The translations under genes were made by a program, and so were the position numbers. From contig LJHR01000015.1 of the NCBI GenBank assembly GCA_001296005.1, positions 62,001-126,000 on the forward strand: DNA of 64,000 nucleotides. The letters run 5' to 3'. How positions within the stretch are numbered: position 1 is the first letter of the stretch; every line of letters begins with the position of its first letter. This stretch comes from an alpha proteobacterium AAP38. Its GTDB lineage: Bacteria; Pseudomonadota; Alphaproteobacteria; Azospirillales; Azospirillaceae. Positions 1 to 64,000 of this stretch are shown piece after piece. Below the pieces are notes generated by a model, which saw nothing but the letters and a program-made list of their open reading frames with translations, was not told where the DNA came from and did not search any database.

Positions 1-1
1 C

Positions 2-883
2 GACCATCACCGCATCTGGACCGCCAATGCCCGCATCGTGGGCGGCGAGGCCTATGCCAGGCTGGGCGATGGCGGCTACGATATGGGCGGACGCCAGGGG
101 CAGATTCGTGACGGTCTGTTCGCGCGCGACCGTTTCACCCCCGCCGACATGCTGTCCATCCAGCTGGATGACCGCGCCCTGGTTCTGTCCTTCTGGCAGG
201 AGCAGATGCTGGCCGCCCTGAATGCCCGACAGGGTGACGCGCGGCTGGCCTCCCTGACGGGACCGGTGCGCGACTGGGGTGCACGGGCGGCGGTGGACTC
301 TGTCGGCTACCGTCTGGTCCGCGCCTTCCGCCTCGCCTTCTCTCAAAAACTGTACAGCGCCTATCTGGGGCTCGACGGCACGCCACCGCGCAACCGCACC
401 ACCGCCCAGCAGGAAGGCCCCCTGCGCCGCCTGCTGACCGAAAAGCCCGAAGCCCTGGTACCGCCCGGATACAAGGATTGGGAGGCGCTGATCGATGCCG
501 CCCTGGCCGAGGTCGCCGATCAGGTGGACAAGGCAGAGGGGGTTTCCGCCTTCACCTGGGGTGCCCGCAATGTCGCGGAGGTGCGCCACCCCCTCACCCG
601 CATCCTGCCGCCCGTCGGCTGGCTGACCGATCCGCCCGAGCAAGGCCTGCCGGGCGACAGCATGATGCCGCGCGTGCAGGGGCCGGGCTTTGGCGCCAGC
701 CAGCGCTTCGCCGTGTCGCCGGGGCGCGAGGGCGAAGGCTATTTCCACATGCCCGGCAGCCAGAGCGGCCACCCGCTGTCGCCCTATTACCTGACCGGTC
801 ATCAGGACTGGGCGGAGGGCAAGCCGACCCCGTTTCTGCCGGGTGCCGCACGCTGGGTCCTGACCCTGCAGCCGGGCGCATGA
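2..883 (+). CDS. Penicillin acylase family protein (S45), C-terminal part
   Basis: The window opens inside this gene; about 293 C-terminal residues are visible in frame 2 and the start lies off the left edge. The segment begins HRIWTANARIVGGEAYARLG, followed by GGYDMGGRQGQIRD, a pattern typical of the beta-subunit of S45 N-terminal nucleophile amidohydrolases (penicillin or acyl-homoserine-lactone acylases), where a short strand-rich stretch precedes the arginine-rich region. The end (LSPYYLTGHQDWAEGKPTPF) also matches the conserved C-terminus of that family. Family enzymes are exported, autoprocessed at an internal Ser and hydrolyse acyl-amide bonds. The catalytic Ser is not in the visible part, so substrate cannot be judged. 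It ends with TGA at 881-883, and the next operator begins two bases later. Confidence 0.85.
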   Translation, partial: DHHRIWTANARIVGGEAYARLGDGGYDMGGRQGQIRDGLFARDRFTPADMLSIQLDDRALVLSFWQEQMLAALNARQGDARLASLTGPVRDWGARAAVDSVGYRLVRAFRLAFSQKLYSAYLGLDGTPPRNRTTAQQEGPLRRLLTEKPEALVPPGYKDWEALIDAALAEVADQVDKAEGVSAFTWGARNVAEVRHPLTRILPPVGWLTDPPEQGLPGDSMMPRVQGPGFGASQRFAVSPGREGEGYFHMPGSQSGHPLSPYYLTGHQDWAEGKPTPFLPGAARWVLTLQPGA

Positions 884-884
884 T

Positions 885-970
885 GGAAAGTTCACTTTCC
901 ATGTAAAGCACCCTTGACAGGCCAATTTCCCTCCGTCATATGGAAAGCACGCTTTACATATGACGGAGGG
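885..970 (+). promoter_or_regulatory. Promoter with two palindromic operators for the membrane protein/XRE module
   Basis: Two related palindromes flank a candidate promoter. Operator 1 at 885-900 is GGAAAGTTCACTTTCC (perfect 7-2-7). Operator 2 at 942-957 is GGAAAGCACGCTTTAC (one mismatch). Between them TTGACA at 914-919 is a perfect -35 hexamer, and an AT-rich -10 candidate lies at 937-943, immediately before operator 2. Operator 2 is nested in a longer perfect inverted repeat (929-942 with 957-970, 14 bp arms) whose right arm carries the GGAGG ribosome site. The arrangement suggests repression by the XRE protein encoded at 1368-1559, which is an inference. Confidence 0.6.
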
Positions 971-974
971 AATC

Positions 975-1355
975 ATGACCAACGCACGACGCTATGTGTT
1001 TGAATTGCTGGCCAGCATCACGGCCTATGCCATCGTTCTGATCGGGGTGAACAAGGCGGCGCAATGGGGCTGGGTGCCGGACGCATTGTCGGTTCCCGTC
1101 GCCTTGCTGCCCATGCTGCCGGGGGTGGCAACGGTCTGGGTGATCATGCGCTATATCCGCCGCCTGGATGAGATGCAGCGCCGCATGCAGTTCGAGGGAC
1201 TGGCCTTCGGCTTTGCCATGACGGCGCTGATCACCTTCTCCTACGGCTTCCTGGAGGGTCAGGGCTGGCCGAAACTGTCGATGTTCACGGTGCTGCCGCT
1301 GATGCATGTGATGTGGGTTCTGGGCTATGTCCTGGCCTGCCGCCGCTATCGCTGA
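975..1355 (+). CDS. Small four-helix membrane protein, paired with an XRE regulator
   Basis: This encodes 126 residues with about four hydrophobic helices (roughly 10-28, 38-58, 75-95 and 103-121) separated by a short charged loop containing RRLDEMQRRMQFEG. The ATG at 975 was chosen over the in-frame ATG at 960 because GGAGGG at 965-970 is correctly spaced for it. The next gene starts 12 bases downstream and encodes a short XRE-type repressor. Membrane protein plus tiny HTH pairs of this layout are common in bacteria, but the role of this membrane partner is unknown to me. No catalytic motif is visible. The upstream palindromes indicate tight transcriptional control. Confidence 0.75.
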   Translation: MTNARRYVFELLASITAYAIVLIGVNKAAQWGWVPDALSVPVALLPMLPGVATVWVIMRYIRRLDEMQRRMQFEGLAFGFAMTALITFSYGFLEGQGWPKLSMFTVLPLMHVMWVLGYVLACRRYR

Positions 1356-1367
1356 AGGGGGCCGGAC

Positions 1368-1559
1368 ATGAAGAACCGATTGAAGGATCTGCGCGCCGAA
1401 CGCGGCTGGTCCCAGGGGGATCTGGCGGACAAGCTGGCCGTATCGCGCCAGACGGTGAACGCCCTGGAAAATGGCCGCTATGACCCCAGCCTGCCCCTGG
1501 CCTTCGCCATCGCCCGCCTGTTTGAACAGCCCATTGAGGCGATCTTCCAGGAGGATTGA
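1368..1559 (+). CDS. XRE-family helix-turn-helix regulator, 63 aa
   Basis: The protein consists almost entirely of a Cro/C1-type helix-turn-helix: MKNRLKDLRAERGWSQGDLA, then ADKLAVSRQTVNALENG as recognition region, then YDPSLPLAFAIARLFEQPIE. This is the compact class often found beside small membrane proteins and usually autoregulatory. A GGGGG ribosome site precedes the ATG at 1368. It is probably co-transcribed with the membrane protein 12 bases upstream. The two GGAAAG palindromes before the module are the obvious candidate targets. The stop at 1557-1559 is followed after one base by a perfect 17-bp hairpin. Confidence 0.9.
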   Translation: MKNRLKDLRAERGWSQGDLADKLAVSRQTVNALENGRYDPSLPLAFAIARLFEQPIEAIFQED

Positions 1560-1560
1560 T

Positions 1561-1675
1561 ACCAAATCCCGATGAGTAGAACTCATCGGGATTTGGTTCG
1601 GCGGCGACTGCCGCCGCGCGGCCCATGCCGCGTGAGCCAAGCCGCCGGATGGCGGCGCCCGGCGCCTGAGGGAAA
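1561..1675 (+). repeat. Four-hairpin intergenic repeat, copy R1 (complete)
   Basis: H0 is ACCAAATCCCGATGAGT (1561-1577) paired perfectly with 1581-1597 over a 3-base loop. H1 is GGCGGC-GACT-GCCGCC at 1600-1615. H2 is CGCGGC-CCAT-GCCGCG at 1617-1632. H3 is GCCGCC-GGAT-GGCGGC at 1641-1656. The tail GCCCGGCGCCTGAGGGA runs to 1673. H0 starts two bases after the XRE stop codon and may act as its terminator. Related copies lie at 6052, 9476, 10899, 11357, 21626, 28766 and 38970. Confidence 0.9.
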
Positions 1676-1686
1676 ACATCACACAC

Positions 1687-1714
1687 AAAAGCCCCGGCGG
1701 TGATCCGCCGGGGC
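1687..1714 (-). terminator. Terminator of the exported low-complexity protein gene
   Basis: On the minus strand GCCCCGGCGG (1705-1714 side) pairs perfectly with the complement at 1691-1700 over a 4-base loop, and is followed by a T run (A run at 1687-1690 on the plus strand). It lies about 60 bases past the stop of the gene at 1771-2427. Confidence 0.75.
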
Positions 1715-1770
1715 CTTCGTGCGTTCGGGACGTCGGGGTGGGGCGCATTTTCCCAACGCCCTGCCCGCCT

Positions 1771-2427
1771 TTACGGGGTCTTGGTGGTCTTCACGTCGGC
1801 GCTGGCCTTGGCATCGGCCTGAACGGCGGCCTTCACCGCCGGTTCCGGCGTCACGGCGGGGGCCGGCTGGCCTTGCGTGGACTTGGTCTCCGGCTTGGTG
1901 TCGGTCTTGGCGATGGCCGCGTCCTTGGCCGCATCGGCCTTGCCGGCCAGGGCGACGGGGGTGGCCGTGGCCTGCGCCGCGCCGGTCTGTGCGGCGCTGG
2001 TGACGCCATCCTTGGCCTGGGTGGCCGTACCCGCCACGCTGTCCTTCACGGCGCTGCCGGTGGCGGCGGCCTGGCTGGCGGTGCTGGTCACGGTGCCGGT
2101 GGCAGCATCCTTGGCGGTGCCCACCTCCGTCGTGGCCTTGCCCGTGGTGGCGGTGCCGGTTTCCTTGGCCTTGGCGGCGGCGCGTTCGGCGCGGGTCGTG
2201 GCGGTCTGGTGCAGATGGCTGCCGGTGCCGCGGACGCTGTCCAGCGTGGAGGCGCCGTTGAGGCCGCCCTGGCCCCCGGCGGTGCCGCCCAGCGTGGCAC
2301 CGGCCACGCCGCCCACGGTTCCGCCCAGACCAGCAGCACCATTGCCGCCACCCACCAGCTGTGCCTGCGCGGCGCCGGTCAGCAGGGCCACGGTCAGACC
2401 GGTCATCAGCATCACCTTGCTACGCAT
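1771..2427 (-). CDS. Exported Ala/Thr/Gly-rich low-complexity protein
   Basis: This encodes 218 residues. A signal peptide is clear (MRSKVMLMTGLTVALLTGAAQA, cleavage near 22-23). It is followed by a Gly-rich stretch at about 25-55, then a long Ala/Thr/Lys segment with loosely repeated TAKDAATGTVTS-like and AVKDSVAGTATQAKDG-like units, and a Pro/Lys-rich end. The composition resembles LEA-like or surface-stress proteins, but I recognise no family. A GGAGG ribosome site precedes the ATG. No partner gene is adjacent on the same strand. It might be a desiccation protectant or an envelope spacer; both are guesses. Confidence 0.7.
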   Translation of the reverse strand: MRSKVMLMTGLTVALLTGAAQAQLVGGGNGAAGLGGTVGGVAGATLGGTAGGQGGLNGASTLDSVRGTGSHLHQTATTRAERAAAKAKETGTATTGKATTEVGTAKDAATGTVTSTASQAAATGSAVKDSVAGTATQAKDGVTSAAQTGAAQATATPVALAGKADAAKDAAIAKTDTKPETKSTQGQPAPAVTPEPAVKAAVQADAKASADVKTTKTP

Positions 2428-2645
2428 TCTATCCTCCGCGTTTCATTCCGTTGGGGGCTGTCACCGTCGGCTCCATCGTCCCCCGACATCCTCATAAAAC
2501 CGCGTCCGCATGGCGGATGCTGGACCGACAAGGGGCGGAGTACGGGAATTTCCAGGACATTTCCGCGTCATCTCGGGCGCGGTCCCGCCATAATCCGGCA
2601 GCCCGCGCCACGATCCGGTCACGAACCCTTTCCCCCTGGATAAAT

Positions 2646-2699
2646 TGATATTGATTCTCACCCGCATTCTAAATATGGATATTGCGAGTGGTTCGCAAT
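2646..2699 (+). promoter_or_regulatory. Two Fur-type operators upstream of the TonB receptor
   Basis: TGATATTGATTCTCA at 2646-2660 matches the classical 7-1-7 Fur pattern at about 13 of 15 positions. A second site at 2681-2699 is ATTGCGA-GTGGT-TCGCAAT, a perfect 7-5-7 inverted repeat like Fur boxes of many Proteobacteria. The region between is AT-rich and could hold the promoter. The rest of 2428-2645 shows no supported feature beyond the minus-strand ribosome site at 2428-2440. Confidence 0.65.
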
Positions 2700-2720
2700 T
2701 GCAGTTGGGAGTGTGGGATT

Positions 2721-4931
2721 GTGACTTGCCGGAATATGACGGCCTTGCCTCTGGTTCTGTTGGCCCTGGCCGCCCCTGTGGGCGCGCAGGATGTGCAGGT
2801 GGCTGACGCTGCGGATATGCAGGTCAGTGAGATCACGGTGATCGCCACCCGCACGCCCAAGGAAACGGTGGAGGCTCCGGCCACTGTCAGCGTGATCGGC
2901 GCCGAGAAGGTGAGGGACCGGCTGGTCACCGATATCAAGGACCTGATCCGGCATGAACCCGGCGTCTCTGTCCGATCCTCCCCCACCCGTTTCACCGCCG
3001 CCGGCGCCAATACGGGCCGCGATGGCAACAGCGGGTTCAATATCCGGGGGCTGGAGGGCAACCGCGTCCTGATCCAGACCGATGGCATCCGCGCGCCCGA
3101 CGCCTTTGCCTTTGGCGGGCAATCGGTGGGGCGCGGCGATTATGTCGATCTGGACCTGCTGAAATCGGTCGAAATCCTGCGCGGCCCCGCATCGGCCCTG
3201 TATGGCTCCGACGGTCTTGCCGGTGCCGTCAGCTTCGTCACCAAGGACCCGGTCGATTTCATCCAGGGCGACAAGGCCTATGGCGGAGAGGTGAAGGCCG
3301 GTTACAGCGAGGCAGATCGCGGCTGGGGCAAGGGCGTGGTCCTGGCCGGCAAGGCGGGCGACTGGTCGGCCATGCTGGCCTATAACCGCCGCGACACGCA
3401 CGAGACGGAGAATAAGGGCGCGATCAAGACCGCCAACAGCACCCGCACCGCGCCCAATCCGCAGGACATTGCCGATAACTCGGCCCTGGCCAAGCTGGTC
3501 TGGCAGCCGACATCCGAACATACACTGCGCCTGACCTATGAGCTGTTCGACCATGATATGGAGGCCGATGTCCTGACGGCCATCGCCGTACCGCCCCTGG
3601 CATCGACCAGCGTCATCGGTCTGAAGGCCCATGACACGGTGCGCCGCGACCGGGTCAGCCTGGATCACCGCTATGATCCCGCCGATGGCGGCGTCATCGA
3701 CAGCCTGCACTGGACGCTGTACCGCCAGGACAGCGACACGCGCCAATATTCCGCCGAAGACCGCAATACCGCCGCCGACCGTCTGCGCATCAACACCTTC
3801 GACAACAAGGTCACGGGCCTGAATGTCGATGCCAGCACGCAGATCAAGGGCGATGGCATCGACCATCTGCTGGTCTATGGCGGTGATTTCTCCCTGACCA
3901 GACAGCTGGGCACGCGCGACGGCACCGTGCCCCCGGCGGGGGAGACCTATCCCACCCGCGCCTTCCCCAGCACCGACCATACGCTGGCCGGCCTGTTCAT
4001 CCAGGATGAGGTAACGTTGCTGGGCGGGTCGCTGTCGCTCTACCCCGCCATCCGCTATGATTATTACAAGATCGATCCCAAGACCGATCCGCTGTTCGTG
4101 GGCACGGCCACCGGGCAGAGCGATGATCATTTCTCCCCCAAATTCGCGGCCCTCTATTGGCTGAACGACCATGCCGGCCTGTTCGCGAACTATGCGGAGG
4201 GGTTCAAGGCCCCCGCCCCGGCGCAGGTGAATAACGGCTTCGCCAACCCGTTGCAGAATTACCGCTCCATCTCCAACCCCGATCTGAAACCGGAAAGCAG
4301 CCGCACCGTGGAACTGGGCCTGCGTCTGCGCGGGGATGACTGGCAGGCGGCCCTGACCGGGTTCAAGGGCTGGTATGATGATTTCATCGAACAGGTGCTG
4401 GTGTCGGGCAATTTCACGGCCGCCAGCCCCGCCACCTACCAATATGTGAACCTGAACAAGGTGACGATCCGGGGGCTGGAGGCCAAGGCCAACTGGGATA
4501 TCGGCCAGGGTTTCGGCCTGATCGGCGGTGCCGCCTATGCCAAGGGTGATCAGGAAACCGCCGGCGTTAAGCGCCCGCTGGACAGTATCGACCCCGTCAA
4601 ACTGACATTGGGCGTCAGCTGGGAGGAACCGACCGAGGGGCGTTTCGGTGGCGATATCAGCGCCATCTATTCCGCGAAGAAATCCACGGGCCGCATCGGC
4701 AGCACCTGCACCGGCGGCTGTTTCGCGCCCGGCGATTTCATCGTGCTGGACGCGACCGCCCGCTGGCGCGTGACGGATTTCGCGACCCTGCGCGCCGGCC
4801 TCTTCAACATCACCGACCGGAAATACTGGTGGTGGAGCGATGTGCGCGGCCTGTCCGCCGGCTCCGCCATCCGCGACAGCTATACCCAGCCCGGCCGCAA
4901 TCTCAGCGCCTCGCTCACCGTCAGCTTCTAA
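2721..4931 (+). CDS. TonB-dependent hemoglobin/transferrin/lactoferrin-type receptor
   Basis: This is an outer-membrane active-transport receptor of about 736 residues. After a signal peptide (MTALPLVLLALAAPVGAQ) comes the TonB-box region QVSEITVIATRTPKE. The plug has NIRGLEGNRVLIQTDGIRAP and VEILRGPASALYGSDGLAGA. A long beta-barrel follows, ending ITDRKYWWWSDV...GRNLSASLTVSF with terminal Phe. The plug wording is that of the hemoglobin/transferrin/lactoferrin receptor subfamily. The start is uncertain: GTG 2721 with GGGAG upstream, or ATG 2736. Two Fur-like operators upstream imply iron repression. The DUF6607 gene follows after 10 bases, probably in one operon. Heme is the likeliest substrate, by family only. 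Confidence 0.92.
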   Translation: MTCRNMTALPLVLLALAAPVGAQDVQVADAADMQVSEITVIATRTPKETVEAPATVSVIGAEKVRDRLVTDIKDLIRHEPGVSVRSSPTRFTAAGANTGRDGNSGFNIRGLEGNRVLIQTDGIRAPDAFAFGGQSVGRGDYVDLDLLKSVEILRGPASALYGSDGLAGAVSFVTKDPVDFIQGDKAYGGEVKAGYSEADRGWGKGVVLAGKAGDWSAMLAYNRRDTHETENKGAIKTANSTRTAPNPQDIADNSALAKLVWQPTSEHTLRLTYELFDHDMEADVLTAIAVPPLASTSVIGLKAHDTVRRDRVSLDHRYDPADGGVIDSLHWTLYRQDSDTRQYSAEDRNTAADRLRINTFDNKVTGLNVDASTQIKGDGIDHLLVYGGDFSLTRQLGTRDGTVPPAGETYPTRAFPSTDHTLAGLFIQDEVTLLGGSLSLYPAIRYDYYKIDPKTDPLFVGTATGQSDDHFSPKFAALYWLNDHAGLFANYAEGFKAPAPAQVNNGFANPLQNYRSISNPDLKPESSRTVELGLRLRGDDWQAALTGFKGWYDDFIEQVLVSGNFTAASPATYQYVNLNKVTIRGLEAKANWDIGQGFGLIGGAAYAKGDQETAGVKRPLDSIDPVKLTLGVSWEEPTEGRFGGDISAIYSAKKSTGRIGSTCTGGCFAPGDFIVLDATARWRVTDFATLRAGLFNITDRKYWWWSDVRGLSAGSAIRDSYTQPGRNLSASLTVSF

Positions 4932-4941
4932 GGAACCCCCG

Positions 4942-5937
4942 ATGAACATATCCCTGAAAGCCGGTCTGACGGCTCTGGCTCTGCTGGCCGCCCTGCCCGC
5001 CACGGCCCAGGTCGATTGCGGCAAGCCCGACTGCACCGCCTTCAATGCCGACCGCGCCGCCATCCTGGCCATGGCCGGCACCTATCGCGTGAAGTTCGAC
5101 TTCAAGGAGACGGTGGCCATCGCCCCCGGTTATGAACCGATCGAGCCCAAGCGCAGCGGCGGGTTTGAGGCGGTGCGCGTGATCGAGGATACGGGCCGCA
5201 CCATCCGCTTGCAGCATCTGCTGGTCGTCAAGGATGAGGAGGATAAACCCTTCGTCATCAAGCATTGGCGCCAGGACTGGACTTATGAGCCGGAAACCGT
5301 CCTGACCTATGAAGGCCCCGACCAGTGGAAGCTGACGCCCGTGCCCGCCGCACAGCGCACCGACGCCTGGGCCCAGACCGTCTGGCAGACCGATGACAGC
5401 CCGCGCTATGGCGGGGTGGGCCAGTGGAAGCATGATCGCGGCGAACATCGCTGGATCAGCGGGGAGACGGGCCGCCCCCTGGCGCGGCGCGATGCCGTGC
5501 GCAAGCCGGTCTATGACCGTTACTATGGCACCAACCGCCATGCCCTGACGCATCAGGGCTGGGTGCATGAACAGGACAATGCCAAGGCCGGGATGCGCGA
5601 CGGCGCGCTGACCACCATCGTGCATGAGGTGGTGCTGAACAGCTACGTCCCCTCCACCGAGTTCGAGTTCCAGGCGGCAGACGATTACATGGCGAAGACC
5701 GCCACCTTCTGGGCCGCCGTGCGCAAACACTGGGACGACATCGCCGCCCGCCATGGCGGCATCCATCTGGTGCAGGAGGCGGAAAACGGCTCCAGCACGG
5801 GCAAGCAGCTCATGGAACTCGCCGGCAAGGTGGCGAAGGGAGAGATGGGAACGGCGGATGCCGTATCCCAGGCCCGCCACCTGATCACCGGCGCCACAGG
5901 ACCGGCCACCGCCATGGCCGGCGCGTCGCGGGGGTGA
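4942..5937 (+). CDS. DUF6607 family exported protein
   Basis: This encodes 331 residues with a signal peptide (MNISLKAGLTALALLAALPATAQ) and then CGKPDC. The body carries the hallmark pattern of DUF6607: YRVKFDFKETVAIAPGYEP, IRLQHLLVV, KHWRQDWTYEP, WQTDDSPRYGGVGQWKH, GRPLARRDAV and NRHALTHQGWVHEQDN. The ATG at 4942 is preceded by AAGGAACC and lies 10 bases past the TonB receptor stop, so co-transcription and shared Fur control are likely. Proteins of this family are often encoded next to heme/TonB receptors. Its biochemical role is unknown; a periplasmic or lipoprotein-like accessory in iron uptake is inference from position. Confidence 0.88.
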   Translation: MNISLKAGLTALALLAALPATAQVDCGKPDCTAFNADRAAILAMAGTYRVKFDFKETVAIAPGYEPIEPKRSGGFEAVRVIEDTGRTIRLQHLLVVKDEEDKPFVIKHWRQDWTYEPETVLTYEGPDQWKLTPVPAAQRTDAWAQTVWQTDDSPRYGGVGQWKHDRGEHRWISGETGRPLARRDAVRKPVYDRYYGTNRHALTHQGWVHEQDNAKAGMRDGALTTIVHEVVLNSYVPSTEFEFQAADDYMAKTATFWAAVRKHWDDIAARHGGIHLVQEAENGSSTGKQLMELAGKVAKGEMGTADAVSQARHLITGATGPATAMAGASRG

Positions 5938-5941
5938 CGCG

Positions 5942-6033
5942 CATCCGGGGGCCGGCGGTATTGCGCGCCGACCCCCGGATGGAATGCGAAAGGGACGGAC
6001 CAGCGGGGGTTGGTCCGTCCCTTTTGTATTTTT
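5942..6033 (+). terminator. Double hairpin terminator after the TonB receptor-DUF6607 operon
   Basis: CATCCGGGGG (5942-5951) pairs with 5972-5981. A second perfect 12-bp stem (AGGGACGGACCA at 5991-6002 with 6011-6022, 8-base loop) runs into a T-rich tract at 6022-6033, giving a strong intrinsic terminator. Confidence 0.85.
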
Positions 6034-6051
6034 GGGCCACTGACCCACCGA

Positions 6052-6154
6052 CCAAGGGGCACCATGCCCCTTGGAGGCCAGCGACCGCTGGCCCGCGGGC
6101 CCATGCCCGCGCAAGCCAAGGCGGCGGATGCCGCCGCCCGGCGCTTGAGGGAAC
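6052..6154 (+). repeat. Four-hairpin intergenic repeat, copy R2 (complete)
   Basis: H0 is CCAAGGGGC-ACCAT-GCCCCTTGG at 6052-6074. H1 is GGCCAGC-GACC-GCTGGCC at 6076-6093. H2 is CGCGGGC-CCAT-GCCCGCG at 6094-6111. H3 is GGCGGC-GGAT-GCCGCC at 6120-6135. The tail GCCCGGCGCTTGAGGGAAC is at 6136-6154. The H1, H2 and H3 stems differ from copy R1 on both sides while the loops are the same or nearly so. The tail ends six bases before the rlmN stop codon on the opposite strand. Confidence 0.92.
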
Positions 6155-6160
6155 GTGATG

Positions 6161-7360
6161 CTAAAGCGCCAGCGCCGCTTCCTTCGCCGCGATCTGGGCA
6201 GCGTATTCGGCAGCAAGCAGCTTGCTCTGCTCCAGTTGCCCCGCACGCTGGGCGGCGCTGGGCCGCTGGCTTTCGCTTTTCAGCTGGCCACAGGCGGCCA
6301 GGATGTCGTCGCCACGCGGGCGGCGGATGGGGCTGGCATAGCCGGCCGCGTTCACATAATCGCTGAATTTCTCGATCTGGTCCCAATCGCTGCGCTCGAA
6401 CGGCGAGCCGGGCCAGGGATTGAACGGTATCAGGTTGATCTTGGACGGGATGTCCCGGATCAGGCGGACCAGCTCGCGGGCATCCGCCATGCTGTCATTG
6501 ACGCCCTTCAGCATGACATATTCCCAGGTGCAGCGCCGGGCATTGTTCAGGCCCGGATAATTGCGCACCGCATCCATCAATTCCTTGATCGGGTATTTGC
6601 GGTTGATGGGCACGATCCGGTCGCGCAGCTCGTCATTCACAGCATGCAGGCTGACGGCCAGATTCACGCCCAGCTCCTCGCCCGCCTTCTTCATCATGGG
6701 CACGACACCGCTGGTCGACAGGGTGATGCGGCGCTTGGAGATGGAGATGCCTTCCCCATCCATGATGATCTTCAACGCCTTGGCGACGTTATCGTAGTTA
6801 TAAAGCGGCTCGCCCATGCCCATCATGACGATGTTGGACAGCATGCGGCCATCGGGCGGGCTGGGCCATTCTTCCAGATGGTCGCGGGCCAGCATCACCT
6901 GCCCCACAATCTCATCCGCCGTCAGGTTGCGCACCAGACGCTGCGTGCCCGTGTGGCAGAAGCGGCAGGTAAGCGTGCAGCCCACCTGGGAGGAGACGCA
7001 CAGCGTGCCGCGATCTTCCTCCGGGATGTGGACGGCCTCCACCTCCTGCCCGTCATGGAACCGGCACAGCCATTTGCGCGTGCCATCGACGGATTTCAGG
7101 TCCTTCACGGGCGTCGGACGGTCGACCACGAAATGCTCGGCCATCTTCTCGCGCGCCGGCTTGGCCAGCGTCGACATCAGCGCGAAATCGGTGACGCCGC
7201 GATGATAGATCCAGTGCCAGACCTGGCGCGCCCGGAACTTCTCGAATCCGGCGTCGACCAGCGTGCTTTCCAGCTCTTCGCGGGAAAGGCCGACAAGGTT
7301 GATCCGACCGTCGGTGCGGGCCGCCGGCGCGAAATTGCTGCTGTGATTTTCGATGCCCAT
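6161..7360 (-). CDS. rlmN: Dual-specificity rRNA/tRNA adenine-C2 methyltransferase RlmN
   Basis: This 399-residue radical-SAM enzyme methylates C2 of A2503 in 23S rRNA and A37 of certain tRNAs. The [4Fe-4S] motif CTLTCRFC sits at residues 128-135 (C128, C132, C135), followed by [20 protein letters not shown]. The glycine-rich SAM segment [17 protein letters not shown] is present, as is the C-terminal [12 protein letters not shown], whose Cys is the methyl-carrying residue. The start at 7360 (MGIENHSS) was chosen because family homology begins there and the upstream in-frame extension is not protein-like. No good Shine-Dalgarno is seen. The gene stands alone, with copy R2 immediately beyond its 3' end. 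Confidence 0.96.
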
Positions 7361-7662
7361 GATCGGCTGTAGATGACGCAAGCCGGCCCCGCTGGCAAGG
7401 GGGCTTGCCGCCGGGGGTGGCTTGCAGGGGACGCAAGCAGGCCCATAACCCGACCAAGCCCCGACGAATGGCCTATGCCCTTTTTGTAAGAACACACACC
7501 CTTTGTTTTTAGGCGCCTTTAAATAAATTCCTCTTAGAAACAATAGCACCGATGTCGTTACCCTATGCGCAGGGTCAGCTGGACAAAGGTGAAAATTGCT
7601 CCATCTTCGGCCATGCTATGGCCATGAGCTGTTTCCAGGTTCCATTTCAGGTTTCCATACAA
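7361..7662. other. Intergenic region between rlmN and a small exported protein gene
   Basis: The region holds several CTTGC/GCAAG inverted repeats (7378-7384 with 7402-7408; 7420-7425 with 7433-7438) and an AT-rich block at 7500-7545 that may hold promoters for the divergent genes. No tRNA cloverleaf or convincing ORF is seen. Confidence 0.5.
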
Positions 7663-7974
7663 ATGTTCCCCCGCCACATCATTCCGGCATCACTTGCCGC
7701 GACCCTTCTGCTTGCTGCACCGCTTTTGGTCGCAGCCTCCGCCGTGCCGGCCACTGGCCGCACCCTGGCCGTCCTGCTGCCCCCGTGGCAGGGGACGGAC
7801 GCGCAGTTGGCCCGTTTGGCGGATACCGGTGTGACCTTGCGGGATGGCGGGCCGCTGGCCGGCCTGGGGCCACAGGTCTGGCTGGTGCAGGTGCCGGACC
7901 CGGACAGTGCGGCGCGCCTGTCACGCCTGCCGGCCTTGCTGCTGTCGGGCGCGCTGGTCAATTGCGGCACCTGA
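7663..7974 (+). CDS. Small exported or membrane-anchored protein of unknown function
   Basis: This encodes 103 residues from the ATG at 7663: MFPRHIIPASLAATLLLAAP forms a signal or anchor segment. The mature part (TGRTLAVLLPPWQGTDAQLA, then GVTLRDGGPLAGLGPQVWLVQVPDPDSAARLSRLPALLLSGALVNCGT) looks compact and ends with a Cys near the C-terminus. No ribosome site is obvious, and an earlier ATG at 7624 is possible. The chemoreceptor gene begins 36 bases downstream, so the two may be co-transcribed. I do not recognise the family. It could contribute to sensing by that receptor, which has no periplasmic domain of its own, but that is speculation from adjacency. Confidence 0.5.
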   Translation: MFPRHIIPASLAATLLLAAPLLVAASAVPATGRTLAVLLPPWQGTDAQLARLADTGVTLRDGGPLAGLGPQVWLVQVPDPDSAARLSRLPALLLSGALVNCGT

Positions 7975-8009
7975 AAACAACGATCACGTAACAGGGAGTT
8001 CACCACCCG

Positions 8010-9470
8010 ATGTCCCCCATCGACCGTATCCGTTCCGCAGCATTGACCCTGTTCGTGGTCTTTCTCTGGGTGTGTGTGCCCCTGACGCTGGTCACTCTGA
8101 TCCGGGGGGAGGTGAGCTGGCTGACGCCGCTGGTCCTGTCGGCCCTGATCGCCGGCATCGGCACGGGTGCCTATGTCACACGCATGGCGCGGCCCGCTGT
8201 CGATTACCTGATCGCGATGCTGGCCATCGGGCAGGTGTCGGTGGTGGTCGCGGCATCGGCGGGGCCGTGGCAGATCGATGCGCATTTCCTCTATTTCGCG
8301 GTCCTGGCCATGCTGACCGCCTTCTGCAACTGGCGCGTCATCCTGGTCGCGGCGGGGGTGACGGCGGTGCATCACCTGACGCTGTCCTTCCTGCTGCCGT
8401 CGCTGGTCTTCCCCGACGGTCAGGGCAGCCTGCTGCGCGTCATCGTGCATGCCATCGTGGTGGTGGTTGAAACGGGCGTGCTGCTCTGGCTGTCCTGGAA
8501 CCTGGAGAAATCCTTCCTCTATTCCGAAGCCGCCCGCGCCAAGGCCGAAGAGGCCGTGGTTGAAACCGAACGGCTGCGCGAACAGCAGATGCAGGCCGCC
8601 GAGACGCAGCGGGCCGAGCGTGTGGCCCTGCGCAAGGGGCTGGCCGACCGTTTCGTCGTCGATGTCGAAAGCATGACCCGCCGCCTGGACGCCGCCGTAC
8701 GCGGCCTGCGCGAAGAGGCGGACCTGCTGGGCCGTTCCGTGGCCAGCACTGGTGAGATGACGGGCGAGGCACGGGCCGAAGCGGATGAGGCCACGGGCCA
8801 CGCTACCGCCGTCGCGGCGGCTGTGGAGGAAATGGCCGCCAGCATCGCGGAGGTCGCCCGCACCGCCAGCGGCGCCGCTGCCCAGGCGCGCGGCACGGCG
8901 CATGAGGTGGGGCGCGTACGGGAAAGGGTGGCCGAACTGTCGGATACCGCCGCCCGCATCGGCAGCGTGGTGCAGCTGATCGCCGATATCGCCGGACAGA
9001 CCAACCTGCTGGCACTGAACGCTACCATCGAGGCGGCACGCGCCGGAGAGGCCGGCAAGGGCTTTGCCGTCGTGGCATCGGAGGTCAAGAGCCTGGCCAC
9101 CCAGACGGGCCGCGCGACGGAGGATATCAGCCGTCAGGTGGCCGAGATCCAGGCCGCCACCCGCGCCGCCGTGGACGCCATCGCCAGCGTGGCCGATGCC
9201 GTGACGGCGCTGGACAGCGGGGCCGGCGAAATTTCCGACGCGGTGCAGCAGCAGGAAGCGACGGTCCTGGAAATCAGCCGGTCTATCCAGACCGTCTCCT
9301 CCCGCACCGCCTCGCTGGGCATCACCGTCTCCCGCATGGCCGACATGGCCGGCGGCATCGCCGATGCCGTGGCCAAGACCAACAGCACCGCCGAAGACGC
9401 CGAACGCCTGTCCGGCGACATGCATGACCGTCTGGAAGGCTTCATCCACGACCTGCGCGACGCGTCCTAG
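8010..9470 (+). CDS. Methyl-accepting chemotaxis protein with multi-helix membrane sensor
   Basis: This encodes 486 residues. The N-terminal 165 residues form about five or six membrane helices with very short loops, so there is no periplasmic ligand domain. A charged coiled coil follows ([20 protein letters not shown]). The cytoplasmic signalling domain has the conserved hairpin tip at roughly 323-370 ([40 protein letters not shown]). Receptors of this type pass signals to CheA/CheW. No che genes are in the window. The C-terminus FIHDLRDAS lacks a CheR-tethering pentapeptide. An intramembrane sensor of redox state, light or membrane conditions is a possible reading. The reverse copy R3 starts six bases after its stop. 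Confidence 0.93.
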
Positions 9471-9475
9471 TCTTT

Positions 9476-9552
9476 GTTCCCTCAGGCGTCGGGCGCCGCC
9501 GTCCGGCGGCTTGGCTTGCGCCGCATGGGCGGCGGGCCGGCAGTCGCCGGCC
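9476..9552 (-). repeat. Four-hairpin intergenic repeat, copy R3 (reverse, lacks H0)
   Basis: Read on the minus strand: H1 GGCCGGC-GACT-GCCGGCC (9535-9552), H2 CGCCGC-CCAT-GCGGCG (9519-9534), H3 GCCGCC-GGAC-GGCGGC (9495-9510), then the tail GCCCGACGCCTGAGGGAAC (9476-9494). The tail starts six bases after the chemoreceptor stop codon. No H0 stem is visible beyond 9552. Stem changes are compensated on both sides relative to R1 and R2. Confidence 0.9.
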
Positions 9553-9568
9553 TTTCATCCACGCGGAT

Positions 9569-9922
9569 TTACGCCGACAGGGCATCCGGCTCCATCACGC
9601 GATGGCGTTCGGATGTCAGCACCTGCCGGACCAGCGGCTGGGCGCGCAGGCAGCGGGCGATATAGTCGCTTTCATCGCGGGTCAGGGTGCGGACCTGCAC
9701 ATCGACATGCAGGCATTCATCCGCCTCGAAATGCCGGGCCTGGACCGAGGCGGGCACCAGCCCGCGCTTGGCAAAGAATTCCAGCACGCGGGGCAAGGCC
9801 CCCGGATCGGGGTCGGCCAGCACCGCAAAACAGGCGGTGCGGTTGGGATCGGTGGGGCGTGCCTCGGCCGGGGGCGGGGCCAGGACGGGCATAACGGCGG
9901 CGACGTTGTTCATGGCCGTCAC
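9569..9922 (-). CDS. Small ACT-domain-like protein
   Basis: This encodes 117 residues from a GTG at 9922, or 114 from the ATG at 9913. After a Pro/Ala-rich leader, RTACFAVLADPDPGALPRVLEFFAKRGLVPASVQARHF has the shape of an ACT beta-alpha-beta unit, and LHVDVQVRTLTRDESDYIARCLRAQPLVRQVL completes the fold. The pattern resembles small subunits or ACT-only sensors that bind amino acids. The GTG overlaps the stop of the upstream gene (GTGA), so they form a translationally coupled pair. Across 487 bases the Lrp-family gene is divergent, hinting at amino-acid-dependent control. It could be an acetolactate synthase small-subunit relative, but no large subunit is near. Confidence 0.6.
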   Translation of the reverse strand: MTAMNNVAAVMPVLAPPPAEARPTDPNRTACFAVLADPDPGALPRVLEFFAKRGLVPASVQARHFEADECLHVDVQVRTLTRDESDYIARCLRAQPLVRQVLTSERHRVMEPDALSA

Positions 9923-10266
9923 TCCGCCGCGACGGAAGCGGGGGTCTGCTTGCTGGCGCCACGCATTTCGGGGCCGACCGACAGCCGGTCCAGATCCGCC
10001 CGCTGGAAGCAGCGCGACAACACACCGACCGGATCGGCCATCGACCCGCCATCATCGGCGGGCACCAGCATGGCGAAGGCACGGGTGGACCGGGCCGCAC
10101 GCATCGCCGCCTCCACCGCCTCGTCCAGCCCCACGCCGGGTAGCTTCTGCCAGGGCACCGGGGTAATCACACCGCCCGCCGCACGATGCACCGCCAGCGC
10201 AATCTGTGCGCCGGTGGTGGCATCGCGATAGACGGTCAGGCTGGCGGGGTGTTCCTGGGTGCTCAT
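9919..10266 (-). CDS. Hypothetical protein, 115 aa, coupled to the ACT-domain gene
   Basis: The start MSTQEHPASLTVYRDATTGA at 10266 is supported by GGAGCCGGAG just upstream. The protein is soluble, with no signal peptide or membrane segment; it has a central ALAVHRAAGGVITPVPWQKLPGVGLDEAVEAAMRAARSTRAF region and a likely disordered C-terminus. No family recognised. It overlaps the ACT-domain gene by four bases and is divergent from the Lrp-type regulator 143 bases away, so the two genes are probable Lrp targets. Confidence 0.6.
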   Translation of the reverse strand: MSTQEHPASLTVYRDATTGAQIALAVHRAAGGVITPVPWQKLPGVGLDEAVEAAMRAARSTRAFAMLVPADDGGSMADPVGVLSRCFQRADLDRLSVGPEMRGASKQTPASVAAE

Positions 10267-10334
10267 CTCCGGCTCCAAAATCCATGGGTTCCCGCTTGTG
10301 CGGTGCAATAACCATAGGGCAAGCGCCGGGGCAT

Positions 10335-10400
10335 TTCTTTGCAAGTTTCGTCCAAATGACATAGTTTGCGCAAATGTAATGCGCCAAATGGCAAACATGA
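10335..10400. promoter_or_regulatory. AT-rich divergent promoter region with palindrome, probable Lrp site
   Basis: Within an AT-richer block, TTTGCGCAAA at 10365-10374 is a perfect 10-base palindrome flanked by TTTGCAAG (10339-) and CCAAATGG half-site-like sequence. Its position between a divergent Lrp gene and a coupled operon suggests autoregulation. Confidence 0.4.
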
Positions 10401-10409
10401 GGATAAATC

Positions 10410-10898
10410 ATGCACGCACCGCAAAAGCCGCTGGACGGTCTGGACTGGCGCATCCTGGATCAGTTGCAGCGTGACGGGTCCGCCACAGCGGCGGAGGTGG
10501 CGGAGAAGGTGGGGTTGAGCCAGAGCCCCTGCTGGCGCCGCATTCAGCGGCTGGAGGAAGATGGGATCATCAAGCGCCGCGTGGCCCTGCTGGACCGCAA
10601 GGCCATCGGTCTGAACGTGCTGATCTTCAGCCATGTGAAGCTGGAGGCGCATAGCGGCGACCTGCTGACCGATTTCCGCGAGGCCATCCGCCGCATTGCC
10701 GAGGTTCAGGAATGTTTCGTGCTGATGGGGCAGGTCGATTTCATGCTGCGCATCGTGACCAAGGATATCGAGGCCTATGAGGCGCTGTTCTTTGAGAAAC
10801 TGTCAAAGCTGCCGGGCGTGCGCGAAATCAACAGCATGATCGCGGTGTCCACCGTCAAGGAAACCACGGAACTGCCCTTGCCGGGTCTGGCCGGGTAA
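10410..10898 (+). CDS. Lrp/AsnC family transcriptional regulator
   Basis: This encodes 162 residues. The N-terminal winged helix has LDWRILDQLQRDGSATAAEV, then AEKVGLSQSPCWRRIQRLEEDGIIKRRVALLD, the typical Lrp recognition region. The C-terminal RAM ligand domain includes FREAIRRIAEVQECFVLMGQVDFMLRIVTKDIEAYEAL and ends VSTVKETTELPL. Such proteins form octamers or hexadecamers that sense amino acids. The divergent ACT-domain pair is the likely target. Only 46 bases, all repeat copy R4, separate its stop from the converging small membrane gene. Confidence 0.94.
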   Translation: MHAPQKPLDGLDWRILDQLQRDGSATAAEVAEKVGLSQSPCWRRIQRLEEDGIIKRRVALLDRKAIGLNVLIFSHVKLEAHSGDLLTDFREAIRRIAEVQECFVLMGQVDFMLRIVTKDIEAYEALFFEKLSKLPGVREINSMIAVSTVKETTELPLPGLAG

Positions 10899-10942
10899 GA
10901 AAGCCAAGGGCGCGGATGCGTCCGCCCGGCGCTTGAGGGAAC
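10899..10942 (+). repeat. Four-hairpin intergenic repeat, copy R4 (H3 plus tail only)
   Basis: H3 is GGGCGC-GGAT-GCGTCC at 10908-10923, with one G-T pair, followed by GCCCGGCGCTTGAGGGAAC at 10924-10942. It fills the whole gap between two convergent stop codons. Confidence 0.85.
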
Positions 10943-10944
10943 AC

Positions 10945-11151
10945 TTACCGCGACGCGACAAGGGTGCGTTCCAGCATCTCGGCCTTGACGGTGCCGGTAT
11001 CGGTGCGGGCCGTCTGATCCCCCCGGCTGGCATTGCCGGCGGCGACGCCCGCCATGACCAACAGCAGGGCCGTGGTCAACACCAAACCCATGGCCGACAG
11101 TTTCTGACGGTCAAGGCGGGAAAGGGTGCGGTCCAGGGTGCGATTGGTCAT
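10945..11151 (-). CDS. Small single-helix membrane protein
   Basis: This encodes 68 residues from the ATG at 11151, where GGAAGG is well spaced; an in-frame ATG at 11160 is worse placed. The N-terminus TNRTLDRTLSRLDRQKLSAMG is basic, one hydrophobic helix follows (LVLTTALLLVMAGVAAG), and the tail is hydrophilic, ending ERTLVASR. No family recognised. It is alone on its strand and converges on the Lrp gene. Its short length and lack of motifs make function unassignable. Confidence 0.55.
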   Translation of the reverse strand: MTNRTLDRTLSRLDRQKLSAMGLVLTTALLLVMAGVAAGNASRGDQTARTDTGTVKAEMLERTLVASR

Positions 11152-11284
11152 GGCGGTCATCCTTCCATCAGGAAGCCGACAGACCGGTTCGGGGCGGGAA
11201 GCCGGCGCTGTCGACCCCCGCAGAACAACAGCCGCTCTGGGCAGGTTCGCGACGGGATTGGGGCCATTTGGCGGCAGGCTTGGC

Positions 11285-11321
11285 AAAAAATTCGGGCGGG
11301 CCGCTTGCGACGGCCCGCCCG
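11285..11321 (-). terminator. Terminator downstream of lysyl-tRNA synthetase and copy R5
   Basis: CGGGCGGGCCG at 11293-11303 pairs perfectly with 11311-11321 over a 7-base loop. On the minus strand this is followed by AA then six T (11285-11290 region). It would end minus-strand transcripts that read through copy R5. No gene is seen in 11152-11284. Confidence 0.8.
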
Positions 11322-11356
11322 TTCCACTGTTGGCAATGGCATCACAGAACTGTATC

Positions 11357-11463
11357 CCAAGGGTCACTTTCCGTGACCCTTGGAGGCCAGCGACCGCTGG
11401 CCCGCGCACCCATGTGCGCGTGAAGCCAAGCTGCCGGAGGCAGCGCCCGGCGCTTGAGGGAAC
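11357..11463 (+). repeat. Four-hairpin intergenic repeat, copy R5 (complete)
   Basis: H0 is CCAAGGGTCAC-TTTCC-GTGACCCTTGG at 11357-11383. H1 is GGCCAGC-GACC-GCTGGCC at 11385-11402. H2 is CGCGCAC-CCAT-GTGCGCG at 11403-11420. H3 is GCTGCC-GGA-GGCAGC at 11430-11444. The tail GCCCGGCGCTTGAGGGAAC is at 11445-11463. It ends nine bases from the stop codon of the lysyl-tRNA synthetase gene on the other strand. Confidence 0.92.
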
Positions 11464-11472
11464 AGGCAAAGA

Positions 11473-13053
11473 TCAACGCGCCAGCGCCGCGTCGATCATC
11501 GCCACCGTTTCCTTCACGCCGTACAGCGCGATGAAGCTGCCCATGCGGGGACCGGTGGTCTGGCCCAGCAGCACCTCGTACAGCGCCTGGAACCAGGCGC
11601 GCAGTTCGGTGAAGCCGTGCTTCTTGCCGACCTCGAACACCTGATTTTGCAACTGGTCGGCCGGCGTGTCGGTGGCGATCTCGGCCAGGACGGCGCGCAG
11701 CTCGGTAATGGCCGCCCGCTCCTGCTCCGACGGGGCACGGTACTGTTTCGTGGGCTTCACGAAATCCTGGTAATAGGTGACGGCATAGCCGACCAGCTTG
11801 TCCAGGAACGGTGCCGTCTCCGGGCTGGCGCCGGGCGCATAGCGGCGGATGAAGCCCCACATCACATCCGCACTCTCGGCGTTGGCCGCGCCCGCGAGGT
11901 TCAGCAGCAGGCCGAAGGTCAGGCCCGCCGTGCCGCGCACATCGTCCGGCACCACGCCGTCATGGATGTGGTGGACGGGGTTTTCCAGCTTTTGTGCCGG
12001 TTCCAGCGCGTCGAACTTCTCCACAAACGTCAGATATTCATCCACGGCGCGCGGGATCACGTCGAAATAGAGCTTCTTGGCCGCGCGCGGCTTGTTGAAC
12101 ATATACAGCGCCAGGCTCTCCGGCGGGGCATAGCGCAGCCATTCCTCCATCGTCAGGCCATTGCCCTTCGACTTGGAAATCTTCTGGCCCTTCTCGTCCA
12201 GGAACAGTTCGTAATTAAAGCCGTCGGGCGGGGTGCCGCCCAGGATCTTCACGATCTTGCCGGCCAGTTCGACCGAGGGGATCAAATCCTTGCCGGCCAT
12301 TTCATAATCGACGCCCAGCGCCAGCCAGCGCATGGCCCAGTCGGGCTTCCATTGCAGCTTGACGGCGCCGCCGGTCACCGGCGTCTCGACCTTCTTCCCG
12401 TCCTCATCCTCATAGACAATGGTGCCCGCATCGACATTGCGTTCCAGCAGCGGCACCTGCAGCACGCGGCCCGTGGACGGGCTGACGGGCAGGAACGGGC
12501 TGTAGGTCGCCTGACGTTCCGCGCCCAACGTGGGCAGCATCACGGCCATCACCTCATCATAATGGCGCAGGACAGCCAGCAATGCGGCATCGAAACGACC
12601 GGATGTGTACCAGTCGGTGGCCGACTGGAATTCATACTGGAAACCGAAACGATCCAGGAAGTCCCGCAGCATGGCGTTGTTGTGATGGCCGAAGCTTTCG
12701 AACTTGCCGAACGGGTCGGGCACCTTGGTCAGCGGCTTGCCCAGATGCTGGGCCAGCAGCTCGCGGTTGGGCACATTGTCGGGGACCTTGCGCAGCCCAT
12801 CCATATCGTCGGAAAAGGCGAACAGGCGCGTGGGCACGCCCGGCAGCAGCCGTTCGAAGGCACGGCGCACCATGGTGGTGCGCGCCACCTCGCCAAAGGT
12901 GCCGATATGCGGCAGGCCCGACGGGCCATAGCCGGTTTCGAACAGGACATAGCCTTTGGGCGGGGCTTTGCCACCAAGACGCGCCACCAGCTTGCGCGCC
13001 TCCTCAAACGGCCAAGCCTTCGCCCCAAGCGCCAGTTCCTGTTCGCTGCTCAT
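11473..13053 (-). CDS. lysS: Class I lysyl-tRNA synthetase
   Basis: This encodes 526 residues of the archaeal-type class I LysRS, which charges tRNA-Lys and is typical of alphaproteobacteria. The ATP-binding HIGH-type motif is [13 protein letters not shown] near residues 44-56, and the KMSKS-type motif is KISKSKGN near 289-296. Zn-independent class I features such as [14 protein letters not shown] are present. The ATG at 13053 was preferred to the GTG at 13056; neither has a strong ribosome site. It is a single-gene unit, followed by repeat copy R5 and a terminator. Confidence 0.96.
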
Positions 13054-13159
13054 CACATGTCACCGAAGAAAGAAAAACAAGGCGGCAACCCTATGGAAAA
13101 GCCCGGAAAGGGTCAATGTGTGGGGGGGCCGGGTCCGTTATGCAAGGCGGGGCGGTTGG

Positions 13160-13432
13160 TCAGATACTATCCCCCGTGATCATGAGGTGTAGAACGAGGG
13201 CGGTCATCATGCAGCACTTGGCGACGATGAACAGGACAATGAGCCTGAGGACAATATTGACGGCGGTGGAGAATGGCGGCCGCATGAGGATCGCGGCGGC
13301 GGCGGGGAAAAGCAGCAGCATGGCATAGTCCAGGGAATGTCCCCAAAGACCAGCCACGCGTGTCAGGCTGAAAGTCACCATGAAGGCGACGAGGCAGCCA
13401 GCCGGAATAACAAGCATCTTCAGGAACGCCAT
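13160..13432 (-). CDS. Small three-helix membrane protein
   Basis: This encodes 90 residues that are almost all hydrophobic. Helices lie at roughly 5-25, 32-50 and 57-86 (VIPAGCLVAFMVTFSL, YAMLLLFPAAAAILM, IVLRLIVLFIVAKCCMM). It starts two bases after the stop of the hydroxylase gene, so the two are almost certainly co-transcribed. No family recognised. It may be a membrane partner of the hydroxylase, inferred from spacing only. Confidence 0.6.
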   Translation of the reverse strand: MAFLKMLVIPAGCLVAFMVTFSLTRVAGLWGHSLDYAMLLLFPAAAAILMRPPFSTAVNIVLRLIVLFIVAKCCMMTALVLHLMITGDSI

Positions 13433-13434
13433 TT

Positions 13435-14289
13435 CTACCCCTCCACCCCAAACCGGAACCGCTCCCCCTTTTCAGGTATGGCATAGGTCCCAAACATCCG
13501 ATCCCAGATGGCGAGCGCGGTCCCGAAATTCCGGTCGCGGTGCTGTTCCGCCAGGGAATGATGCAACTGATGCATGTGGGGGGAGATCAGCCAGCCCGAC
13601 AGGGCGCGCGGGAACGGCATCGGCACGGGGCTGTGGCGCAGATGCGCGAAGGCCAGACCCCATCCCAGCATGAAGATATTGACGCCCAACACCGTCAGGG
13701 CCGGCACCTGCGTCCCCGCCAGTCCGGCAACCAGCCCCAACCCCAACCCCTGGCCGATCATATTGCCCGACAGATGCACCACCTGCTCCCACGGCCAGAA
13801 GCGGAAGGCGGTCAAGGGTGTCAGGACGGGTGGGGCATGGTGCAGCCGGTGGCTGCGCCACAGCAGCGGTGCCGCATGGAACAGGCGGTGGGTCCAGTAA
13901 AGCGCGAAATCGCCCGCCACAAACGCGGCAAGGGCGGCCAGCAGCAGCAGCGGCCAGCCCGGAATGTCCGTGGCCCCGCTGCCGATCAACACCCCCGCAA
14001 AGGCCGCCGCCCCCTTGGCCGCGATCACCGACAAGGCGAACAGCAAGGGCGACAGCAGGAACGGCAAGGCCGAATTGGCAATGAAGCATCCGGCATCGAT
14101 GGGCAGTTCGCGCCAGTAATCGGCGGCCCGGCCCCACAGCGCGCGGTCACGCCCAAACCAGACGGCCCCGATCAGACCGACCACCAGACCCGGCCACCAC
14201 AGCACCGATTCCGGTGCCGTCAGCAGGCCCGGAAGCGATGAAAGCCAGTCATCGACAGCCTGATCCCAGGCCGACTGCGTCTGCGCCAT
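13435..14289 (-). CDS. Sterol desaturase/fatty acid hydroxylase family membrane protein
   Basis: This encodes 284 residues. Several N-terminal membrane helices are followed by the di-iron histidine clusters of the family: HRLFH, then HRLHH nine residues later, and HMHQLHH near the C-terminus. Such enzymes use O2 and di-iron to hydroxylate or desaturate lipids or sterol-like substrates in the membrane. The C-terminal NFGTALAIWDRMFGTY is also family-typical. The gene directly precedes the small three-helix membrane gene. The substrate cannot be told from sequence. Confidence 0.9.
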   Translation of the reverse strand: MAQTQSAWDQAVDDWLSSLPGLLTAPESVLWWPGLVVGLIGAVWFGRDRALWGRAADYWRELPIDAGCFIANSALPFLLSPLLFALSVIAAKGAAAFAGVLIGSGATDIPGWPLLLLAALAAFVAGDFALYWTHRLFHAAPLLWRSHRLHHAPPVLTPLTAFRFWPWEQVVHLSGNMIGQGLGLGLVAGLAGTQVPALTVLGVNIFMLGWGLAFAHLRHSPVPMPFPRALSGWLISPHMHQLHHSLAEQHRDRNFGTALAIWDRMFGTYAIPEKGERFRFGVEG

Positions 14290-14366
14290 GCCGGTTGCGT
14301 CCCTTCAGGTGACGGGACGCCAGGATGACAGAAGCGGCCGTGGGGGCCAAGTGCGGCCCCCATGGA

Positions 14367-14780
14367 TCACGCCGCCGGCTGATCGCTTTCGCCGGGATCG
14401 CCTTCGCCCATGCCGTCATCGCCGCCTTCGCCTTCATCGCCGTCATAGCGCGGCACATGCTGGCGGGCGCGGCCTTCCTGCTCATTGATCTGGCAGATGA
14501 TGCGGTAATAATGTTCGGCATGCTGGAGATAGTTCTCCGCCGCCACCCGGTCGCCGGACGTATGGGCATCACGCGCCAGCGCCTGATACTTTTCATAGAC
14601 CTGGAAGGCGTTGCCGCGGATGCGGACATCCGGGCCGCTGCTGTCGAAATTCTGGTGACGCAGCGGCATGTTCTGACGGCGATTGCCACCGCCACCATTA
14701 TTGCCACCGCCGTTACCACCACCGCCATTGCCACCGCGGCCACGACGCCGCTGCTGCTGATTATTGGGTCCCTGTCTCAT
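14367..14780 (-). CDS. DUF4167 domain-containing protein
   Basis: This encodes 137 residues. An Arg/Gly/Asn-rich N-terminus (MRQGPNNQQQRRRGRG and runs of GGGGN) looks RNA-binding. It is followed by the conserved DUF4167 helix pair: FDSSGPDVRIRGNAFQVYEK, then YQALARDAHTSGDRVAAENYLQHAEHYYRII. The C-terminus is acidic. The gene is widespread in alphaproteobacteria, usually directly after prfA-prmC. Here a VOC-family gene lies between prmC and this gene, and no prfA is visible. A role in RNA or ribosome biology is inferred from composition and usual neighbours. Confidence 0.9.
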   Translation of the reverse strand: MRQGPNNQQQRRRGRGGNGGGGNGGGNNGGGGNRRQNMPLRHQNFDSSGPDVRIRGNAFQVYEKYQALARDAHTSGDRVAAENYLQHAEHYYRIICQINEQEGRARQHVPRYDGDEGEGGDDGMGEGDPGESDQPAA

Positions 14781-15012
14781 TCGCTATATGCTCGGCCCCT
14801 GGTTATCGAAGCCCCCGGACACCATGCCGTCCCGTCTTATCCGTTTTTATCGGCCTTGACCTGTTCGGGCGGCGTTTGATCGCCCTGCCCTGGGACGCAT
14901 AAGCCCCGGTCCGAGGGCTTTGCCACGGCAGGCGCCCCACGCGCTGCTGCCGTCCGAACCGGACCCTAGCGATAGTCGCCTTGCATTCCAAGGGTTTTTT
15001 ACGGATGCGTAA

Positions 15013-15042
15013 CAGGTGGAAGACGAATTCGCCTTCCACCTG
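15013..15042. terminator. Hairpin in the 289-base gap between DUF4167 and the VOC gene
   Basis: CAGGTGGAAG at 15013-15022 pairs perfectly with 15033-15042 over a 10-base loop. It lies 28 bases beyond the VOC stop on the minus strand but has no T run. It may be a terminator or mRNA-stabilising hairpin. The remainder of 14781-15069 shows no gene. Confidence 0.45.
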
Positions 15043-15069
15043 CCGCATTGCCGTCCCGCCACCTGCCGG

Positions 15070-15453
15070 TCAGGCTGGAACGCGGTACAGACCACACAGC
15101 TTGTTGCCCGCCGGATCGCGCAGATAGGCCAGATAAAGCTTCATCTCGCCCATGGTGCGCAGGCCGGGCGGGTCCTCACAGGTGGTGCCGCCATTGGCGA
15201 TGCCGGCGGCGTGCCAGGCGTCCACCTCTTCCGGCGACTTGGCGCCGAACCCGATGGTGCCGCCATTGGCACCGGTGGCCGGCTCGCCATTGAGGGGCTT
15301 GGTCAGGCCCAGAACGCCCGTGGGCGTGCGGTAGAAGACCCGGCCCTTGGGATCGTAAGTGCCGGGCGCGATGCCCAGCGCCGCCAGGGTCGCATCATAG
15401 AAGGCCTTCGATGCCTCGATATCATTGGCACCGAGAATGACATGGCTGAACAT
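15070..15453 (-). CDS. VOC (glyoxalase/bleomycin-resistance fold) family protein
   Basis: This encodes 127 residues. The start at 15453 has an excellent AAGGAGGGGGAGG ribosome site. MFSHVILGANDIEASKAFYDATL is the first vicinal-oxygen-chelate half, and GTIGFGAKSPEEVDAWHAAG with MKLYLAYLRDPAGNKLCGLYR the second. The metal ligands appear to include H4 and the usual acidic residue in the last strand is not obvious, so catalytic activity is uncertain. It lies between prmC and DUF4167 on the same strand with gaps on both sides, and is probably an independent unit. Confidence 0.85.
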   Translation of the reverse strand: MFSHVILGANDIEASKAFYDATLAALGIAPGTYDPKGRVFYRTPTGVLGLTKPLNGEPATGANGGTIGFGAKSPEEVDAWHAAGIANGGTTCEDPPGLRTMGEMKLYLAYLRDPAGNKLCGLYRVPA

Positions 15454-15538
15454 TTCCTCCCCCTCCTTCACCGATCCGCCGTGCGCATCCGCCGGCCTGT
15501 CTGGGGAGGGGGAGGATAGGGAGGGTACGGCAGGCCCG

Positions 15539-16396
15539 TCAATCGTGGCCAGAACCCCGGCCCATGGCCACCCGGTCGCGTCCACCCAGGTCGCGCAAAC
15601 TGACGACATCCTTAAACCCGGCCCCGCGCATCAGGTCCGCCACCGCCGGCCCCTGATCCGCCCCATGTTCAAACCCCAGCAGCCCGCCGGGCGACAGCAG
15701 CGGCGGCAGCACCCGCACCAGATGGCGATAGGGGTCAAGACCATCCGCCCCGCCGGCCAACGCCCGCCACGGCTCAAACCGCGCCACCTCCGGTGCCAGC
15801 CCCGCAATATCGGCGTCGGGGATATAGGGCGGGTTGGAGACAATAATGTCGAACCTGCCGCCCAGCGCCTCCACCCACGACCCCGCCACAAACGCAGCCC
15901 GCGCCGACAGGCCCAGCGACACCGCGTTCGCCTGCGCCACCGCCGCCGCGTCGGGCGACAGATCCACCCCCACCCCGAACGCCGCCGGATACTCACTCAG
16001 CAGCGCCAGCAGGATGGCCCCCGTGCCTGTCCCTAAGTCCAGGATGCGCCAGGGCCGCGCCCGGTCGGGGCAGGCCTTCAACACCCCCTCCACCAGCGTT
16101 TCCGTATCGGGCCTGGGGATCAGGGTTTCGGGACCCAGCGCCAGGGTCAGGCCCCAGAATTCCCAATCGCCCAGGATACGCTGCACCGGTTCGCGCGCCG
16201 CGCGACGGTCGACCAGCGCGTTGAACGCCGCCACCTGTTCCGCCGTGCCCGTCAACCCGTCGGGCCGGCGCAGGCGGGAAACGGGAATGCCAAAGGCCCG
16301 TTCGGCCAGATACAGCAGGTCCAGCCGCGCCTCCTCCACGCCCAATGCCATCAGGCGCTGTTCAGCATCGCGCAGCAGGGGCAATAGATCGGTCAT
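15539..16396 (-). CDS. prmC: Release factor glutamine N5-methyltransferase PrmC
   Basis: This encodes 285 residues. PrmC methylates the GGQ glutamine of RF1 and RF2. The N-terminal helical domain contains VPVS-like and REPVQRILGDWEFWGLTL sequence with PRPDTETLVE. The SAM-binding motif is ILDLGTGTGAILLALLSEYP, and the NPPY active-site motif lies in IIVSNPPYIPDADI. Its ATG overlaps the stop of the helicase gene (ATGA), showing translational coupling to a Suv3-like helicase rather than the usual prfA. Confidence 0.95.
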   Translation of the reverse strand: MTDLLPLLRDAEQRLMALGVEEARLDLLYLAERAFGIPVSRLRRPDGLTGTAEQVAAFNALVDRRAAREPVQRILGDWEFWGLTLALGPETLIPRPDTETLVEGVLKACPDRARPWRILDLGTGTGAILLALLSEYPAAFGVGVDLSPDAAAVAQANAVSLGLSARAAFVAGSWVEALGGRFDIIVSNPPYIPDADIAGLAPEVARFEPWRALAGGADGLDPYRHLVRVLPPLLSPGGLLGFEHGADQGPAVADLMRGAGFKDVVSLRDLGGRDRVAMGRGSGHD

Positions 16397-18999
16397 GGCG
16401 TTGCCCCCTTCCCCCCGCGTCGCCGCCGCCGTCCGGCCCGCACCGGGGCCGGTACCGCCAGCATCTTTTCCTTCAGACCGGCCAGGGCGGCAAAGGGATT
16501 ATCGGCATCCACGCGCACCCTCTCCACCGCCTGGGCCACCGGTACCTCCGGCTTGCGCCGGACCCAGATATCGGGCGCCGGCTCCTGCCCTTCCACCAAT
16601 GGCGGCTTTTTCCGCAAGCGCCAGCCCAGCGCCGTCAGGATGGCCGGAACCTCGGCGTTCGAACAGGCGGCCAGCGGGGCCAGGCCCGACAGGTCGATCA
16701 ACCGCCCATCGCCTGACCGGTCGGCAATCACTTGCATCAACCGGTCCGCCATATCCACCCGCACGGCCCGCGGCCCCAGCGGCAGATAGCCGGCGGCCCG
16801 CAACAGACCGTCGTCCGTCCCCTCCCGCGCCACTGAAATCCGCCCCGGCGGCGGCAACGACACCGGCAGCGGCAGCCCCTGCCGCACCGCCCAGAGCAGG
16901 CCCAGCATGGCGGCGGCTCGCGGCTTAATCAGGCCCGGCAGGAATATCTGCCCCACCCCGAACCGCACGCCCAGCCGTTCCAGCGCCGCCCGTTCCGCCT
17001 TGTCGATCCCCGGCAGCAATCCCGCCACCGCCTCACGCGGTAATATTCCGGCGGCCTCCGACAACTGAAACACCACCCCGCGCGCCGCCCCCTTGATCTC
17101 CGCTGCTTCCAGCCGGACCAGCGGGGCCAGATCGGCGCGCACACGGGTCCCCACAAACCCCAGCAGCCGAACCCTCACCCGCTCCCGCTGCCCCCCCTCC
17201 AGCAGATCATCGCGCAGCACGCGCACCCCCGGCGACAGCAGCCGCTCCCCCGGTATCAGCCGCCCGACCTCCACCCCGTCCCAGCGCAGCACCCCGTCGG
17301 GACCCAGCGCGAAGGCATCGTCCCCCGCCGCCTCCAACGCCGCCACTCTGCGCGCAATCTCCTCACGCAGGGCCCGGCGTGCGGCGGTCATCAGGGTGGG
17401 GGCGTCATCCTCCCCCACATCGGCCTGCATTTCAAAGCCAAGGCCCCGCAGCGCCCCCACCGGATGGCCTTCCACCATTACCGTCCCGTCATTGGTGACA
17501 AACCCCGTCAGGTCGCGCCCGTCGCGCAGCGATTTCACCAGCCCTGCCGAGCGTTTATCGACAAAGCGCTGCGTCAGCCGCTCATGCAGCGCGTCCGACA
17601 GCCGGTCCTCAATCCCCCGCGTCAGCCCCTGCCAATGCTTGGGATCGGCCACCCAATCGGCGCGGTGGCTGATATAGGTCCAGGTGCGGATATGGGCGAT
17701 GCGCGACACCAGCGTGTCGATATCGCCGTTCAGATTGTCCAGCCGCTGCACCTGCGCCGCCACGAAATCTGTGGGCAGCCGCCCGCCCGGCGCCATCAGG
17801 TGGCGATAGAGCTGGCCCAGCAGGCGTGTATGCGCGTCCGTCATGGTCTTGCGGAAATCGGGGACCTGACAGACCTCCCACAGCATCTTCACACCGCGCG
17901 GACGGCGCGTCAGGCCCATGACCTCTGTGTCGCCGGCCAGCGCCTTCAACGCCTCCACATCATCGGCAGACCGGCCACGGATCAGCAGCGGCGATGGCGA
18001 TGGCGCCTCCAGGCTGCGCAGCAAGCCCTCCACCGACCGCGTATCCAACTCGCTGTTGCGCCAGCTCAACTGTTGCAGCGGCGGGAACGTATGGTTCTCC
18101 ACCGCCTGCACGATATCATCATCCAGGGGGGAGCAGTCCCAGGTGGTGCCAAAGGTACCATCCGTCTGGTGCCGGCCCGCGCGCCCGCCGATCTGCGCCA
18201 CTTCCGGTGCCGTCAGGCGGCGGGGTCGCTGCCCGTCGAACTTGTTCATGCGGGCGAACCAGACATGGTCGACATCCATGTTCAGGCCCATGCCGATGGC
18301 ATCTGTCGCCACCAGATAATCGACATCGCCCGCCTGATACATGGCCACCTGGGCATTGCGGGTGCGGGGGCTAAGCGCCCCCATCACCACCGCCGTGCCG
18401 CCGCGCGACCGCCGCACCATCTCGGCCAGCTGATAGACTTCCGTCACGGAAAAGGCCGTGACGGCGCTGCGCGGTGGCAGCTTGGTCAGCTTCTTGTGCC
18501 CCCCGAAACTCAACTTGGAAAAGCGCGGGCGGGTGATGATCTCCACCTTGGGGATCAGCTTTTGGATCAAGGGCCGGATCATGTCCGACCCTAAAAACAT
18601 CGTCTCCTCCCCACCGCGCGCATGCAGCAGCCGGTCGGTGAAGATGTGCCCGCGTTCCCCATCGGCACAAAGCTGGATTTCATCCACACACAGGAACGCC
18701 ACCTGGCGTTCCAGCGGCATGCTTTCCACCGTACAGACCCAGTAGCGCGGGGCCGACGGGATGATCTTCTCTTCCCCCGTCACCAGGGCCACGTGATTGG
18801 CCCCCTTCATCCGCACCAGCTTGTCATAGTTTTCGCGCGCCAAGAGACGCAGCGGAAAGCCGATCATGCCCGTGGCATGGGCCGCCATGCGTTCCATGGC
18901 CAGATAGGTCTTGCCGGTATTGGTGGGTCCAAGGACCGCCAGCACCCGGCCAGTCCCAACCGTGGCCAGTCCCGCCGCAGAGGATGAATGAGCATTCAT
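16393..18999 (-). CDS. Suv3-like ATP-dependent RNA helicase
   Basis: This encodes 868 residues. Walker A is GPTNTGKTYLAMERM (about 25-39), Walker B is the DEIQ-type LCVDEIQLCAD. Motif V/VI region has ATDAIGMGLNMDVDHVWFARMNKFDG and QIGGRAGR. This wording matches the mitochondrial Suv3 helicase lineage and its alphaproteobacterial relatives, DExH RNA helicases that work with exoribonucleases in RNA turnover. The long C-terminal half contains the SUV3-type helical domain, then a lineage-specific extension ending in an Arg/Lys/Gly-rich tail (GRRRRRGGKG), probably RNA-binding. prmC is coupled downstream through a 4-base overlap. Confidence 0.9.
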   Translation of the reverse strand: MNAHSSSAAGLATVGTGRVLAVLGPTNTGKTYLAMERMAAHATGMIGFPLRLLARENYDKLVRMKGANHVALVTGEEKIIPSAPRYWVCTVESMPLERQVAFLCVDEIQLCADGERGHIFTDRLLHARGGEETMFLGSDMIRPLIQKLIPKVEIITRPRFSKLSFGGHKKLTKLPPRSAVTAFSVTEVYQLAEMVRRSRGGTAVVMGALSPRTRNAQVAMYQAGDVDYLVATDAIGMGLNMDVDHVWFARMNKFDGQRPRRLTAPEVAQIGGRAGRHQTDGTFGTTWDCSPLDDDIVQAVENHTFPPLQQLSWRNSELDTRSVEGLLRSLEAPSPSPLLIRGRSADDVEALKALAGDTEVMGLTRRPRGVKMLWEVCQVPDFRKTMTDAHTRLLGQLYRHLMAPGGRLPTDFVAAQVQRLDNLNGDIDTLVSRIAHIRTWTYISHRADWVADPKHWQGLTRGIEDRLSDALHERLTQRFVDKRSAGLVKSLRDGRDLTGFVTNDGTVMVEGHPVGALRGLGFEMQADVGEDDAPTLMTAARRALREEIARRVAALEAAGDDAFALGPDGVLRWDGVEVGRLIPGERLLSPGVRVLRDDLLEGGQRERVRVRLLGFVGTRVRADLAPLVRLEAAEIKGAARGVVFQLSEAAGILPREAVAGLLPGIDKAERAALERLGVRFGVGQIFLPGLIKPRAAAMLGLLWAVRQGLPLPVSLPPPGRISVAREGTDDGLLRAAGYLPLGPRAVRVDMADRLMQVIADRSGDGRLIDLSGLAPLAACSNAEVPAILTALGWRLRKKPPLVEGQEPAPDIWVRRKPEVPVAQAVERVRVDADNPFAALAGLKEKMLAVPAPVRAGRRRRRGGKGATP

Positions 19000-19080
19000 G
19001 GTTTTTATCCATGGGCGGACGCCTGTGATAATGCAAGCCCGGCCATGGAAAAGCCATCTGTGCGGGTCAGATCATCAGGC

Positions 19081-20430
19081 ATGAAGAAAGCGCTGCTCCT
19101 CCTCGCCATCCTCGCCTTCTCCCTCGCCGCCCCCGCCGGGGCCAGCCCGGAACAGGCGGCGTCCCTGAAGGATATGCTGACCCGCCGCCTGTCGGAATCA
19201 GCCGGCAGCCACGACCGGCTGCATGTGGAACGCGTGCCCGATGTGGCGGTGACGGAAAAGGCCGGCCTGTATCAACTGCGCATCCCCATCCTGCGGCTGG
19301 CCGCCAATGATGGCTGGATGGTGGAGGCCCCGCTGGTGGAGGGCGACGCCACCCCCCGCCCCGACGGGTCGTGGCAGCTGAAACTGCGCCTGCCGCAGGG
19401 CCTGACGCTCTATGGCGGCAACGGCTTCCGGCTGGGCGACATCGCACTCGCCCGGCAGAACCTGACGCTGGCCATCAGCGGCGATGGCCGCTCGCTTCTC
19501 TCCGCCGATCTCGATATCGGCAATGCGACCTTCAAGCCCGCCTTGGGGGCCGGTACCGGCAGCCTGTCGGCCCTGCGCCTGATCCTGACGCCCAAATCCA
19601 TGAAGGATGGGGTGTGGAGCGGGCGTGTGTCGCTGGCGCTGGACGCCCTGTCCTTGAAGGACCCGATGGGCATCGACCGGCTGGCGGTACAGCGTCTGCG
19701 CCTGGATGGCGGGGCCGACGGTCTGGACATGCGCCGCATGGGCGATCTGCTGGCCAGCGGCGACCGCGCCCATCTGGACCGCATCGCCCGCAATGCCGAC
19801 CTTTCCGCCGATATCGCCGGCTTTCGTCAGGTACGCGACGATGGCACGCGCAGCGCGCTGGAAACGGCCAAGGGCAAACTGACCCTGTCCGGCCTGTCAT
19901 CGGCCAAGGCATCCCTGGTCCTGGACTGGACCCATGCCGGGTTAAGCCATACCGGTGCCCGCCTGTCCCCTGACCTGCTGCCCGCCCGCGCCAGCATCAA
20001 TCTGACCGGCACATCCCTGCCCAGGGCGCTCTTGACCGGGGCCAAGCCGGCGGATGGCTGGACCCCGGCCCTGGCGGCGGCGGGCAGTGCCATCAAACTG
20101 TCCAAACTCACCCTCTGGAACCCCAACTCCACCATCCTGGGCCAGGGCGATTTCCGCTTCGGCCCCGGAAATGCCAGCGGCGTGACGGGGAACGCCACCC
20201 TGTCGCTGCGCGGCGTGGACAAGATCATCACCGGCATCAACCAATCGATGGGCGCCAACGGCGCCACGCTGGCCATCGGCCTTTACGCGCTCCAGGGCCT
20301 GGGCCGCCCCGAACCGGGACCGGAAGGCACCACCCACCAATACGCCCTGACCATCACGCCCACAGGTCAGGTCACCCTGAACGGTACCGACGCCACCAGC
20401 CTGTTCCGGGGCCTGATGGCGGTGAATTGA
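19081..20430 (+). CDS. Exported protein of unknown function, AsmA/DUF2125-like character
   Basis: This encodes 449 residues. A signal peptide starts at MKKALLLLAILAFSLAAPAGAS. The mature part is dominated by amphipathic beta-strand pattern with repeated short motifs such as GSWQLKLRLPQGLTLYGGNGF, LSADLDIGNATFKP and GNATLSLRGVDKIITGINQ. It resembles large periplasmic beta proteins of the AsmA or DUF2125 type, but I cannot assign a family firmly. The ATG at 19081 was chosen for the signal peptide. It is divergent from the Suv3 helicase gene and ends with a GC hairpin overlapping its stop. Confidence 0.6.
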   Translation: MKKALLLLAILAFSLAAPAGASPEQAASLKDMLTRRLSESAGSHDRLHVERVPDVAVTEKAGLYQLRIPILRLAANDGWMVEAPLVEGDATPRPDGSWQLKLRLPQGLTLYGGNGFRLGDIALARQNLTLAISGDGRSLLSADLDIGNATFKPALGAGTGSLSALRLILTPKSMKDGVWSGRVSLALDALSLKDPMGIDRLAVQRLRLDGGADGLDMRRMGDLLASGDRAHLDRIARNADLSADIAGFRQVRDDGTRSALETAKGKLTLSGLSSAKASLVLDWTHAGLSHTGARLSPDLLPARASINLTGTSLPRALLTGAKPADGWTPALAAAGSAIKLSKLTLWNPNSTILGQGDFRFGPGNASGVTGNATLSLRGVDKIITGINQSMGANGATLAIGLYALQGLGRPEPGPEGTTHQYALTITPTGQVTLNGTDATSLFRGLMAVN

Positions 20431-20448
20431 GGGGCAGCTGCGCCCCTC
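20429..20448 (+). terminator. Hairpin at the stop codon of the exported protein gene
   Basis: GAGGGGC at 20429-20435 pairs with GCCCCTC at 20442-20448 over a 6-base loop. No T run follows, so termination is only probable. Confidence 0.4.
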
Positions 20449-20531
20449 CCACGCAACGATGTTGCGCCGCACACATGCGAATCCCACCGGTCCGAACTGT
20501 GACGGATGCGTGACGCCACGCCGACACGGGC

Positions 20532-20590
20532 TTGACACCCCTTATACTCTGCGCGAGCATAAGGGAGAGTAATGCTCAAATCGAGCATAA
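20532..20590 (+). promoter_or_regulatory. nadABC promoter with two palindromic operators (NadQ-like)
   Basis: A perfect -35 TTGACA lies at 20532-20537. Operator 1 at 20542-20562 is TTATACTC-N5-GAGCATAA. Operator 2 at 20570-20590 is TAATGCTC-N5-GAGCATAA. Both are 8-5-8 inverted repeats with the same half-site, centred 28 bases apart. They cover the region where -10 and the transcript start must be. From memory, this resembles the palindromes assigned to NadQ, an alphaproteobacterial NAD-biosynthesis repressor; the regulator gene is not in the window. Confidence 0.7.
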
Positions 20591-20611
20591 GTCCCTGCCG
20601 GAGCCGCCGCC

Positions 20612-21625
20612 ATGTCCGCCCCCCTCGACCTGTCCTACAGCCCTGAAGTGGCCGAGGCCACCAAGCCGATCTATGACCGGGTCAAGGGCGTGATCCCGGA
20701 GGTGGAATGGCCCTTCCATGCCCCGTTGGTGGCCGCCATCAACCGGCTGAAGAAAGAGCGCAACGCCGTCATCCTGGCCCATAACTATCAGGCGCCGGAG
20801 ATTTTCCACACCGTGGCCGACATCGTGGGCGACAGCCTGCTGCTGGCCCGCAAGGCCGCCGAAACCGATGCCGATGTCATCGTCCTGGCCGGCGTGCATT
20901 TCATGGCGGAGACGGCGAAGATTCTGTCGCCGGAAAAGACCGTGCTGATGCCCGCCATGGATGCCGGCTGCTCGCTGGCCGACAGCATCACCGCCGCCGA
21001 TGTCCGCCTGCTGCGCGAACGCTATCCGGGCGTGCCCATCGCCACCTATGTCAACACATCCGCCGCCGTGAAAGCCGAAAGCGATGTCTGCATTACCTCG
21101 GGCAACGCGGTGGAGGTGATCAATTCCCTGCCCGGTGACGAGGTCCTGTGCATTCCCGATGAGTATCTGGCCAAATGGGTGGCGACCCAGACGACCAAGA
21201 AGGTCATCGCCTGGAAGGGCCATTGCGAGGTGCATGAGCGCTTCACGGGTGAGCAGTTGCGCGCCTACCGGACCCAATTCAAGGGCGACATCACCATCAT
21301 CGCCCACCCTGAATGCCCGCCTGACGTGCTGGCGGAGGCGGATTTCGTCGGGTCCACCGCCAAGATGCAGGATTATGTGGAGGGCCAGCAGCCCAAGCGC
21401 GTGCTGCTGATCACCGAATGCTCCATGGCCGACAATCTGGCGGCCACCAACCCGGCGGTCGAATTCGTCCGCCCCTGCAACCTCTGCCCGCATATGCGCC
21501 GCATCACCCTGTCGAACATCCTGGAAAGCCTGCAAACTATGCAGCCCCAGGTCCATGTCGACCCCGCCATCGCCGGCCGCGCGCGGCAAGCGGTGGAGCG
21601 GATGCTGGAAGTTGGCAAGAAGTAA
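20612..21625 (+). CDS. nadA: Quinolinate synthase A
   Basis: This encodes 337 residues. NadA condenses iminoaspartate with dihydroxyacetone phosphate to quinolinate using a [4Fe-4S] cluster. The family signatures [63 protein letters not shown] and RPCNLCPHM are all present, supplying the three conserved cluster cysteines. It is the first gene of a nadA-nadB-nadC operon, behind the two palindromic operators. The ATG at 20612 has a modest GGAG upstream. Repeat copy R6 starts directly after its stop. Confidence 0.97.
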
Positions 21626-21665
21626 GCCAAGCCGCCGGACGGCGGCGCCCGGCGCCTGAGGGAGC
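21626..21665 (+). repeat. Four-hairpin intergenic repeat, copy R6 (H3 plus tail), inside nadAB
   Basis: H3 is GCCGCC-GGAC-GGCGGC at 21631-21646, followed by GCCCGGCGCCTGAGGGAGC at 21647-21665. It begins with the first base after the nadA stop. The tail's GAGGGAG lies 8 to 14 bases before the nadB ATG and can serve as its ribosome-binding site. Confidence 0.88.
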
Positions 21666-21673
21666 AAATAGAA

Positions 21674-23284
21674 ATGCAGCTTCGTGACAGCGACGTGATC
21701 GTCATCGGGTCCGGCATGGCCGGGCTGGTGGGTGCCCTGTCGCTGGCCCCGCTGCGTGTGGCCCTGCTGACCAAGACCGATGACCTGCCCGGCGGTTCGT
21801 CCAACTGGGCACAGGGTGGGATTGCGGCGGCCATCGACCCGGCAGACGATCCCGCCGAACATGCCGCCGACACGGTGGCTGCCGGGGCCGGTCTGACCGA
21901 CCCGGAAATGGCGGCCCTGTTGACCGATGAGGGGGCGAAGCGCCTGACCCGCTGGATCAACCGGGGCCTGCCCTTCGACCGGGAGGCCAGCGGGCGTCTG
22001 TGTCTGGGCCGTGAGGCCGCACACGGGGCGGCCCGTGTCCTGCATGCCGGTGGCGATGCCACGGGCCGGACCCTGATGGCCGACCTGTCGGCCCGCGTCC
22101 GGGCGGCATCGCATATTCAGGTACAGACCGGTGCCTTCGTCTGGGATCTGGTCATGGGCCGCCATGGCGTGGCCGGTGTCCTGGCCCATCATGCCGAAGA
22201 AGGTTGGGTCTTCCACCGCGCCGGGGCCGTGCTGCTGGCCTGCGGCGGCATCGGGCAGCTGTACCGCCACACCACCAACCCGGTGGAGGCGACGGGCGAC
22301 GGCATCGCCCTGGCCGCCCGCGCCGGGGCCGATCTGGCCGATCTGGAATTCGTGCAGTTCCACCCCACCGCGCTCGCCGGTACGCGCACCGGTCAGGTGC
22401 CGCTGCTGACAGAGGCCTTGCGCGGGGCCGGGGCCCATCTTCTGGATGAACATGGCGGGCGCTTCATGCTGAAGGCCCATCCCCTGGCCGAGCTGGCGCC
22501 CCGCGATGTGGTGGCCAAGGCCATTGGCGGGCGCATCGCCAATGGCCTGCCGGTCTATCTGGATCTGCGCGCCCTGTGGGCCGATGGCGGAGCCGCCAAG
22601 TTCCCGACCGTGGCCGGCATCTGTGCGGCGGCCAAGCTGGACCCCGCCCGCCTGCCCATCCCCGTGGCCCCCGCCGCCCATTATCACATGGGTGGCGTGG
22701 TCACCGATCAGGATGGGCGGACCAGCATCCCCGGCCTCTATGCCGCCGGTGAGGTCGCCTGCACCGGCGTGCATGGGGCCAACCGTCTGGCCAGCAATTC
22801 GCTGCTGGAGGCGCTGGTCTTTGCCGAACGCGCGGCGGATGCCATCCTGGCCTCCTCGCCCCCGCGCCCCGGCCCCATCGCCCTGCCCGACCTGCCCGCC
22901 ACCATGACGCCCAGCGTGCAGGCCGCCGCCGTATCGGTGCAGGCCGCCGATATCATGGCTGAAAGCGTGGGCCTGCTGCGCGATGGCATCGGCCTGTCCT
23001 GCGCCCTGGCAGAGCTGGAGGCGCTGGAGGCCGGCCTTGACCTGGAGGTCGGGGTGCAAGACCACGCCGCCATCCGCCTGTCGGGCGAGCTGCGCAATCG
23101 TCTGCTGACCGCCATCCTGATCACGCGCGCCGCCTTGAACCGGCAGGAAAGCCGGGGCGCGCATCAGCGGTCGGACTGGCCGGAAGCCCGCGCCGAATGG
23201 CGCCACCGCCAACGTTTGACCCTGTCCGGTCCGCAGCCCCGCATCCGCGTGGCCCCGCCCCGTTCCCCCCTGCCGGTGATGTGA
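21674..23284 (+). CDS. nadB: L-aspartate oxidase
   Basis: This encodes 536 residues of an FAD-dependent enzyme oxidising L-aspartate to iminoaspartate. The N-terminal dinucleotide-binding site is [20 protein letters not shown], followed by [16 protein letters not shown]. The succinate-dehydrogenase-type active-site segments QFHPTAL, HYHMGGV and [30 protein letters not shown] are all present. The start is 48 bases past nadA, with the spacer made of repeat copy R6. The stop overlaps the nadC start (TGATG). Confidence 0.97.
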
Positions 23285-24135
23285 TGACCCTGCCCCTCTA
23301 CCCTATCCAATATGAAGCCCTGATCCGCACGGCCCTGGCCGAGGATCTGGGCATGGCGGGCGATCTGACCACCGATGCCTGTGTGCCGCCTGACGCCACA
23401 GCCAAGGCTCTGTTCAATGCCCGCCATGAGGGGGTCTGCGCCGGCCTGGATGCGGCGCTCTACGCCTTCACCCTGCTGGACCCAACCCTGTCCATCACCC
23501 GGCACGTAAAGGACGGGGACCGCATCGCGCCGGGCACCACGCTGGCCACGGTGGAGGGGCTGGCCCGCCCCATCCTGTCGGGCGAACGGACGGCACTGAA
23601 CCTGCTGGGCCGACTGTGCGGTATCGCCAGCGAGACGAGGCGGCTGGCCGACCGGATCGACGGCACCGGCGCGCAGATCGTCTGCACCCGCAAGACCACG
23701 CCCGGCCTGCGCGCGCTGGAGAAATACGCCGTGCGCGTCGGCGGCGGCGGCAATCACCGTTTCGCGCTCGATGACGCCGTCCTGATCAAGGACAACCATC
23801 TTGTCGCCGCCGGCGGCCTGCGCGCCGCCGTGGAGCGCGCCCGCGCCCGCGCCGGCCATATGGTGAAGATCGAGGTGGAGGTGGATGATCTGGATCAGTT
23901 GGCCGATCTGATCGACCTGAAGGTTGATGCCGTTCTGCTGGACAATATGGACCCCGCCACCCTGCGCCGCGCCGTGGAGATGGTGGCGGGCCGCATGGTG
24001 ACCGAGGCGTCGGGCGGCGTCACCCCCGACACGATCCGCGCCATCGCGGAGACGGGCGTCACCCTGATCAGCCTGGGCTGGCTGACCCATTCGGTGAAGA
24101 ATTTCGATATCGGCCTGGATTTCGTGGTGGGGTGA
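23284..24135 (+). CDS. nadC: Nicotinate-nucleotide pyrophosphorylase (quinolinate phosphoribosyltransferase)
   Basis: This encodes 283 residues converting quinolinate and PRPP to nicotinate mononucleotide. The start at 23284 overlaps the nadB stop. Conserved segments are [74 protein letters not shown] and VDAVLLDNM, ending [19 protein letters not shown]. It completes the de novo NAD branch nadABC, which is probably controlled as one unit by the operators at 20542-20590. Confidence 0.97.
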
Positions 24136-24216
24136 CAAAGGCCACCAAATCTCTGGACATTCACCGGATATAGGCTACTATTCCTACTTCCTATACGGGT
24201 GGGAATGGGTTGAATT

Positions 24217-24669
24217 ATGCGTCTTCTGCGCGGCGTTCTGTTCGGTTTGATCCTGTCGGGCCTTACGGCCCCGGCCGCCCTGGCGCAGAACACCATCAGT
24301 GCGACCGATGTTGCATCCTTCATCACACAGTACCAACAGGCGTTCCAGACCTGCGATGTGCAAGTTCTGCGTGGCCTGATGGGCGACCAGATGACAGGGA
24401 TGGGCATGCGGGGCGGTCTGGCCAGGGGGCCGGATGTCGATGATTTCCAGAAACAATGCGACCAGGGCTTCAAATTCGCCCTGAATTTTGAACGGCTGCA
24501 TGATGAGGGGCTGGGACCGACCCACCATTTGGTCGTGGGCAAAGCCAGCGGCACCGTCACAGCCCCAAATGGCAAGACGGTCCCCACCAATATCAAATTT
24601 TCCTGGGTCCTGACACGGCAAGGCAACAGGGTGGTGGTGATGCACTCGCACCTGTCAGCGCTGATGTAA
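24217..24669 (+). CDS. Exported NTF2/SnoaL-like small protein
   Basis: This encodes 150 residues. The signal peptide is MRLLRGVLFGLILSGLTAPAALAQ. The mature part has the layout of a SnoaL/NTF2-like cone fold: an N-terminal helix ATDVASFITQYQQAFQTCDVQVLRGLM, then strands such as GPTHHLVVGKASGTVTA and IKFSWVLTRQGNRVVVMHSH. GGGTGGGAATGGG precedes the ATG. No catalytic residues can be named. It converges on the aminomutase gene with a 4-base gap, and no operon partner is seen. Confidence 0.65.
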   Translation: MRLLRGVLFGLILSGLTAPAALAQNTISATDVASFITQYQQAFQTCDVQVLRGLMGDQMTGMGMRGGLARGPDVDDFQKQCDQGFKFALNFERLHDEGLGPTHHLVVGKASGTVTAPNGKTVPTNIKFSWVLTRQGNRVVVMHSHLSALM

Positions 24670-24673
24670 CGTC

Positions 24674-25732
24674 TTACCCCCGATAAGGTCGCTTGCCCCC
24701 GCGCGGGTCCTCGACGATCCATTCGCCTTCACCCACCGGCGTCAGATAGCTGTCGGTCAGCGGCACCTTCCCGTGGCCGCCGGGGATATCCAGGATATAG
24801 GTGGGCTGACACAGGCCGGAGACATCGCCGCGCAGGCCCTTCATCAGGGCGCGGCCCTCTGCCACCGTCGTGCGGAAATGGCTGGTGCCCTTGGCCAGAT
24901 CGCCATGGTTCAGGTGATAGGGCTTGATGCGGTTGCTGATCATGGTGCGGAAGGTACGGGTCAGCGTCTCGACATCGTCATTGACGCCACGCATCAGCAC
25001 GCTTTGCCCCAGCATGGGGATGCCGGCATCGACCAGCCGGGCGATGGCGGCTCGCCCCTCTTCGCCAAACTCCCGCCAGTGATTGCTGTGCAGGACCACC
25101 CAAGTGGGGATGCGCGGCCCCTTCAACGCGGCCACCATGTCGGCATCCACCCGCGCCGGGTCCACCACGGGCACGCGGGTATGGATGCGGACCAGACCCA
25201 GATGCGGGATATCGTTCAGCCGCCCAATGATCTCGGCCATGCGGCGCGGCGACAGGATCATGGGATCGCCACCCGTCAGGATGACCTCCCATATCTCCGG
25301 ATTGCCCGCGATATAGGCGATGGCGGCGTCCAGTTCTTCCGCGTTGAGCGCGTCCGACCCCGGCCCCACCATTTCCCGGCGGAAGCAGAAGCGGCAATAG
25401 ACGGGGCAGGCATGGACCGGTTTCAGCAGCACCCGATCCTTGTAGCGATGGACGATCCCCTTCACGGGCGTGAAGGGATCATCGCCGATGGGATCGGCCA
25501 GTTCCTCGTCCCGGATATCCAGTTCCCGCGGATCGGGCAGGAACTGACGGGCCACGGGATCGTTCGGGTCCGTCGGGTCAATCAGATCGACCATGGAAGG
25601 CGTCACGGCCACCGCGAACTGCGCCGCCACCTGTTCCAGTTGGGGCAGATCGGCAGGGGCCGCCAAGCCATGATCAGCCAGATCGCGGACATGGCGAAGG
25701 GTTTTCGGACGGGGGGCGGGATCGCGGGGCAT
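24674..25732 (-). CDS. Lysine 2,3-aminomutase-like radical-SAM protein (KamA/EpmB family)
   Basis: This encodes 352 residues from ATG 25732. The radical-SAM cluster motif is CPVYCRFC at 109-116, after DRVLLKPVHA. The PLP-dependent aminomutase features include ILTGGDPMILSPRRM, RIHTRVPVVDPARV and QSVLMRGVNDD, with the C-terminal YHLNHGDLAKGTSHFRTTV and PGGHGKVPL. Length fits the short bacterial form (EpmB), which makes (R)-beta-lysine for modifying elongation factor P, rather than the longer fermentative KamA. Neither efp nor epmA is in the window, so the pathway assignment is by length only. Confidence 0.88.
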   Translation of the reverse strand: MPRDPAPRPKTLRHVRDLADHGLAAPADLPQLEQVAAQFAVAVTPSMVDLIDPTDPNDPVARQFLPDPRELDIRDEELADPIGDDPFTPVKGIVHRYKDRVLLKPVHACPVYCRFCFRREMVGPGSDALNAEELDAAIAYIAGNPEIWEVILTGGDPMILSPRRMAEIIGRLNDIPHLGLVRIHTRVPVVDPARVDADMVAALKGPRIPTWVVLHSNHWREFGEEGRAAIARLVDAGIPMLGQSVLMRGVNDDVETLTRTFRTMISNRIKPYHLNHGDLAKGTSHFRTTVAEGRALMKGLRGDVSGLCQPTYILDIPGGHGKVPLTDSYLTPVGEGEWIVEDPRGGKRPYRG

Positions 25733-25861
25733 GATGGCCCTATGGGGGCCAAGCACGGCGCCCCTGTCAAGCGGCGGCCCGGCTTTCCTGCCATGCTGCC
25801 CATTGACGGGGGCCGGCTTTGGCCGTTCCATCAACGGGGTGATAAGGGGGGAACCACAATC

Positions 25862-26212
25862 ATGGTGCAGTCAAAGGCCGCTGACGTCGACACCTTCCTG
25901 GCCGATGCCGACCCCGCCCGCCGTCCCTGGCTGGAAAAGCTGCGCCAGATGGTGCGCACCAACCTGCCGGGCCATGTGGAGGGGATGCAGTGGGGCATGC
26001 CCGTCTATAGCGTGGACGGCAAAGCCATCATCGCCTTCGCCAGCCAGAAGCAGTACGTGTCCATCTACCTGACCGGCGTGACGATCCCGCCGCAGCATGA
26101 GGAGGCTTGGTCAAAGCTGGACCATGGCAAGGGCTGCGTCCGCTTCCGCAAGGCAGAGAAGATTGAGTTTGACCTGCTGGCCGCCATCCTGCGCGATGGG
26201 GTTAAGGCCTGA
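25862..26212 (+). CDS. DUF1801 family protein
   Basis: This encodes 116 residues. Family pattern: LEKLRQMVRTNLPGHVEGMQWGMPVYSVDGKAIIAFASQKQYVSIYL, then HGKGCVRFRKAEKIEFDLLAAIL. DUF1801 proteins are small alpha/beta proteins of unknown molecular function. GGGGGG lies upstream of ATG 25862. Its end overlaps the converging ogt gene by 11 bases. It is divergent from the aminomutase gene, sharing a 129-base gap. Confidence 0.88.
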   Translation: MVQSKAADVDTFLADADPARRPWLEKLRQMVRTNLPGHVEGMQWGMPVYSVDGKAIIAFASQKQYVSIYLTGVTIPPQHEEAWSKLDHGKGCVRFRKAEKIEFDLLAAILRDGVKA

Positions 26213-26711
26213 TCATGACACCCTCATGCCGCAGCAGCCATTCCTTGCGGTGCAGCCCACCGCCATAGCCGGTCAGTGAGCCATCGGCCCCGATGACGCG
26301 GTGGCAAGGCACGACAATGGCGATGGGGTTGGCACCATTGGCCAACCCCATGGCCCGCACGGCGGCAGGCCGGCCGATCCGGGCTGACATTGTGCCATAA
26401 CTCACGGTCTCGCCAGGCCGCAGCCGGCGCAGTTCCGTCCAGACCAGCCGCTGAAAATCGGTCCCGTTGGTGGCCGTAGGCAGCCGGTCCGGCGCCGTCA
26501 GGTCACCATCGAAATAGGCGGTCAGCGCCTGGGCGACCGCATCCGGCACCGGCCCATCGCCCAGTTCCACCACCCCATAATGCCGGCGCAGCAGCCGGTC
26601 CATGCGGGGCCGGTAATCCTCGAAATCCAAGGCCCGCAACGCGCCCGCCCCATCCGTCACGATCAGGGCAGTGCCGATGGGAGTGGCAAGCGTGGAAAGG
26701 GTCAGGCGCAT
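26202..26711 (-). CDS. ogt: Methylated-DNA--protein-cysteine methyltransferase
   Basis: This encodes about 169 residues from ATG 26711; a GTG at 26729 is an alternative. The suicidal alkyl-acceptor site is PCHRV in IAIVVPCHRVIGADGSLTGY. The helix-turn-helix region has GETVSYGTMSARIGRPAAVRAMGLANGANP, and the end is GGLHRKEWLLRHEG. It directly repairs O6-alkylguanine. It is a single-gene unit whose last bases overlap DUF1801. Confidence 0.95.
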   Translation of the reverse strand: MRLTLSTLATPIGTALIVTDGAGALRALDFEDYRPRMDRLLRRHYGVVELGDGPVPDAVAQALTAYFDGDLTAPDRLPTATNGTDFQRLVWTELRRLRPGETVSYGTMSARIGRPAAVRAMGLANGANPIAIVVPCHRVIGADGSLTGYGGGLHRKEWLLRHEGVMIRP

Positions 26712-26831
26712 GGGGGCAGGCTCCGTCACAAACGAGGCCTACCCCTATCACGCCGCCCCAAGGTGCGCTGGCGGTTATCGGACCTTTGCAGGCTGCCAAT
26801 TGAGACAAGCCTCAATGGGAAAGGTCCAAAT

Positions 26832-26860
26832 CCGGGCGGGTTATGACCTGTCCCGCCCGG
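26832..26860 (-). terminator. Hairpin terminator of the DUF885 gene
   Basis: CCGGGCGGG (26832-26840) pairs perfectly with CCCGCCCGG (26852-26860) over an 11-base loop. It lies 11 bases past the DUF885 stop on the minus strand, with ATTT following. Confidence 0.65.
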
Positions 26861-26870
26861 TTTCAGGCCT

Positions 26871-28688
26871 TCACGCCTTGGACCAAGCCTCAACCTGTTC
26901 AGCCAGCAGGGTCAGGGGCATGCGGCCATTCTTCAGGATCGTGTCATGGAAACCCTTGATGTCAAACCTCGCCCCCATCCGCTTCCTGGCGGCCTCGCGC
27001 AGTTCAAGGATCTTCAGCATGCCGATCTTGTAGCTGGTGGCCTGGCCGGGCCAGCCGATATAGCGGTCGATCTCCCGCGCGGCCCCACCCGGGTCCAAGG
27101 CGGAATTGGTGGTGAAATAGTCGATGGCCTGCTGCCGGGTCCATTTCTTGGCATGCAGGCCGCTATCCACCACCAACCGGATGGCCCGCATCAGCTCCGC
27201 TTCCAGCCTTCCATAGTCATTATACGGATCCTGGAAGAAGCCCATCTCCTTGGCCAGATACTCGGTATAGAGCGCCCAACCCTCGCCATAGGCCGAGTAA
27301 CCGCCGCCGAACTTCTGGAAATCGGGCACGCCCGACAATTCCTGGGAAATGGCCACCTGCATGTGATGGCCGGGAATGCCCTCATGATAGGACAAAGTTT
27401 CCAGCCCGATGCGCGACCGGGCGCGCATGTTGGACAGGTTCACATAATAGATGCCGGGGCGCGACCCATCGGGTGAGGGGCCGTTATAGAAGGCGCCGGG
27501 GGAGGATTTCTCCCGGAAGGACTCCACGGCCCGCACCTCCATCGGTGCCTTGGGCTTCAGGTTGAAGACCAGATCCAGCTTGGGCCGGATGGCATCGACA
27601 TAATCGGCGGCCTGTTTCAGATAGGCGGCCCGGCCTTCGGCACTGTCGGGATAGTAGAACTGGTCATCCTGGCGCGTGAACTGGAAGAAGGCCGCCAGAT
27701 CGCCCTTGAAGCCGACCTGCTTCATGATGGCCCGCATCTCGCCATGGATGCGCTTGACCTCGGCCAGACCGGTGGAATGGATGTAATCCGCCGTCAGCGG
27801 CAGCGAGGTCCAGCGCTTCAGGCAGGAGGCGTAGAAGGCCTGACCGTCGGGCAGGCGCCAGACGCCATGGTCGGGATTGGAACGGGGTGCCGCCCCCTGC
27901 AGCCACTTGATCAGCGACAGATAGGCCGGCGCCACGCCGGTGCGCATGGCATCCGCCGCCTGTTCCAGCAAGGCGGCCTTGTCCGCCTCGGGCAGGTCCA
28001 GCTTGGCGATCTTGGCCTTGATATCGGTGAAAAGCGGGGCCTCCGCCGTGGATTGCGGCTCCACGGGCTGGCCCTTGATCTGGTTGCGGCAGGTCTGGAT
28101 CAGATCAGGGAAGAAATAGCGGGGCGGCAGCACACCGGCGGCATCCGCCGCGCGCAGCCTTTCCTCCACCTGCCCGAAATAGCGCGGGAACTGCCGCAGC
28201 CGGGCGATATAGGCCTCGGCGTCGGCGCGGCTTTCCACCTTGTGCTGATTGATCATCTGCACGGGCAGGTTCACATGCGGACCACTAACCAGGGTCAGCG
28301 GGTACTGGTGATGACGCCAGCGGAAATCATCAATCTCATCCTGAGCCCGTTCCCGGAAGAGACGGGCGTAGAGCCGGGCCTGTGGCGACAGCTTGTCATC
28401 GGGGAAATCACGGGCCAGACGCGCCAGATCCTGCCTGTTCTGCTCAATATCGGCGGCGGCCCGCGCATCGCTGACATCATCCAGCTGATCATACTGGGTC
28501 TTGCGGCCCAGTTGCATGGCGCGCAGCGGGCTTTGCGCCACGTCGCGTTCGAATGTTTCGGCGAAGAAGGCGTAGAGCGCCTTGTCCGCCGGCCCTTCCT
28601 GGGCGAGCGCCGGGGCGAAAGCAGACGGCAGCAGGGCCGCCGCGGCGGTACCACCGCCCAGCGCCAGCAGATGACGACGAGAGATCAT
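26871..28688 (-). CDS. DUF885 family exported (probably Tat) metallopeptidase-like protein
   Basis: This encodes 605 residues. The N-terminus MISRRHLLALGGGTAAAAL has a twin-arginine pattern followed by a hydrophobic stretch and an ALAQ cleavage site. The family's metal motif YHEGIPGHHMQ lies near residue 432, followed by YGEGWALYTEYLAKEMG. Related proteins are thermolysin-fold-like zinc carboxypeptidases or dipeptidases of unclear substrate. The wide central helical region is typical. It is a single-gene unit with its own hairpin. The ribosome site is not obvious. Confidence 0.88.
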   Translation of the reverse strand: MISRRHLLALGGGTAAAALLPSAFAPALAQEGPADKALYAFFAETFERDVAQSPLRAMQLGRKTQYDQLDDVSDARAAADIEQNRQDLARLARDFPDDKLSPQARLYARLFRERAQDEIDDFRWRHHQYPLTLVSGPHVNLPVQMINQHKVESRADAEAYIARLRQFPRYFGQVEERLRAADAAGVLPPRYFFPDLIQTCRNQIKGQPVEPQSTAEAPLFTDIKAKIAKLDLPEADKAALLEQAADAMRTGVAPAYLSLIKWLQGAAPRSNPDHGVWRLPDGQAFYASCLKRWTSLPLTADYIHSTGLAEVKRIHGEMRAIMKQVGFKGDLAAFFQFTRQDDQFYYPDSAEGRAAYLKQAADYVDAIRPKLDLVFNLKPKAPMEVRAVESFREKSSPGAFYNGPSPDGSRPGIYYVNLSNMRARSRIGLETLSYHEGIPGHHMQVAISQELSGVPDFQKFGGGYSAYGEGWALYTEYLAKEMGFFQDPYNDYGRLEAELMRAIRLVVDSGLHAKKWTRQQAIDYFTTNSALDPGGAAREIDRYIGWPGQATSYKIGMLKILELREAARKRMGARFDIKGFHDTILKNGRMPLTLLAEQVEAWSKA

Positions 28689-28765
28689 GGAGACATACCC
28701 GTTTATTATTCATGTCCGATGGGAACAGGGTGCCTGCATGGCATTCCAGGTCAAGGCCTTGATCA

Positions 28766-28880
28766 AATTGGCCCCAAAATATCATGGGTCCAATTCCCAC
28801 TGTTTTCGGCGGCGACTGCCGCCGCGCGGCCCATGCCGCGTAAGCCCGAGCTGCGGACGCAGCGCCAGCGATTGAGGAAA
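28766..28880 (+). repeat. Four-hairpin intergenic repeat, copy R7 (degenerate tail)
   Basis: H0 is an imperfect stem (AATTGG at 28766-28771 with CCAATT at 28790-28795, and CCC/GGG inside). H1 is GGCGGC-GACT-GCCGCC at 28808-28823. H2 is CGCGGC-CCAT-GCCGCG at 28825-28840. H3 is GCTGC-GGAC-GCAGC at 28850-28863. The tail has decayed to GCCAGCGATTGAGGAAAA. It ends 12 bases before the stop of the antiporter gene on the opposite strand. Confidence 0.85.
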
Positions 28881-28892
28881 ATGAAAGGATGC

Positions 28893-30704
28893 TCAATCCC
28901 CGCCCACGGCCTGCCGGCGCATAGGATTGGCCAGACGGCGGCGGATGCGCTGACCGGCGGCGCGCAGCTGGTCGCGCAAGCCGGCCCAGCCCGTGGCCGG
29001 CGGGGTCAGGTCGATGCCGACCACATCGACCTCGCCGCCTTGCAGGCTGACCACGATCAGCTCCATCTCCCCCACCCGCACCCGGTCCCCCAGCGAGGGA
29101 TCATGGCCCAGGCGGCGACGGATTAGGGTGGACAGGGTCACCGCCGGATCGTCCCCGGCATCGAACCCATACATGCCGCCCACCGCCATGGCCGGCATAT
29201 CGCCCGCGATCTGGAAGTCACCGGCGGGCCGATCCTCATCAAAGGCCTCGATGCGGCGCCCGAACATCCGGTCCATGACGGCCAGGGCCGATCCGTCGCC
29301 CATGGCCAGAACGGTATCACCGGGCTGCAACCGGTTGGCATCTTCGGGCCGCACGGGGCGGCCATTCTGGATCAGGGCCAGAAGCTGTACCGTTTCGGGG
29401 ATGATCAGCTTGCCCTTGCCGCGCCGCGCCGCCTCGCTGTCGCGGGCGACTGTGAACACGGCCAACTGTCCCGCCCCATCGGGCAGGTCGACATCGGCGC
29501 GTGACGGCGCCTCCGGCTGCGGCGGGGCCAGCAGGCCCAGAAGGCGGGCAGCAGGACCGACCGTCCAGCCCTGGATCAGCAGCGACAGCAGCACAACGAC
29601 AAAGGCCACCGCAAAATAGGCCTGCGCCCCTGGCACACCGGCCAGGATCGGCATGGCGGCCAGCACGATGGGCACCGCCCCGCGCAGGCCCACCCAGGAA
29701 ATATAGGTCCTTTCTGCCAGGGTGAACCGGAACGGCACCAGACAGGCAAACACGGCCAGCGGTCGGGCGATCAGCATCAGGCCAAAGGCGATCAGCGTTC
29801 CCGGCACGATATAGGGGCCCAGCGTAGAGGGCGTGACCAGCAGGCCCAGCATCACGAACAACCCGATCTGCGCCAGCCAGGCCAGACCATCATGGAAGCG
29901 GCGGATCAGACGGTCGGCCTTATGTGGCCGGTTGCCCAGGATGAAGCCCGCCAGATAGACCGCCATGAAGCCCGATGTGCCCGCCGCCTGTGCCCCGCCA
30001 AAGACGAACAGAGCAAAGGACAAGGCCAGGATCGGGTACAGCCCGTCAGCCAGATCCAGCCGGTTGACCAGCCAGACCAGCGCGAAGCCGGCCCCCAGCC
30101 CGAACAGCACACCGCCGACAATATGCCGGACCAGTTCCAGCAGCAGATGCACCGGCTCCAGTTCCCCCGGCGTCGTCAGGGCCGTCACGCAAAGCAGGGT
30201 CAGCAGCACCGCCATCGGATCGTTCAGACCGGACTCCACCTCCAGCGTTGCCGAAATACGCCCGCGCAGCGCCAGACCGCGCAGGTTCAGCAGGAAGAAT
30301 ACCGCCGCCGCATCGGTGGAGGCGATGATGGCTCCCACCAGCATCCCTTCCTTCCAGCCCACCCCCATGACCAGACAGACCAGCCCGCCCGTCACCAGGG
30401 TGGTGATCAGCACGCCCGCCGTGGACAGGCTGAAGGCCGGCCAGCGGGCCAGCCGGAACGTCTCGGCATGGGTGCGCAGCCCGCCATCGAACAAGATGAC
30501 GGCCAGGGCCGTGGACCCCATCAGATAGGCCAGCTTGAAATCACCGAAATGGATGCGCCCCGGCCCATCCTCCCCCGCCAGCATGCCAAGGCCCAAGAAG
30601 ACCAGCAGCAGCGGCGCGCCCAGCCGCGAGGAGACGCGGCCGGCCAGGATGGACAGCAACAGCATCAGCCCCGCCAGGAAGATCATCTCATTGATGGCTT
30701 CCAC
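28893..30704 (-). CDS. K+/H+ (or Na+/H+) antiporter, NhaP2/CvrA type
   Basis: This encodes about 603 residues from a GTG at 30704, chosen because AAGGAA sits at proper distance. About 12 to 13 membrane helices occupy residues 1-390, with the CPA1 ion-site region VGAIIASTDAAAVFFLL and SGLNDPMAVLLTLL. A cytoplasmic RCK-C/TrkA-C-like domain follows (about 410-490, PETVQLLALIQNGRPVRPEDANRLQPGDTVL), then a CorC/HlyC-like end domain (VGEMELIVVSLQGGEVDVVGIDL). This order matches NhaP2/CvrA. Ion specificity cannot be told. It is a single-gene unit. Confidence 0.92.
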   Translation of the reverse strand: MEAINEMIFLAGLMLLLSILAGRVSSRLGAPLLLVFLGLGMLAGEDGPGRIHFGDFKLAYLMGSTALAVILFDGGLRTHAETFRLARWPAFSLSTAGVLITTLVTGGLVCLVMGVGWKEGMLVGAIIASTDAAAVFFLLNLRGLALRGRISATLEVESGLNDPMAVLLTLLCVTALTTPGELEPVHLLLELVRHIVGGVLFGLGAGFALVWLVNRLDLADGLYPILALSFALFVFGGAQAAGTSGFMAVYLAGFILGNRPHKADRLIRRFHDGLAWLAQIGLFVMLGLLVTPSTLGPYIVPGTLIAFGLMLIARPLAVFACLVPFRFTLAERTYISWVGLRGAVPIVLAAMPILAGVPGAQAYFAVAFVVVLLSLLIQGWTVGPAARLLGLLAPPQPEAPSRADVDLPDGAGQLAVFTVARDSEAARRGKGKLIIPETVQLLALIQNGRPVRPEDANRLQPGDTVLAMGDGSALAVMDRMFGRRIEAFDEDRPAGDFQIAGDMPAMAVGGMYGFDAGDDPAVTLSTLIRRRLGHDPSLGDRVRVGEMELIVVSLQGGEVDVVGIDLTPPATGWAGLRDQLRAAGQRIRRRLANPMRRQAVGGD

Positions 30705-31046
30705 GCCCGTTCCTTTCCGGCCTCCGGTCCGCCATGACCGGTTCCTGGCAATATAGGTCATTCGCCGAAGCACAATGACCAATTCGCCACGATAGTGACG
30801 GGAAAGGCACAGGGGCGAAAGCAGAGCGAAAGGATAGGGTCAGACCCGTTCCTGCCCCTTTCGGTCTAGGCGCCTTCACCGGGCATGGCTGGACATGGCA
30901 CCCGGCACATGAAAAGTCTTGTCCCGAATCTGCCTATTTTTTAATCATGCCCAGAACCATGCGCGCAAACAGGGGGGCGACTCCGGCCCCGTTCACAGAC
31001 TTATCCACAGATTCTGGGGATTGGCCGGGGCGGTGTGGGGACTTGT

Positions 31047-31075
31047 CTTGACCGTTGGGGTGCAATACCCATTTA
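31047..31075 (+). promoter_or_regulatory. RpoH (sigma-32)-type heat-shock promoter of ibpA
   Basis: CTTGAC at 31047-31052 and CCCATTTA at 31068-31075 are separated by 15 bases, matching the sigma-32 pattern (CTTGAA, 13-15 bases, CCCCATNT). It lies about 90 bases before ibpA. The rest of the 30705-31165 gap holds no supported gene. Confidence 0.8.
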
Positions 31076-31165
31076 TACGTAACCACACCATCGGCGGTGC
31101 CTATCTGGGCCGCCGGGGTGACGGGGCAGCGACCCCGGCCCAGCTCGATCATGAGGGGACCCGAA

Positions 31166-31636
31166 TTGACCACCCGCCTTTCCTTGTTCAACAGTCCGTT
31201 TCTTCTGGGTTTTGACCAGTTTGAACGCACGCTGGACCGTATCGCCAAGAACGCGAACGAAGGCTATCCGCCCTACAATATCGAACAGACCGGCCCTGAC
31301 GGGCTGCGCATCACCCTGGCCGTGGCCGGCTTCACGCCCGACGATCTGCAGGTGCAGATGGAGGACAACCAGCTTGTCATCCGGGGTAAGCAGGCCGACG
31401 ACAAGAACCGTATCTATCTGCATCGCGGCATCGCCGCCCGGCAGTTCCAGCGCAGTTTCGTCCTGGCCGAAGGGATCGAGGTCGTGGGCTGCAACATGGA
31501 TAACGGCCTGCTGAATGTGGATCTGCGCCGCCCCATCCCAGAGCCGAAGGTGCGCACCATCAAGATCGGCAAGGGCGACAATGGCAATGGCGACGCCCCG
31601 CATACGATCGACGTCTCTCCCGACCGCCGGGGTTGA
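31166..31636 (+). CDS. ibpA: Small heat-shock protein, IbpA/Hsp20 family
   Basis: This encodes 156 residues from a TTG at 31166 with GAGGGG seven bases upstream; an in-frame ATG at 31151 lacks a ribosome site. The alpha-crystallin domain covers about 32-125: YPPYNIEQTGPDGLRITLAV, DDLQVQMEDNQLVIRGKQ, IYLHRGIAARQFQRSFVLAE, and NGLLNVDLRRPIPEPKVRTI. It is an ATP-independent holdase. The sigma-32-like promoter upstream and DUF1150 downstream are the usual alphaproteobacterial context. Confidence 0.95.
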   Translation: MTTRLSLFNSPFLLGFDQFERTLDRIAKNANEGYPPYNIEQTGPDGLRITLAVAGFTPDDLQVQMEDNQLVIRGKQADDKNRIYLHRGIAARQFQRSFVLAEGIEVVGCNMDNGLLNVDLRRPIPEPKVRTIKIGKGDNGNGDAPHTIDVSPDRRG

Positions 31637-31652
31637 GGCCACTTTGACCAAG

Positions 31653-31697
31653 GTGACATCGCCCATCCGCCACTGTGCGGAAAATGGACGATGTCAC
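31653..31697 (+). other. Long structured hairpin in the ibpA-DUF1150 spacer
   Basis: GTGACATCG (31653-31661) pairs with CGATGTCAC (31689-31697). Inside, CCAT pairs with ATGG and CCGC with GCGG, giving a nested stem about 18 bp long with small bulges. It sits 16 bases after the ibpA stop and before the terminator. Confidence 0.6.
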
Positions 31698-31722
31698 AAT
31701 CCGTAAACCATATTTCAACGGT

Positions 31723-31755
31723 TGGTCGCCTAAATGAGGGGGCGACCATCCTTTT
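31723..31755 (+). terminator. Terminator between ibpA and DUF1150
   Basis: TGGTCGCC (31723-31730) pairs perfectly with GGCGACCA (31741-31748) over 10 bases and is followed by TCCTTTT. It would reduce read-through into the DUF1150 gene. Confidence 0.65.
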
Positions 31756-31802
31756 GGCCCTGCCATACGCAAGCAGGGAAATGACGTGGAGTTTGCGGGG
31801 AC

Positions 31803-32021
31803 ATGAATCCGACCATTCAGTATCTGCGCCGGTTAAGCCCCAAGGATTTCGCCGCCTTCGGCGTCAACGACCTGGCCTATGTGAAGCCGACCCAGAATGA
31901 GGGCAAGCCCGGTTACGCGATCCATGCCGCCGACGGCACGATCCTGACCTTTGTCGAACGCCAGGACGTGGCCTTCGCCACCGTGCGTCAGCACGATATG
32001 GAGCCGCTGAGTTTGCAATAA
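31803..32021 (+). CDS. DUF1150 family small protein
   Basis: This encodes 72 residues. Family pattern: LSPKDFAAFGVNDLAYVKP, then YAIHAADGTILTFVERQDVAFATVRQHDMEPLSLQ. DUF1150 proteins are small, apparently soluble, and typically encoded next to Hsp20 in alphaproteobacteria. The 166-base spacer from ibpA has a structured hairpin and terminator, so expression may be partly independent. GGGGA precedes the ATG. Molecular role unknown. Confidence 0.9.
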   Translation: MNPTIQYLRRLSPKDFAAFGVNDLAYVKPTQNEGKPGYAIHAADGTILTFVERQDVAFATVRQHDMEPLSLQ

Positions 32022-32033
32022 TCGGCGGGTGTC

Positions 32034-33485
32034 TCATTTCATGCGGGCGATGGTGCCGGTGGTACTCTGCCCTTCGGTCAGTTCCGCCAGGACCACACGC
32101 CCGCCCCAGCCCTGCACTTCCTTGGCCCCGACCACCGTATCCACGGTGTAATCGGCCCCCTTGACCAGCACATCCGGGCGCAGCGCGCGGATCAGGTCCA
32201 GCGGCGTATCCTCCCCGAACACCACCACCAGATCGACATCGCCCAGCGCCGACAGGACCGTGGCGCGCGAGGCCTCGTTCTGCACGGGTCGTGTTGGGCC
32301 CTTCAGACGGCGCACGCTTTCATCACTGTTCAGGCCCAGCACCAGCCGGTCACAGGCGGCACGCGCCTGGGCGATCAGGCTGACATGGCCCGGATGCAGC
32401 AGGTCAAAGCAGCCATTGGTGAAACCGACGCGCAGGCCCTGCCGGCGCCAGCGTTCCGCCTGTTCGACGGCACGGTCCAGCGTGACCCGCTTGCCCCCCT
32501 GCCCCGTGGCCAGGGTCAGGCCGGCCCCATCGCGCAGTTCGGATGGCCGCACCGTTGCCGTGCCCACCTTGGCCACCACAATGCCGGCGGCAATATTGGC
32601 CAGCATGGCGGCATCGGCCAGACCGGCCCCCGACGCGATGGCGGCAGCCAGCACGGCGACGACCGTATCGCCAGCACCTGAGACATCGAACACCTCACGC
32701 GCCTGGGCGCGCAGATGGATGACAGGGCCATCGGCGGGCACCACGCTCATCCCCTGCTCGCTGCGGGTCGCGACCACGGCCCCGATGCCGCAATCGGACA
32801 GCAGGGCGCGGCTGGCCGCGATGACGCCGGCATCGTCGCGCGCCTGCATGCCCGTCGCCTCGGCCAACTCGCCGGCATTGGGGGTGATGCAGAAGGCCCC
32901 GCGATAGCGGCGATAGTCGCGCCCCTTGGGATCGACCAGCACCCGCACACCGGCGGCATGGGCCAGTTCGATCATGGCGGCCGTAAGTTCGGGCGTCAGC
33001 ACGCCCTTGCCATAATCGGACAGGACCAAGATGCCGGCATCGGGCAGCCGTTCGGCCACCAGGGCCAGCAGGCGGGCACCATCGGCATCGGCCATCGGCG
33101 CATCCGTTTCCGCATCGGCGCGCAGCAATTGCTGCCCACCCGCGATGAAGCGGGTCTTGGTGGTGGTGGGGCGGCCCGCCACGGTCAGGATGCCGTCGGC
33201 AGAACCCAGCAGACCGGCGACCAGGGCCGACAATTCCCGGCCCGCCGCATCATCCCCGACCACCGATACAAGCTGTGTCCTGGCCCCCAGGGCGGCCAGA
33301 TTGGCCGCGACATTGCCGGCACCACCCGGCATCGTGGCCTCATTCAGAACGCGCAGCACGGGGATGGGCGCTTCCGGTGACACACGCTCCACCCGGCCCC
33401 GGGTGAACCGGTCCAGCATGATATCCCCCACCACCAGGATGCGGGAACCGGCAAGCGCGTCGATCAGGCTGTGAAGGTCGGTCAT
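32034..33485 (-). CDS. hldE: Bifunctional heptose 7-phosphate kinase/heptose 1-phosphate adenylyltransferase
   Basis: This encodes 483 residues making ADP-heptose for LPS inner core. The N-terminal ribokinase-fold domain (1 to about 320) has ILVVGDIMLDRFTRGRVERV, PGGAGNVAANLAALGA and the anion-hole FDVSGAGDTVVAVLA. The C-terminal nucleotidyltransferase domain (about 350-483) has GFTNGCFDLLHPGHVSLI with HPGH, then NSDESVRRLKGPTRPV and LVKGADYTVDTVVGA. Start 33485 matches the family N-terminus. It stands after regA on the same strand with an 80-base gap. Confidence 0.97.
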   Translation of the reverse strand: MTDLHSLIDALAGSRILVVGDIMLDRFTRGRVERVSPEAPIPVLRVLNEATMPGGAGNVAANLAALGARTQLVSVVGDDAAGRELSALVAGLLGSADGILTVAGRPTTTKTRFIAGGQQLLRADAETDAPMADADGARLLALVAERLPDAGILVLSDYGKGVLTPELTAAMIELAHAAGVRVLVDPKGRDYRRYRGAFCITPNAGELAEATGMQARDDAGVIAASRALLSDCGIGAVVATRSEQGMSVVPADGPVIHLRAQAREVFDVSGAGDTVVAVLAAAIASGAGLADAAMLANIAAGIVVAKVGTATVRPSELRDGAGLTLATGQGGKRVTLDRAVEQAERWRRQGLRVGFTNGCFDLLHPGHVSLIAQARAACDRLVLGLNSDESVRRLKGPTRPVQNEASRATVLSALGDVDLVVVFGEDTPLDLIRALRPDVLVKGADYTVDTVVGAKEVQGWGGRVVLAELTEGQSTTGTIARMK

Positions 33486-33565
33486 GAAGCACATCGGGCG
33501 GCGGGACGAGATCGGCAGGATAGCGCGTGACCCGTCACCGCCGCCAGTGCTTCGGCCTTTGCCGG

Positions 33566-34147
33566 TCAGGCCTTGGGCGCGTGCTTGTTCAGGATGCGCT
33601 GCAAAGTGCGGCGGTGCATCTTCAGCCGGCGGGCGGTTTCGGAGACATTGCGGTCGCACTGTTCAAACACGCGCTGGATATGTTCCCAGCGCACCCGGTC
33701 GGCGGACATCGGGCTTTCCGGTGGCGGCGGCAGGGGGCCATCGGTCAGCAGCGCTGCTTCCACGGCATCGGCATCCGCCGGCTTGGGCAGGTAATCGACG
33801 GCGCCGAACTTCACGGCGGCGACGGCGGTGGCGATATTGCCGTACCCGGTCAGCACAACCACGCGGGCCTCCGGCCGCGCATCGCGCAGGGCCTTGACCA
33901 CATCCAGGCCCGACCCGTCGCCCAGGCGCAGATCAACGACGGCGAAGCGCGGCGCGCTTTCATGCGCCACCTCGATCCCCAGATTGACGCTATCGACAGC
34001 GACCACATCGAAGCCGCGCCGTTCCATGGCGCGGGCCAGCCGGGTGCGGAAGGGCGCATCATCATCCACGATCAGCAGCGAGCGCGAGGCATCGCCCGTG
34101 AAGGTCAGTTTCGGCTGTTCGCCGGCTTCCAGCGCCGCGTCCGTCAT
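33566..34147 (-). CDS. regA: Redox response regulator RegA/PrrA/ActR
   Basis: This encodes 193 residues. The receiver domain has LLIVDDDAPFRTRLARAMERRG, phospho-acceptor D72 in VDLRLGDGSGLDVV, VLTGYGNIATAVAAVKFGA and KPADADAV. A Pro-rich linker follows, then the Fis-type DNA-binding domain CDRNVSETARRLKMHRRTLQRILNKHAPKA, whose recognition helix is the strongly conserved RegA/ActR/PrrA sequence. These regulators control respiratory, photosynthetic and nitrogen-related genes in response to redox. Its kinase regB lies 52 bases upstream. Confidence 0.96.
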   Translation of the reverse strand: MTDAALEAGEQPKLTFTGDASRSLLIVDDDAPFRTRLARAMERRGFDVVAVDSVNLGIEVAHESAPRFAVVDLRLGDGSGLDVVKALRDARPEARVVVLTGYGNIATAVAAVKFGAVDYLPKPADADAVEAALLTDGPLPPPPESPMSADRVRWEHIQRVFEQCDRNVSETARRLKMHRRTLQRILNKHAPKA

Positions 34148-34199
34148 GGTTCCGGAGTCCCTTCTTCGATTGGGCGTTCTTTTTAGATCACAAAACTTT

Positions 34200-35540
34200 C
34201 TACACGGTGAATGTAGGATGTTTCCAGCGAATGACCACCACGGCACCGCCAGCCCTGCCATTCATATAGCGAACGGACGCGCCGGATCGTTCCAGCAGGG
34301 TCTGTGCGATGAACAGGCCCAGGCCCATATTGCCCGCCGCCTCCCGCGCTGCCGGGTTGCGCCCGCTGACATAGGGTTCGCCCAAACGCCCCACGACGGT
34401 GGCGGGATAGCCCGGCCCGTCATCCTGCACCGTCAGGGTCAGCCCGGGGGCCGTCCAGTCCGCTGTCACCGTCACCTGTTCGCTGGCGAACTGCATGGCG
34501 TTCTGAAGGATATTGGCCAGCCCATGCACCATTTCCGGCACCGATTGCACCTGTGGCGCACCATCCTCCGGCTCTGCCACGGTTTCGATCTTCAGCTCGA
34601 TGCCGTGGCGGACATAAGGCGCCGCCGTCGTTTCGATCAAGGCGGCCAGGGGCACGATCGGTTCCGCCCCGCCCGTGTCGCCGGGCCGGCGCGACAGTTC
34701 GGCCAGGATGTCTCGGCACCGCGCCACCTGGCTTTGCAGCAGGGCGACATCCTCGGCGATCGGGCTGTCGGGCGGGATATCGCGGGCCAGTTCCTTGGCC
34801 ACCACGGCAATGGTGCCCAGCGGACTGCCCAGCTCATGCGCCGCCGCCGCCGCCAGGGCACCGACGGCAGAGGCCCGCTGTGCCCGCGCCAGGGCATCCT
34901 GGCTGGCATTCAAGGCACCTGACAGACGCCGCGCCCCGTCCGCCACCTGATAAAGATATGCGGCGATGAAGCCCGCCGACAGGGTCAGCGCCGCCCAGAC
35001 CCCGAACCGGTAGAGTGGCGGTAGACCCGCCGGCTCCACCCCCGGCCAGGGCAGCGGCATGGCGACCAGGGCTAGGCCCGTGAAGCAGCAGACGGCCAAG
35101 GCCGCCAGCAGGATCACCGCCGCCCGGCCCAGCGTGCTGGCCGCCACAGTCAGCGGCGCCAGCATCAACACGGCAAAGGGGTTATCCAGGCCGCCCGTGA
35201 GATAGAGCAGTACCGTGAGCTGCACCATGTCATAGGCCAGATACAGTGCGGCCTCCCGGTCATCCAGGAACGGATGGGCCGCCACCCGCCGCGCGGCGTA
35301 GAGGTTGACCAGCACCGACACGGCCACGCCGGCCAGGGCATGGGCCAGCGCCAGTTCGAATTCGAACAGGGCCATGACGGTGGTCAGGGTCGCGAACTGC
35401 CCGGCCACCGCGATCCAGCGGATGGTGATCAGGGTGCGGGCACTGACCCGCCCCTCGGCGGCGGCAAGGGCCGGGCCGGAACGTCCACCCTGAATCACAC
35501 CGACACTACTGGTGGCACTATTGGTGATTGCGTCGCTCAT
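34200..35540 (-). CDS. regB: Redox sensor histidine kinase RegB/PrrB/ActS
   Basis: This encodes 446 residues. Six membrane helices occupy about 38-200. The quinone-sensing loop GGLDNPF is at 116-122. The phospho-acceptor His is H235 in AAAAAHELGSPLGTIAV, and the redox-active cysteine is C275 in SQVARCRDILAEL. The ATPase domain has NILQNAMQFA, DDGPGYP and NMGLGLFIAQTLLERSG. The start ATG 35540 or 35546 is unsettled. It is transcribed towards regA; the ABC ATPase gene is divergent across 89 bases. Confidence 0.96.
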   Translation of the reverse strand: MSDAITNSATSSVGVIQGGRSGPALAAAEGRVSARTLITIRWIAVAGQFATLTTVMALFEFELALAHALAGVAVSVLVNLYAARRVAAHPFLDDREAALYLAYDMVQLTVLLYLTGGLDNPFAVLMLAPLTVAASTLGRAAVILLAALAVCCFTGLALVAMPLPWPGVEPAGLPPLYRFGVWAALTLSAGFIAAYLYQVADGARRLSGALNASQDALARAQRASAVGALAAAAAHELGSPLGTIAVVAKELARDIPPDSPIAEDVALLQSQVARCRDILAELSRRPGDTGGAEPIVPLAALIETTAAPYVRHGIELKIETVAEPEDGAPQVQSVPEMVHGLANILQNAMQFASEQVTVTADWTAPGLTLTVQDDGPGYPATVVGRLGEPYVSGRNPAAREAAGNMGLGLFIAQTLLERSGASVRYMNGRAGGAVVVIRWKHPTFTV

Positions 35541-35629
35541 CCCCATATCCCATGCTCTTGAACGTCCCGCCCGGAAGGAGCAGAGGGCAATCTAGTTCCC
35601 CCCCAGCAGAAAGACCATAAGCCGTTCCC

Positions 35630-36394
35630 ATGCCGTTGGATGTCCCCCGTACCGCCATTGCCGCCATCCAGGTCGATCTGCTGACCAAAAGGTTCGACGC
35701 ACATACCGCGCTGGACGCCATCAGCTTCGAGGTGCCGGCGGGTGGAACGGTGGCGCTGCTGGGTGGCAATGGGGCGGGCAAGACCACCACCATCTCCATC
35801 CTGCTGGGGCTGTTGCTGCCGACATCGGGCACGGTGCGGGTGCTGGGTCATGACATGTTGACGGAACGCTACCGCGTGCTGCCGCGCATGAATTTCTCCA
35901 GCCCCTATGTCGACCTGCCCCACCGCCTGACCGTGCGGGAGAACCTGACCGTCTATGGCCATCTCTATGGCCTGACGCATCTGAAGGACCGGATCGCCCG
36001 CATCGCCGACGAACTGGACCTAACCACCATCCTGAACCGCCCGTCGGGCAACCTGTCGGCGGGGCAGAAGACGCGCGTGGCGCTGGCGAAGGCCTTGCTG
36101 AACGACCCGGAACTGCTGCTGCTGGATGAACCGACGGCCAGCCTGGACCCCGATACTGCCGATTGGGTGCGCGGCTTCCTGGAACGCTACCGCGCCCGCA
36201 CCAAGGCCACCATCCTGCTGGCCAGCCACAATATGGCGGAGGTGGAGCGGCTATGCGATGGCGTGCTGATGATGAAGGGCGGACGCATCGTGGATCGGGG
36301 CACCCCCGCCGATCTTCTGTCCCGCTATGGCCGCGACAATCTGGAGGAGGTTTTCCTCGACATTGCCCGGGATCGGCGTCAGGCGGCGGGGTGA
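35630..36394 (+). CDS. ABC transporter ATP-binding protein (ABC-2 exporter type)
   Basis: This encodes 254 residues. Walker A is GGNGAGKTT at about 46-54, the signature is LSAGQKTRVALAKALL, Walker B is LLLLDEPTASLDPDTAD, and the switch His is in LLASHNMAEVERLCDG. The C-terminus resembles ATPases of ABC-2-type exporters. No permease gene is adjacent: upstream is divergent regB and downstream chvG converges after 6 bases. The partner must be elsewhere or the protein works alone. No ribosome site is obvious. Confidence 0.93.
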   Translation: MPLDVPRTAIAAIQVDLLTKRFDAHTALDAISFEVPAGGTVALLGGNGAGKTTTISILLGLLLPTSGTVRVLGHDMLTERYRVLPRMNFSSPYVDLPHRLTVRENLTVYGHLYGLTHLKDRIARIADELDLTTILNRPSGNLSAGQKTRVALAKALLNDPELLLLDEPTASLDPDTADWVRGFLERYRARTKATILLASHNMAEVERLCDGVLMMKGGRIVDRGTPADLLSRYGRDNLEEVFLDIARDRRQAAG

Positions 36395-36400
36395 TCGCCT

Positions 36401-38134
36401 CTACCGCGGCAGCACCACCGTAAACCGCGCGCCCTGGACCGTGCCATCCGCGCCCTTGATATTGCCCGCGAAAATCCGGCCCTGATGGGCGTCGATGATC
36501 TGTTTGGAGATGGACAGGCCCAGGCCGGAATGTTTGCCAAACGCTTCCGACTTGGGCCGCTCGCTGTAGAAACGGTCGAAGATGGCGTCCAGCTTGCCCT
36601 CCGGGATGCCCGGCCCCTGATCCTCACACGTGATCTCCACCCGGTCGGGCAGGGACCGCACCTTGAACCGCACCACCCCGCCGGGCGGGGAAAAGGACAG
36701 CGCGTTCGACAGCAGGTTCTGGAACACCTGGGTCAGGCGGCCCTCCAGCCCGGGCACGACCAGCCCGGACTTGGTGTTGGGCATCTCCACCTCCACCCGG
36801 ACCGGGGCGGACGCGTCGCTGACCTCCCCGCCAGCCTCCGCTGCCGCTTCACGCAGGGCTTCGGCATTGCCCAGGGTGGCATCATGGATATTGGCCAGCA
36901 TGGTCAGCATCTGGCCCACATCCGCCGGTTCGGCGCGTGCACGCGACAGTTCGGCATCCAGGCGACTGGCATTGGAGATATCGCTGATCAGCCGGTCCAG
37001 ACGCTGCACATCATGGTGGATGATGGACAGAAGCCGCTGACGCTGCTCATCGGTCTTCACACGCTGCACCGTCTCTACGGCACTGCGCATGCTGGTCAGT
37101 GGGTTCTTGATCTCATGCGCCACATCGGCGGCAAAGCGCTCGATGGCATCCATGCGGTTCCAGATGGCATCCGTCATCTCCCGCAGGCTGCCCGACAGAT
37201 CCCCCACCTCGTCCCGGCGGCGGGAGAAATCGGGGATGGTGACCTGCCGTCCATGGCCATGGCGCACCTCGTCGGCGGCCTGGGCCAGACGGCGGATGGG
37301 CCGGGCGATGGTGCCCGCCAGATAGAAGGACAGCAGCACCGTCACGCCCAGCGTGATGGCGAACAGGCGCAAGATATCCATGCGGAATTCCCGCACGGCC
37401 ACATCCACCGCCTTGCCCGAGCGCGAGATATAAACGGCCCCCAACACCTTCTTATAGCGCTGCACAGGCACCGCCACCGTCAGCACCATGTCGGAACGGC
37501 CATCGGCCCGGCCGATGCGCCAGACATTATTGCCGACCTCGCCCGCCAGGGCCTTCATCACGTCGGTATAGCTCTCCGCCGTCGGGTCCTTCTCGCTGGG
37601 ATAGGCTGGCAGATGCTCACGCTCCGGCACGGCATTGACGATGTAATCATAGATGGCGATGCCGATCTCGGTCAGGCGGTTGCCGTCGCGCATCGGCGGC
37701 AACTCTTCGATCTGCACCGTCCCCTTCGGCCCGCCCAGCACGCGGCTGTCGGCGATCAGTTCGCCATTGGGCGCGAACAGGCGGGTACGGGTGTCGGTGG
37801 TTTCCACCAGACGCCGCACCATCTGCCGCGCCAGTTCATAGGAGAGCTGGTTGGTCGGCTCGTTGAACTCGTCCGTCGCAGGCTGCATGGCACCTTCGCC
37901 CAAGGCACCGGCGAAGATTTTCGCCTCCGTCGACAGGGCCGACAGTTCCTTGTCGATCAGCCATTGCTGATAGGTGGACAGGTAGAGCAGGCCCCCCAGC
38001 AGGATGGCCAGCGCCAGCATATTGACCGCCAGGATGCGCAGCGTCAGGGGCGAGAAATGCCGCACCCGCCGCCGGGCGGGCGTTTCCGCCGCTGCCTTCC
38101 CGCCGCCAGCCTTGTCGCCGAACGGGCGTTCCAC
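36401..38134 (-). CDS. chvG: Envelope-stress sensor histidine kinase ChvG (ExoS/BvrS)
   Basis: This encodes 577 residues. Membrane helices near 29-52 and about 268-290 flank a periplasmic sensor domain containing TNQLSYELARQMVRRLVETT and VQRYKKVLGAVYISRSG. HAMP follows, then the dimerisation domain with FAADVAHEIKNPLTSMRSAV and an ATPase domain NLLSNALSFSPPGG, DQGPGIPEG, FGKHSGLGLSISKQIIDAH. This is the acid and envelope-stress kinase conserved through alphaproteobacteria. chvI lies 3 bases upstream. The usual hprK/ptsN genes do not follow; an ABC gene converges instead. Confidence 0.95.
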   Translation of the reverse strand: MERPFGDKAGGGKAAAETPARRRVRHFSPLTLRILAVNMLALAILLGGLLYLSTYQQWLIDKELSALSTEAKIFAGALGEGAMQPATDEFNEPTNQLSYELARQMVRRLVETTDTRTRLFAPNGELIADSRVLGGPKGTVQIEELPPMRDGNRLTEIGIAIYDYIVNAVPEREHLPAYPSEKDPTAESYTDVMKALAGEVGNNVWRIGRADGRSDMVLTVAVPVQRYKKVLGAVYISRSGKAVDVAVREFRMDILRLFAITLGVTVLLSFYLAGTIARPIRRLAQAADEVRHGHGRQVTIPDFSRRRDEVGDLSGSLREMTDAIWNRMDAIERFAADVAHEIKNPLTSMRSAVETVQRVKTDEQRQRLLSIIHHDVQRLDRLISDISNASRLDAELSRARAEPADVGQMLTMLANIHDATLGNAEALREAAAEAGGEVSDASAPVRVEVEMPNTKSGLVVPGLEGRLTQVFQNLLSNALSFSPPGGVVRFKVRSLPDRVEITCEDQGPGIPEGKLDAIFDRFYSERPKSEAFGKHSGLGLSISKQIIDAHQGRIFAGNIKGADGTVQGARFTVVLPR

Positions 38135-38137
38135 CCC

Positions 38138-38836
38138 TTATTCCTTATACTTATAACCAACGCCGTACAGCGTCTCGATCTGCTGGAAATCGTCGTCCAC
38201 GACCTTGAACTTCTTGCGCAGGCGCTTGATGTGGCTGTCGATGGTGCGGTCATCGACATAGATATGCTCGCCATAGGCGGCATCCATCAGCTGATCGCGG
38301 TTCTTCACATGGCCGGGACGGATGGCCAGCGCCTTGACCAGCAGGAATTCGGTGACCGTCAGGTCGATCTCCTTGCCCTTCCAGGTGCAGAGATGGCGGG
38401 CGCCATCCAGCACCAGCTCGCCGCGCACCAGGGTCTGGCCCGGATCGGGGGCCGTGCCCTTGCCCTGCGCCAGCTCAGTCCGGCGCAGCAGGGTCTTGAT
38501 GCGCTCGATCAGCAGGCGCTGGCTGAACGGCTTCTTGATGTAGTCGTCGGCCCCCATGCGCAGGCCCTGCAGCTCGTCCGTCTCATCATCCTTGGAGGTC
38601 AGGAAGATGATGGGCATCTGCGTGGTCTGGCGCAGGCGCTGCAGCAGCTCCATCCCGTCCATGCGCGGCATCTTGATGTCCAGCACGGCCATGTCAACGG
38701 GGCGGGAGGTGATGCCGCGCAGCGCCTCGTCACCGTCGCCATAGGTGCGAACCTCATAGCCTTCGGCTTCCAGCGCGATGGACACGGACGTCAGGATGTT
38801 GCGGTCGTCATCGACCAGGGCGATCACTTGGGACAC
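38138..38836 (-). CDS. chvI: Response regulator ChvI (ExoI-type, OmpR family)
   Basis: This encodes 232 residues from a GTG at 38836 with GGAG upstream. Receiver: [23 protein letters not shown], phospho-acceptor D53 in [38 protein letters not shown]. The winged-helix output domain has [17 protein letters not shown] and [18 protein letters not shown], ending YGVGYKYKE, all matching ChvI closely. It heads the chvI-chvG operon. In many rhizobia pckA lies divergently next to chvI; here it is about 5 kb away. Confidence 0.96.
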
Positions 38837-38969
38837 GCTTCTTCTCCAGCCTGCGGGCGCTCTCTTCGGTATTACTTCCGAAGGACCGGCTTTGCCAAAT
38901 CCAACTGCCCTTTCAATATGTCATCAATGCGGCGCGGGGAAGTGTCGTGACGACATAGAACGGCCTTAA

Positions 38970-39027
38970 GACGAATGGTGAGCGTGTCTGACCATTCGTC
39001 AGGTCGGCGCCCGGCGCCTTAGGGAAC
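38970..39027 (+). repeat. Four-hairpin intergenic repeat, copy R8 (H0 plus tail only)
   Basis: GACGAATGGT (38970-38979) pairs perfectly with 38991-39000, and is followed by a version of the tail, GCCCGGCGCCTTAGGGAAC, ending at 39027. H1 to H3 are missing. The tail runs straight into a perfect 13-base tandem duplication (TAGGGAACAAGAA) at 39020-39032 and 39033-39045 before the HugZ-like gene. Confidence 0.75.
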
Positions 39028-39061
39028 AAGAATAGGGAACAAGAACAGAAAGGGATGTCTT

Positions 39062-39829
39062 ATGGCGGTTGGCGAAGATCAGGAGGCAATGGGGAGGCCC
39101 GACGATATCGGCCTCGCCGCCCGCACCTTGATGCGGGGTGCGGTGCAGGCGACGCTGGCCACCCTGTCGCGGCCCGGCATGGAGGGCGGGATGGAAGGCT
39201 GGCCCAGCCCGTCGCTGGTGCTGGTGGCGTTTGACCTGGATGCCAGCCCCCTGCTCCTGATCTCCCGTCTGGCCGAACATACCCGCAATCTGGAGGCCGA
39301 TGGCCGCTGCGGCCTGCTGTTCGATGCGACGGCGGGCCATGCCGACCGCCTGACCGGTCCGCGCCTGTCGGTGCAGGGCGTGGCGGAACGGACGGGGGAT
39401 GCCATGCTGCTGGAACGGTTCATCGCCCGCCACCCATCATCTCGCGCTTATGCCGGCTTCCGCGATTTCGCCCTGTGGCGGGTGACGACGAAACGGGGCC
39501 ATATGGTGGCCGGGTTCGGGCGCATCCACAGCCTGGAACCCGACCTGCTGCGTCTGCCGCCCGCCGACTGGCAGGATCTGGTGCCGCGTCATGACGATAT
39601 CGTGGCCCATATGAACCAGGACCATGCCGACGCATTGGCCCTCTATGCCACCCGGCTTCTGGACCAGCCGGCAGGCGATTGGCGCTTGATCGGGATCGAT
39701 CCCGATGGCTGCGACCTGTCCACCGGCTCCCTGACCACCCGCCTGCCCTTTATCACCCGCATCCGCGACGCCGACATGGCACGGGCGGAACTGATGCGAC
39801 TGGTGGCGCGGGCGCGGAATAAGGGCTGA
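39062..39829 (+). CDS. HugZ-like FMN-binding split-barrel protein with DUF2470 domain
   Basis: This encodes 255 residues. The N-terminal pyridoxamine-phosphate-oxidase-like split barrel has ARTLMRGAVQATLATLSRPG, SPSLVLVAFDLDASPLLLISRLAEHTRNLEADGRCGLLFDAT and YAGFRDFALWRVTTKRGHMVAGFGRI. The C-terminal DUF2470 region is DIVAHMNQDHADALALYATRLL. This pair of domains is found in HugZ/HutZ heme-utilisation proteins, which degrade or bind heme. AAAGGGATGTC precedes the ATG. No heme-transport gene is adjacent; the nearest is the TonB receptor 34 kb away. Confidence 0.9.
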   Translation: MAVGEDQEAMGRPDDIGLAARTLMRGAVQATLATLSRPGMEGGMEGWPSPSLVLVAFDLDASPLLLISRLAEHTRNLEADGRCGLLFDATAGHADRLTGPRLSVQGVAERTGDAMLLERFIARHPSSRAYAGFRDFALWRVTTKRGHMVAGFGRIHSLEPDLLRLPPADWQDLVPRHDDIVAHMNQDHADALALYATRLLDQPAGDWRLIGIDPDGCDLSTGSLTTRLPFITRIRDADMARAELMRLVARARNKG

Positions 39830-39950
39830 CATCACGGCAGGCTCCGCGCCGCGCCACCGGATTGGTCCCGTCACCCCTGCCTGGAAGCTTTCACACAGGC
39901 GCGTCATTCCGCATGCTGGGAACAGCGCAACCTGTTCCCCGTCGTGACCC

Positions 39951-41348
39951 ATGTTCCTGCCCGCCCGCCGCCCCTTCCGCCGCCTTGCCCTGCTGCTGGC
40001 CACCGCCGCCAGCCTGATCGTTCCCGCCGCCCTGGCCGATGCCGTGGATGATTACATCCTGGGCTTCATGCAGCGCACCCACACGCCGGGTGTGGCGCTG
40101 GCCGTGGTGCGGGATGGCAAGGTGGAAAAGATGGCGACCTATGGCGTCGCCGACGCCTTTGCCCGCACCAACCTGGAACCCACGCACACGTTCCAGATTG
40201 CATCGGCCACCAAGATGCTGACGGGCGTGGCACTGGGCCGGCTGGAACAGGCGGGCAGGCTGTCGCTGGATGATGATCTGCGCCGCCATTTCCCCGACGC
40301 ACCCGAAAGCTGGTCGCGCATCACCATCCGGCAACTGGCCACCCACTCTTCGGGGCTGGAGGACCGGTTGGGCCTGGGGCGGGATGCCAGCACCGCCGAT
40401 ATCGTGGCGGCGGCGATGAAGACCCCGCTGGCCTATGAGCCGGGCAGCCGGTCACGCTATGGCTTCACCGATTTCGTGGTTCTGCAGGCCTTGATCGAAA
40501 AACTGGCGGGTGAGCCCTTCCCCGCCGCCCTGCGCACCTGGGCGCTGGCCCCGCTGGGCATGGGGGAAAGCGGCTTTCCCACGGAGACGAACGGGACCTG
40601 GAAGGACCGGGCCGTGGGCATCCATGTCTTCCGGGAGGGCCGGCAGGCCCGCGATGATTTCGGCTATACCCCCGCCGGTTATGCCGCTGGCGGCCTGCTG
40701 GTCAGCCTGAATGATCTGGTCCATCTCGCCCAGGCCATCGACAGGGCTGATGCCCTGCCCGTCGCCGCGTGGCAGCGCCTGTGGACCGCCCCGGCGTTCA
40801 GCAATGGCAAGCCGGGCGATTTCGCCATCGGCTGGACGAAACGTGACCTGCTGGGCCATGGGGCCGTGGGACATAGCGGCGGGCCGGCGCTGGCCGATAT
40901 CCTGCGCCTGCCCGATGATCGGCTGACCATTATGGTGCTGACCAATCAGCGCTGGCTCTATCCCATGCTGGCCGATGGGGTTGCCGCCCGTTATGTGCCC
41001 GACCGCGCCCGCATGCTGCCCGATGATCGGCCGGAAATGACCGAACGGCTGCGCCGCGCCCTGGACAGCGCGGCCAGGGGTGCCATGGACAAGACCGGCT
41101 TCACCGATGAGGCGGGCAAGGGCATGCAGGGGTTTTTCCAGGATTTCGGCAGCGCCCTGCTGACCGCCGCCGGCCCTGTCCAGTCCATCCGCCTGATGGA
41201 AAAGGCCACCACGCCCGATGGCGGGGACCGCCGCCGCTATCGGGTTCAGTTCCAGCACCAGTCCATGGTCTGGCTGTTCAGCGTGAACGCCGCCGGTCAG
41301 GTCGACCTGATGCGCCCAGCCAGCGACAGCACGCCCCTGCTGCCCTGA
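39951..41348 (+). CDS. Exported serine hydrolase, class C beta-lactamase/PBP fold
   Basis: This encodes 465 residues with a signal peptide (LALLLATAASLIVPAALADA). The catalytic SxxK motif is SATK in FQIASATKMLTGVALGRLEQ. The second motif position reads RSRYGFTDFVVLQALIEKL, with Tyr as expected, and the third motif is HSGG in GAVGHSGGPALADILRLP. Residues 370-465 form a C-terminal extra domain. Members of this group are esterases, D-aminopeptidases or PBP4-type peptidases; the substrate is unknown. The stop is immediately followed by the palindromic sites and sigma-54-type promoter of the next gene. Confidence 0.88.
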   Translation: MFLPARRPFRRLALLLATAASLIVPAALADAVDDYILGFMQRTHTPGVALAVVRDGKVEKMATYGVADAFARTNLEPTHTFQIASATKMLTGVALGRLEQAGRLSLDDDLRRHFPDAPESWSRITIRQLATHSSGLEDRLGLGRDASTADIVAAAMKTPLAYEPGSRSRYGFTDFVVLQALIEKLAGEPFPAALRTWALAPLGMGESGFPTETNGTWKDRAVGIHVFREGRQARDDFGYTPAGYAAGGLLVSLNDLVHLAQAIDRADALPVAAWQRLWTAPAFSNGKPGDFAIGWTKRDLLGHGAVGHSGGPALADILRLPDDRLTIMVLTNQRWLYPMLADGVAARYVPDRARMLPDDRPEMTERLRRALDSAARGAMDKTGFTDEAGKGMQGFFQDFGSALLTAAGPVQSIRLMEKATTPDGGDRRRYRVQFQHQSMVWLFSVNAAGQVDLMRPASDSTPLLP

Positions 41349-41455
41349 CCGGACATGTACTGTCCGGTTTCGGACATGCGTTCGGAAACGGACAGTGCCT
41401 ACTCTCCTGAAAAATACGCGATTACAGATGCTTACGCCCTGGCACGCCGGATGCT
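41349..41455 (+). promoter_or_regulatory. Sigma-54-type promoter with upstream enhancer-like palindromes
   Basis: TGGCACG-CCGG-ATGCT at 41440-41455 has GG at 41441-41442 and GC at 41453-41454, exactly the 10-base spacing of -24/-12 sites, with one mismatch to the TGGCACG-N4-TTGCW consensus. Upstream, TGTCCG-GTTT-CGGACA at 41361-41376 is a perfect palindrome. A second, degenerate site of the same type lies on the other strand at 41379-41394, and CGGACA recurs at 41350. These centre roughly 80 to 100 bases before the inferred start, the usual enhancer distance. Confidence 0.65.
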
Positions 41456-41498
41456 TTGACCCGTCCCATGCCATAAGGCACCGGACCGGAGAAAGCCC

Positions 41499-42575
41499 AT
41501 GATGCAGCGCCGCCATTTCCTCGCCCTCGCCCTGGCCACCACCAGCGCCCTGACCCTTCCCTCCCTGGCCCAGACGGCACCCGACGGCCCGCCGGCACCG
41601 GCCCCGGTGAAAGCCATGGACAGGACGGAACGTCAGGCGGTGCTGCGCGATCTGGCCGACAGTCTGGAGAACAACTTCGTCTTTCCCGATATCGGCACCC
41701 GGTACGCGACCCTGCTGCGTCAGAAGGCGGACGCCGATGCCTATGCCGACCTGACCGACCCCACCGCCTTTGGGGAAAAGGTGACCGCCGACCTGCAGGC
41801 CGTGGCCAAGGATGGCCATCTGCGTCTGGCCCCGCAGGAGGTTTTCGCCAGCCGCGCCCCGCGCAAACCCGCCCCCGACGCCCCGGCCAGCACCAAGGCC
41901 AATGGCCCACCGGGCCTGGAAGAAGTGAAGATGATCGGCGATGTCGCCTATCTGCGCTTCAACGCCTTCATGGGGGATGAGGGGATGATCGCCCGGGCGC
42001 GGGGCTTCCTTCTGGACAATGCCGGCAAGGCCAAGGCCGTGATCATCGATGCCCGCCCGCACCGGGGTGGTGGGTTGGCGGAGATGGATGCCATCCTGCC
42101 CCTGCTCTATGAGCAGCCGACCACCCTGGTCCGCATGGATACCCGCGCCTCTGCCTTTGCGCGCGGCATGCCCTCCTTCGCCTCGCTGGTCAACCGCGTC
42201 GCCCCCGGCGGCATCGTGCGGCAGGATCATACGGTCACCCCCGACCTTACGGAGATGCGCCTGCAATCCGTGCCGGTCTACTACCTGACCTCACGGCGCA
42301 GCGCGTCCGCCGCCGAACATCTGGCACTGGCCTTCAAGCGCACCAAACGCGCCACCCTGGTGGGGGAAAAGACGTATGGCGCCGGCCATTATGGCGGGGT
42401 GGAACCGGTGGGTGAGCGTTTCGGCGCCTTCATCCCCGTAGGCCGCACCTACAACCCCGACAATGACTGGGGCTGGGAAGGCCAGGGCGTGACCCCGGAT
42501 GTGGAAACACAAGCCGATGACGCCCTGGTCAAGGCGCTGGAACTGGCGGGCAAGGCCGGCGCCCATCCCGCCTGA
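41499..42575 (+). CDS. Exported S41-family (C-terminal processing/IRBP-like) peptidase
   Basis: This encodes 358 residues. MMQRRHFLALALATTSALTLPSLAQ is a signal peptide with a twin-arginine flavour. The N-terminal helical part (LRDLADSLENNFVFPDIGTRYATLLRQ) is the S41/IRBP type. The core includes AYLRFNAFMGDEG, AVIIDARPHRGGG and the catalytic segment VYYLTSRRSASAAEHLALAFKRTKRATLVGEKTYGAGHYG, where the Ser after TSRR or SAS is the nucleophile. There is no PDZ insertion. GGAG lies seven bases before ATG 41499. The sigma-54-type promoter upstream suggests enhancer-dependent induction. Confidence 0.88.
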   Translation: MMQRRHFLALALATTSALTLPSLAQTAPDGPPAPAPVKAMDRTERQAVLRDLADSLENNFVFPDIGTRYATLLRQKADADAYADLTDPTAFGEKVTADLQAVAKDGHLRLAPQEVFASRAPRKPAPDAPASTKANGPPGLEEVKMIGDVAYLRFNAFMGDEGMIARARGFLLDNAGKAKAVIIDARPHRGGGLAEMDAILPLLYEQPTTLVRMDTRASAFARGMPSFASLVNRVAPGGIVRQDHTVTPDLTEMRLQSVPVYYLTSRRSASAAEHLALAFKRTKRATLVGEKTYGAGHYGGVEPVGERFGAFIPVGRTYNPDNDWGWEGQGVTPDVETQADDALVKALELAGKAGAHPA

Positions 42576-42641
42576 GGCACCCCCTCGCAATGCAGGGCGC
42601 GATGGTGCACAAGGAAGAGGCTCCACAACCGGGTTCTTCCT

Positions 42642-43631
42642 ATGCGCCTCCCCCTGCTCGCGGCCACCCTGACCCTCTGCCTTCTCTCCCCCACCGCCTT
42701 TGCCCGCCCCGTGGCGGAATGCCAGTCGGCGGAGGAGGCGGAGATGGCGGCGGCCCTGGCAGCAGAGGGGATTGCCGAACCCACCCTGGCCCTGACTGGC
42801 GTCGGGCGGTCGGCAACGACCACGGGCGGAGAGTGGGTGGTGGTGGGCTGGCGGCCCTGCCTGGACCCGACGGCGGAGCCGGAGGGCGGGGTTTCCACCC
42901 GCATCAGCCTTTATCACCGCACGGGCAAGGCCGCCCCCAAACCTGTCGCCAGCCTGGACCTGCCGCCCGTTCAGCGTTTCGTCAGCCCGTCTGAAGATGC
43001 TGTCGTAGCCACGCAATGGGGTCAGCTGCTGCTGATCGAGGCGGCGACGGGCGGGTCCTGCATGGGGTGCGAAACGCTGGTGCCGCTGCTGCTGACCGGG
43101 GCCAAGCTGGTGATGCTGACCCCGCCCAACCCGGATATTGCCCTGCGCGAGGTGACGGGGTCGTCGCCCGATATCATCGTGACCGGGTTCCTGACCCGGT
43201 TTGAGGCCTATCCCCCGCTCTGTAACGCCTGCTCCCCCTCTACCACCATCCATCTGCGGCTGGAGAAGGACCGGCTGGTCGAAGCCTGCGACCGGTTCCG
43301 CGACAATTACATCAGCGATGCCGCCGCCGCGCGCGAGGAACTGGCGGCCCTGGCCGGGGACCCGGTGGGTCCCGATACAGTCAATGATCTCTATGCTGGC
43401 AGCATCGCGCGGCTGCTGGACCGGGTGAATGCCGGTGAAACGCCTTCAGGGGCACTACCGGATTTCCAGGATGAAGCGGCCAAGGCCATCGACCGCGCAG
43501 ACCCCAGCCGCGGTGCCACCATCCGGCGCAGCGCCGCCGCCCTGTCAGAGGCAATAATATCTGCACAATCAACGGGTAAGCTCTCCCGCGCCTGCCCCGC
43601 CCTGGGGGTTGAGCGCCCGCGTTTGCGCTGA
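42642..43631 (+). CDS. Exported Cys-containing protein of unknown function
   Basis: This encodes 329 residues with a signal peptide (MRLPLLAATLTLCLLSPTAFA). The mature part has six or more cysteines in spaced pairs (CMGC near 147; CNAC near 198; others near 28 and 73), suggesting periplasmic disulfides or a metal site. GGEWVVVGWRPC, VVATQWGQLLLIEAATGGSCMGCETLVPLL and LTRFEAYPPLCNACSPSTTIHLRL are the more structured parts. No family recognised. It follows the S41 peptidase gene by 66 bases on the same strand and might share its promoter. Confidence 0.6.
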   Translation: MRLPLLAATLTLCLLSPTAFARPVAECQSAEEAEMAAALAAEGIAEPTLALTGVGRSATTTGGEWVVVGWRPCLDPTAEPEGGVSTRISLYHRTGKAAPKPVASLDLPPVQRFVSPSEDAVVATQWGQLLLIEAATGGSCMGCETLVPLLLTGAKLVMLTPPNPDIALREVTGSSPDIIVTGFLTRFEAYPPLCNACSPSTTIHLRLEKDRLVEACDRFRDNYISDAAAAREELAALAGDPVGPDTVNDLYAGSIARLLDRVNAGETPSGALPDFQDEAAKAIDRADPSRGATIRRSAAALSEAIISAQSTGKLSRACPALGVERPRLR

Positions 43632-43827
43632 TCCCACCCTCTGCGTCCTGCCCCGCGCGCATGTCTGTCGCGGGTGCCTTGGGCTTGCGCGTGGGGGTCA
43701 GGAACGGTAATGCTATCGGCGCCGTTACATAAAATGCCCCGTAGCGACCTTTCCGGCACTACCGAGGGCGATCCCCACCAAAAGGGGACGGCGTCCAAAG
43801 TCGACACTGGAGAGGGAGAAACCCAAC

Positions 43828-45432
43828 GTGGAACATACCGGTCCCGTTATCAGCAGCTACGGTCTGGATTATCTGGGCCTGACCAATCTGAAGGCCGCCC
43901 ACTGGAACCTGAGCGCTGGTGCGCTGTATGAGCAGGCCCTGCGCCGTGGCGAGGCAAAGCTGTCCAAGGACGGCGCCCTGGTCGCCATCACGGGCCAGCA
44001 TACGGGCCGGTCGCCCAACGACAAGTTCACGGTGAAGGAAGAGACCACGGCCGACGATATCTGGTGGGGTCCCAACAAGCCCTTCACGGAAGAGGCGTTC
44101 GACCGGCTGCATGCCCGCGTCACGGCCTTCCTCCAGGACCGCGAGGTCTTTGTGCAGGATCTCTATGCCGGGGCCGACGCCGCCTACCGCCTGCCGGTGC
44201 GCATCGTGACCCAGCATGCCTGGCACAATCTGTTCGCCCAGAACATGTTCATCCGCCCGGCCCTGAAGGACCGTATGGCGTTTGAGCCGGCCTTCACCGT
44301 CCTCCAGGCCCCCGATTTCCGGGCCGTGCCGGAACGTGACGGCACGAGGTCCGACGTGTTCGTGGTGATCAACTTCAAGCGCCGGCTGGTCCTGATCGGC
44401 GGTACCTCCTATGCCGGGGAAATCAAGAAGTCGATCTTCTCCATCCTGAATTTCCTGCTGCCGGGCCAGGGCGTGCTGCCCATGCATTGCTCCGCCAATA
44501 TCGGCGCCAATGGCGACACGGCCATCTTCTTCGGCCTGTCGGGTACGGGCAAGACCACCTTGTCGGCGGACAGTTCGCGCACCCTGATCGGCGATGATGA
44601 ACATGGCTGGTCGGACCGCGGCGTCTTCAATTTCGAAGGCGGCTGCTATGCCAAGGTCATCCGCCTGTCGGCAGAGGCCGAGCCGGAAATTTTCGAAACC
44701 ACCCGCCGCTTCGGCACGGTCCTGGAAAATGTCGTCATGGACCCGCAGAGCCGGGAACTGGACCTGGATGATGCCAGCCTGACGGAAAATACCCGCGCCT
44801 CCTACCCGATCGATTTCATCCCGAACGCATCGGCGACAGGTTTGGGTGGTCAGCCGCTGAACATCATCATGCTGACGGCGGATGCGTTCGGCGTGCTGCC
44901 GCCCATTTCCAAACTGTCGTCCGAACAGGCCATGTACCATTTCCTGTCCGGTTACACGGCCCGCGTGGCCGGCACGGAAAAGGGCGTGACGGAGCCGCAG
45001 GCGACGTTCAGCACCTGCTTCGGTGCCCCGTTCATGCCGCGTCATCCCACCGTCTATGCCAAGCTGCTGGGCGAGAAGATCAAAACCCATGGCGCCAATT
45101 GCTGGCTGGTCAATACCGGCTGGACTGGCGGCGCCTATGGCACCGGCAGCCGCATGAAGATCGGCCATACCCGCGCCCTGGTGAACGCCGCGCTGTCGGG
45201 CAAGCTGGCCACCGTCAGCCACAAGCCGGAACCGAATTTCGGTCTGGCCGTGCCGGAAGGGTGTGAGGGCGTTCCGGCAGATGTGCTGATGCCGCGCAAC
45301 GCCTGGGCCGACAAGTCGGCCTTTGACGCCACCGCGCATGAGGTGGCGCGCCGGTTTGAGGCCAACTTCACCCAGTTCGCCGACCAGGTGGACGAAAAGG
45401 TCGTGCGCGCCGGTATCCGTACCGCCGCGTAA
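43828..45432 (+). CDS. pckA: Phosphoenolpyruvate carboxykinase (ATP)
   Basis: This encodes 534 residues of the gluconeogenic enzyme converting oxaloacetate and ATP to PEP. It starts at a GTG (43828) after GGAGAGGGAG. Signatures: [16 protein letters not shown], the kinase 1a P-loop [15 protein letters not shown], the metal site DDEHGW and [12 protein letters not shown], and [22 protein letters not shown]. It is monocistronic, with a strong terminator. In many alphaproteobacteria it adjoins chvI; here four exported-protein or oxidase-like genes intervene. No promoter can be assigned with confidence in 43632-43827. Confidence 0.98.
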
Positions 45433-45477
45433 ACAGGCCGTCCATCCTCCCGCCGATGACCGGGGCGGGGCGATCAG

Positions 45478-45507
45478 GGCCGGGGGCGCGATCCTCCGGC
45501 CTTTTTT
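45478..45507 (+). terminator. pckA terminator
   Basis: GGCCGGGGG (45478-45486) pairs with CCTCCGGCC (45493-45501, one G-T pair) over a 6-base loop, followed by six T at 45502-45507. Confidence 0.92.
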
Positions 45508-45522
45508 GCGGCTGGCGTGGCT

Positions 45523-45658
45523 CCCTCACCCTCCCAAACGCTGGAGCGTTCGGGCCCCTCCCTTTCCCGCCAAGCGGGCGAGGAGCAGAATTCTACCCTC
45601 GCCCACGAACGTGGGAGAGGGAGGGGCCTATTGGCGTCAGCCAATGGGAGGGTGAGGG
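45523..45658. repeat. Large palindromic intergenic repeat (second family)
   Basis: Outer arms CCCTCACCCTCCCA (45523-45536) and its exact complement at 45645-45658 enclose inner arms GGCCCCTCCCT (45553-45563) and 45618-45628. Small hairpins sit inside: AACGCTGGAGCGTT, CCCGC/GCGGG, CCCACGAACGTGGG and ATTGGCGTCAGCCAAT. The element is 136 bp and folds into a branched cruciform. One copy is seen here; it fills the pckA to AlkZ-like gap. Confidence 0.85.
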
Positions 45659-45673
45659 CCAGACGTTCCCCCC

Positions 45674-46813
45674 TCAAACCCCCGTCACCGCTACCGTCAG
45701 CCCACCCGACAGCCGCTTCAACCCCCGCGTAATCGCCGGCAATTCCTTCTTATAGACCCGTTCCAGCGGCGTGACCTGCACCTCCCAGGCGCCCTTGCCC
45801 TTTGGCCCCGCCACACGTTTATGCGACCAGGTGGCGACCACCCGGCCCTGGCGCAGGATCACGGGGCTGATCCAGCCGGCCACGCGGTACACGGCGGGCC
45901 GGAACCGGTCCTCCAGATACTGGCCCGTATCGGCATGGGCCAGGAGATAGGGATCGAACAGGCCCAGCACGCTGATCTGCCCCTCCGCCGGTTCCGCGGC
46001 CAGCAGGTCGGCCATGTCGCGTTCCAGCACATAAGCCTTCTTGCCCGCCAGCGTTACCGGCACGATCTCACCGCTCAGATCGGCAAAGGCCTGTTGCGCC
46101 GGCCCGGCATAGAAGCCCACGAATTTCTTGAAATCTGCCGGTGTGGCCGGGCCATAGACGGCAAGGTAGCGGCGGGCCAGATCGGCCATGGCCGTGCGCG
46201 CGTCCGGCACCACAGGCGCGTGGCCCAGCCATTGCGCCAGATGCACGAACAGGGCCTCGCGCGCCCCCTCGCCATCGCCCTTGTCCGCCGGCCCGTGGCA
46301 GACATGGCCCAGCGCGCAGGCCAGCTTGATGATCCCGCCCCAGCTATGTTCCAGCATGGGTCGCGCCCATTCGCCCAATTCCGGCACCAGCCGGCGTGAC
46401 AGGTCCATGCGGCTATGCGCGCCCTGTTCCAACGCCTGCACCACCGCCGCGACCAGCGTGTCGACCTGATCCAGGCTCAACCCTTCCTTGGCATACCAAT
46501 TATGGTAACCGGCGACATATTCCCGGCGCAGGCCCAGGATCATGGGCAGGTCGGCGGCAGGTGTCAGATGCAGGGTGGAACGCTGCGCCCAGAGTTTCAC
46601 CAGGCTGCGATCCTGATAAAGCGCGCGGTCGATATCGCCATCCGCCGTCCCCGCCGCGCTGCGCGCCCGCAATTGCAGGATGGCGGCGGAATGGACCTGC
46701 GCCTGCGCCCCGATCAGGGTCCGCGCCGCGATCAGGGCGTCCGCCGCCGGCCTTGTCAGGTGCTGACGGTCCAGCCGGAAGGAAAGCGCCTGCGGCAGCG
46801 TGATCGCGGTCAT
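45674..46813 (-). CDS. Winged-helix DNA-binding protein, AlkZ/HTH_42-like
   Basis: This encodes 379 residues from ATG 46813, with AGGA six bases upstream. Family pattern: LARxxLIGAQAQVHSAAILQLRARS, the SLVKLWAQRSTLHLTPAADL segment with its conserved QRSTLH, and the C-terminal LGLFDPYLLAHADTGQYL with VILRQGRVVATWSHKR. The QxQ-type motif (QAQ) lies at QAQVHSA. Relatives include AlkZ, a glycosylase that unhooks DNA interstrand crosslinks, and functionally undefined winged-helix proteins. Which of these it is cannot be decided here. Confidence 0.85.
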   Translation of the reverse strand: MTAITLPQALSFRLDRQHLTRPAADALIAARTLIGAQAQVHSAAILQLRARSAAGTADGDIDRALYQDRSLVKLWAQRSTLHLTPAADLPMILGLRREYVAGYHNWYAKEGLSLDQVDTLVAAVVQALEQGAHSRMDLSRRLVPELGEWARPMLEHSWGGIIKLACALGHVCHGPADKGDGEGAREALFVHLAQWLGHAPVVPDARTAMADLARRYLAVYGPATPADFKKFVGFYAGPAQQAFADLSGEIVPVTLAGKKAYVLERDMADLLAAEPAEGQISVLGLFDPYLLAHADTGQYLEDRFRPAVYRVAGWISPVILRQGRVVATWSHKRVAGPKGKGAWEVQVTPLERVYKKELPAITRGLKRLSGGLTVAVTGV

Positions 46814-46885
46814 CATGGGTCCTGCGGATCGCATCAATACCGCAGGATGCCCCAGATGCATTTCAAGAACAATAGGGGAACAGAC

Positions 46886-48289
46886 CTATTTCAGGCTGTC
46901 CATGCGCCGTTGCAGTTCCGGCCGCTGCGGCGCATCGGCGGGAAGCTGTTTCAGCAGCCGTCCCCACAGATCGCGCGCCCGGTCATTCTTGCCTTCATTC
47001 GCGGCCTGCTGCCCCAGGTAATAGAGCGCCTGCGGATTGTCCGGCGCCAGGTCCAGAACCTTGGCCATCGCGTCCAGGAATTCCGCACTGCCCTGGGTCT
47101 GCGCGTCGTCGGGGGCCGTCAGGCGCGACAGATCCAGCCAGGCCTGCAACCGCTTGGGATCGGCCTTCACGGCACCGCGCAGCGCGTCGCGCGCGGCGTC
47201 CAAATTGCCCTGCACCTCCCGCGCGCGGGCCAGCCGCATCCAGCCATCGGCATCGCCGGGATTATCCTTCAACTTGGCCTGCAGCCCGTCCACCATGCTG
47301 TTGATGGTGGCCTGCTGGTCCTGCTGGCTCATCCCCGCCATGGCCTGCATCTGTTCGGGCGACAGGGCGGGGGCGGCCCCGCCACTACCCGGCGCCGCCG
47401 CCGGCGACGGAGCGCGGGCCGGCTTGGGCGATGGGGTAATGGCGATGGGGTCCAGGCCAACCTGGGTGGCGGCATCATGGATGCGGGCCCGCACCGTGGG
47501 CAGCCAGGGCGCATCAGCAGGGCTGTCGGCGACCAGGGCGGTCCAGCGGTCCAGCGCGCCACGAATGTCACCCGCCTGAATACGCGCCATGCCCAGATAG
47601 TACCGGGCGCGCGCATCCATGGGGTCGGCGGCCACCGCCTCGGTGAACAGGCGCACCGCCTCTTCCCCCACCACGCCGTCGGCGGCGACGGTCAAAGCCT
47701 CGGCCAGCGCGCCCTTCACACTGCCATCGTCGGGCGACAGGCGCAGGACCTGACGCCAGGCATTGACGGCATCGGCAGGCCGGCTCATGGCGCCATAGGT
47801 CTGGGCCAGCAGGCCCCAGGCGCCGACATCGTCGGGATTATCCTTCAATGCCGCTTCCAGTTTGGCCACGGCCTCCATCACCTGCGGCGGCACGGGTGCC
47901 TCCGGCGGCCGGGTGGCAAAGGGCACGGCCGGCAAGTTGGGCTGACCCAGCGGCAGATAGACGCCCAGCGCCGCCAAGGGCAGCAGCAGGGTTAGCACCA
48001 GGGCTGTGCGCTGTGCCGGTTTGGCGAGGGCCTCCACCTTGACCCCCGCCGCCTCATCCGCGACGGACAGCAGGCGGCGGCCCACCTCGGCGCGTGCCGC
48101 GCGGGCCTGATCATCGGACAGGATGCCGCGTTTCAGGTCACGCTCGATCTCCGCCACCTGTGCGGCATAGACGCCGCGCGCAAACTCCGCCGCGCCTTCC
48201 AGCGGCGGGGGCGGGCGCAGCAGGGTGCGCAGCAGGGGCAGCAGGGCCAGCGCCGTCAGGGCGGCTGCGACCAGCCAGAAACCGATCAT
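46886..48289 (-). CDS. ccmI: Cytochrome c biogenesis protein CcmI (CycH)
   Basis: This encodes 467 residues. Two N-terminal membrane helices (2-20 and about 94-113) flank a charged segment with [23 protein letters not shown]. Tetratricopeptide repeats occupy the periplasmic C-terminal two thirds (for example [21 protein letters not shown] and [21 protein letters not shown]), which bind apocytochrome c. A Pro/Ala-rich linker splits the TPR block. It is the last gene of the ccm operon, overlapping ccmH by four bases. Confidence 0.94.
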
Positions 48290-48780
48290 CGCCCAACCCC
48301 CGGCTTGTCATCATTCAACAGGGCCGCCAACCGCGCTTCTTCCTCTGCCGTCAGGGCGGGGGCCGGCATGGTATCCACATCCCGGCGGCGCTGGCGCATA
48401 TAAAGCGCGGTGCCGAAACCGGCCAGCAGCAGCAGGGCGAACGGCCCGCCCCAAAGCAGGGCCGTGTAACCTGTTACCGGCGGGCGCAGCAGCACGAAAT
48501 CACCATAGCGGTCATGGACATAGGCCAGGACCTGTTCATTGCTGTCCCCGGCCACCAGCCGTTCGCGCACCAGCACGCGCAGGTCGCGGGCAAGGTCAGC
48601 ATTGCTATCATCGATGGACTGGTTCTGACAGACCAGACAGCGCAATTCCTTGGAAATCTCCCGCGCGCGGGCCTCCATCACGGGATCGGCCAACTTTTCA
48701 TCCGGCATCACGGCCAGGGCGGGAAGGGAGAGGGTGGCAGCAAGCGCGATGGCAGCCATCCAGCACGCCCCCCTTTTCAT
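48286..48780 (-). CDS. ccmH: Cytochrome c biogenesis protein CcmH
   Basis: This encodes 164 residues. A signal peptide ([23 protein letters not shown]) precedes the thiol motif [23 protein letters not shown], which reduces apocytochrome c or CcmG. A membrane helix ([22 protein letters not shown]) and short charged tail follow. The ATG at 48780 (or 48783) lies exactly at the edge of the palindromic repeat 48780-48895, which fills the gap from ccmG. The start and its weak ribosome site are thus derived from repeat sequence. Confidence 0.94.
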
Positions 48781-48895
48781 CATCCCGGCGAAAGCCGGAA
48801 CCCAGGGGCCACGCGAAAAACCATGATGCAGCACCGACACGCGCTGCCGCAAGGTCGGGCGCCCGGCCCCTGGGTCCCGGCTTTCGCCGGGATGA
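48780..48895. repeat. Inverted repeat (third family) inserted between ccmG and ccmH
   Basis: 31-base arms (48780-48810 and 48865-48895) match with one mismatch. Each contains CATCCCGGCGAAAGCCGG and ACCCAGGGGCC; the centre is about 54 bases. This is the widespread alphaproteobacterial type whose shadow translation reads [10 protein letters not shown] and WVPAFAGMT. Confidence 0.92.
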
Positions 48896-48926
48896 CGGGG
48901 AAAGCGTCTATGAAGAGACCCACCCC

Positions 48927-49472
48927 TCATTTCGACAGCTCCCGGATCATGGGCAGGATCTTTTCGTCCACGTCAAACGGCATCAGCGGCCCGACATGGC
49001 GGTAGCGCACGCGGCCCTGTCGGTCGATGACATAGGTTTCCGGCACGCCATAGACGCCGAAATCGATGGCCACACGCCCATCCTTGTCGGCACCGATGGC
49101 GGTATAGGGGTTGCCCATCTGCGCCAGGAAGGCCTTCGCCGCTTCCGGCTTGTCCTTGTAATTGATGGCGTGGATGGTCACGCCCTGCTCATTGGCCAGC
49201 CGCATCAGCAGCGGGTGTTCCACGCGGCAGGGCGCGCACCAGCTGGCGAAGACGTTGATCAGCTGCACCTTGCCCGTCAGGTCGGCATTGGACAGGCCCT
49301 TCTCCCCCTCCGACAAGCCCGGCAGGGCGAAAACCGGTGCCGGCTTGTCGATCAGCATGGAGGGCAGGATCGACGGGTCGCGGGTCAGACCCAGGGCGAA
49401 ATAGCCACCCAGGATCAGGAAGACGGCCAGCGGCAGCAGCAGCAGCAGGCGGTGACGGGTAACGGCGCTCAT
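48927..49472 (-). CDS. ccmG: Thiol:disulfide interchange protein CcmG (DsbE)
   Basis: This encodes 181 residues. A membrane anchor ([21 protein letters not shown]) leads into a thioredoxin fold with the active-site WCAPC in [19 protein letters not shown], and the cis-Pro segment [15 protein letters not shown]. It provides reducing equivalents to CcmH and apocytochrome c. It starts 10 bases after ccmF. A 146-base gap with an inverted repeat follows before ccmH. Confidence 0.96.
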
Positions 49473-49482
49473 GCTGATGCTC

Positions 49483-51471
49483 TTATTCGGCAGGTTGCAG
49501 GGCGGGAGAGACGGGAGCCGCGCGGCGGGACGGAACCCCCACCCGCAACCGCCGGTCAGACAGGCTGAGACAGCCGCCCAGCACCATGATCAGCGACCCG
49601 ATCCAGATCCAGGGCACCAGCGGATGGTGATACAGCCGGACCACCCAGCCGCCGCCGGCCCCGTTCTCCTCTCCCAGCACCACATACAGATCGGAATAGA
49701 AGGTGGTGTAGATGGCGGCTTCCGTCGTCTGCATCTTGGCCACCGGATACCAGCGGCGCTCCGCCTTCATCCGGGCAATGGGGGCGCCATCGCGGCTGAC
49801 GCTGAAATGGCCCATTTCCGTGCGGTAATTGGCGACATTCAGGTCCTCGACCTTGTCCAGCACCAGTTCGTACCCGGCGATGCTGGCCTTGTCGCCCAGC
49901 TTCATCACCCGCACATCCTCGGCCAGCCAGAAGGTGGTGCCCACCATGCCGGCAATGGCGATGCCCATGCCGGCATGAGCCACCGACGTGCCCCAGGCGC
50001 CCAGCGGCAGGCCTCTGGCACGGGACAGGCTGTCGGCCAACGGCACCCGGAACAGCTTCACGCGTTCGGCCACTTCCCACAGGGCACCGAACCCGGCCCA
50101 GGCGGCCATGGCGATGCCGACCAGCGCCATCACCGGCTTCACGCCCGCCAGCCACAAAGCCAGCATCACCGACACCAGCGTCAGCAGCGCCACCACCCAC
50201 ATGCGCGACAGCACGCCCGGCAGATCCGCCCGCTTCCACGGCATGAACGGGCCCAGCGCCATCACCAGGATCAGCGGGATGGTCAGGAAGGGCGTGATGA
50301 AATTGTAATAGGGCGCACCCACCGAAATCTTGTGCCCGAACGCATCCAGCAGCAGCGGCATCAGGGTGCCGATCAGCACCACCGCCGCCGATACCGACAG
50401 CAGCAGATTGTTCATGACCAGCGCGCCTTCCCGGCTGAGCGGCGCGAACAGCCCACCGATCTTCAGCGCATGCGCCCGCAGTGCGAACAGCAGCAGCCCG
50501 CCGCCCGTGGCCAGGATCAGCAGGCCCAGCACCGCCACCCCGCGCTGCGGATCAACGGCAAAGGCATGGACCGACGTCAGCACGCCTGAGCGCACCAGGA
50601 AGGTGCCCAGCAGCGAAAGTGAGAAGGTGAGGATGGCCAGCAGGATGGTCCAGGTCTTCAGCGCGTCGCGCTTTTCCACCACGATGGCGGAATGCAACAG
50701 GGCGGTCCCCGCCAGCCAGGGCATCAGGGAGGCGTTTTCCACCGGGTCCCACATCCACCAGCCGCCCCAGCCCAGCTCGTAATAGGCCCACCAGGAACCC
50801 ATGGCGATGCCCATGGTCAGCGAGGTCCAGGCCACCAGCGTCCAGGGCCGCACCCAGCGGCCCCAGGCCGGATCAACCCGCCCCTCGATCAGGGCGCCGA
50901 CCGCAAAGGAGAAGGCGACGGAGAAACCGACATAGCCCAGATAGAGGAAGGGCGGGTGGAAGGCGAGGCCAGGGTCCTGCAACAGCGGGTTCAGGTCATT
51001 GCCGTCGAACGGCGCCGGATAGACACGGGCGAACGGATTGCTGGTCACCAGGATGAACAGCAGGAACCCGACCCCGATCAGGCCCTGCACGCCCAGCACG
51101 CGGGCCTTCAGCGTCGGCGGAATATTGCGCCCGAACCCGGCCACCGCCGCCCCGAACAGGGCCAGCATGAAGACCCAGAGCAGCATGGAGCCTTCATGGT
51201 TCCCCCACACGCCCGCCACCTTGTACAGCATGGGCTTCAGGCTGTGGCTGTTATTCACCACATTCTGGACGGAGAAGTCGGAAACGACATGCGCCTGCAT
51301 CAGGGCCGCAAAGGAGATGGTGATGGCGGCCAACTGCGCAAAGGCCGCCATGCGCCCTGTCTCCATCCAGGCGACATCGCGGCGGGCCGCCCCGACCAGC
51401 GGCATCACCGACTGCGCCACCGCCAGCAGCAGGGCCAGAACAAGGGCGTAATGTCCGATCTCGGGGATCAT
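49483..51471 (-). CDS. ccmF: Cytochrome c heme lyase subunit CcmF
   Basis: This encodes 662 residues from MIPEIGHYALVLALLLAV at 51471. It is a large polytopic protein with the tryptophan-rich heme-handling motif GWGGWWMWDPVENASLMPWL and many membrane helices; WGNHEGSMLLWVFML and PPFLYLGYVGFSVAFSFAV are also family-typical. CcmF with CcmH/CcmI attaches heme to apocytochrome. The last about 70 residues form the periplasmic end. Spacing to ccmE upstream is 43 bases. Confidence 0.97.
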   Translation of the reverse strand: MIPEIGHYALVLALLLAVAQSVMPLVGAARRDVAWMETGRMAAFAQLAAITISFAALMQAHVVSDFSVQNVVNNSHSLKPMLYKVAGVWGNHEGSMLLWVFMLALFGAAVAGFGRNIPPTLKARVLGVQGLIGVGFLLFILVTSNPFARVYPAPFDGNDLNPLLQDPGLAFHPPFLYLGYVGFSVAFSFAVGALIEGRVDPAWGRWVRPWTLVAWTSLTMGIAMGSWWAYYELGWGGWWMWDPVENASLMPWLAGTALLHSAIVVEKRDALKTWTILLAILTFSLSLLGTFLVRSGVLTSVHAFAVDPQRGVAVLGLLILATGGGLLLFALRAHALKIGGLFAPLSREGALVMNNLLLSVSAAVVLIGTLMPLLLDAFGHKISVGAPYYNFITPFLTIPLILVMALGPFMPWKRADLPGVLSRMWVVALLTLVSVMLALWLAGVKPVMALVGIAMAAWAGFGALWEVAERVKLFRVPLADSLSRARGLPLGAWGTSVAHAGMGIAIAGMVGTTFWLAEDVRVMKLGDKASIAGYELVLDKVEDLNVANYRTEMGHFSVSRDGAPIARMKAERRWYPVAKMQTTEAAIYTTFYSDLYVVLGEENGAGGGWVVRLYHHPLVPWIWIGSLIMVLGGCLSLSDRRLRVGVPSRRAAPVSPALQPAE

Positions 51472-51514
51472 GTCCGTCTCGCTGCTTGACCGCAAAAACC
51501 TGACAAAAGGTCAG

Positions 51515-51985
51515 TTACTTCCCCGCCTCATAGACCGGTTTTCCCGGCAATTCCGGCTTGAACTGGCCCGATGCTTTCAGGGCGTCGGCCACTTCCTTGG
51601 GCATGTATTTCTCATCATGCTTGGCCAGCACCTCCGACGCCACGAAGACGCCGTCGGAGCCCATGCGGCCTTCGACCAGCACGCCTTGGCCCTCACGGAA
51701 CAGGTCGGGCAGGGGGCGGTCGGTGGTGATGGTCACGGAATGGGCCGTATCAGTGATGGTGAAGCGGGTGGAGACACCGTCATCCACCTTCACCACCGAC
51801 CCGCCTTCAACCAGCCCGCCGACGCGCACCCGCTTGTCGCCCGGCGGCTTGGTCGCCAGATCGGAGGGTGAGAAGAAGAAGGCCACATTCTCCTCGAACG
51901 CGGTCAGGGTCAGGGCCGTGGCGGTGCCAAGACCGGCCAGCGCCAGCAGCAGCATATAGAGGCGGCGCTTCTTGCGCGTCATCAT
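51515..51985 (-). CDS. ccmE: Heme chaperone CcmE
   Basis: This encodes 156 residues. A membrane anchor (LYMLLLALAGLGTATALTLTA) precedes the OB-fold heme-binding domain. The covalent heme-binding His lies in EVLAKHDEKYMPKEV, with the adjacent Tyr. The ATG at 51985 has GGAGGA six bases upstream and overlaps the ccmD stop by four bases. Confidence 0.96.
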   Translation of the reverse strand: MMTRKKRRLYMLLLALAGLGTATALTLTAFEENVAFFFSPSDLATKPPGDKRVRVGGLVEGGSVVKVDDGVSTRFTITDTAHSVTITTDRPLPDLFREGQGVLVEGRMGSDGVFVASEVLAKHDEKYMPKEVADALKASGQFKPELPGKPVYEAGK

Positions 51986-52188
51986 GGCTTTTCCTCCCCA
52001 CCCGCGTCACCGGCACCGGCCCGGCGGCGGCGGCGCGGCAATGTCTGTTCCAGGCTGCGCAGCAGGCGTTCCTTGCGGCGCAGTGTGCCCAGGCTGGCCA
52101 GCAGCAGGCCCACCAGGACCAGCAGCGCCAGACCATAGCTGGACCAGACATAGATGGCGTATCCGCCCATGTGGAAAAAGTCGGCCAT
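51982..52188 (-). CDS. ccmD: Heme exporter protein CcmD
   Basis: This encodes 68 residues. One membrane helix (GYAIYVWSSYGLALLVLVGLLLASL) is followed by a basic tail (RRKERLLRSLEQTLPRRRRR), the normal CcmD layout. It adapts CcmE release from the CcmABC complex. The stop overlaps ccmE; ccmC is four bases upstream. Confidence 0.9.
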   Translation of the reverse strand: MADFFHMGGYAIYVWSSYGLALLVLVGLLLASLGTLRRKERLLRSLEQTLPRRRRRAGAGDAGGEEKP

Positions 52189-52192
52189 CCTG

Positions 52193-52915
52193 TCACACCC
52201 CCCCGGCCTGGGTCAGACGCAGGGTCTGGATCTTGCGTTCCGCCAGTTCGGCCCGCATGCGCAGAATGACGGTCGCCGCGAAATAGGTCTTGAAGGCCAG
52301 CGCCAGGATCAGCAGCGGCCACAGCATGTCGCCATGGATGGCAGGCCCGTCCATGCGCAGCACCGATGCCGGCTGATGCAGCGTGTTCCACCAGTCGACG
52401 GAGAATTTGATGATGGGCACATTGATGGCGCCCACCAGCAGCAGGATTGCCCCGGCCCGGTGCCCGCGCTGCGGATCATCAAAGGCATCGACCAGCGCCA
52501 TATAGCCCAGATACAGGAAGAACAGGATCAGGACAGAGGTCAGTCGTGCATCCCACACCCACCATGTGCCCCACATCGGCTCCCCCCACAGGCTGCCCGT
52601 CACCAGGCAGAGCAGGGTGAAGCCCGCGCCCAGCGGGGCCGCGGCCTTGGAGTAAACCTCTGCCAGCGGATGGCGCCAGACGAGCGCACAGGCCGCCGCA
52701 ACGGCCATCGAACTGTAGGTGAACATGGCCATCCAGGCGGCGGGCACATGCACGTACATGATGCGCACCGTGTCGCCCTGCTGATAGTCCTCCGGACTGA
52801 CGAACAGCGCCAGATACAACCCGGCGGCGAACAGGATGGCGGACAGGACCGAGACCCAGGGCAGGATCAGGGCAGCCAGACGCAGGAAACGGGCGGGATT
52901 GGCGAAACGATGCAT
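52193..52915 (-). CDS. ccmC: Heme exporter protein CcmC
   Basis: This encodes 240 residues with six membrane helices and the WWD heme motif WGTWWVWDARLTSVLI. It loads heme onto CcmE. It is the first gene of this cluster; ccmA and ccmB, normally just before it, are absent from the window, where an EAL-domain gene lies 84 bases upstream on the same strand. Confidence 0.96.
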   Translation of the reverse strand: MHRFANPARFLRLAALILPWVSVLSAILFAAGLYLALFVSPEDYQQGDTVRIMYVHVPAAWMAMFTYSSMAVAAACALVWRHPLAEVYSKAAAPLGAGFTLLCLVTGSLWGEPMWGTWWVWDARLTSVLILFFLYLGYMALVDAFDDPQRGHRAGAILLLVGAINVPIIKFSVDWWNTLHQPASVLRMDGPAIHGDMLWPLLILALAFKTYFAATVILRMRAELAERKIQTLRLTQAGGV

Positions 52916-52998
52916 GATGGTCCCTATGTAGCATGGGACCTGCGGTTTTCACACCGCTGCCAACGGTTCCTGCGCTGATTTGATCCAGCGCAGAACGA

Positions 52999-55719
52999 TC
53001 AGCCCCAGCGCCCGGCCCGCAATGTCCGCAGATCGGCCACGGCCTGACCCGGCATGGCGATGGCATGATGAACCAGCGCCGTGGCCATGTCGGCCTCCAG
53101 CGGTTTGGCGAACAGGTATCCCTGCGCCCGGTCGCAGCCCATCTGCCGCAGCAGCGCCTCCTGCCCCTCCGTCTCCACCCCTTCGGCGATGACGCCGAAT
53201 TCCATGATGCCGGCAATATGCAGGATGGCGCTGACCAGGGCCTTGCCCTTGTCGTCGCGCGACATGGCAGTCACGAAGCTGCGGTCGATCTTGATCGTGT
53301 CCACCGGCAGGTTCTGAAGATAGGCCAACGAGGAATAGCCCGTGCCGAAATCATCGATGGCCAGCCCGATGCCCAGATCGCGCAGGCCCTTCAGGATGGC
53401 GATGGCGTCTCCCCCCTGCCCGATCAGCCCGCTTTCGGTGATTTCCAGGCGCAGCCATTCCGGCCGGCATTCGGTCATCTCCAGCACACCCGTCACCCAG
53501 CGCACGATATCCAGGCGCGAGGGGTCGAGCTGATAGGGCGACAGGTTGACGGAGACATAGAGCGGATTATCGGCCCGGCCCCGGTTCCATTTCGCAATCT
53601 GGCGACAGGACTGCACCAATATATGGTTGCCCAGCGGCACGATCAGGCCCGTTTCCTCCGCCACCGCCACAAAGGTGGTGGGCGGAATGGGGCCATGTTC
53701 GGCATCGGTCCAGCGGGCCAGCGCCTCAAACCCCGCCAGTTCACCATCGGCCAGCCGCACGATGGGCTGAAAGACGGGCCGCACGCCATTGCTGAAATAG
53801 ATGGCCTGACGCAGCTTGTCATAGATGATGTGGCGTTCGGTCAGGCGCGCGCGCATGGCCGCGTCGAACACGCGCCGGCCACCACCGCCCGCCGCCTCGG
53901 CCTCCGCACTGGCAATCTCCGCATCGCGCAGCAAGGCGGCGGCGTCGCCACCGCCCTCGGCACTGGGCACCACGCCCAGGCTGGCCGTCACGAACATTTC
54001 CCGCCCGGACACCGACAGTGGCGCGCGCAGGGCGTCACGCACGGCATGGGCCAGATCATCGACACGCCCCGCCTCCTGATCAAAGGACAGGACAGCGAAT
54101 TCGCCCGTGTCGATGCGGCCCAGAAGGTCATCTGCCGGCACACAATCGCGCAGCCGGCGGCCCACGGCGGCCAGCAGGGCATGGGCATCCGCCTCGCCCA
54201 GCGTCGCCTTCAGCGCGCGGAACCGGTCCAGACCGATGACGGTGACGGCAATCTCCGTCTCCACGCCCAGCGCCTGCTGCAGGGCATGCAGCAGATGCGT
54301 GCGGTTGGGCAGGCCCGTCACCCGGTCGAAATTGGCCATGACGTGCAGCTGCTGTTCCGTCCGGCGGCGATAGATCTCGGCCTGCCGTTCGGCCAGCAGG
54401 TGGTGCAGTTCCTGCGCCACCTCCAGCTCGCCATGGCTCCAACCCTGGCCGGCCCCGCGCAGCAGCACGACGATCCCTTCCGGCACATCGATGCCCAGAA
54501 CGGGACCGCGCCAGACGATGCCTTCGCGCCGCGACGCCCCTTCCAGGCCCAGCTGTTCCTGCCAGTGGGACAGGGGGGCCAGATCATGGCTGGACCAATG
54601 GCTGCCTTCGATCCCGGCGACGGCCCCGTCATGGGGCAGTACCTCCCGGATCACGGGATAGGCCGCGATCAGGCCATCGGTCAGCTGCACACCCTGACGC
54701 AGCAGCCGGCCAAGGCGGGTCAGCCCGCGTGCGGCCACCGTGCGCGCGGCCACGGCGGCCCGTTCATCCAGGGCGGCGACCTGCGCCGCCACGATCTCGC
54801 CCAGCGCCTCGCACAAGGCGCGGATGGACGGGCTGACCGCATAGGCATCATTGCTTTCGCACCAGAGATAGCCCCACAGTCGACCGCCGACCAGCAAGGT
54901 CACCGCCAGCACGCCGCGCACATCGCGGCGCAGGGCGTGGCCCTGGAACAGGCGGGTGGGCTGGCGCAGGCTGGCGCGGCTGAGATCGACGGGCACGCCT
55001 GTCTGCGGGTTGACAGGCGGCACCAGCGGCACCGGCTCTGCCTGCATGTCGAACACGACACGGGCGCGATTCAGTTCCAGCAGCGAGGTTTCCAGCGGTC
55101 GCAGCGGCACAAAGCCGATATCGGCACCCGCATCGGCCCCCGGTACCGTGGCGGTGGCCAGCACCTGCACCGGCCCCTGATCCACCATCCGCACGAACAG
55201 CGCCCGGTCATAACCGGTCAGCCGGCGCAGATCCTGCACCACGGATTGGGCCAGATCGCCGATATCCCCAATATGACGGTACCGGCGGATGGCAGCGCCA
55301 AAGCCGGCATTGATCATGCCCGCATCGCCCAGCCGGGTTGCAGGCTCCATCTCCAGGACCAGGCCGCCCGCATCCCAATGGCCATGGGCGATCAGGCGCA
55401 GTTTCTGCCCGCCGCGATCCACACGCAGCGGCACCGGCCCGATGGCATCGGCACCGGCCTGGGCGATGGCACGGTCCAGCGCCCGCGCCGCTATGGGACC
55501 CAGCAGATCCGCAACCGTCCGGCCCAGCGCCTGTTCTACCGGTATGCCCAGCAAGGCCGGCAGGTTGGCACCAGCCTGCACCAGCCTGCGGTCGCCTGCG
55601 TCCAGCACCATCAGCCAGCCATGCGGCTGCACCAGATCCAGACGCTCACCGGATGCGTCGCCACCCGCCGCGATCAGCGACTGTGGGGCGTGCCATCCAT
55701 GGACGGGAGGGACCAGCAT
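52999..55719 (-). CDS. Phytochrome-like PAS-GAF-PHY protein with GGDEF and EAL domains
   Basis: This encodes about 906 residues from ATG 55719; a TTG 55734 is possible. Residues 20-130 resemble a phytochrome PAS domain (LDLVQPHGWLMVLD). Residues 145-310 are GAF-like, with LRQPTRLFQGHALRRDVRGV and GGRLWGYLWCESNDAY. A PHY-like segment precedes about 460. No Cys occurs before QPHG, so the bilin attachment site of bacteriophytochromes is missing. The GGDEF motif (about 536-540) reads DTGEF and is probably inactive. EAL is intact: EALARW (about 665), LEITESGL, DDFGTGYSSLAYL, KIDRSF, EGVET. It is a likely c-di-GMP phosphodiesterase. Confidence 0.88.
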   Translation of the reverse strand: MLVPPVHGWHAPQSLIAAGGDASGERLDLVQPHGWLMVLDAGDRRLVQAGANLPALLGIPVEQALGRTVADLLGPIAARALDRAIAQAGADAIGPVPLRVDRGGQKLRLIAHGHWDAGGLVLEMEPATRLGDAGMINAGFGAAIRRYRHIGDIGDLAQSVVQDLRRLTGYDRALFVRMVDQGPVQVLATATVPGADAGADIGFVPLRPLETSLLELNRARVVFDMQAEPVPLVPPVNPQTGVPVDLSRASLRQPTRLFQGHALRRDVRGVLAVTLLVGGRLWGYLWCESNDAYAVSPSIRALCEALGEIVAAQVAALDERAAVAARTVAARGLTRLGRLLRQGVQLTDGLIAAYPVIREVLPHDGAVAGIEGSHWSSHDLAPLSHWQEQLGLEGASRREGIVWRGPVLGIDVPEGIVVLLRGAGQGWSHGELEVAQELHHLLAERQAEIYRRRTEQQLHVMANFDRVTGLPNRTHLLHALQQALGVETEIAVTVIGLDRFRALKATLGEADAHALLAAVGRRLRDCVPADDLLGRIDTGEFAVLSFDQEAGRVDDLAHAVRDALRAPLSVSGREMFVTASLGVVPSAEGGGDAAALLRDAEIASAEAEAAGGGGRRVFDAAMRARLTERHIIYDKLRQAIYFSNGVRPVFQPIVRLADGELAGFEALARWTDAEHGPIPPTTFVAVAEETGLIVPLGNHILVQSCRQIAKWNRGRADNPLYVSVNLSPYQLDPSRLDIVRWVTGVLEMTECRPEWLRLEITESGLIGQGGDAIAILKGLRDLGIGLAIDDFGTGYSSLAYLQNLPVDTIKIDRSFVTAMSRDDKGKALVSAILHIAGIMEFGVIAEGVETEGQEALLRQMGCDRAQGYLFAKPLEADMATALVHHAIAMPGQAVADLRTLRAGRWG

Positions 55720-55825
55720 CAGGATCAGGACCAATGTTCAGGGAAAGGGAAAAGCCGGAAAAGAGAAAAGCAGATGACGTAACACCAGTCGGTGCGAGGG
55801 ATCACATAGGTGCGTACAGGTTAAT

Positions 55826-55858
55826 ATTGCGTTGAGGTTTGCCGGTAATTGCGTTGAG
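55826..55858. promoter_or_regulatory. Direct repeat pair in the 456-base gap upstream of the EAL gene
   Basis: ATTGCGTTGAG occurs at 55826-55836 and again at 55848-55858, exactly 22 bases apart (two helical turns). A hairpin covering the next gene's ribosome site (CCGTCCCC at 56144-56151 with GGGGATGG at 56157-56164) is also present. The rest of 55735-56175 has no gene I can support. Confidence 0.5.
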
Positions 55859-56175
55859 TCAAAAGACAAGGACAGGAAACAGCATGCCGTGGACGTATCC
55901 GAACTGGCAACAGCGGAATTCAGGGTCGGAGGTACCGCGTTTGCACCGGCGTTGATCAAAAGCGACAAAGGACCTAGCTTATTGATCCGCAGCGAAATTG
56001 CGTCGGGCGCCTGGGACGTGATAACGATAATGGCAAAAGAATGTTCAGGCTCGGAGTTTGCCCGGACCATGTGGATCGAATGCTTTGTGCCAGCCACTTT
56101 GCCGGATGCGCCGGGCGCTTCGCCGGTGGCTGGCGCTATGGGTCCGTCCCCTGACCGGGGATGGCGGAGTGCGCG

Positions 56176-57348
56176 ATGCTAGGCTCCCTTCTTCGTCGTC
56201 TGACCGGGCAGCGTACCGAACCGCCCCGCCCCGCCCCGATCCCGCCGGCAATTGCGGAAACGCAGACCGATGCGGCCCCGCCCGCCGAGCAACCGGCTGA
56301 GCCGGATTTGCAGATGTCCAGCCTGGAGGCCCATGCTATTCCCGGCGGGCCGGGCAAAAGCCCCGTCTTCTCCTCCCGCGCTGTGCGGGACGCGACCGTG
56401 GTGACCGGAACCATCGAGTCGCTGAACCGATTCGTGACCGGTCAGGATGTGCTGGATGATCTGACCTGGCGGTTGGAAAGCCTGACGGCGGATCAGGTGA
56501 ATTTCCTGCAGCTGTCCGCCGAACCCGGCCTGATCCAGCGCGCCCAGGCCCGCAGCGAGATATTAAAGGGCGCCAAGGCCGCCGCCCTGCGCAAGCTGCT
56601 GACCGATCTGGCGGGTGGTGCCATTCCGGAACCGGCCAGCCGCAGTGCGCCGCTGGTGCCGCCCAACGCCCCTATCCTGCCGCCCCTGACCTCGCTGTTG
56701 CCGCGCGCCGGTGAGGGATCGATGCCGTCGGTGTCCGGCTTGGCGGTGCCCAGCCTGGGCTCCGCCAACCCGGCCCCGCCCGGTCCAAGCGCGCCCAGCC
56801 TGACCACGGCACCGCCGCTGGTATCCAAACCCATTCCCCCGGCCCCCGCCAAGCCCCTGGTGCCCACGCCCGTGCCGCCCAAGGCGACGGTCGTTTCCGC
56901 GCCTGCCCTGGCGGACGGAAAGGCGACGGAACCGAAACCGGCGGAAACCAAGCCGGTGGAGGTAAAATCTCCCGAGGCGAAGGCCCCGGAACCCAAACCC
57001 GCCGCGTTGAAGCTTCCGGACGTCAAGCCCGTGGAGCCGAAGCCGGCAGAACCCGCCCCCGCTCCGACCCTAAAGGTGCCAGAGCCCGTTGCCGCCGCTC
57101 CAAAGACGCCGGCGCCAACCCCGGCAGCGGCAGTGACAACGGCAGCGGTGGAACCACGCCGGCCCGAACCCGCCCCCGAACCTGCCAAGGTTCAGGCCGA
57201 ACCGACGCGTCCTGCCCAGGCACCGGTGGCCCCGCCGCCGGAACCCGCAGGCCTGCCCCGCCTGGACCGCCAGGATGCGGAGGCACGCCGCGCCCGTCTG
57301 CTGGCATCCTTGACCGACACTTTCTCCTCCAGCGAGGCCGCCCCATGA
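56176..57348 (+). CDS. Pro/Ala/Lys-rich protein of unknown function, first of a coupled pair
   Basis: This encodes 390 residues from ATG 56176, with GGAG six bases upstream. Residues about 70-150 look folded (IESLNRFVTGQDVLDDLTWRLESL, then a helical stretch ending AAALRKLLTDLAGG). From about 160 to 365 it is a disordered Pro/Ala-rich region with repeated EPKPAE-, KPVE- and PEAKAPEPKP-like units, as in periplasm-spanning or surface-attached linkers, but no signal peptide is evident. The C-terminus is a charged helix (LDRQDAEARRARLLASLTDTF). The stop overlaps the next gene's start by four bases. No family recognised. Confidence 0.7.
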   Translation: MLGSLLRRLTGQRTEPPRPAPIPPAIAETQTDAAPPAEQPAEPDLQMSSLEAHAIPGGPGKSPVFSSRAVRDATVVTGTIESLNRFVTGQDVLDDLTWRLESLTADQVNFLQLSAEPGLIQRAQARSEILKGAKAAALRKLLTDLAGGAIPEPASRSAPLVPPNAPILPPLTSLLPRAGEGSMPSVSGLAVPSLGSANPAPPGPSAPSLTTAPPLVSKPIPPAPAKPLVPTPVPPKATVVSAPALADGKATEPKPAETKPVEVKSPEAKAPEPKPAALKLPDVKPVEPKPAEPAPAPTLKVPEPVAAAPKTPAPTPAAAVTTAAVEPRRPEPAPEPAKVQAEPTRPAQAPVAPPPEPAGLPRLDRQDAEARRARLLASLTDTFSSSEAAP

Positions 57349-58748
57349 GCATGCCGTCCAGCGACACCACCGACGCGCGCAAGCCGGTGGAGACGGGGGC
57401 CACAGGCGCACCCCTGACCGGGGAAGTGCAGGACAGTGTCGATCCGTTCGATTACGCGGAAACCATTGTCCGCGATCTGGCCCACCATGTCGGCTCGCGC
57501 CTGCGTGATTTCCGCTCAGATCTGGCTGCCATGCATTCCGCCGTGGTGCAGCTGCCGGAAACGATGAAGATCAACGCCCTGGGGCAGAGCATCCAGGAGC
57601 TGCGCGAACGTCTGGCCCATCTGACCGGTGTGGTCAGCCAGCAGGTGACCCGCTATCCGGAGGAACTGGACCGCGTCGCCAAGTCGGCGTCGGAGCTGCT
57701 GAACCGCGTCGCCGGCCTGGAAAGCTGGATCGCGGCGGCACGCCAGACCATGGCGCAGGGGGGCGAAGGCCCGAACCTGCCCATGCCCACCGGCGGCTTT
57801 GTCGGCCATGATCAGTTTGAAGCCATCATCAGTCAGGTCCATGACAGCATCCTGCGCGTCGTGGGTGCCGTCCGCGACCTGCAATTGGATGTCCGCGATA
57901 TCCGTAGCGATATCCGCAAGGGCACGCCCGGCGATGACGCACCCGCCGCAGCACCGGCGGCGGCAACGCCCGCCGCCCCCGACCATGGCCCTGCCCTGGC
58001 CGAGCTGTCGCGCCGTCTGGCCGCATTGGAAAACCGCCCGACGCCCGCCAGCGGTCAGGCCCTGGCCGATCTGGAACGCCGCCTGAAGGCGCTGGAGGAT
58101 CAACCCGCCGCCGAGGCGCCGGCGCCGGCCGTCCCCGCTGTTCCCACCGCACCCGTGGCCGCCGCCCCGGCACAGGCGGACGTGGCCGCCCTGGTGTTCG
58201 GCGCCTGGCACCGCCTGTCGCTGCCCGCCGGTGACAAGGCTCTGTCACAGACGGTGGAGGCGGTGCTGTCCACCCTGTCGCGCACCTTCGATCAGACGGT
58301 GCGGTCGCCGCAGGTGGCCAAGGGTTCCGGCATCGTGGCGGTCGCCACCGCATCCCGCGCCGGCACCCCGATCACCGCCCTGCTGGCGACCGAGGATCTG
58401 TGTGGCCGTACCTGGACCCTGGGTGCGGATGCCGCCGACATGGCCGCCCCTGCCGACGGGGACAAGCCGGCAGCGGCACGCACACCCTGCTGGCGTGCCC
58501 TGTTGGCCGCGTCCGCCCTGGTCGAACAGCAGCAGCCGGGCACCAAGGTGCTGCCGCTGCTCGTCTATGGCCATGGCAGCATCGACAAGCTGCCGTCGCG
58601 CGACGACATGAACGCCCATGCCGGCAAGCTGGGTGTGGCGGCGGCGGCGGAACGGCTGCTGGTCATCGGCGCGCCGGACCAGTCGGGCCATACCGGCTTC
58701 GCGCAGCCGCGCGACCTGCTGTCGGCATTGACCGAACTGGGTCTCTGA
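57345..58748 (+). CDS. Coiled-coil protein of unknown function, second of a coupled pair
   Basis: This encodes 467 residues. Residues about 35-140 are helical with heptad-like pattern (IVRDLAHHVGSRLRDFRSDL, SIQELRERLAHLTGVVSQQV, EELDRVAKSASELLNRVAGL). An Ala/Pro linker with a second short coiled coil (LAELSRRLAALENRP, LADLERRLKALEDQP) follows. Residues about 280-467 form a globular domain (VFGAWHRLSLPAGDKALSQTVEAVLSTL, ITALLATEDLCGRTWTLG, LVYGHGSIDKLPSRDDMNAHAGKLGVAAAAERLLVIGAPDQSGHTGF). No membrane segment. ATGA overlap with the preceding gene implies one complex. Function unknown. Confidence 0.75.
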   Translation: MSMPSSDTTDARKPVETGATGAPLTGEVQDSVDPFDYAETIVRDLAHHVGSRLRDFRSDLAAMHSAVVQLPETMKINALGQSIQELRERLAHLTGVVSQQVTRYPEELDRVAKSASELLNRVAGLESWIAAARQTMAQGGEGPNLPMPTGGFVGHDQFEAIISQVHDSILRVVGAVRDLQLDVRDIRSDIRKGTPGDDAPAAAPAAATPAAPDHGPALAELSRRLAALENRPTPASGQALADLERRLKALEDQPAAEAPAPAVPAVPTAPVAAAPAQADVAALVFGAWHRLSLPAGDKALSQTVEAVLSTLSRTFDQTVRSPQVAKGSGIVAVATASRAGTPITALLATEDLCGRTWTLGADAADMAAPADGDKPAAARTPCWRALLAASALVEQQQPGTKVLPLLVYGHGSIDKLPSRDDMNAHAGKLGVAAAAERLLVIGAPDQSGHTGFAQPRDLLSALTELGL

Positions 58749-58754
58749 TCCGGC

Positions 58755-59360
58755 ATGCCGCGCATCCTGGTCACGGGCTTCGCGCCCTTTCTGGGCCATG
58801 CCGTGAACCCCACGGCCTGGCTGGCGGAACGGTTGAACGGGGCCAATGTGGCCGGGGCGGATGTGACGGGCGTGCGCCTGCCCGTCACCTTTTCCGGTGC
58901 GGTCCCGGCGTTGAAGGACGCCGTGGCCGAATACCGGCCCGATGCCGTGGTGATGTTCGGCCTTGCCTATGACACCGACCTGATCCGCCCGGAACGGCTG
59001 GCCCTGAACCTGGATGACGCGACCGCCCCCGATAATGACGGTGTGATCCGCCGCAACCGGCCCATCGCTGCGGATGGCCCCATGGGCTATTGGTCATCCC
59101 TGCCGCTGGACGCCATCATCGATGATCTGGATGCGGGCGGCTTTCCCGTGAAAACCAGCCGCGATGCCGGCGGCTATATCTGCAATCACCTGTTCTTCGG
59201 GATGCGCCATTGGCAGCCCGGCCTGCCCGCCGGTTTCATCCATGTCCCGCCCTTCCCCGACGGGCTGAAACCCGGAGATCGCGGCCACCGCACCGGTATG
59301 GAACCTGAACGGCTGGAACAGGCAGCCCGCATCATCCTGGCGCGTATCGCGGCATTGTGA
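58755..59360 (+). CDS. pcp: Pyroglutamyl-peptidase I family protein
   Basis: This encodes 201 residues. The C15 signatures are ILVTGFAPFLGHAVNPTAWLAE, FGLAYDTDLIRPERLALNLDDATAPDN with catalytic Glu in PERL, RDAGGYICNHLFF with the nucleophile Cys, and FIHVPPF with the catalytic His. The enzyme removes N-terminal pyroglutamate from peptides. It begins six bases after the coiled-coil gene and may be in the same transcript. The sequence is somewhat short at the central loop but complete. Confidence 0.9.
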   Translation: MPRILVTGFAPFLGHAVNPTAWLAERLNGANVAGADVTGVRLPVTFSGAVPALKDAVAEYRPDAVVMFGLAYDTDLIRPERLALNLDDATAPDNDGVIRRNRPIAADGPMGYWSSLPLDAIIDDLDAGGFPVKTSRDAGGYICNHLFFGMRHWQPGLPAGFIHVPPFPDGLKPGDRGHRTGMEPERLEQAARIILARIAAL

Positions 59361-59570
59361 TAGGTTTGTTTTCCCAAAACCTGTCCGATGAAAGCCATGC
59401 AACACCCCCTTGTTTTTTGTTTCATCTTGTTGCACGCGGGGCCTAGGGCTAGCGGGCCGCCGGTTTGAATGACCTTGGCAGGAAACGCATTTGCTTCCCC
59501 CTTCCCGTGAAAGCCGGTAGCATGCACTGACCATCATCACCCGCCCCCGCCCAAGGGAATAACCGGGATC

Positions 59571-60488
59571 ATGCAGATTTATCTTCCCATTGCCGAAATC
59601 TCGGTCAACGCCCTGTTGATCTTGATGCTGGGTGGCGGCGTGGGGTTCCTGTCGGGTCTGTTCGGGGTGGGCGGCGGCTTTCTGATGACGCCCTTGCTGA
59701 TCTTCATCGGCGTGCCACCCGCCGTCGCCGTGGGCACCCAGGCCAATCAACTGGTGGGCGCCTCTGTCTCCGGTGTGCTGGCCCATTGGCGGCGCAACAA
59801 TGTCGATGTGAAGCTGGGCTGCGTCATGCTGATCGGCGGTGCCATCGGCACCGGACTGGGCGTCTGGCTGTTCGGCCTGTTGCAGAAGCTGGGCCATATC
59901 GACCTCGTCATCTCGCTTTCCTATGTGCTGTTCCTGGGCACCGTCAGTTCCCTGATGCTGACGGAAAGCGTGCGGGCCATTGTGAAGGGGCGCGGCGTGC
60001 CCGTGCGGTCCAAGCTGCATCACCATACCTGGCTGCACGGCCTGCCCTTCAAGATGCGCTTCCCCCGCTCGCGCCTCTACATCTCTGCCTTGCTGCCGGC
60101 CTTCATCGGCTTTGTCGGTGGGGTTCTGGTGGCGATCATGGGTATCGGCGGCGGGTTCCTGCTGGTCCCGGCCATGATCTATATCCTGGGCATGCCGACC
60201 GCCCTGGTGGCCGGAACCTCACTGTTCCAGATCATCTTCACCACGGGTCTGGCCGCCTTTCTGCAGGCGGTGGGCAACCAGACGGTCGATATCGTGCTGG
60301 CCCTGCTGCTGCTGGTCGGCGGGGTGATCGGGGCACAGTTCGGGACCCGCGCCGGGGCCAAGCTGCGGGGTGAGCAGGCGCGTGCACTTCTGGCCCTGAT
60401 GGTGCTGGCCGTGGCCGTGAAGCTGGCCGTGGACCTGATCGTGCGGCCGGAGGATCTGTTCTCCATCACCCTGCCGGTGATGACATGA
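59571..60488 (+). CDS. TauE/SafE family sulfite/anion exporter
   Basis: This encodes 305 residues with about eight membrane helices in two halves, each opening with a glycine-rich repeat: GVGFLSGLFGVGGGFLMTPLLIFIGVP and GFVGGVLVAIMGIGGGFLLVPAMIYILGMP. This is the TauE/SafE signature. It is coupled by a 4-base overlap to the TIGR02186 gene, an association common in alphaproteobacteria. The transported ion is not identifiable; sulfite or sulfonate-derived anions are the family precedent. Confidence 0.94.
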   Translation: MQIYLPIAEISVNALLILMLGGGVGFLSGLFGVGGGFLMTPLLIFIGVPPAVAVGTQANQLVGASVSGVLAHWRRNNVDVKLGCVMLIGGAIGTGLGVWLFGLLQKLGHIDLVISLSYVLFLGTVSSLMLTESVRAIVKGRGVPVRSKLHHHTWLHGLPFKMRFPRSRLYISALLPAFIGFVGGVLVAIMGIGGGFLLVPAMIYILGMPTALVAGTSLFQIIFTTGLAAFLQAVGNQTVDIVLALLLLVGGVIGAQFGTRAGAKLRGEQARALLALMVLAVAVKLAVDLIVRPEDLFSITLPVMT

Positions 60489-61252
60489 CGCGCCGCAACC
60501 GCCGCCTTCTGGCCCTGCCCCTGGCGCTGCTGGCCGGTTTCTGCCTGTGGCAGGCGGCACGGCCTGCCTGGGCACAGTCACTGGTCGCCGACCTGTCCAG
60601 CCACCTGATCGCCATCACCACGGGCTTTACCGGCACCGATGTGGTGCTGTTCGGCGCCGTGGACGGGGATGGCGATGTCGCGGTCGTGGTGCAGGGGCCG
60701 GAGGGTGAGGTGACCGTGCGGCGCAAGGATCGCGTGGCCGGCATCTGGATGAATGTGGAGGATGTGGCCTTCGCGCGGGTGCCCGCCTATTACAATGTCG
60801 CGGTGACGGCCCCGCTGGATGGCGTGGTGCCGCCGACTGTGCTGCAACGGCATGAGATCGGGCTGGATTATGTCCGGCTGCTGCCGGAAAAGGCCAAGCT
60901 GCCGCCCGAAAAACTGGCCGAATTCCGCGCCGCCCTGATCCGCAACAAGCAGCGGGCGGGGCTGTACACCACGGAGGTGGGGGAGGTTTCCTTCCTGGGC
61001 CAGCGCCTGTTCCGCACCCGTATCTTCTTTCCGGCCAATGTGGCCACGGGCACCTATACCGCGTCGGTCTTCCTGATCCGCGACGGCGATGTGGTCAGCG
61101 CACAGACCACGCCGCTGCTGGTCTCCAAGATCGGCTTCTCCGCAAATGTCTTTGAATTCGCACAGCGCAATTCCGTCTTCTACGCCATCCTGGGCATCAT
61201 GCTGGCCGTAACATCGGGCTGGCTGGCCGGGATCGTCTTCCGCAAATCATAA
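60485..61252 (+). CDS. TIGR02186 family membrane-anchored periplasmic protein
   Basis: This encodes 255 residues. Signal peptide near LLALPLALLAGFCLWQAARPAWAQ. The mature part opens LVADLSSHLIAITTGFTGTDVVLFGA and has VVVQGPEGEVTVRRKDRVAGIWMNVEDV, LGQRLFRTRIFFPANVATGTYTASVFLIRDG and a C-terminal membrane helix (FYAILGIMLAVTSGWLAGIVF). This matches the alphaproteobacterial TIGR02186 family found with TauE/SafE exporters. A periplasmic accessory role for the exporter is inferred from coupling. Confidence 0.93.
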   Translation: MTRRNRRLLALPLALLAGFCLWQAARPAWAQSLVADLSSHLIAITTGFTGTDVVLFGAVDGDGDVAVVVQGPEGEVTVRRKDRVAGIWMNVEDVAFARVPAYYNVAVTAPLDGVVPPTVLQRHEIGLDYVRLLPEKAKLPPEKLAEFRAALIRNKQRAGLYTTEVGEVSFLGQRLFRTRIFFPANVATGTYTASVFLIRDGDVVSAQTTPLLVSKIGFSANVFEFAQRNSVFYAILGIMLAVTSGWLAGIVFRKS

Positions 61253-61274
61253 TGGCCTTCGGGGAGAGGCAACC

Positions 61275-61745
61275 ATGACCGACAAGACCCGTATCTTCCT
61301 GGTCGTCGTGGACGAGACGGAGGAAATGACCGTCGCCCTGCATTACGCCGCCCGCCGCGCCCGCACCACGGGGGGCCGCGTCGCCCTGCTGCATGTCATC
61401 CCGCCGTCGGAGCTGCAGCATTGGGGCGCCATCGAGGAATTGATGAAGCAGGAGCAGCGGGAAGAGGCGGAGCAGCTGATGCAGCGGCTGGCCAAGGAGG
61501 TGGTGGATATCGCCGGCTCCATGCCCATGCTCTATATCCGCGACGGGCAGGCCAGCGAGCAGCTGATGAAGCTGATCCAGGAGGAGCCCAGCATCTCCAT
61601 CCTAGTGCTGGCCGCCGGCACGGGGCGTGGCGGGCCGGGCCCGCTGATCAGCTTCGTGGTGGGTCAGATGTCGGGCAGCCTGCGCATCCCCGTCACCGTC
61701 GTGCCGGGCTACCTGTCGGATGAACAGCTGGACGCCATCACCTGA
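61275..61745 (+). CDS. Universal stress protein UspA family
   Basis: This encodes 156 residues. The Rossmann-like fold starts TRIFLVVVDETEEMTVALHY and contains GGRVALLHVIPP. A nucleotide-binding type end is present: VLAAGTGRGGPGPLISFVVGQMSGSLRIPVTVVPG, which preserves the G-2x-G-9x-G-(S/T)-like spacing loosely. It follows TIGR02186 by 22 bases with GGGGAGAGG upstream, probably the same operon. It overlaps the converging DUF2244 gene by 8 bases. Confidence 0.9.
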   Translation: MTDKTRIFLVVVDETEEMTVALHYAARRARTTGGRVALLHVIPPSELQHWGAIEELMKQEQREEAEQLMQRLAKEVVDIAGSMPMLYIRDGQASEQLMKLIQEEPSISILVLAAGTGRGGPGPLISFVVGQMSGSLRIPVTVVPGYLSDEQLDAIT

Positions 61746-62232
61746 GGCCGCGCCAGCGTTCCAGCGCATCGCGCAGGGCATCGGCAAAGTCCCGGCGTTC
61801 ATCGGGTGACAGGTCGCTGCCCACCACCAGATGCCTGCCATGGCTGGCCAGGGTGATCTGGCTGCCGGGCCGCATCGGTTCATCCAGATGCACGCGCAGC
61901 CAGCCGGGTGCCAGGGTCCAGACCTGCCGCCGGTTCGATGGGTCGATGCGTTCCACCGTCAGCGCCCTGTCGGTCAGCTCCACCGTCTCGTAAGCACTGG
62001 CGCTCCGGTAACTGGCCTTGAACGCCCAGTAAAGGATGGCGACATCCAGCCCCATGAAGCCGATGACGGGCCAGGCCCCCGACAGGTAGAAGGCGACGCC
62101 AGCCCCCAGGCTCAACCCGCCGACGCACCACATCAGGCGCCGGAACCCCACGGGGCTCAGGCTGCGATGGGGATGGATCACAGCCCGGAACAGGACCGTG
62201 CCATCGGTTGATGGGGCGACCGCATCATTCAT
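61738..62232 (-). CDS. DUF2244 family integral membrane protein
   Basis: This encodes 164 residues from MNDAVAPSTDG at 62232. Two membrane helices (about 35-55 and 60-75) follow a conserved LFRAVIHPHRSLSPVGFRRLM, then the cytoplasmic domain YETVELTDRALTVERIDPSN with WTLAPGWLRVHLDE and ending LSPDERRDFADALRDALERW. DUF2244 is commonly adjacent to nth or cox genes in alphaproteobacteria. It is divergent from nth across 70 bases. Function unknown. Confidence 0.92.
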   Translation of the reverse strand: MNDAVAPSTDGTVLFRAVIHPHRSLSPVGFRRLMWCVGGLSLGAGVAFYLSGAWPVIGFMGLDVAILYWAFKASYRSASAYETVELTDRALTVERIDPSNRRQVWTLAPGWLRVHLDEPMRPGSQITLASHGRHLVVGSDLSPDERRDFADALRDALERWRGLR

Positions 62233-62302
62233 GACACAGACGATAGGACGCCGACAGCAGCCCGGCAAGGTGGGGCGATTGCGACAGGCTGTCCCGCCGA
62301 CT

Positions 62303-62977
62303 ATGTTAAGCCCACCCCTGCCCCCGCCCGGATGCCCCCAATTGAAGCGCGCCGCCATCGACGAATTCTTCCGCCGCCTGTCGGAGGCCAATCCGGAACC
62401 GAAGACGGAGCTGGAATATTCCAACCCCTATACATTGCTGGTGGCCGTCGTTCTGTCGGCCCAGGCCACCGATGTCGGCGTGAACAAGGCGACCCGGGCG
62501 CTGTTCGAAAAGGCCGACAATCCGACGGCCATGGTGGCCCTGGGCGAGGCGGTGGTGCGCGACCATATCAAGACCATCGGCCTTTATAAGAACAAGGCCG
62601 CCAACACCATCAAGCTGTCCGAGATCCTGCTGGCCAAGCATGGCGGCGAGGTGCCGAGGCTGCGGGAGGATCTGGAGGAACTGCCGGGCGTGGGGCGCAA
62701 GACGGCTAACGTTGTCCTGAACACCGCCTTTGGGGAGCCGACCATCGCCGTCGATACCCATATTTTCCGCGTCTCCAACCGAACCGGTCTGGCGCCCGGC
62801 AAGGATGTCGATGCGGTGGAGCAGGCCCTCCTGAAGCGCGTGCCCAAGACCTGGCGCTTGAACGCGCACCATTGGCTGATCCTGCACGGGCGTTATGTCT
62901 GCAAGGCGCGCAAGCCGGATTGCCCCACCTGCATCGTCCGTGATCTTTGCGGGTTCGAGGCCAAAGTGCTGGAATAG
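62303..62977 (+). CDS. nth: Endonuclease III
   Basis: This encodes 224 residues. The DNA glycosylase/AP lyase for oxidised pyrimidines has the helix-hairpin-helix LEELPGVGRKTANVVLNTAFG, whose Lys is catalytic, the catalytic Asp in VDTHIFRVSNRTGL, and the [4Fe-4S] loop C-x6-C-x2-C-x5-C at CKARKPDCPTCIVRDLC. The start at 62303 (MLSPPLPPPGC) is the most reasonable; a longer N-terminus is possible. hemW follows 11 bases on. Confidence 0.97.
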   Translation: MLSPPLPPPGCPQLKRAAIDEFFRRLSEANPEPKTELEYSNPYTLLVAVVLSAQATDVGVNKATRALFEKADNPTAMVALGEAVVRDHIKTIGLYKNKAANTIKLSEILLAKHGGEVPRLREDLEELPGVGRKTANVVLNTAFGEPTIAVDTHIFRVSNRTGLAPGKDVDAVEQALLKRVPKTWRLNAHHWLILHGRYVCKARKPDCPTCIVRDLCGFEAKVLE

Positions 62978-62988
62978 GAAGTATGTTG

Positions 62989-64000
62989 ATGCGTACCCCG
63001 CCCCATCCGGGTTTCGCGCTTTATGTGCATTGGCCGTTCTGCGCGTCCAAATGCCCTTATTGCGACTTCAATTCCCATGTCCGGGAAAGGGTGGATCAGC
63101 CGCGCTGGGCCGAGGCCATGCTGCGCGAACTGGATCATTTCGCTGATCTGACGCCGGGCCGCACCCTGACTTCCGTCTTTTTCGGCGGCGGCACCCCGTC
63201 GCTGATGCCGCCCTCCACCGTGGAAGCCATTCTGAAGCGCGCGGATGAACGCTGGGGCCTGCCCGCCGGGACGGAAGTGACGCTGGAGGCAAACCCGACC
63301 AGCGTGGAGGCCGACAAGTTCCGTGCCTTCCGCGCCGCCGGGGTCAACCGCGTCAGCCTGGGCATCCAGGCCCTGAATGAGGCGGACCTGAAGGCCCTGG
63401 GCCGGCGGCATTCGGCGGATGAGGCGTTGACCGCCATCGGTCTGGCCCGCGCCATCTTCCCCCGATACAGCTTCGACCTGATCTATGCCCGGCCGGACCA
63501 GACCGTGGCGGCCTGGCGGGAGGAACTGTCGCGTGCCCTGGACCATGCCGTCGGGCATCTGTCGCTTTACCAGTTGACCATTGAGGAAGGTACGCAGTTC
63601 CACATGCTGCACGCCCGTGGCGAGCTGGTCCTGCCGGAGGAGGAGGTACAGGGAGAGCTTTATGCGGCGACGCAGGAGGTGCTGAACGCCGCCGGCCTGC
63701 CCGCCTATGAAGTGTCGAACCATGCGCGACCCGGCGAGGAAAGCCGCCATAACCTGACCTACTGGCGCTATGGCGATTATGTCGGCATCGGGCCGGGGGC
63801 GCATGGCCGCCTGACCCTGCCCGGCCAGGGCAAGGTCGCCACCCGCACCCACCGCGCGCCGGAGATCTGGCTGGAGCGGACGCTGGCCAATGGCACCGGC
63901 GCCAAACCGTTCGAAGCCGTGGCCGATGCCGACCGGTTGACCGAGATGCTGATGATGGGGCTACGCCTGTCGGAGGGTGTGTCGCTGGAACGGCTGGCGG
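62989..64000 (+). CDS. hemW: Radical-SAM heme chaperone HemW (3' end off window)
   Basis: 337 residues are visible, cut at the right edge. The start at ATG 62989 is favoured over 62983 because AGGAAG is then seven bases away. The radical-SAM motif is C-x3-C-x2-C in FCASKCPYCDFNSHVRER. SVFFGGGTPSLM, TLEANPTSVE, GVNRVSLGIQALNE and DLIYARPDQT mark the HemN-like family. The single Cys cluster and absence of the extra N-terminal domain of HemN point to HemW, which inserts heme into respiratory proteins. It is probably co-transcribed with nth. Confidence 0.95.
   Translation, partial: MRTPPHPGFALYVHWPFCASKCPYCDFNSHVRERVDQPRWAEAMLRELDHFADLTPGRTLTSVFFGGGTPSLMPPSTVEAILKRADERWGLPAGTEVTLEANPTSVEADKFRAFRAAGVNRVSLGIQALNEADLKALGRRHSADEALTAIGLARAIFPRYSFDLIYARPDQTVAAWREELSRALDHAVGHLSLYQLTIEEGTQFHMLHARGELVLPEEEVQGELYAATQEVLNAAGLPAYEVSNHARPGEESRHNLTYWRYGDYVGIGPGAHGRLTLPGQGKVATRTHRAPEIWLERTLANGTGAKPFEAVADADRLTEMLMMGLRLSEGVSLERLA

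Follow-up and report, generated by a model that had tools for sequence, protein, structure and literature searches.

The dispersed intergenic repeats in the window, as we call the 64,000-nucleotide stretch of alphaproteobacterial DNA analyzed here, represent copies, most of them eroded, of a short non-coding DNA element in which paired mutations preserve the core hairpin stems in many alphaproteobacteria. It is highly probable that the family consists of non-autonomous DNA transposons of the MITE kind, which insert at TNA targets and carry a structured core. Because the window copies are eroded, what kind of repeat they are was recognized from other genomes in which the element is better preserved. 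The initial annotation of this DNA misses the terminal inverted repeats, the downstream hairpin, and the target duplication, since in none of the window copies are both ends still recognizable.

Complete copies in those other genomes are non-coding, about 144 to 160 bp long, and run from TACC[A/G] to [C/T]GGTA. Their terminal inverted repeats are imperfect, with 10 to 15 of the first 16 bases matching in 13 distinct same-flank pairs of 144 to 160 bp, and in near-identical copies of genomes G077 and G078 the sequence divergence starts at the TACC/GGTA ends. The core comprises three hairpins (H1, H2, and H3), the linker AAGCCAAG, and the tail TGAGG; the loops GACY and GGAT, the linker, and the tail are largely conserved across the class. 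Palindromes designated H0 vary in sequence by locus, yet their arms pair well: an arm of at least 8 with at most one mismatch is present in 70 of 99 copies from the window's own genome, 14 of 26 from its sister G006, and 18 of 43 other copies, compared with 2, 0, and 1 after shuffling. Type-B copies combine a related core with different ends (TAGAGC..GCTCTA), and tandem arrays of the element were also seen.

All eight places singled out in the initial annotation are real, and the stem variants and loops listed there are present in the sequence. The tail occurs with at most three mismatches at seven of them (0.27 matches expected in shuffled sequence), while at the eighth, 28807, the tail has diverged but the copy is still recognizable. 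Five places hold a full H1-H2-H3-tail core, two hold H3 and the tail, and one is a relic; 11385 is the only independent model match among the five full cores, the other four having served in model building. H0 folds lie beside the copies at 1561, 6052, and 11357. The first copy (1560 to 1675, forward strand) consists of an H0 hairpin at 1561 to 1597 and a core at 1599 to 1675; its right end is not recognizable, and its left end, TACCA at 1560, abuts the TGA (1557 to 1559) that terminates a predicted open reading frame at 1368 to 1559. The second (6052 to 6154, forward; H0 at 6052 to 6074, core at 6076 to 6154) lies between convergent predicted genes, its tail ending 6 bp from the opposing stop, and the paired site in G006 is without the core. 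Convergent predicted genes also flank the third copy, a core at 9476 to 9552 on the reverse strand, 5 bp from the stop of a chemotaxis-receptor-like gene (8010 to 9470). The fourth (approximately 10901 to 10942, forward) is truncated to H3 and the tail between two facing predicted stop codons, and it is truncated in G006 too. The fifth (11357 to 11463, forward; H0 at 11357 to 11383, core at 11385 to 11463) lies 9 bp from the lysS stop; it is present in G005 and absent from G007, G009, and G003, and the G006 site holds a different palindromic repeat. The sixth (21624 to 21665, forward), with nadA on one side and a nadB-like gene on the other, retains H3 and the tail in the window, where the nadA stop TAA overlaps TAAGCCAAG of the element; the same locus carries H0-H1-H2-H3-tail in G006 and H1-H2-H3-tail in G007. 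The seventh is a core at 28807 to 28881 (forward) without an adjacent H0 fold, and its paired G006 site lacks a copy. At the eighth place (38970 to 39027, forward), a hairpin in the H0 position is followed by the tail (39003 to 39027), with no H1-H2-H3; since G006 has a core at the same site, an internally deleted relic is the simplest reading. Rfam 15 gave no match in the window at gathering score. A permissive Rfam search of L140, L150, L091, and L040 returned three hits, all under the gathering scores, including an rnk_pseudo hit (L091, 1861 to 1954; 30.9 of 55 bits, E of 0.12) that coincides in part with the downstream end of one copy and has no counterpart at the others.

The ends and their flanks point to insertion with target duplication. 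Among 16 non-redundant TNA-TACC..GGTA-TNA pairs of 135 to 165 bp, the middle base of the two flanks agrees in 13 and disagrees in 3, where permutation gives a mean of 6.6 agreements (p = 1.5e-4); a set of 22 end pairs from 239 hits includes a few assignments that are wrong by inspection and was not relied on. Two filled/empty comparisons show the duplication directly, both with copies from G006 and none from the window's genome. A 158-bp copy (L182) lies between TAA and TAA where the window has a single TAA at 24667 to 24669 (forward), the stop codon of a predicted gene at 24217 to 24669, and a second copy (L223) lies between TTA and TTA where the window's genome, G009, G007, and G003 have a single TTA or TCA. 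A third G006 comparison, of a type-B copy (L193:1748), gave no clear duplication, nor was duplication seen when looked for at type-B copies, so that it is shown for TACC-ended copies only. Duplication of TA, as in IS630-like elements, was also considered; in our reading, the aligned empty sites favor TNA. A target duplication implies insertion of DNA, and together with the inverted terminal repeats and the two comparisons it bears out, in its MITE form, the mobile-element option raised in the initial annotation.

About a third of the recognizable left ends coincide with stop codons. The left end TACC[A/G] is recognizable in 41 of 226 distinct copies and the right end in 35 of 226. TNA precedes 26 of the 41 left ends, and 14 of the 41 sit exactly on a same-strand predicted TAA or TGA stop; TNA follows 19 of the 35 right ends, and only 2 of the 35 fall exactly at an opposing stop. 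TAG is not among the 14 stops, which by itself does not prove a TNA rule at stops because TAG ends just 18 of the 117 genes predicted to stop within the window. TAA and TGA are themselves TNA sites, and insertion there therefore keeps the stop.

A covariance model built on six window copies found at least 122 matches in the host genome, at least 110 of them at E < 1e-4, as lower bounds from 150 scored candidates out of 11531; the expectation that a genome search would find further copies thus held. The model also matched each of the 10 congeners, which carry from 14 to at least 81 copies, and carriers make up 31 of 59 relatives; at most 81 candidates were scored per genome, so these counts are lower bounds. 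In a survey of the class, with at most 12 candidates scored per genome and counts that are again lower bounds, 33 of 386 alphaproteobacterial genomes gave matches, the window's own and two congeners included, and the core occurs in genomes of 18 families; both surveys used stricter filters, at the cost of weak matches. The element is dispersed, at high copy number, and without a transposase gene, and in these respects it agrees with MITEs. Turnover between sisters is high. The 99 own copies studied come from 87 own-genome sources, which cover the higher-ranking matches of the genome search. For 25 of them a counterpart site was identified in G006; by our reading, the core is absent there in 17, a remnant in 2, and present in 6, one of which is a fragment in both genomes; the pairing was made against 840 kb of G006, in which 71 copies have no matching flanks and 3 have flanks that could not be paired.

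Of 2701 column pairs tested, 11 covary more than a tree-based null predicts (E < 0.05), and every one of them is among the 22 stem pairs; the test used 127 distinct rows of 133 and 40 simulated alignments, on an alignment fitted to the structure and thus favoring covariation. Exactly at E = 0.05 lie one further stem pair and two pairs outside the stems (columns 0-15 and 2-17). The covariation noticed by eye in the initial annotation therefore exceeds phylogenetic expectation. Its reading that structure, not sequence, is kept stands for the stems, but other families, too, conserve the sequence of the loops, linker, and tail. Paired changes could also be mutational in origin, with template switching copying one hairpin arm onto the other so that neutral paired changes accumulate in an ordinary MITE. 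The stem variants are often exchanges of both arms, the locus-specific H0 palindromes are still well paired, and the tree-based null contains no coupled mutation, all of which fit such a process. However, it leaves the conserved unpaired loops, linker, and tail unexplained, and stem mismatches on the tail strand comprise 48 G.T and 24 A.C (p = 0.006), and 29 and 10 in a second copy set (p = 0.003), an asymmetry that hints at a selected strand, although some copies belong to both sets and the model is itself biased toward G.U over A.C. We consider this explanation rather unlikely, albeit the strongest of the alternatives.

Less probable still is a host-beneficial RNA element of 3' untranslated regions, acting in stability or processing and spread through selection. 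Conservation of the core across families and the excess of G.T over A.C mismatches, with the same overlap of sets and leaning of the model, are consistent with this, as is a shortage of copies between divergently oriented genes, where 8 of 94 copies lie although 63 of the 198 background gaps of at least 100 bp, drawn from the same, partly overlapping, loci, are of this type. The sense-strand RNA proposed as one option in the initial annotation finds no support in orientation, which shows no sense bias: 34 copies oppose both neighbors, 21 follow both, and 31 lie between convergent genes, according to a home-made gene caller and leaving out 5 of 99 copies that overlap open reading frames. The sister turnover and the target duplication, a mark of DNA insertion, also argue against it.

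Mobilization as a REP/BIME-like palindrome through RAYT or some other transposase of the Y1 (HUH) type, the other form of the mobile-element option, is very improbable. The combination of conserved loops and variable stems, the intergenic location near gene 3' ends, and the tandem arrays would suit it, and Y1 genes occur once in the window's own genome and in 8 of 31 carriers among the 59 relatives. Nevertheless, none of the 10 congeners, copy-rich as they are, has a member of the Y1 family (E ≤ 0.001), and neither do 23 of the 31 carriers overall; the own Y1 gene is flanked, as judged by eye, by a different palindrome containing GTAG, and the core consensus of the element has no GTAG-type head. 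RAYT was rejected as the mobilizer on these grounds. Y1 transposition is, moreover, not known to produce a 3-bp target duplication. Identity with the CcrM-associated intergenic repeat (CIR), a known alphaproteobacterial, intergenic repeat of about 110 bp with two arms and a linker (review PMC2229807), is the least credible alternative and was rejected, as GANTC, a motif at a terminal loop of CIR, occurs in 0 of 99 own cores; the review lists CIR without terminal inverted repeats. Within 45 nt of the 99 own cores, GANTC is found upstream in 4 and downstream in 5; the 43 copies from other taxa have it in 2 cores, 6 upstream flanks, and 11 downstream flanks, so in those taxa it is not rare in the flanking hairpins.

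A search for IS5-type transposases in two DDE families, PF01609 (6 genomes) and PF13586 (17 genomes, compared by occurrence), yielded no cognate. Ends were examined in 30 of 48 PF01609 matches, and TACC/GGTA lies near only one (L333), as ends 2081 bp apart around an apparent insertion sequence with other ends; the family had no hit in the carrier G078. Occurrence of PF13586 does not track the element: it is present in 7 of 10 carriers and in all 7 genomes without an element match, is absent from the carriers G000, G078, and G077, and appears in G021 and G248 only below the family cut-off. Open reading frames within TACC..GGTA pairs 600 to 4000 bp apart with equal TNA flanks yielded seven pairs with unconvincing inverted-repeat scores of 5 to 9 of 16. 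In G078, one right end without a partner (L337) appears by eye to be a truncated copy beside another palindrome.

A fuller account is tentative. A DDE-type transposase acting in trans would make a 3-bp staggered cut at TNA, and insertion at a gene end would be harmless because the duplicated TAA or TGA would rebuild the stop codon. The core would be kept through folding of the TGAGG-reading strand, as single-stranded DNA or RNA, and the folded core would be recognized in trans during mobilization. It is possible, if doubtful, that these are class-wide alphaproteobacterial transposons mobilized through a folded single-stranded core and a yet-to-be-found transposase, with stop codons as safe TNA targets and a similar core joined to at least two kinds of ends. 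The family would offer a testable bacterial MITE in which constraint acts on the internal structure as well as on the ends, together with a simple rule whereby a TNA target covers TAA and TGA and permits harmless entry at stop codons. The element is a marker by which its alphaproteobacterial transposase might be traced. It also explains repeated intergenic sequence with no listed gene in two Niveispirillum plasmid records, for which the table lists genes only. No earlier description of the element was found in the open-license literature, as judged by titles and abstract openings.

Several known systems resemble the element in part. The IS1031 group of IS5 duplicates a 3-bp TNA target and thus shares both the duplication length and the TNA rule, but no matching ends or co-occurrence were found in PF01609 or PF13586. 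The BOX elements of Streptococcus pneumoniae are likewise modular, with internal modules that vary in number, but the element differs from them in sequence, host, and ends. REP/BIME repeats with their RAYT share hairpins with conserved bases, location at gene 3' ends, and tandem arrays, whereas our element has a target duplication and no Y1 transposase in most carriers. CIR of Caulobacter and other alphaproteobacteria is alike in class, intergenic location, and linker-joined stem-loops, and the element is set apart by a core without the GANTC signature and by its inverted repeats and target duplication. The bacterial MITEs Correia/NEMIS, ERIC, and RUP are also short, non-coding, mostly intergenic, and structured, with terminal inverted repeats and target duplication. 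No cognate insertion sequence was found for our element in the two families tested; for those three, TA is recorded at the termini (PMC2229807), while the element has a 3-bp TNA target and a covarying multi-hairpin core in 18 families of the class.

In the window, the initial annotation had described eight copies sharing a tail. Seven of these carry the tail with at most three mismatches (0.27 expected), and the eighth, at 28807, has diverged. By completeness, the set consists of five complete cores (H1-H2-H3-tail), two fragments retaining H3 and the tail, and one relic with only the tail and a hairpin at the H0 position. A genome search, as the annotation had proposed, was run with a covariance model (R1) built from six window copies and bore out the dispersal of the element, returning at least 122 places in the same genome at E ≤ 1, 110 of them below 1e-4; the figure is a lower bound because 150 of 11531 candidates were scored.

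Among 99 own-genome copies (alignment A3), 97.6% of stem cells hold standard pairs, and both sides have changed in 15 of the 22 stem pairs, compared with 10.7 in shuffles. A stricter covariation test was applied to 133 copies (127 distinct) from this and other genomes of the class (alignment A8), using a FastTree tree, an APC-corrected G statistic, and a null of 40 alignments whose columns were simulated independently with matched numbers of changes. Against this tree-based null, 11 of 2,701 column pairs reached E < 0.05, all 11 of them stem pairs; one further stem pair and two non-stem pairs lie exactly at E = 0.05. The proposal that structure and not sequence is kept therefore holds for the stems, which covary, but not for the unpaired parts, where AAGCCAAG, CGGATG around the third loop, CGGCG, and TGAGG are conserved too. 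We infer that the fold of the core is recognized during mobilization; the strongest rival for the fold is template switching, under which the paired changes may have a mutational origin. Stem mismatches of the G.T type outnumber A.C (48:24, p = 0.006; 29:10, p = 0.003 in a second set drawn from overlapping copies), which points to the written strand as the one that folds, though weakly, because the covariance model itself favors G.U. The H0 hairpin lies just upstream of 70/99 own copies, 14/26 copies in the sister genome G006, and 18/43 other copies, and by eye some copies have an H5 hairpin downstream.

Insertion duplicates a TNA triplet, as seen directly at two sites and statistically across end pairs. 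Scanning the DNA examined for TNA-TACC[A/G]...[C/T]GGTA-TNA at 135 to 165 bp gave 16 nonredundant pairs, of which 13 agree at the middle base (6.6 on average under permutation; p = 1.5e-4). Two empty sites support the duplication directly. At one, G006 has a 158-bp element between TAA and TAA, and the window has a single TAA, the stop codon of a predicted gene (24217-24669); at the other, TTA stands on both sides of a G006 copy, and the window's genome and three further genomes (G009, G007, and G003) have a single TTA or TCA. Left ends are recognizable in 41 of 226 distinct copies; TNA precedes 26 of these ends, and 14 fall exactly at a predicted stop codon (seven TAA, seven TGA, no TAG), the lack of TAG being uninformative because only 18/117 predicted stops in the window are TAG. 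Among the 35 right ends, TNA follows in 19 cases, and only 2 lie exactly at an opposing stop. Insertion at a stop codon would be tolerated, since the duplication restores the stop. At 21620-21630 of the window, the nadA stop TAA belongs to an element remnant, TAAGCCAAG; in G006 the nadA stop is TGA, followed by an intact element. Besides these type-A copies with TACC ends, type-B copies were recognized by eye. Their ends are TAGAGC..GCTCTA, and their core differs slightly (H3 in many cases shorter by one pair, GCCGGCG, TGAGGAAAA); a target duplication was sought among them, and none was demonstrable.

Turnover is evident between related genomes. Across 840 kb of G006, whose LysS protein is 99% identical, 25 of the 99 own copies could be paired with a site, at which reading of the alignments found the core absent in 17, present in 6, and reduced to a remnant in 2. 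The copy at 11385 occurs in genome G005 and is missing from G007, G009, and G003. A long palindromic repeat (CATCCCGGCG..) occupies the 11385 site in G006, where the window's genome has the element; conversely, at the site orthologous to L194:19694 the window's genome has such a repeat and G006 has the element. Copies are near-identical among themselves within each of two other carriers, G077 and G078, and four complete G078 copies are each exactly 144 bp. Another palindromic repeat sits within the third hairpin, at the same point, in the G078 copies L278, L281, L285, and L292.

Element matches were found in 10/10 other genomes of the genus, 17/24 other genomes of the family, and 3/24 genomes of other families of the class. 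In an even draw across the class, 33/386 genomes from 18 families were positive, the window's genome and two congeners included. The window's own genus is probably Niveispirillum. An exact pattern scan yielded 27 stretches, with named carriers including Niveispirillum, Nitrospirillum, Azospirillum sp., Aerophototrophica, Roseomonas, Rubritepida, Sneathiella, and an Acetobacteraceae bacterium. Some copies form tandem arrays: Azospirillum sp. RU38E has one of five units at 108 bp, and arrays of three units stand at a second locus of that strain and in genome G322. Such arrays of the core lie at L140 (6289-6799), L150 (4488-4772), and L271, where most units are preceded by an H0 palindrome of a single, locus-specific sequence.

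Home-made gene calls place 94 own copies outside ORFs: 31 between convergent genes, 34 opposing both neighbors, 21 following both, and 8 between divergent genes; among background gaps of at least 100 bp at the same loci, 63/198 are divergent. These 94 copies have no sense-strand bias, so the suggested role as a 3'-UTR RNA is unnecessary for explaining their location. The REP-like option, in its RAYT form, is not supported: the Y1 family is absent from 10/10 other genus genomes and, in all, from 23 of the 31 carriers among 59 relatives, and the only Y1 transposase gene in the window's genome, which is RAYT-like, is accompanied by a different palindrome. That gene lies at about 1400-2010 of L009 (G000:C62:115758-119117), and is flanked by its own palindrome, GTAGGTCGCATGCG... 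A putative DDE transposase would act in trans. Six genomes hold 48 DDE_Tnp_1 matches; at the 30 examined as loci, no element-matching ends were found except one pair (L333), 2081 bp apart and surrounding an apparent IS with other ends. By occurrence, DDE_Tnp_1_2 is present in 7/10 carriers (missing from the window's genome, G078, and G077) and also in 7/7 genomes without an element match.

For comparison with known kinds, we used PMC2229807 and PMC10969869. The former covers bacterial MITEs, several with TA at their termini, and alphaproteobacterial CIR repeats with GANTC. The own cores of the element, unlike CIR, lack GANTC. No earlier description was found in searches of open-licence literature. 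The MITE option of the initial annotation fares best: by its inverted repeats, target duplication, and size, the element very probably belongs to the known MITE kind.
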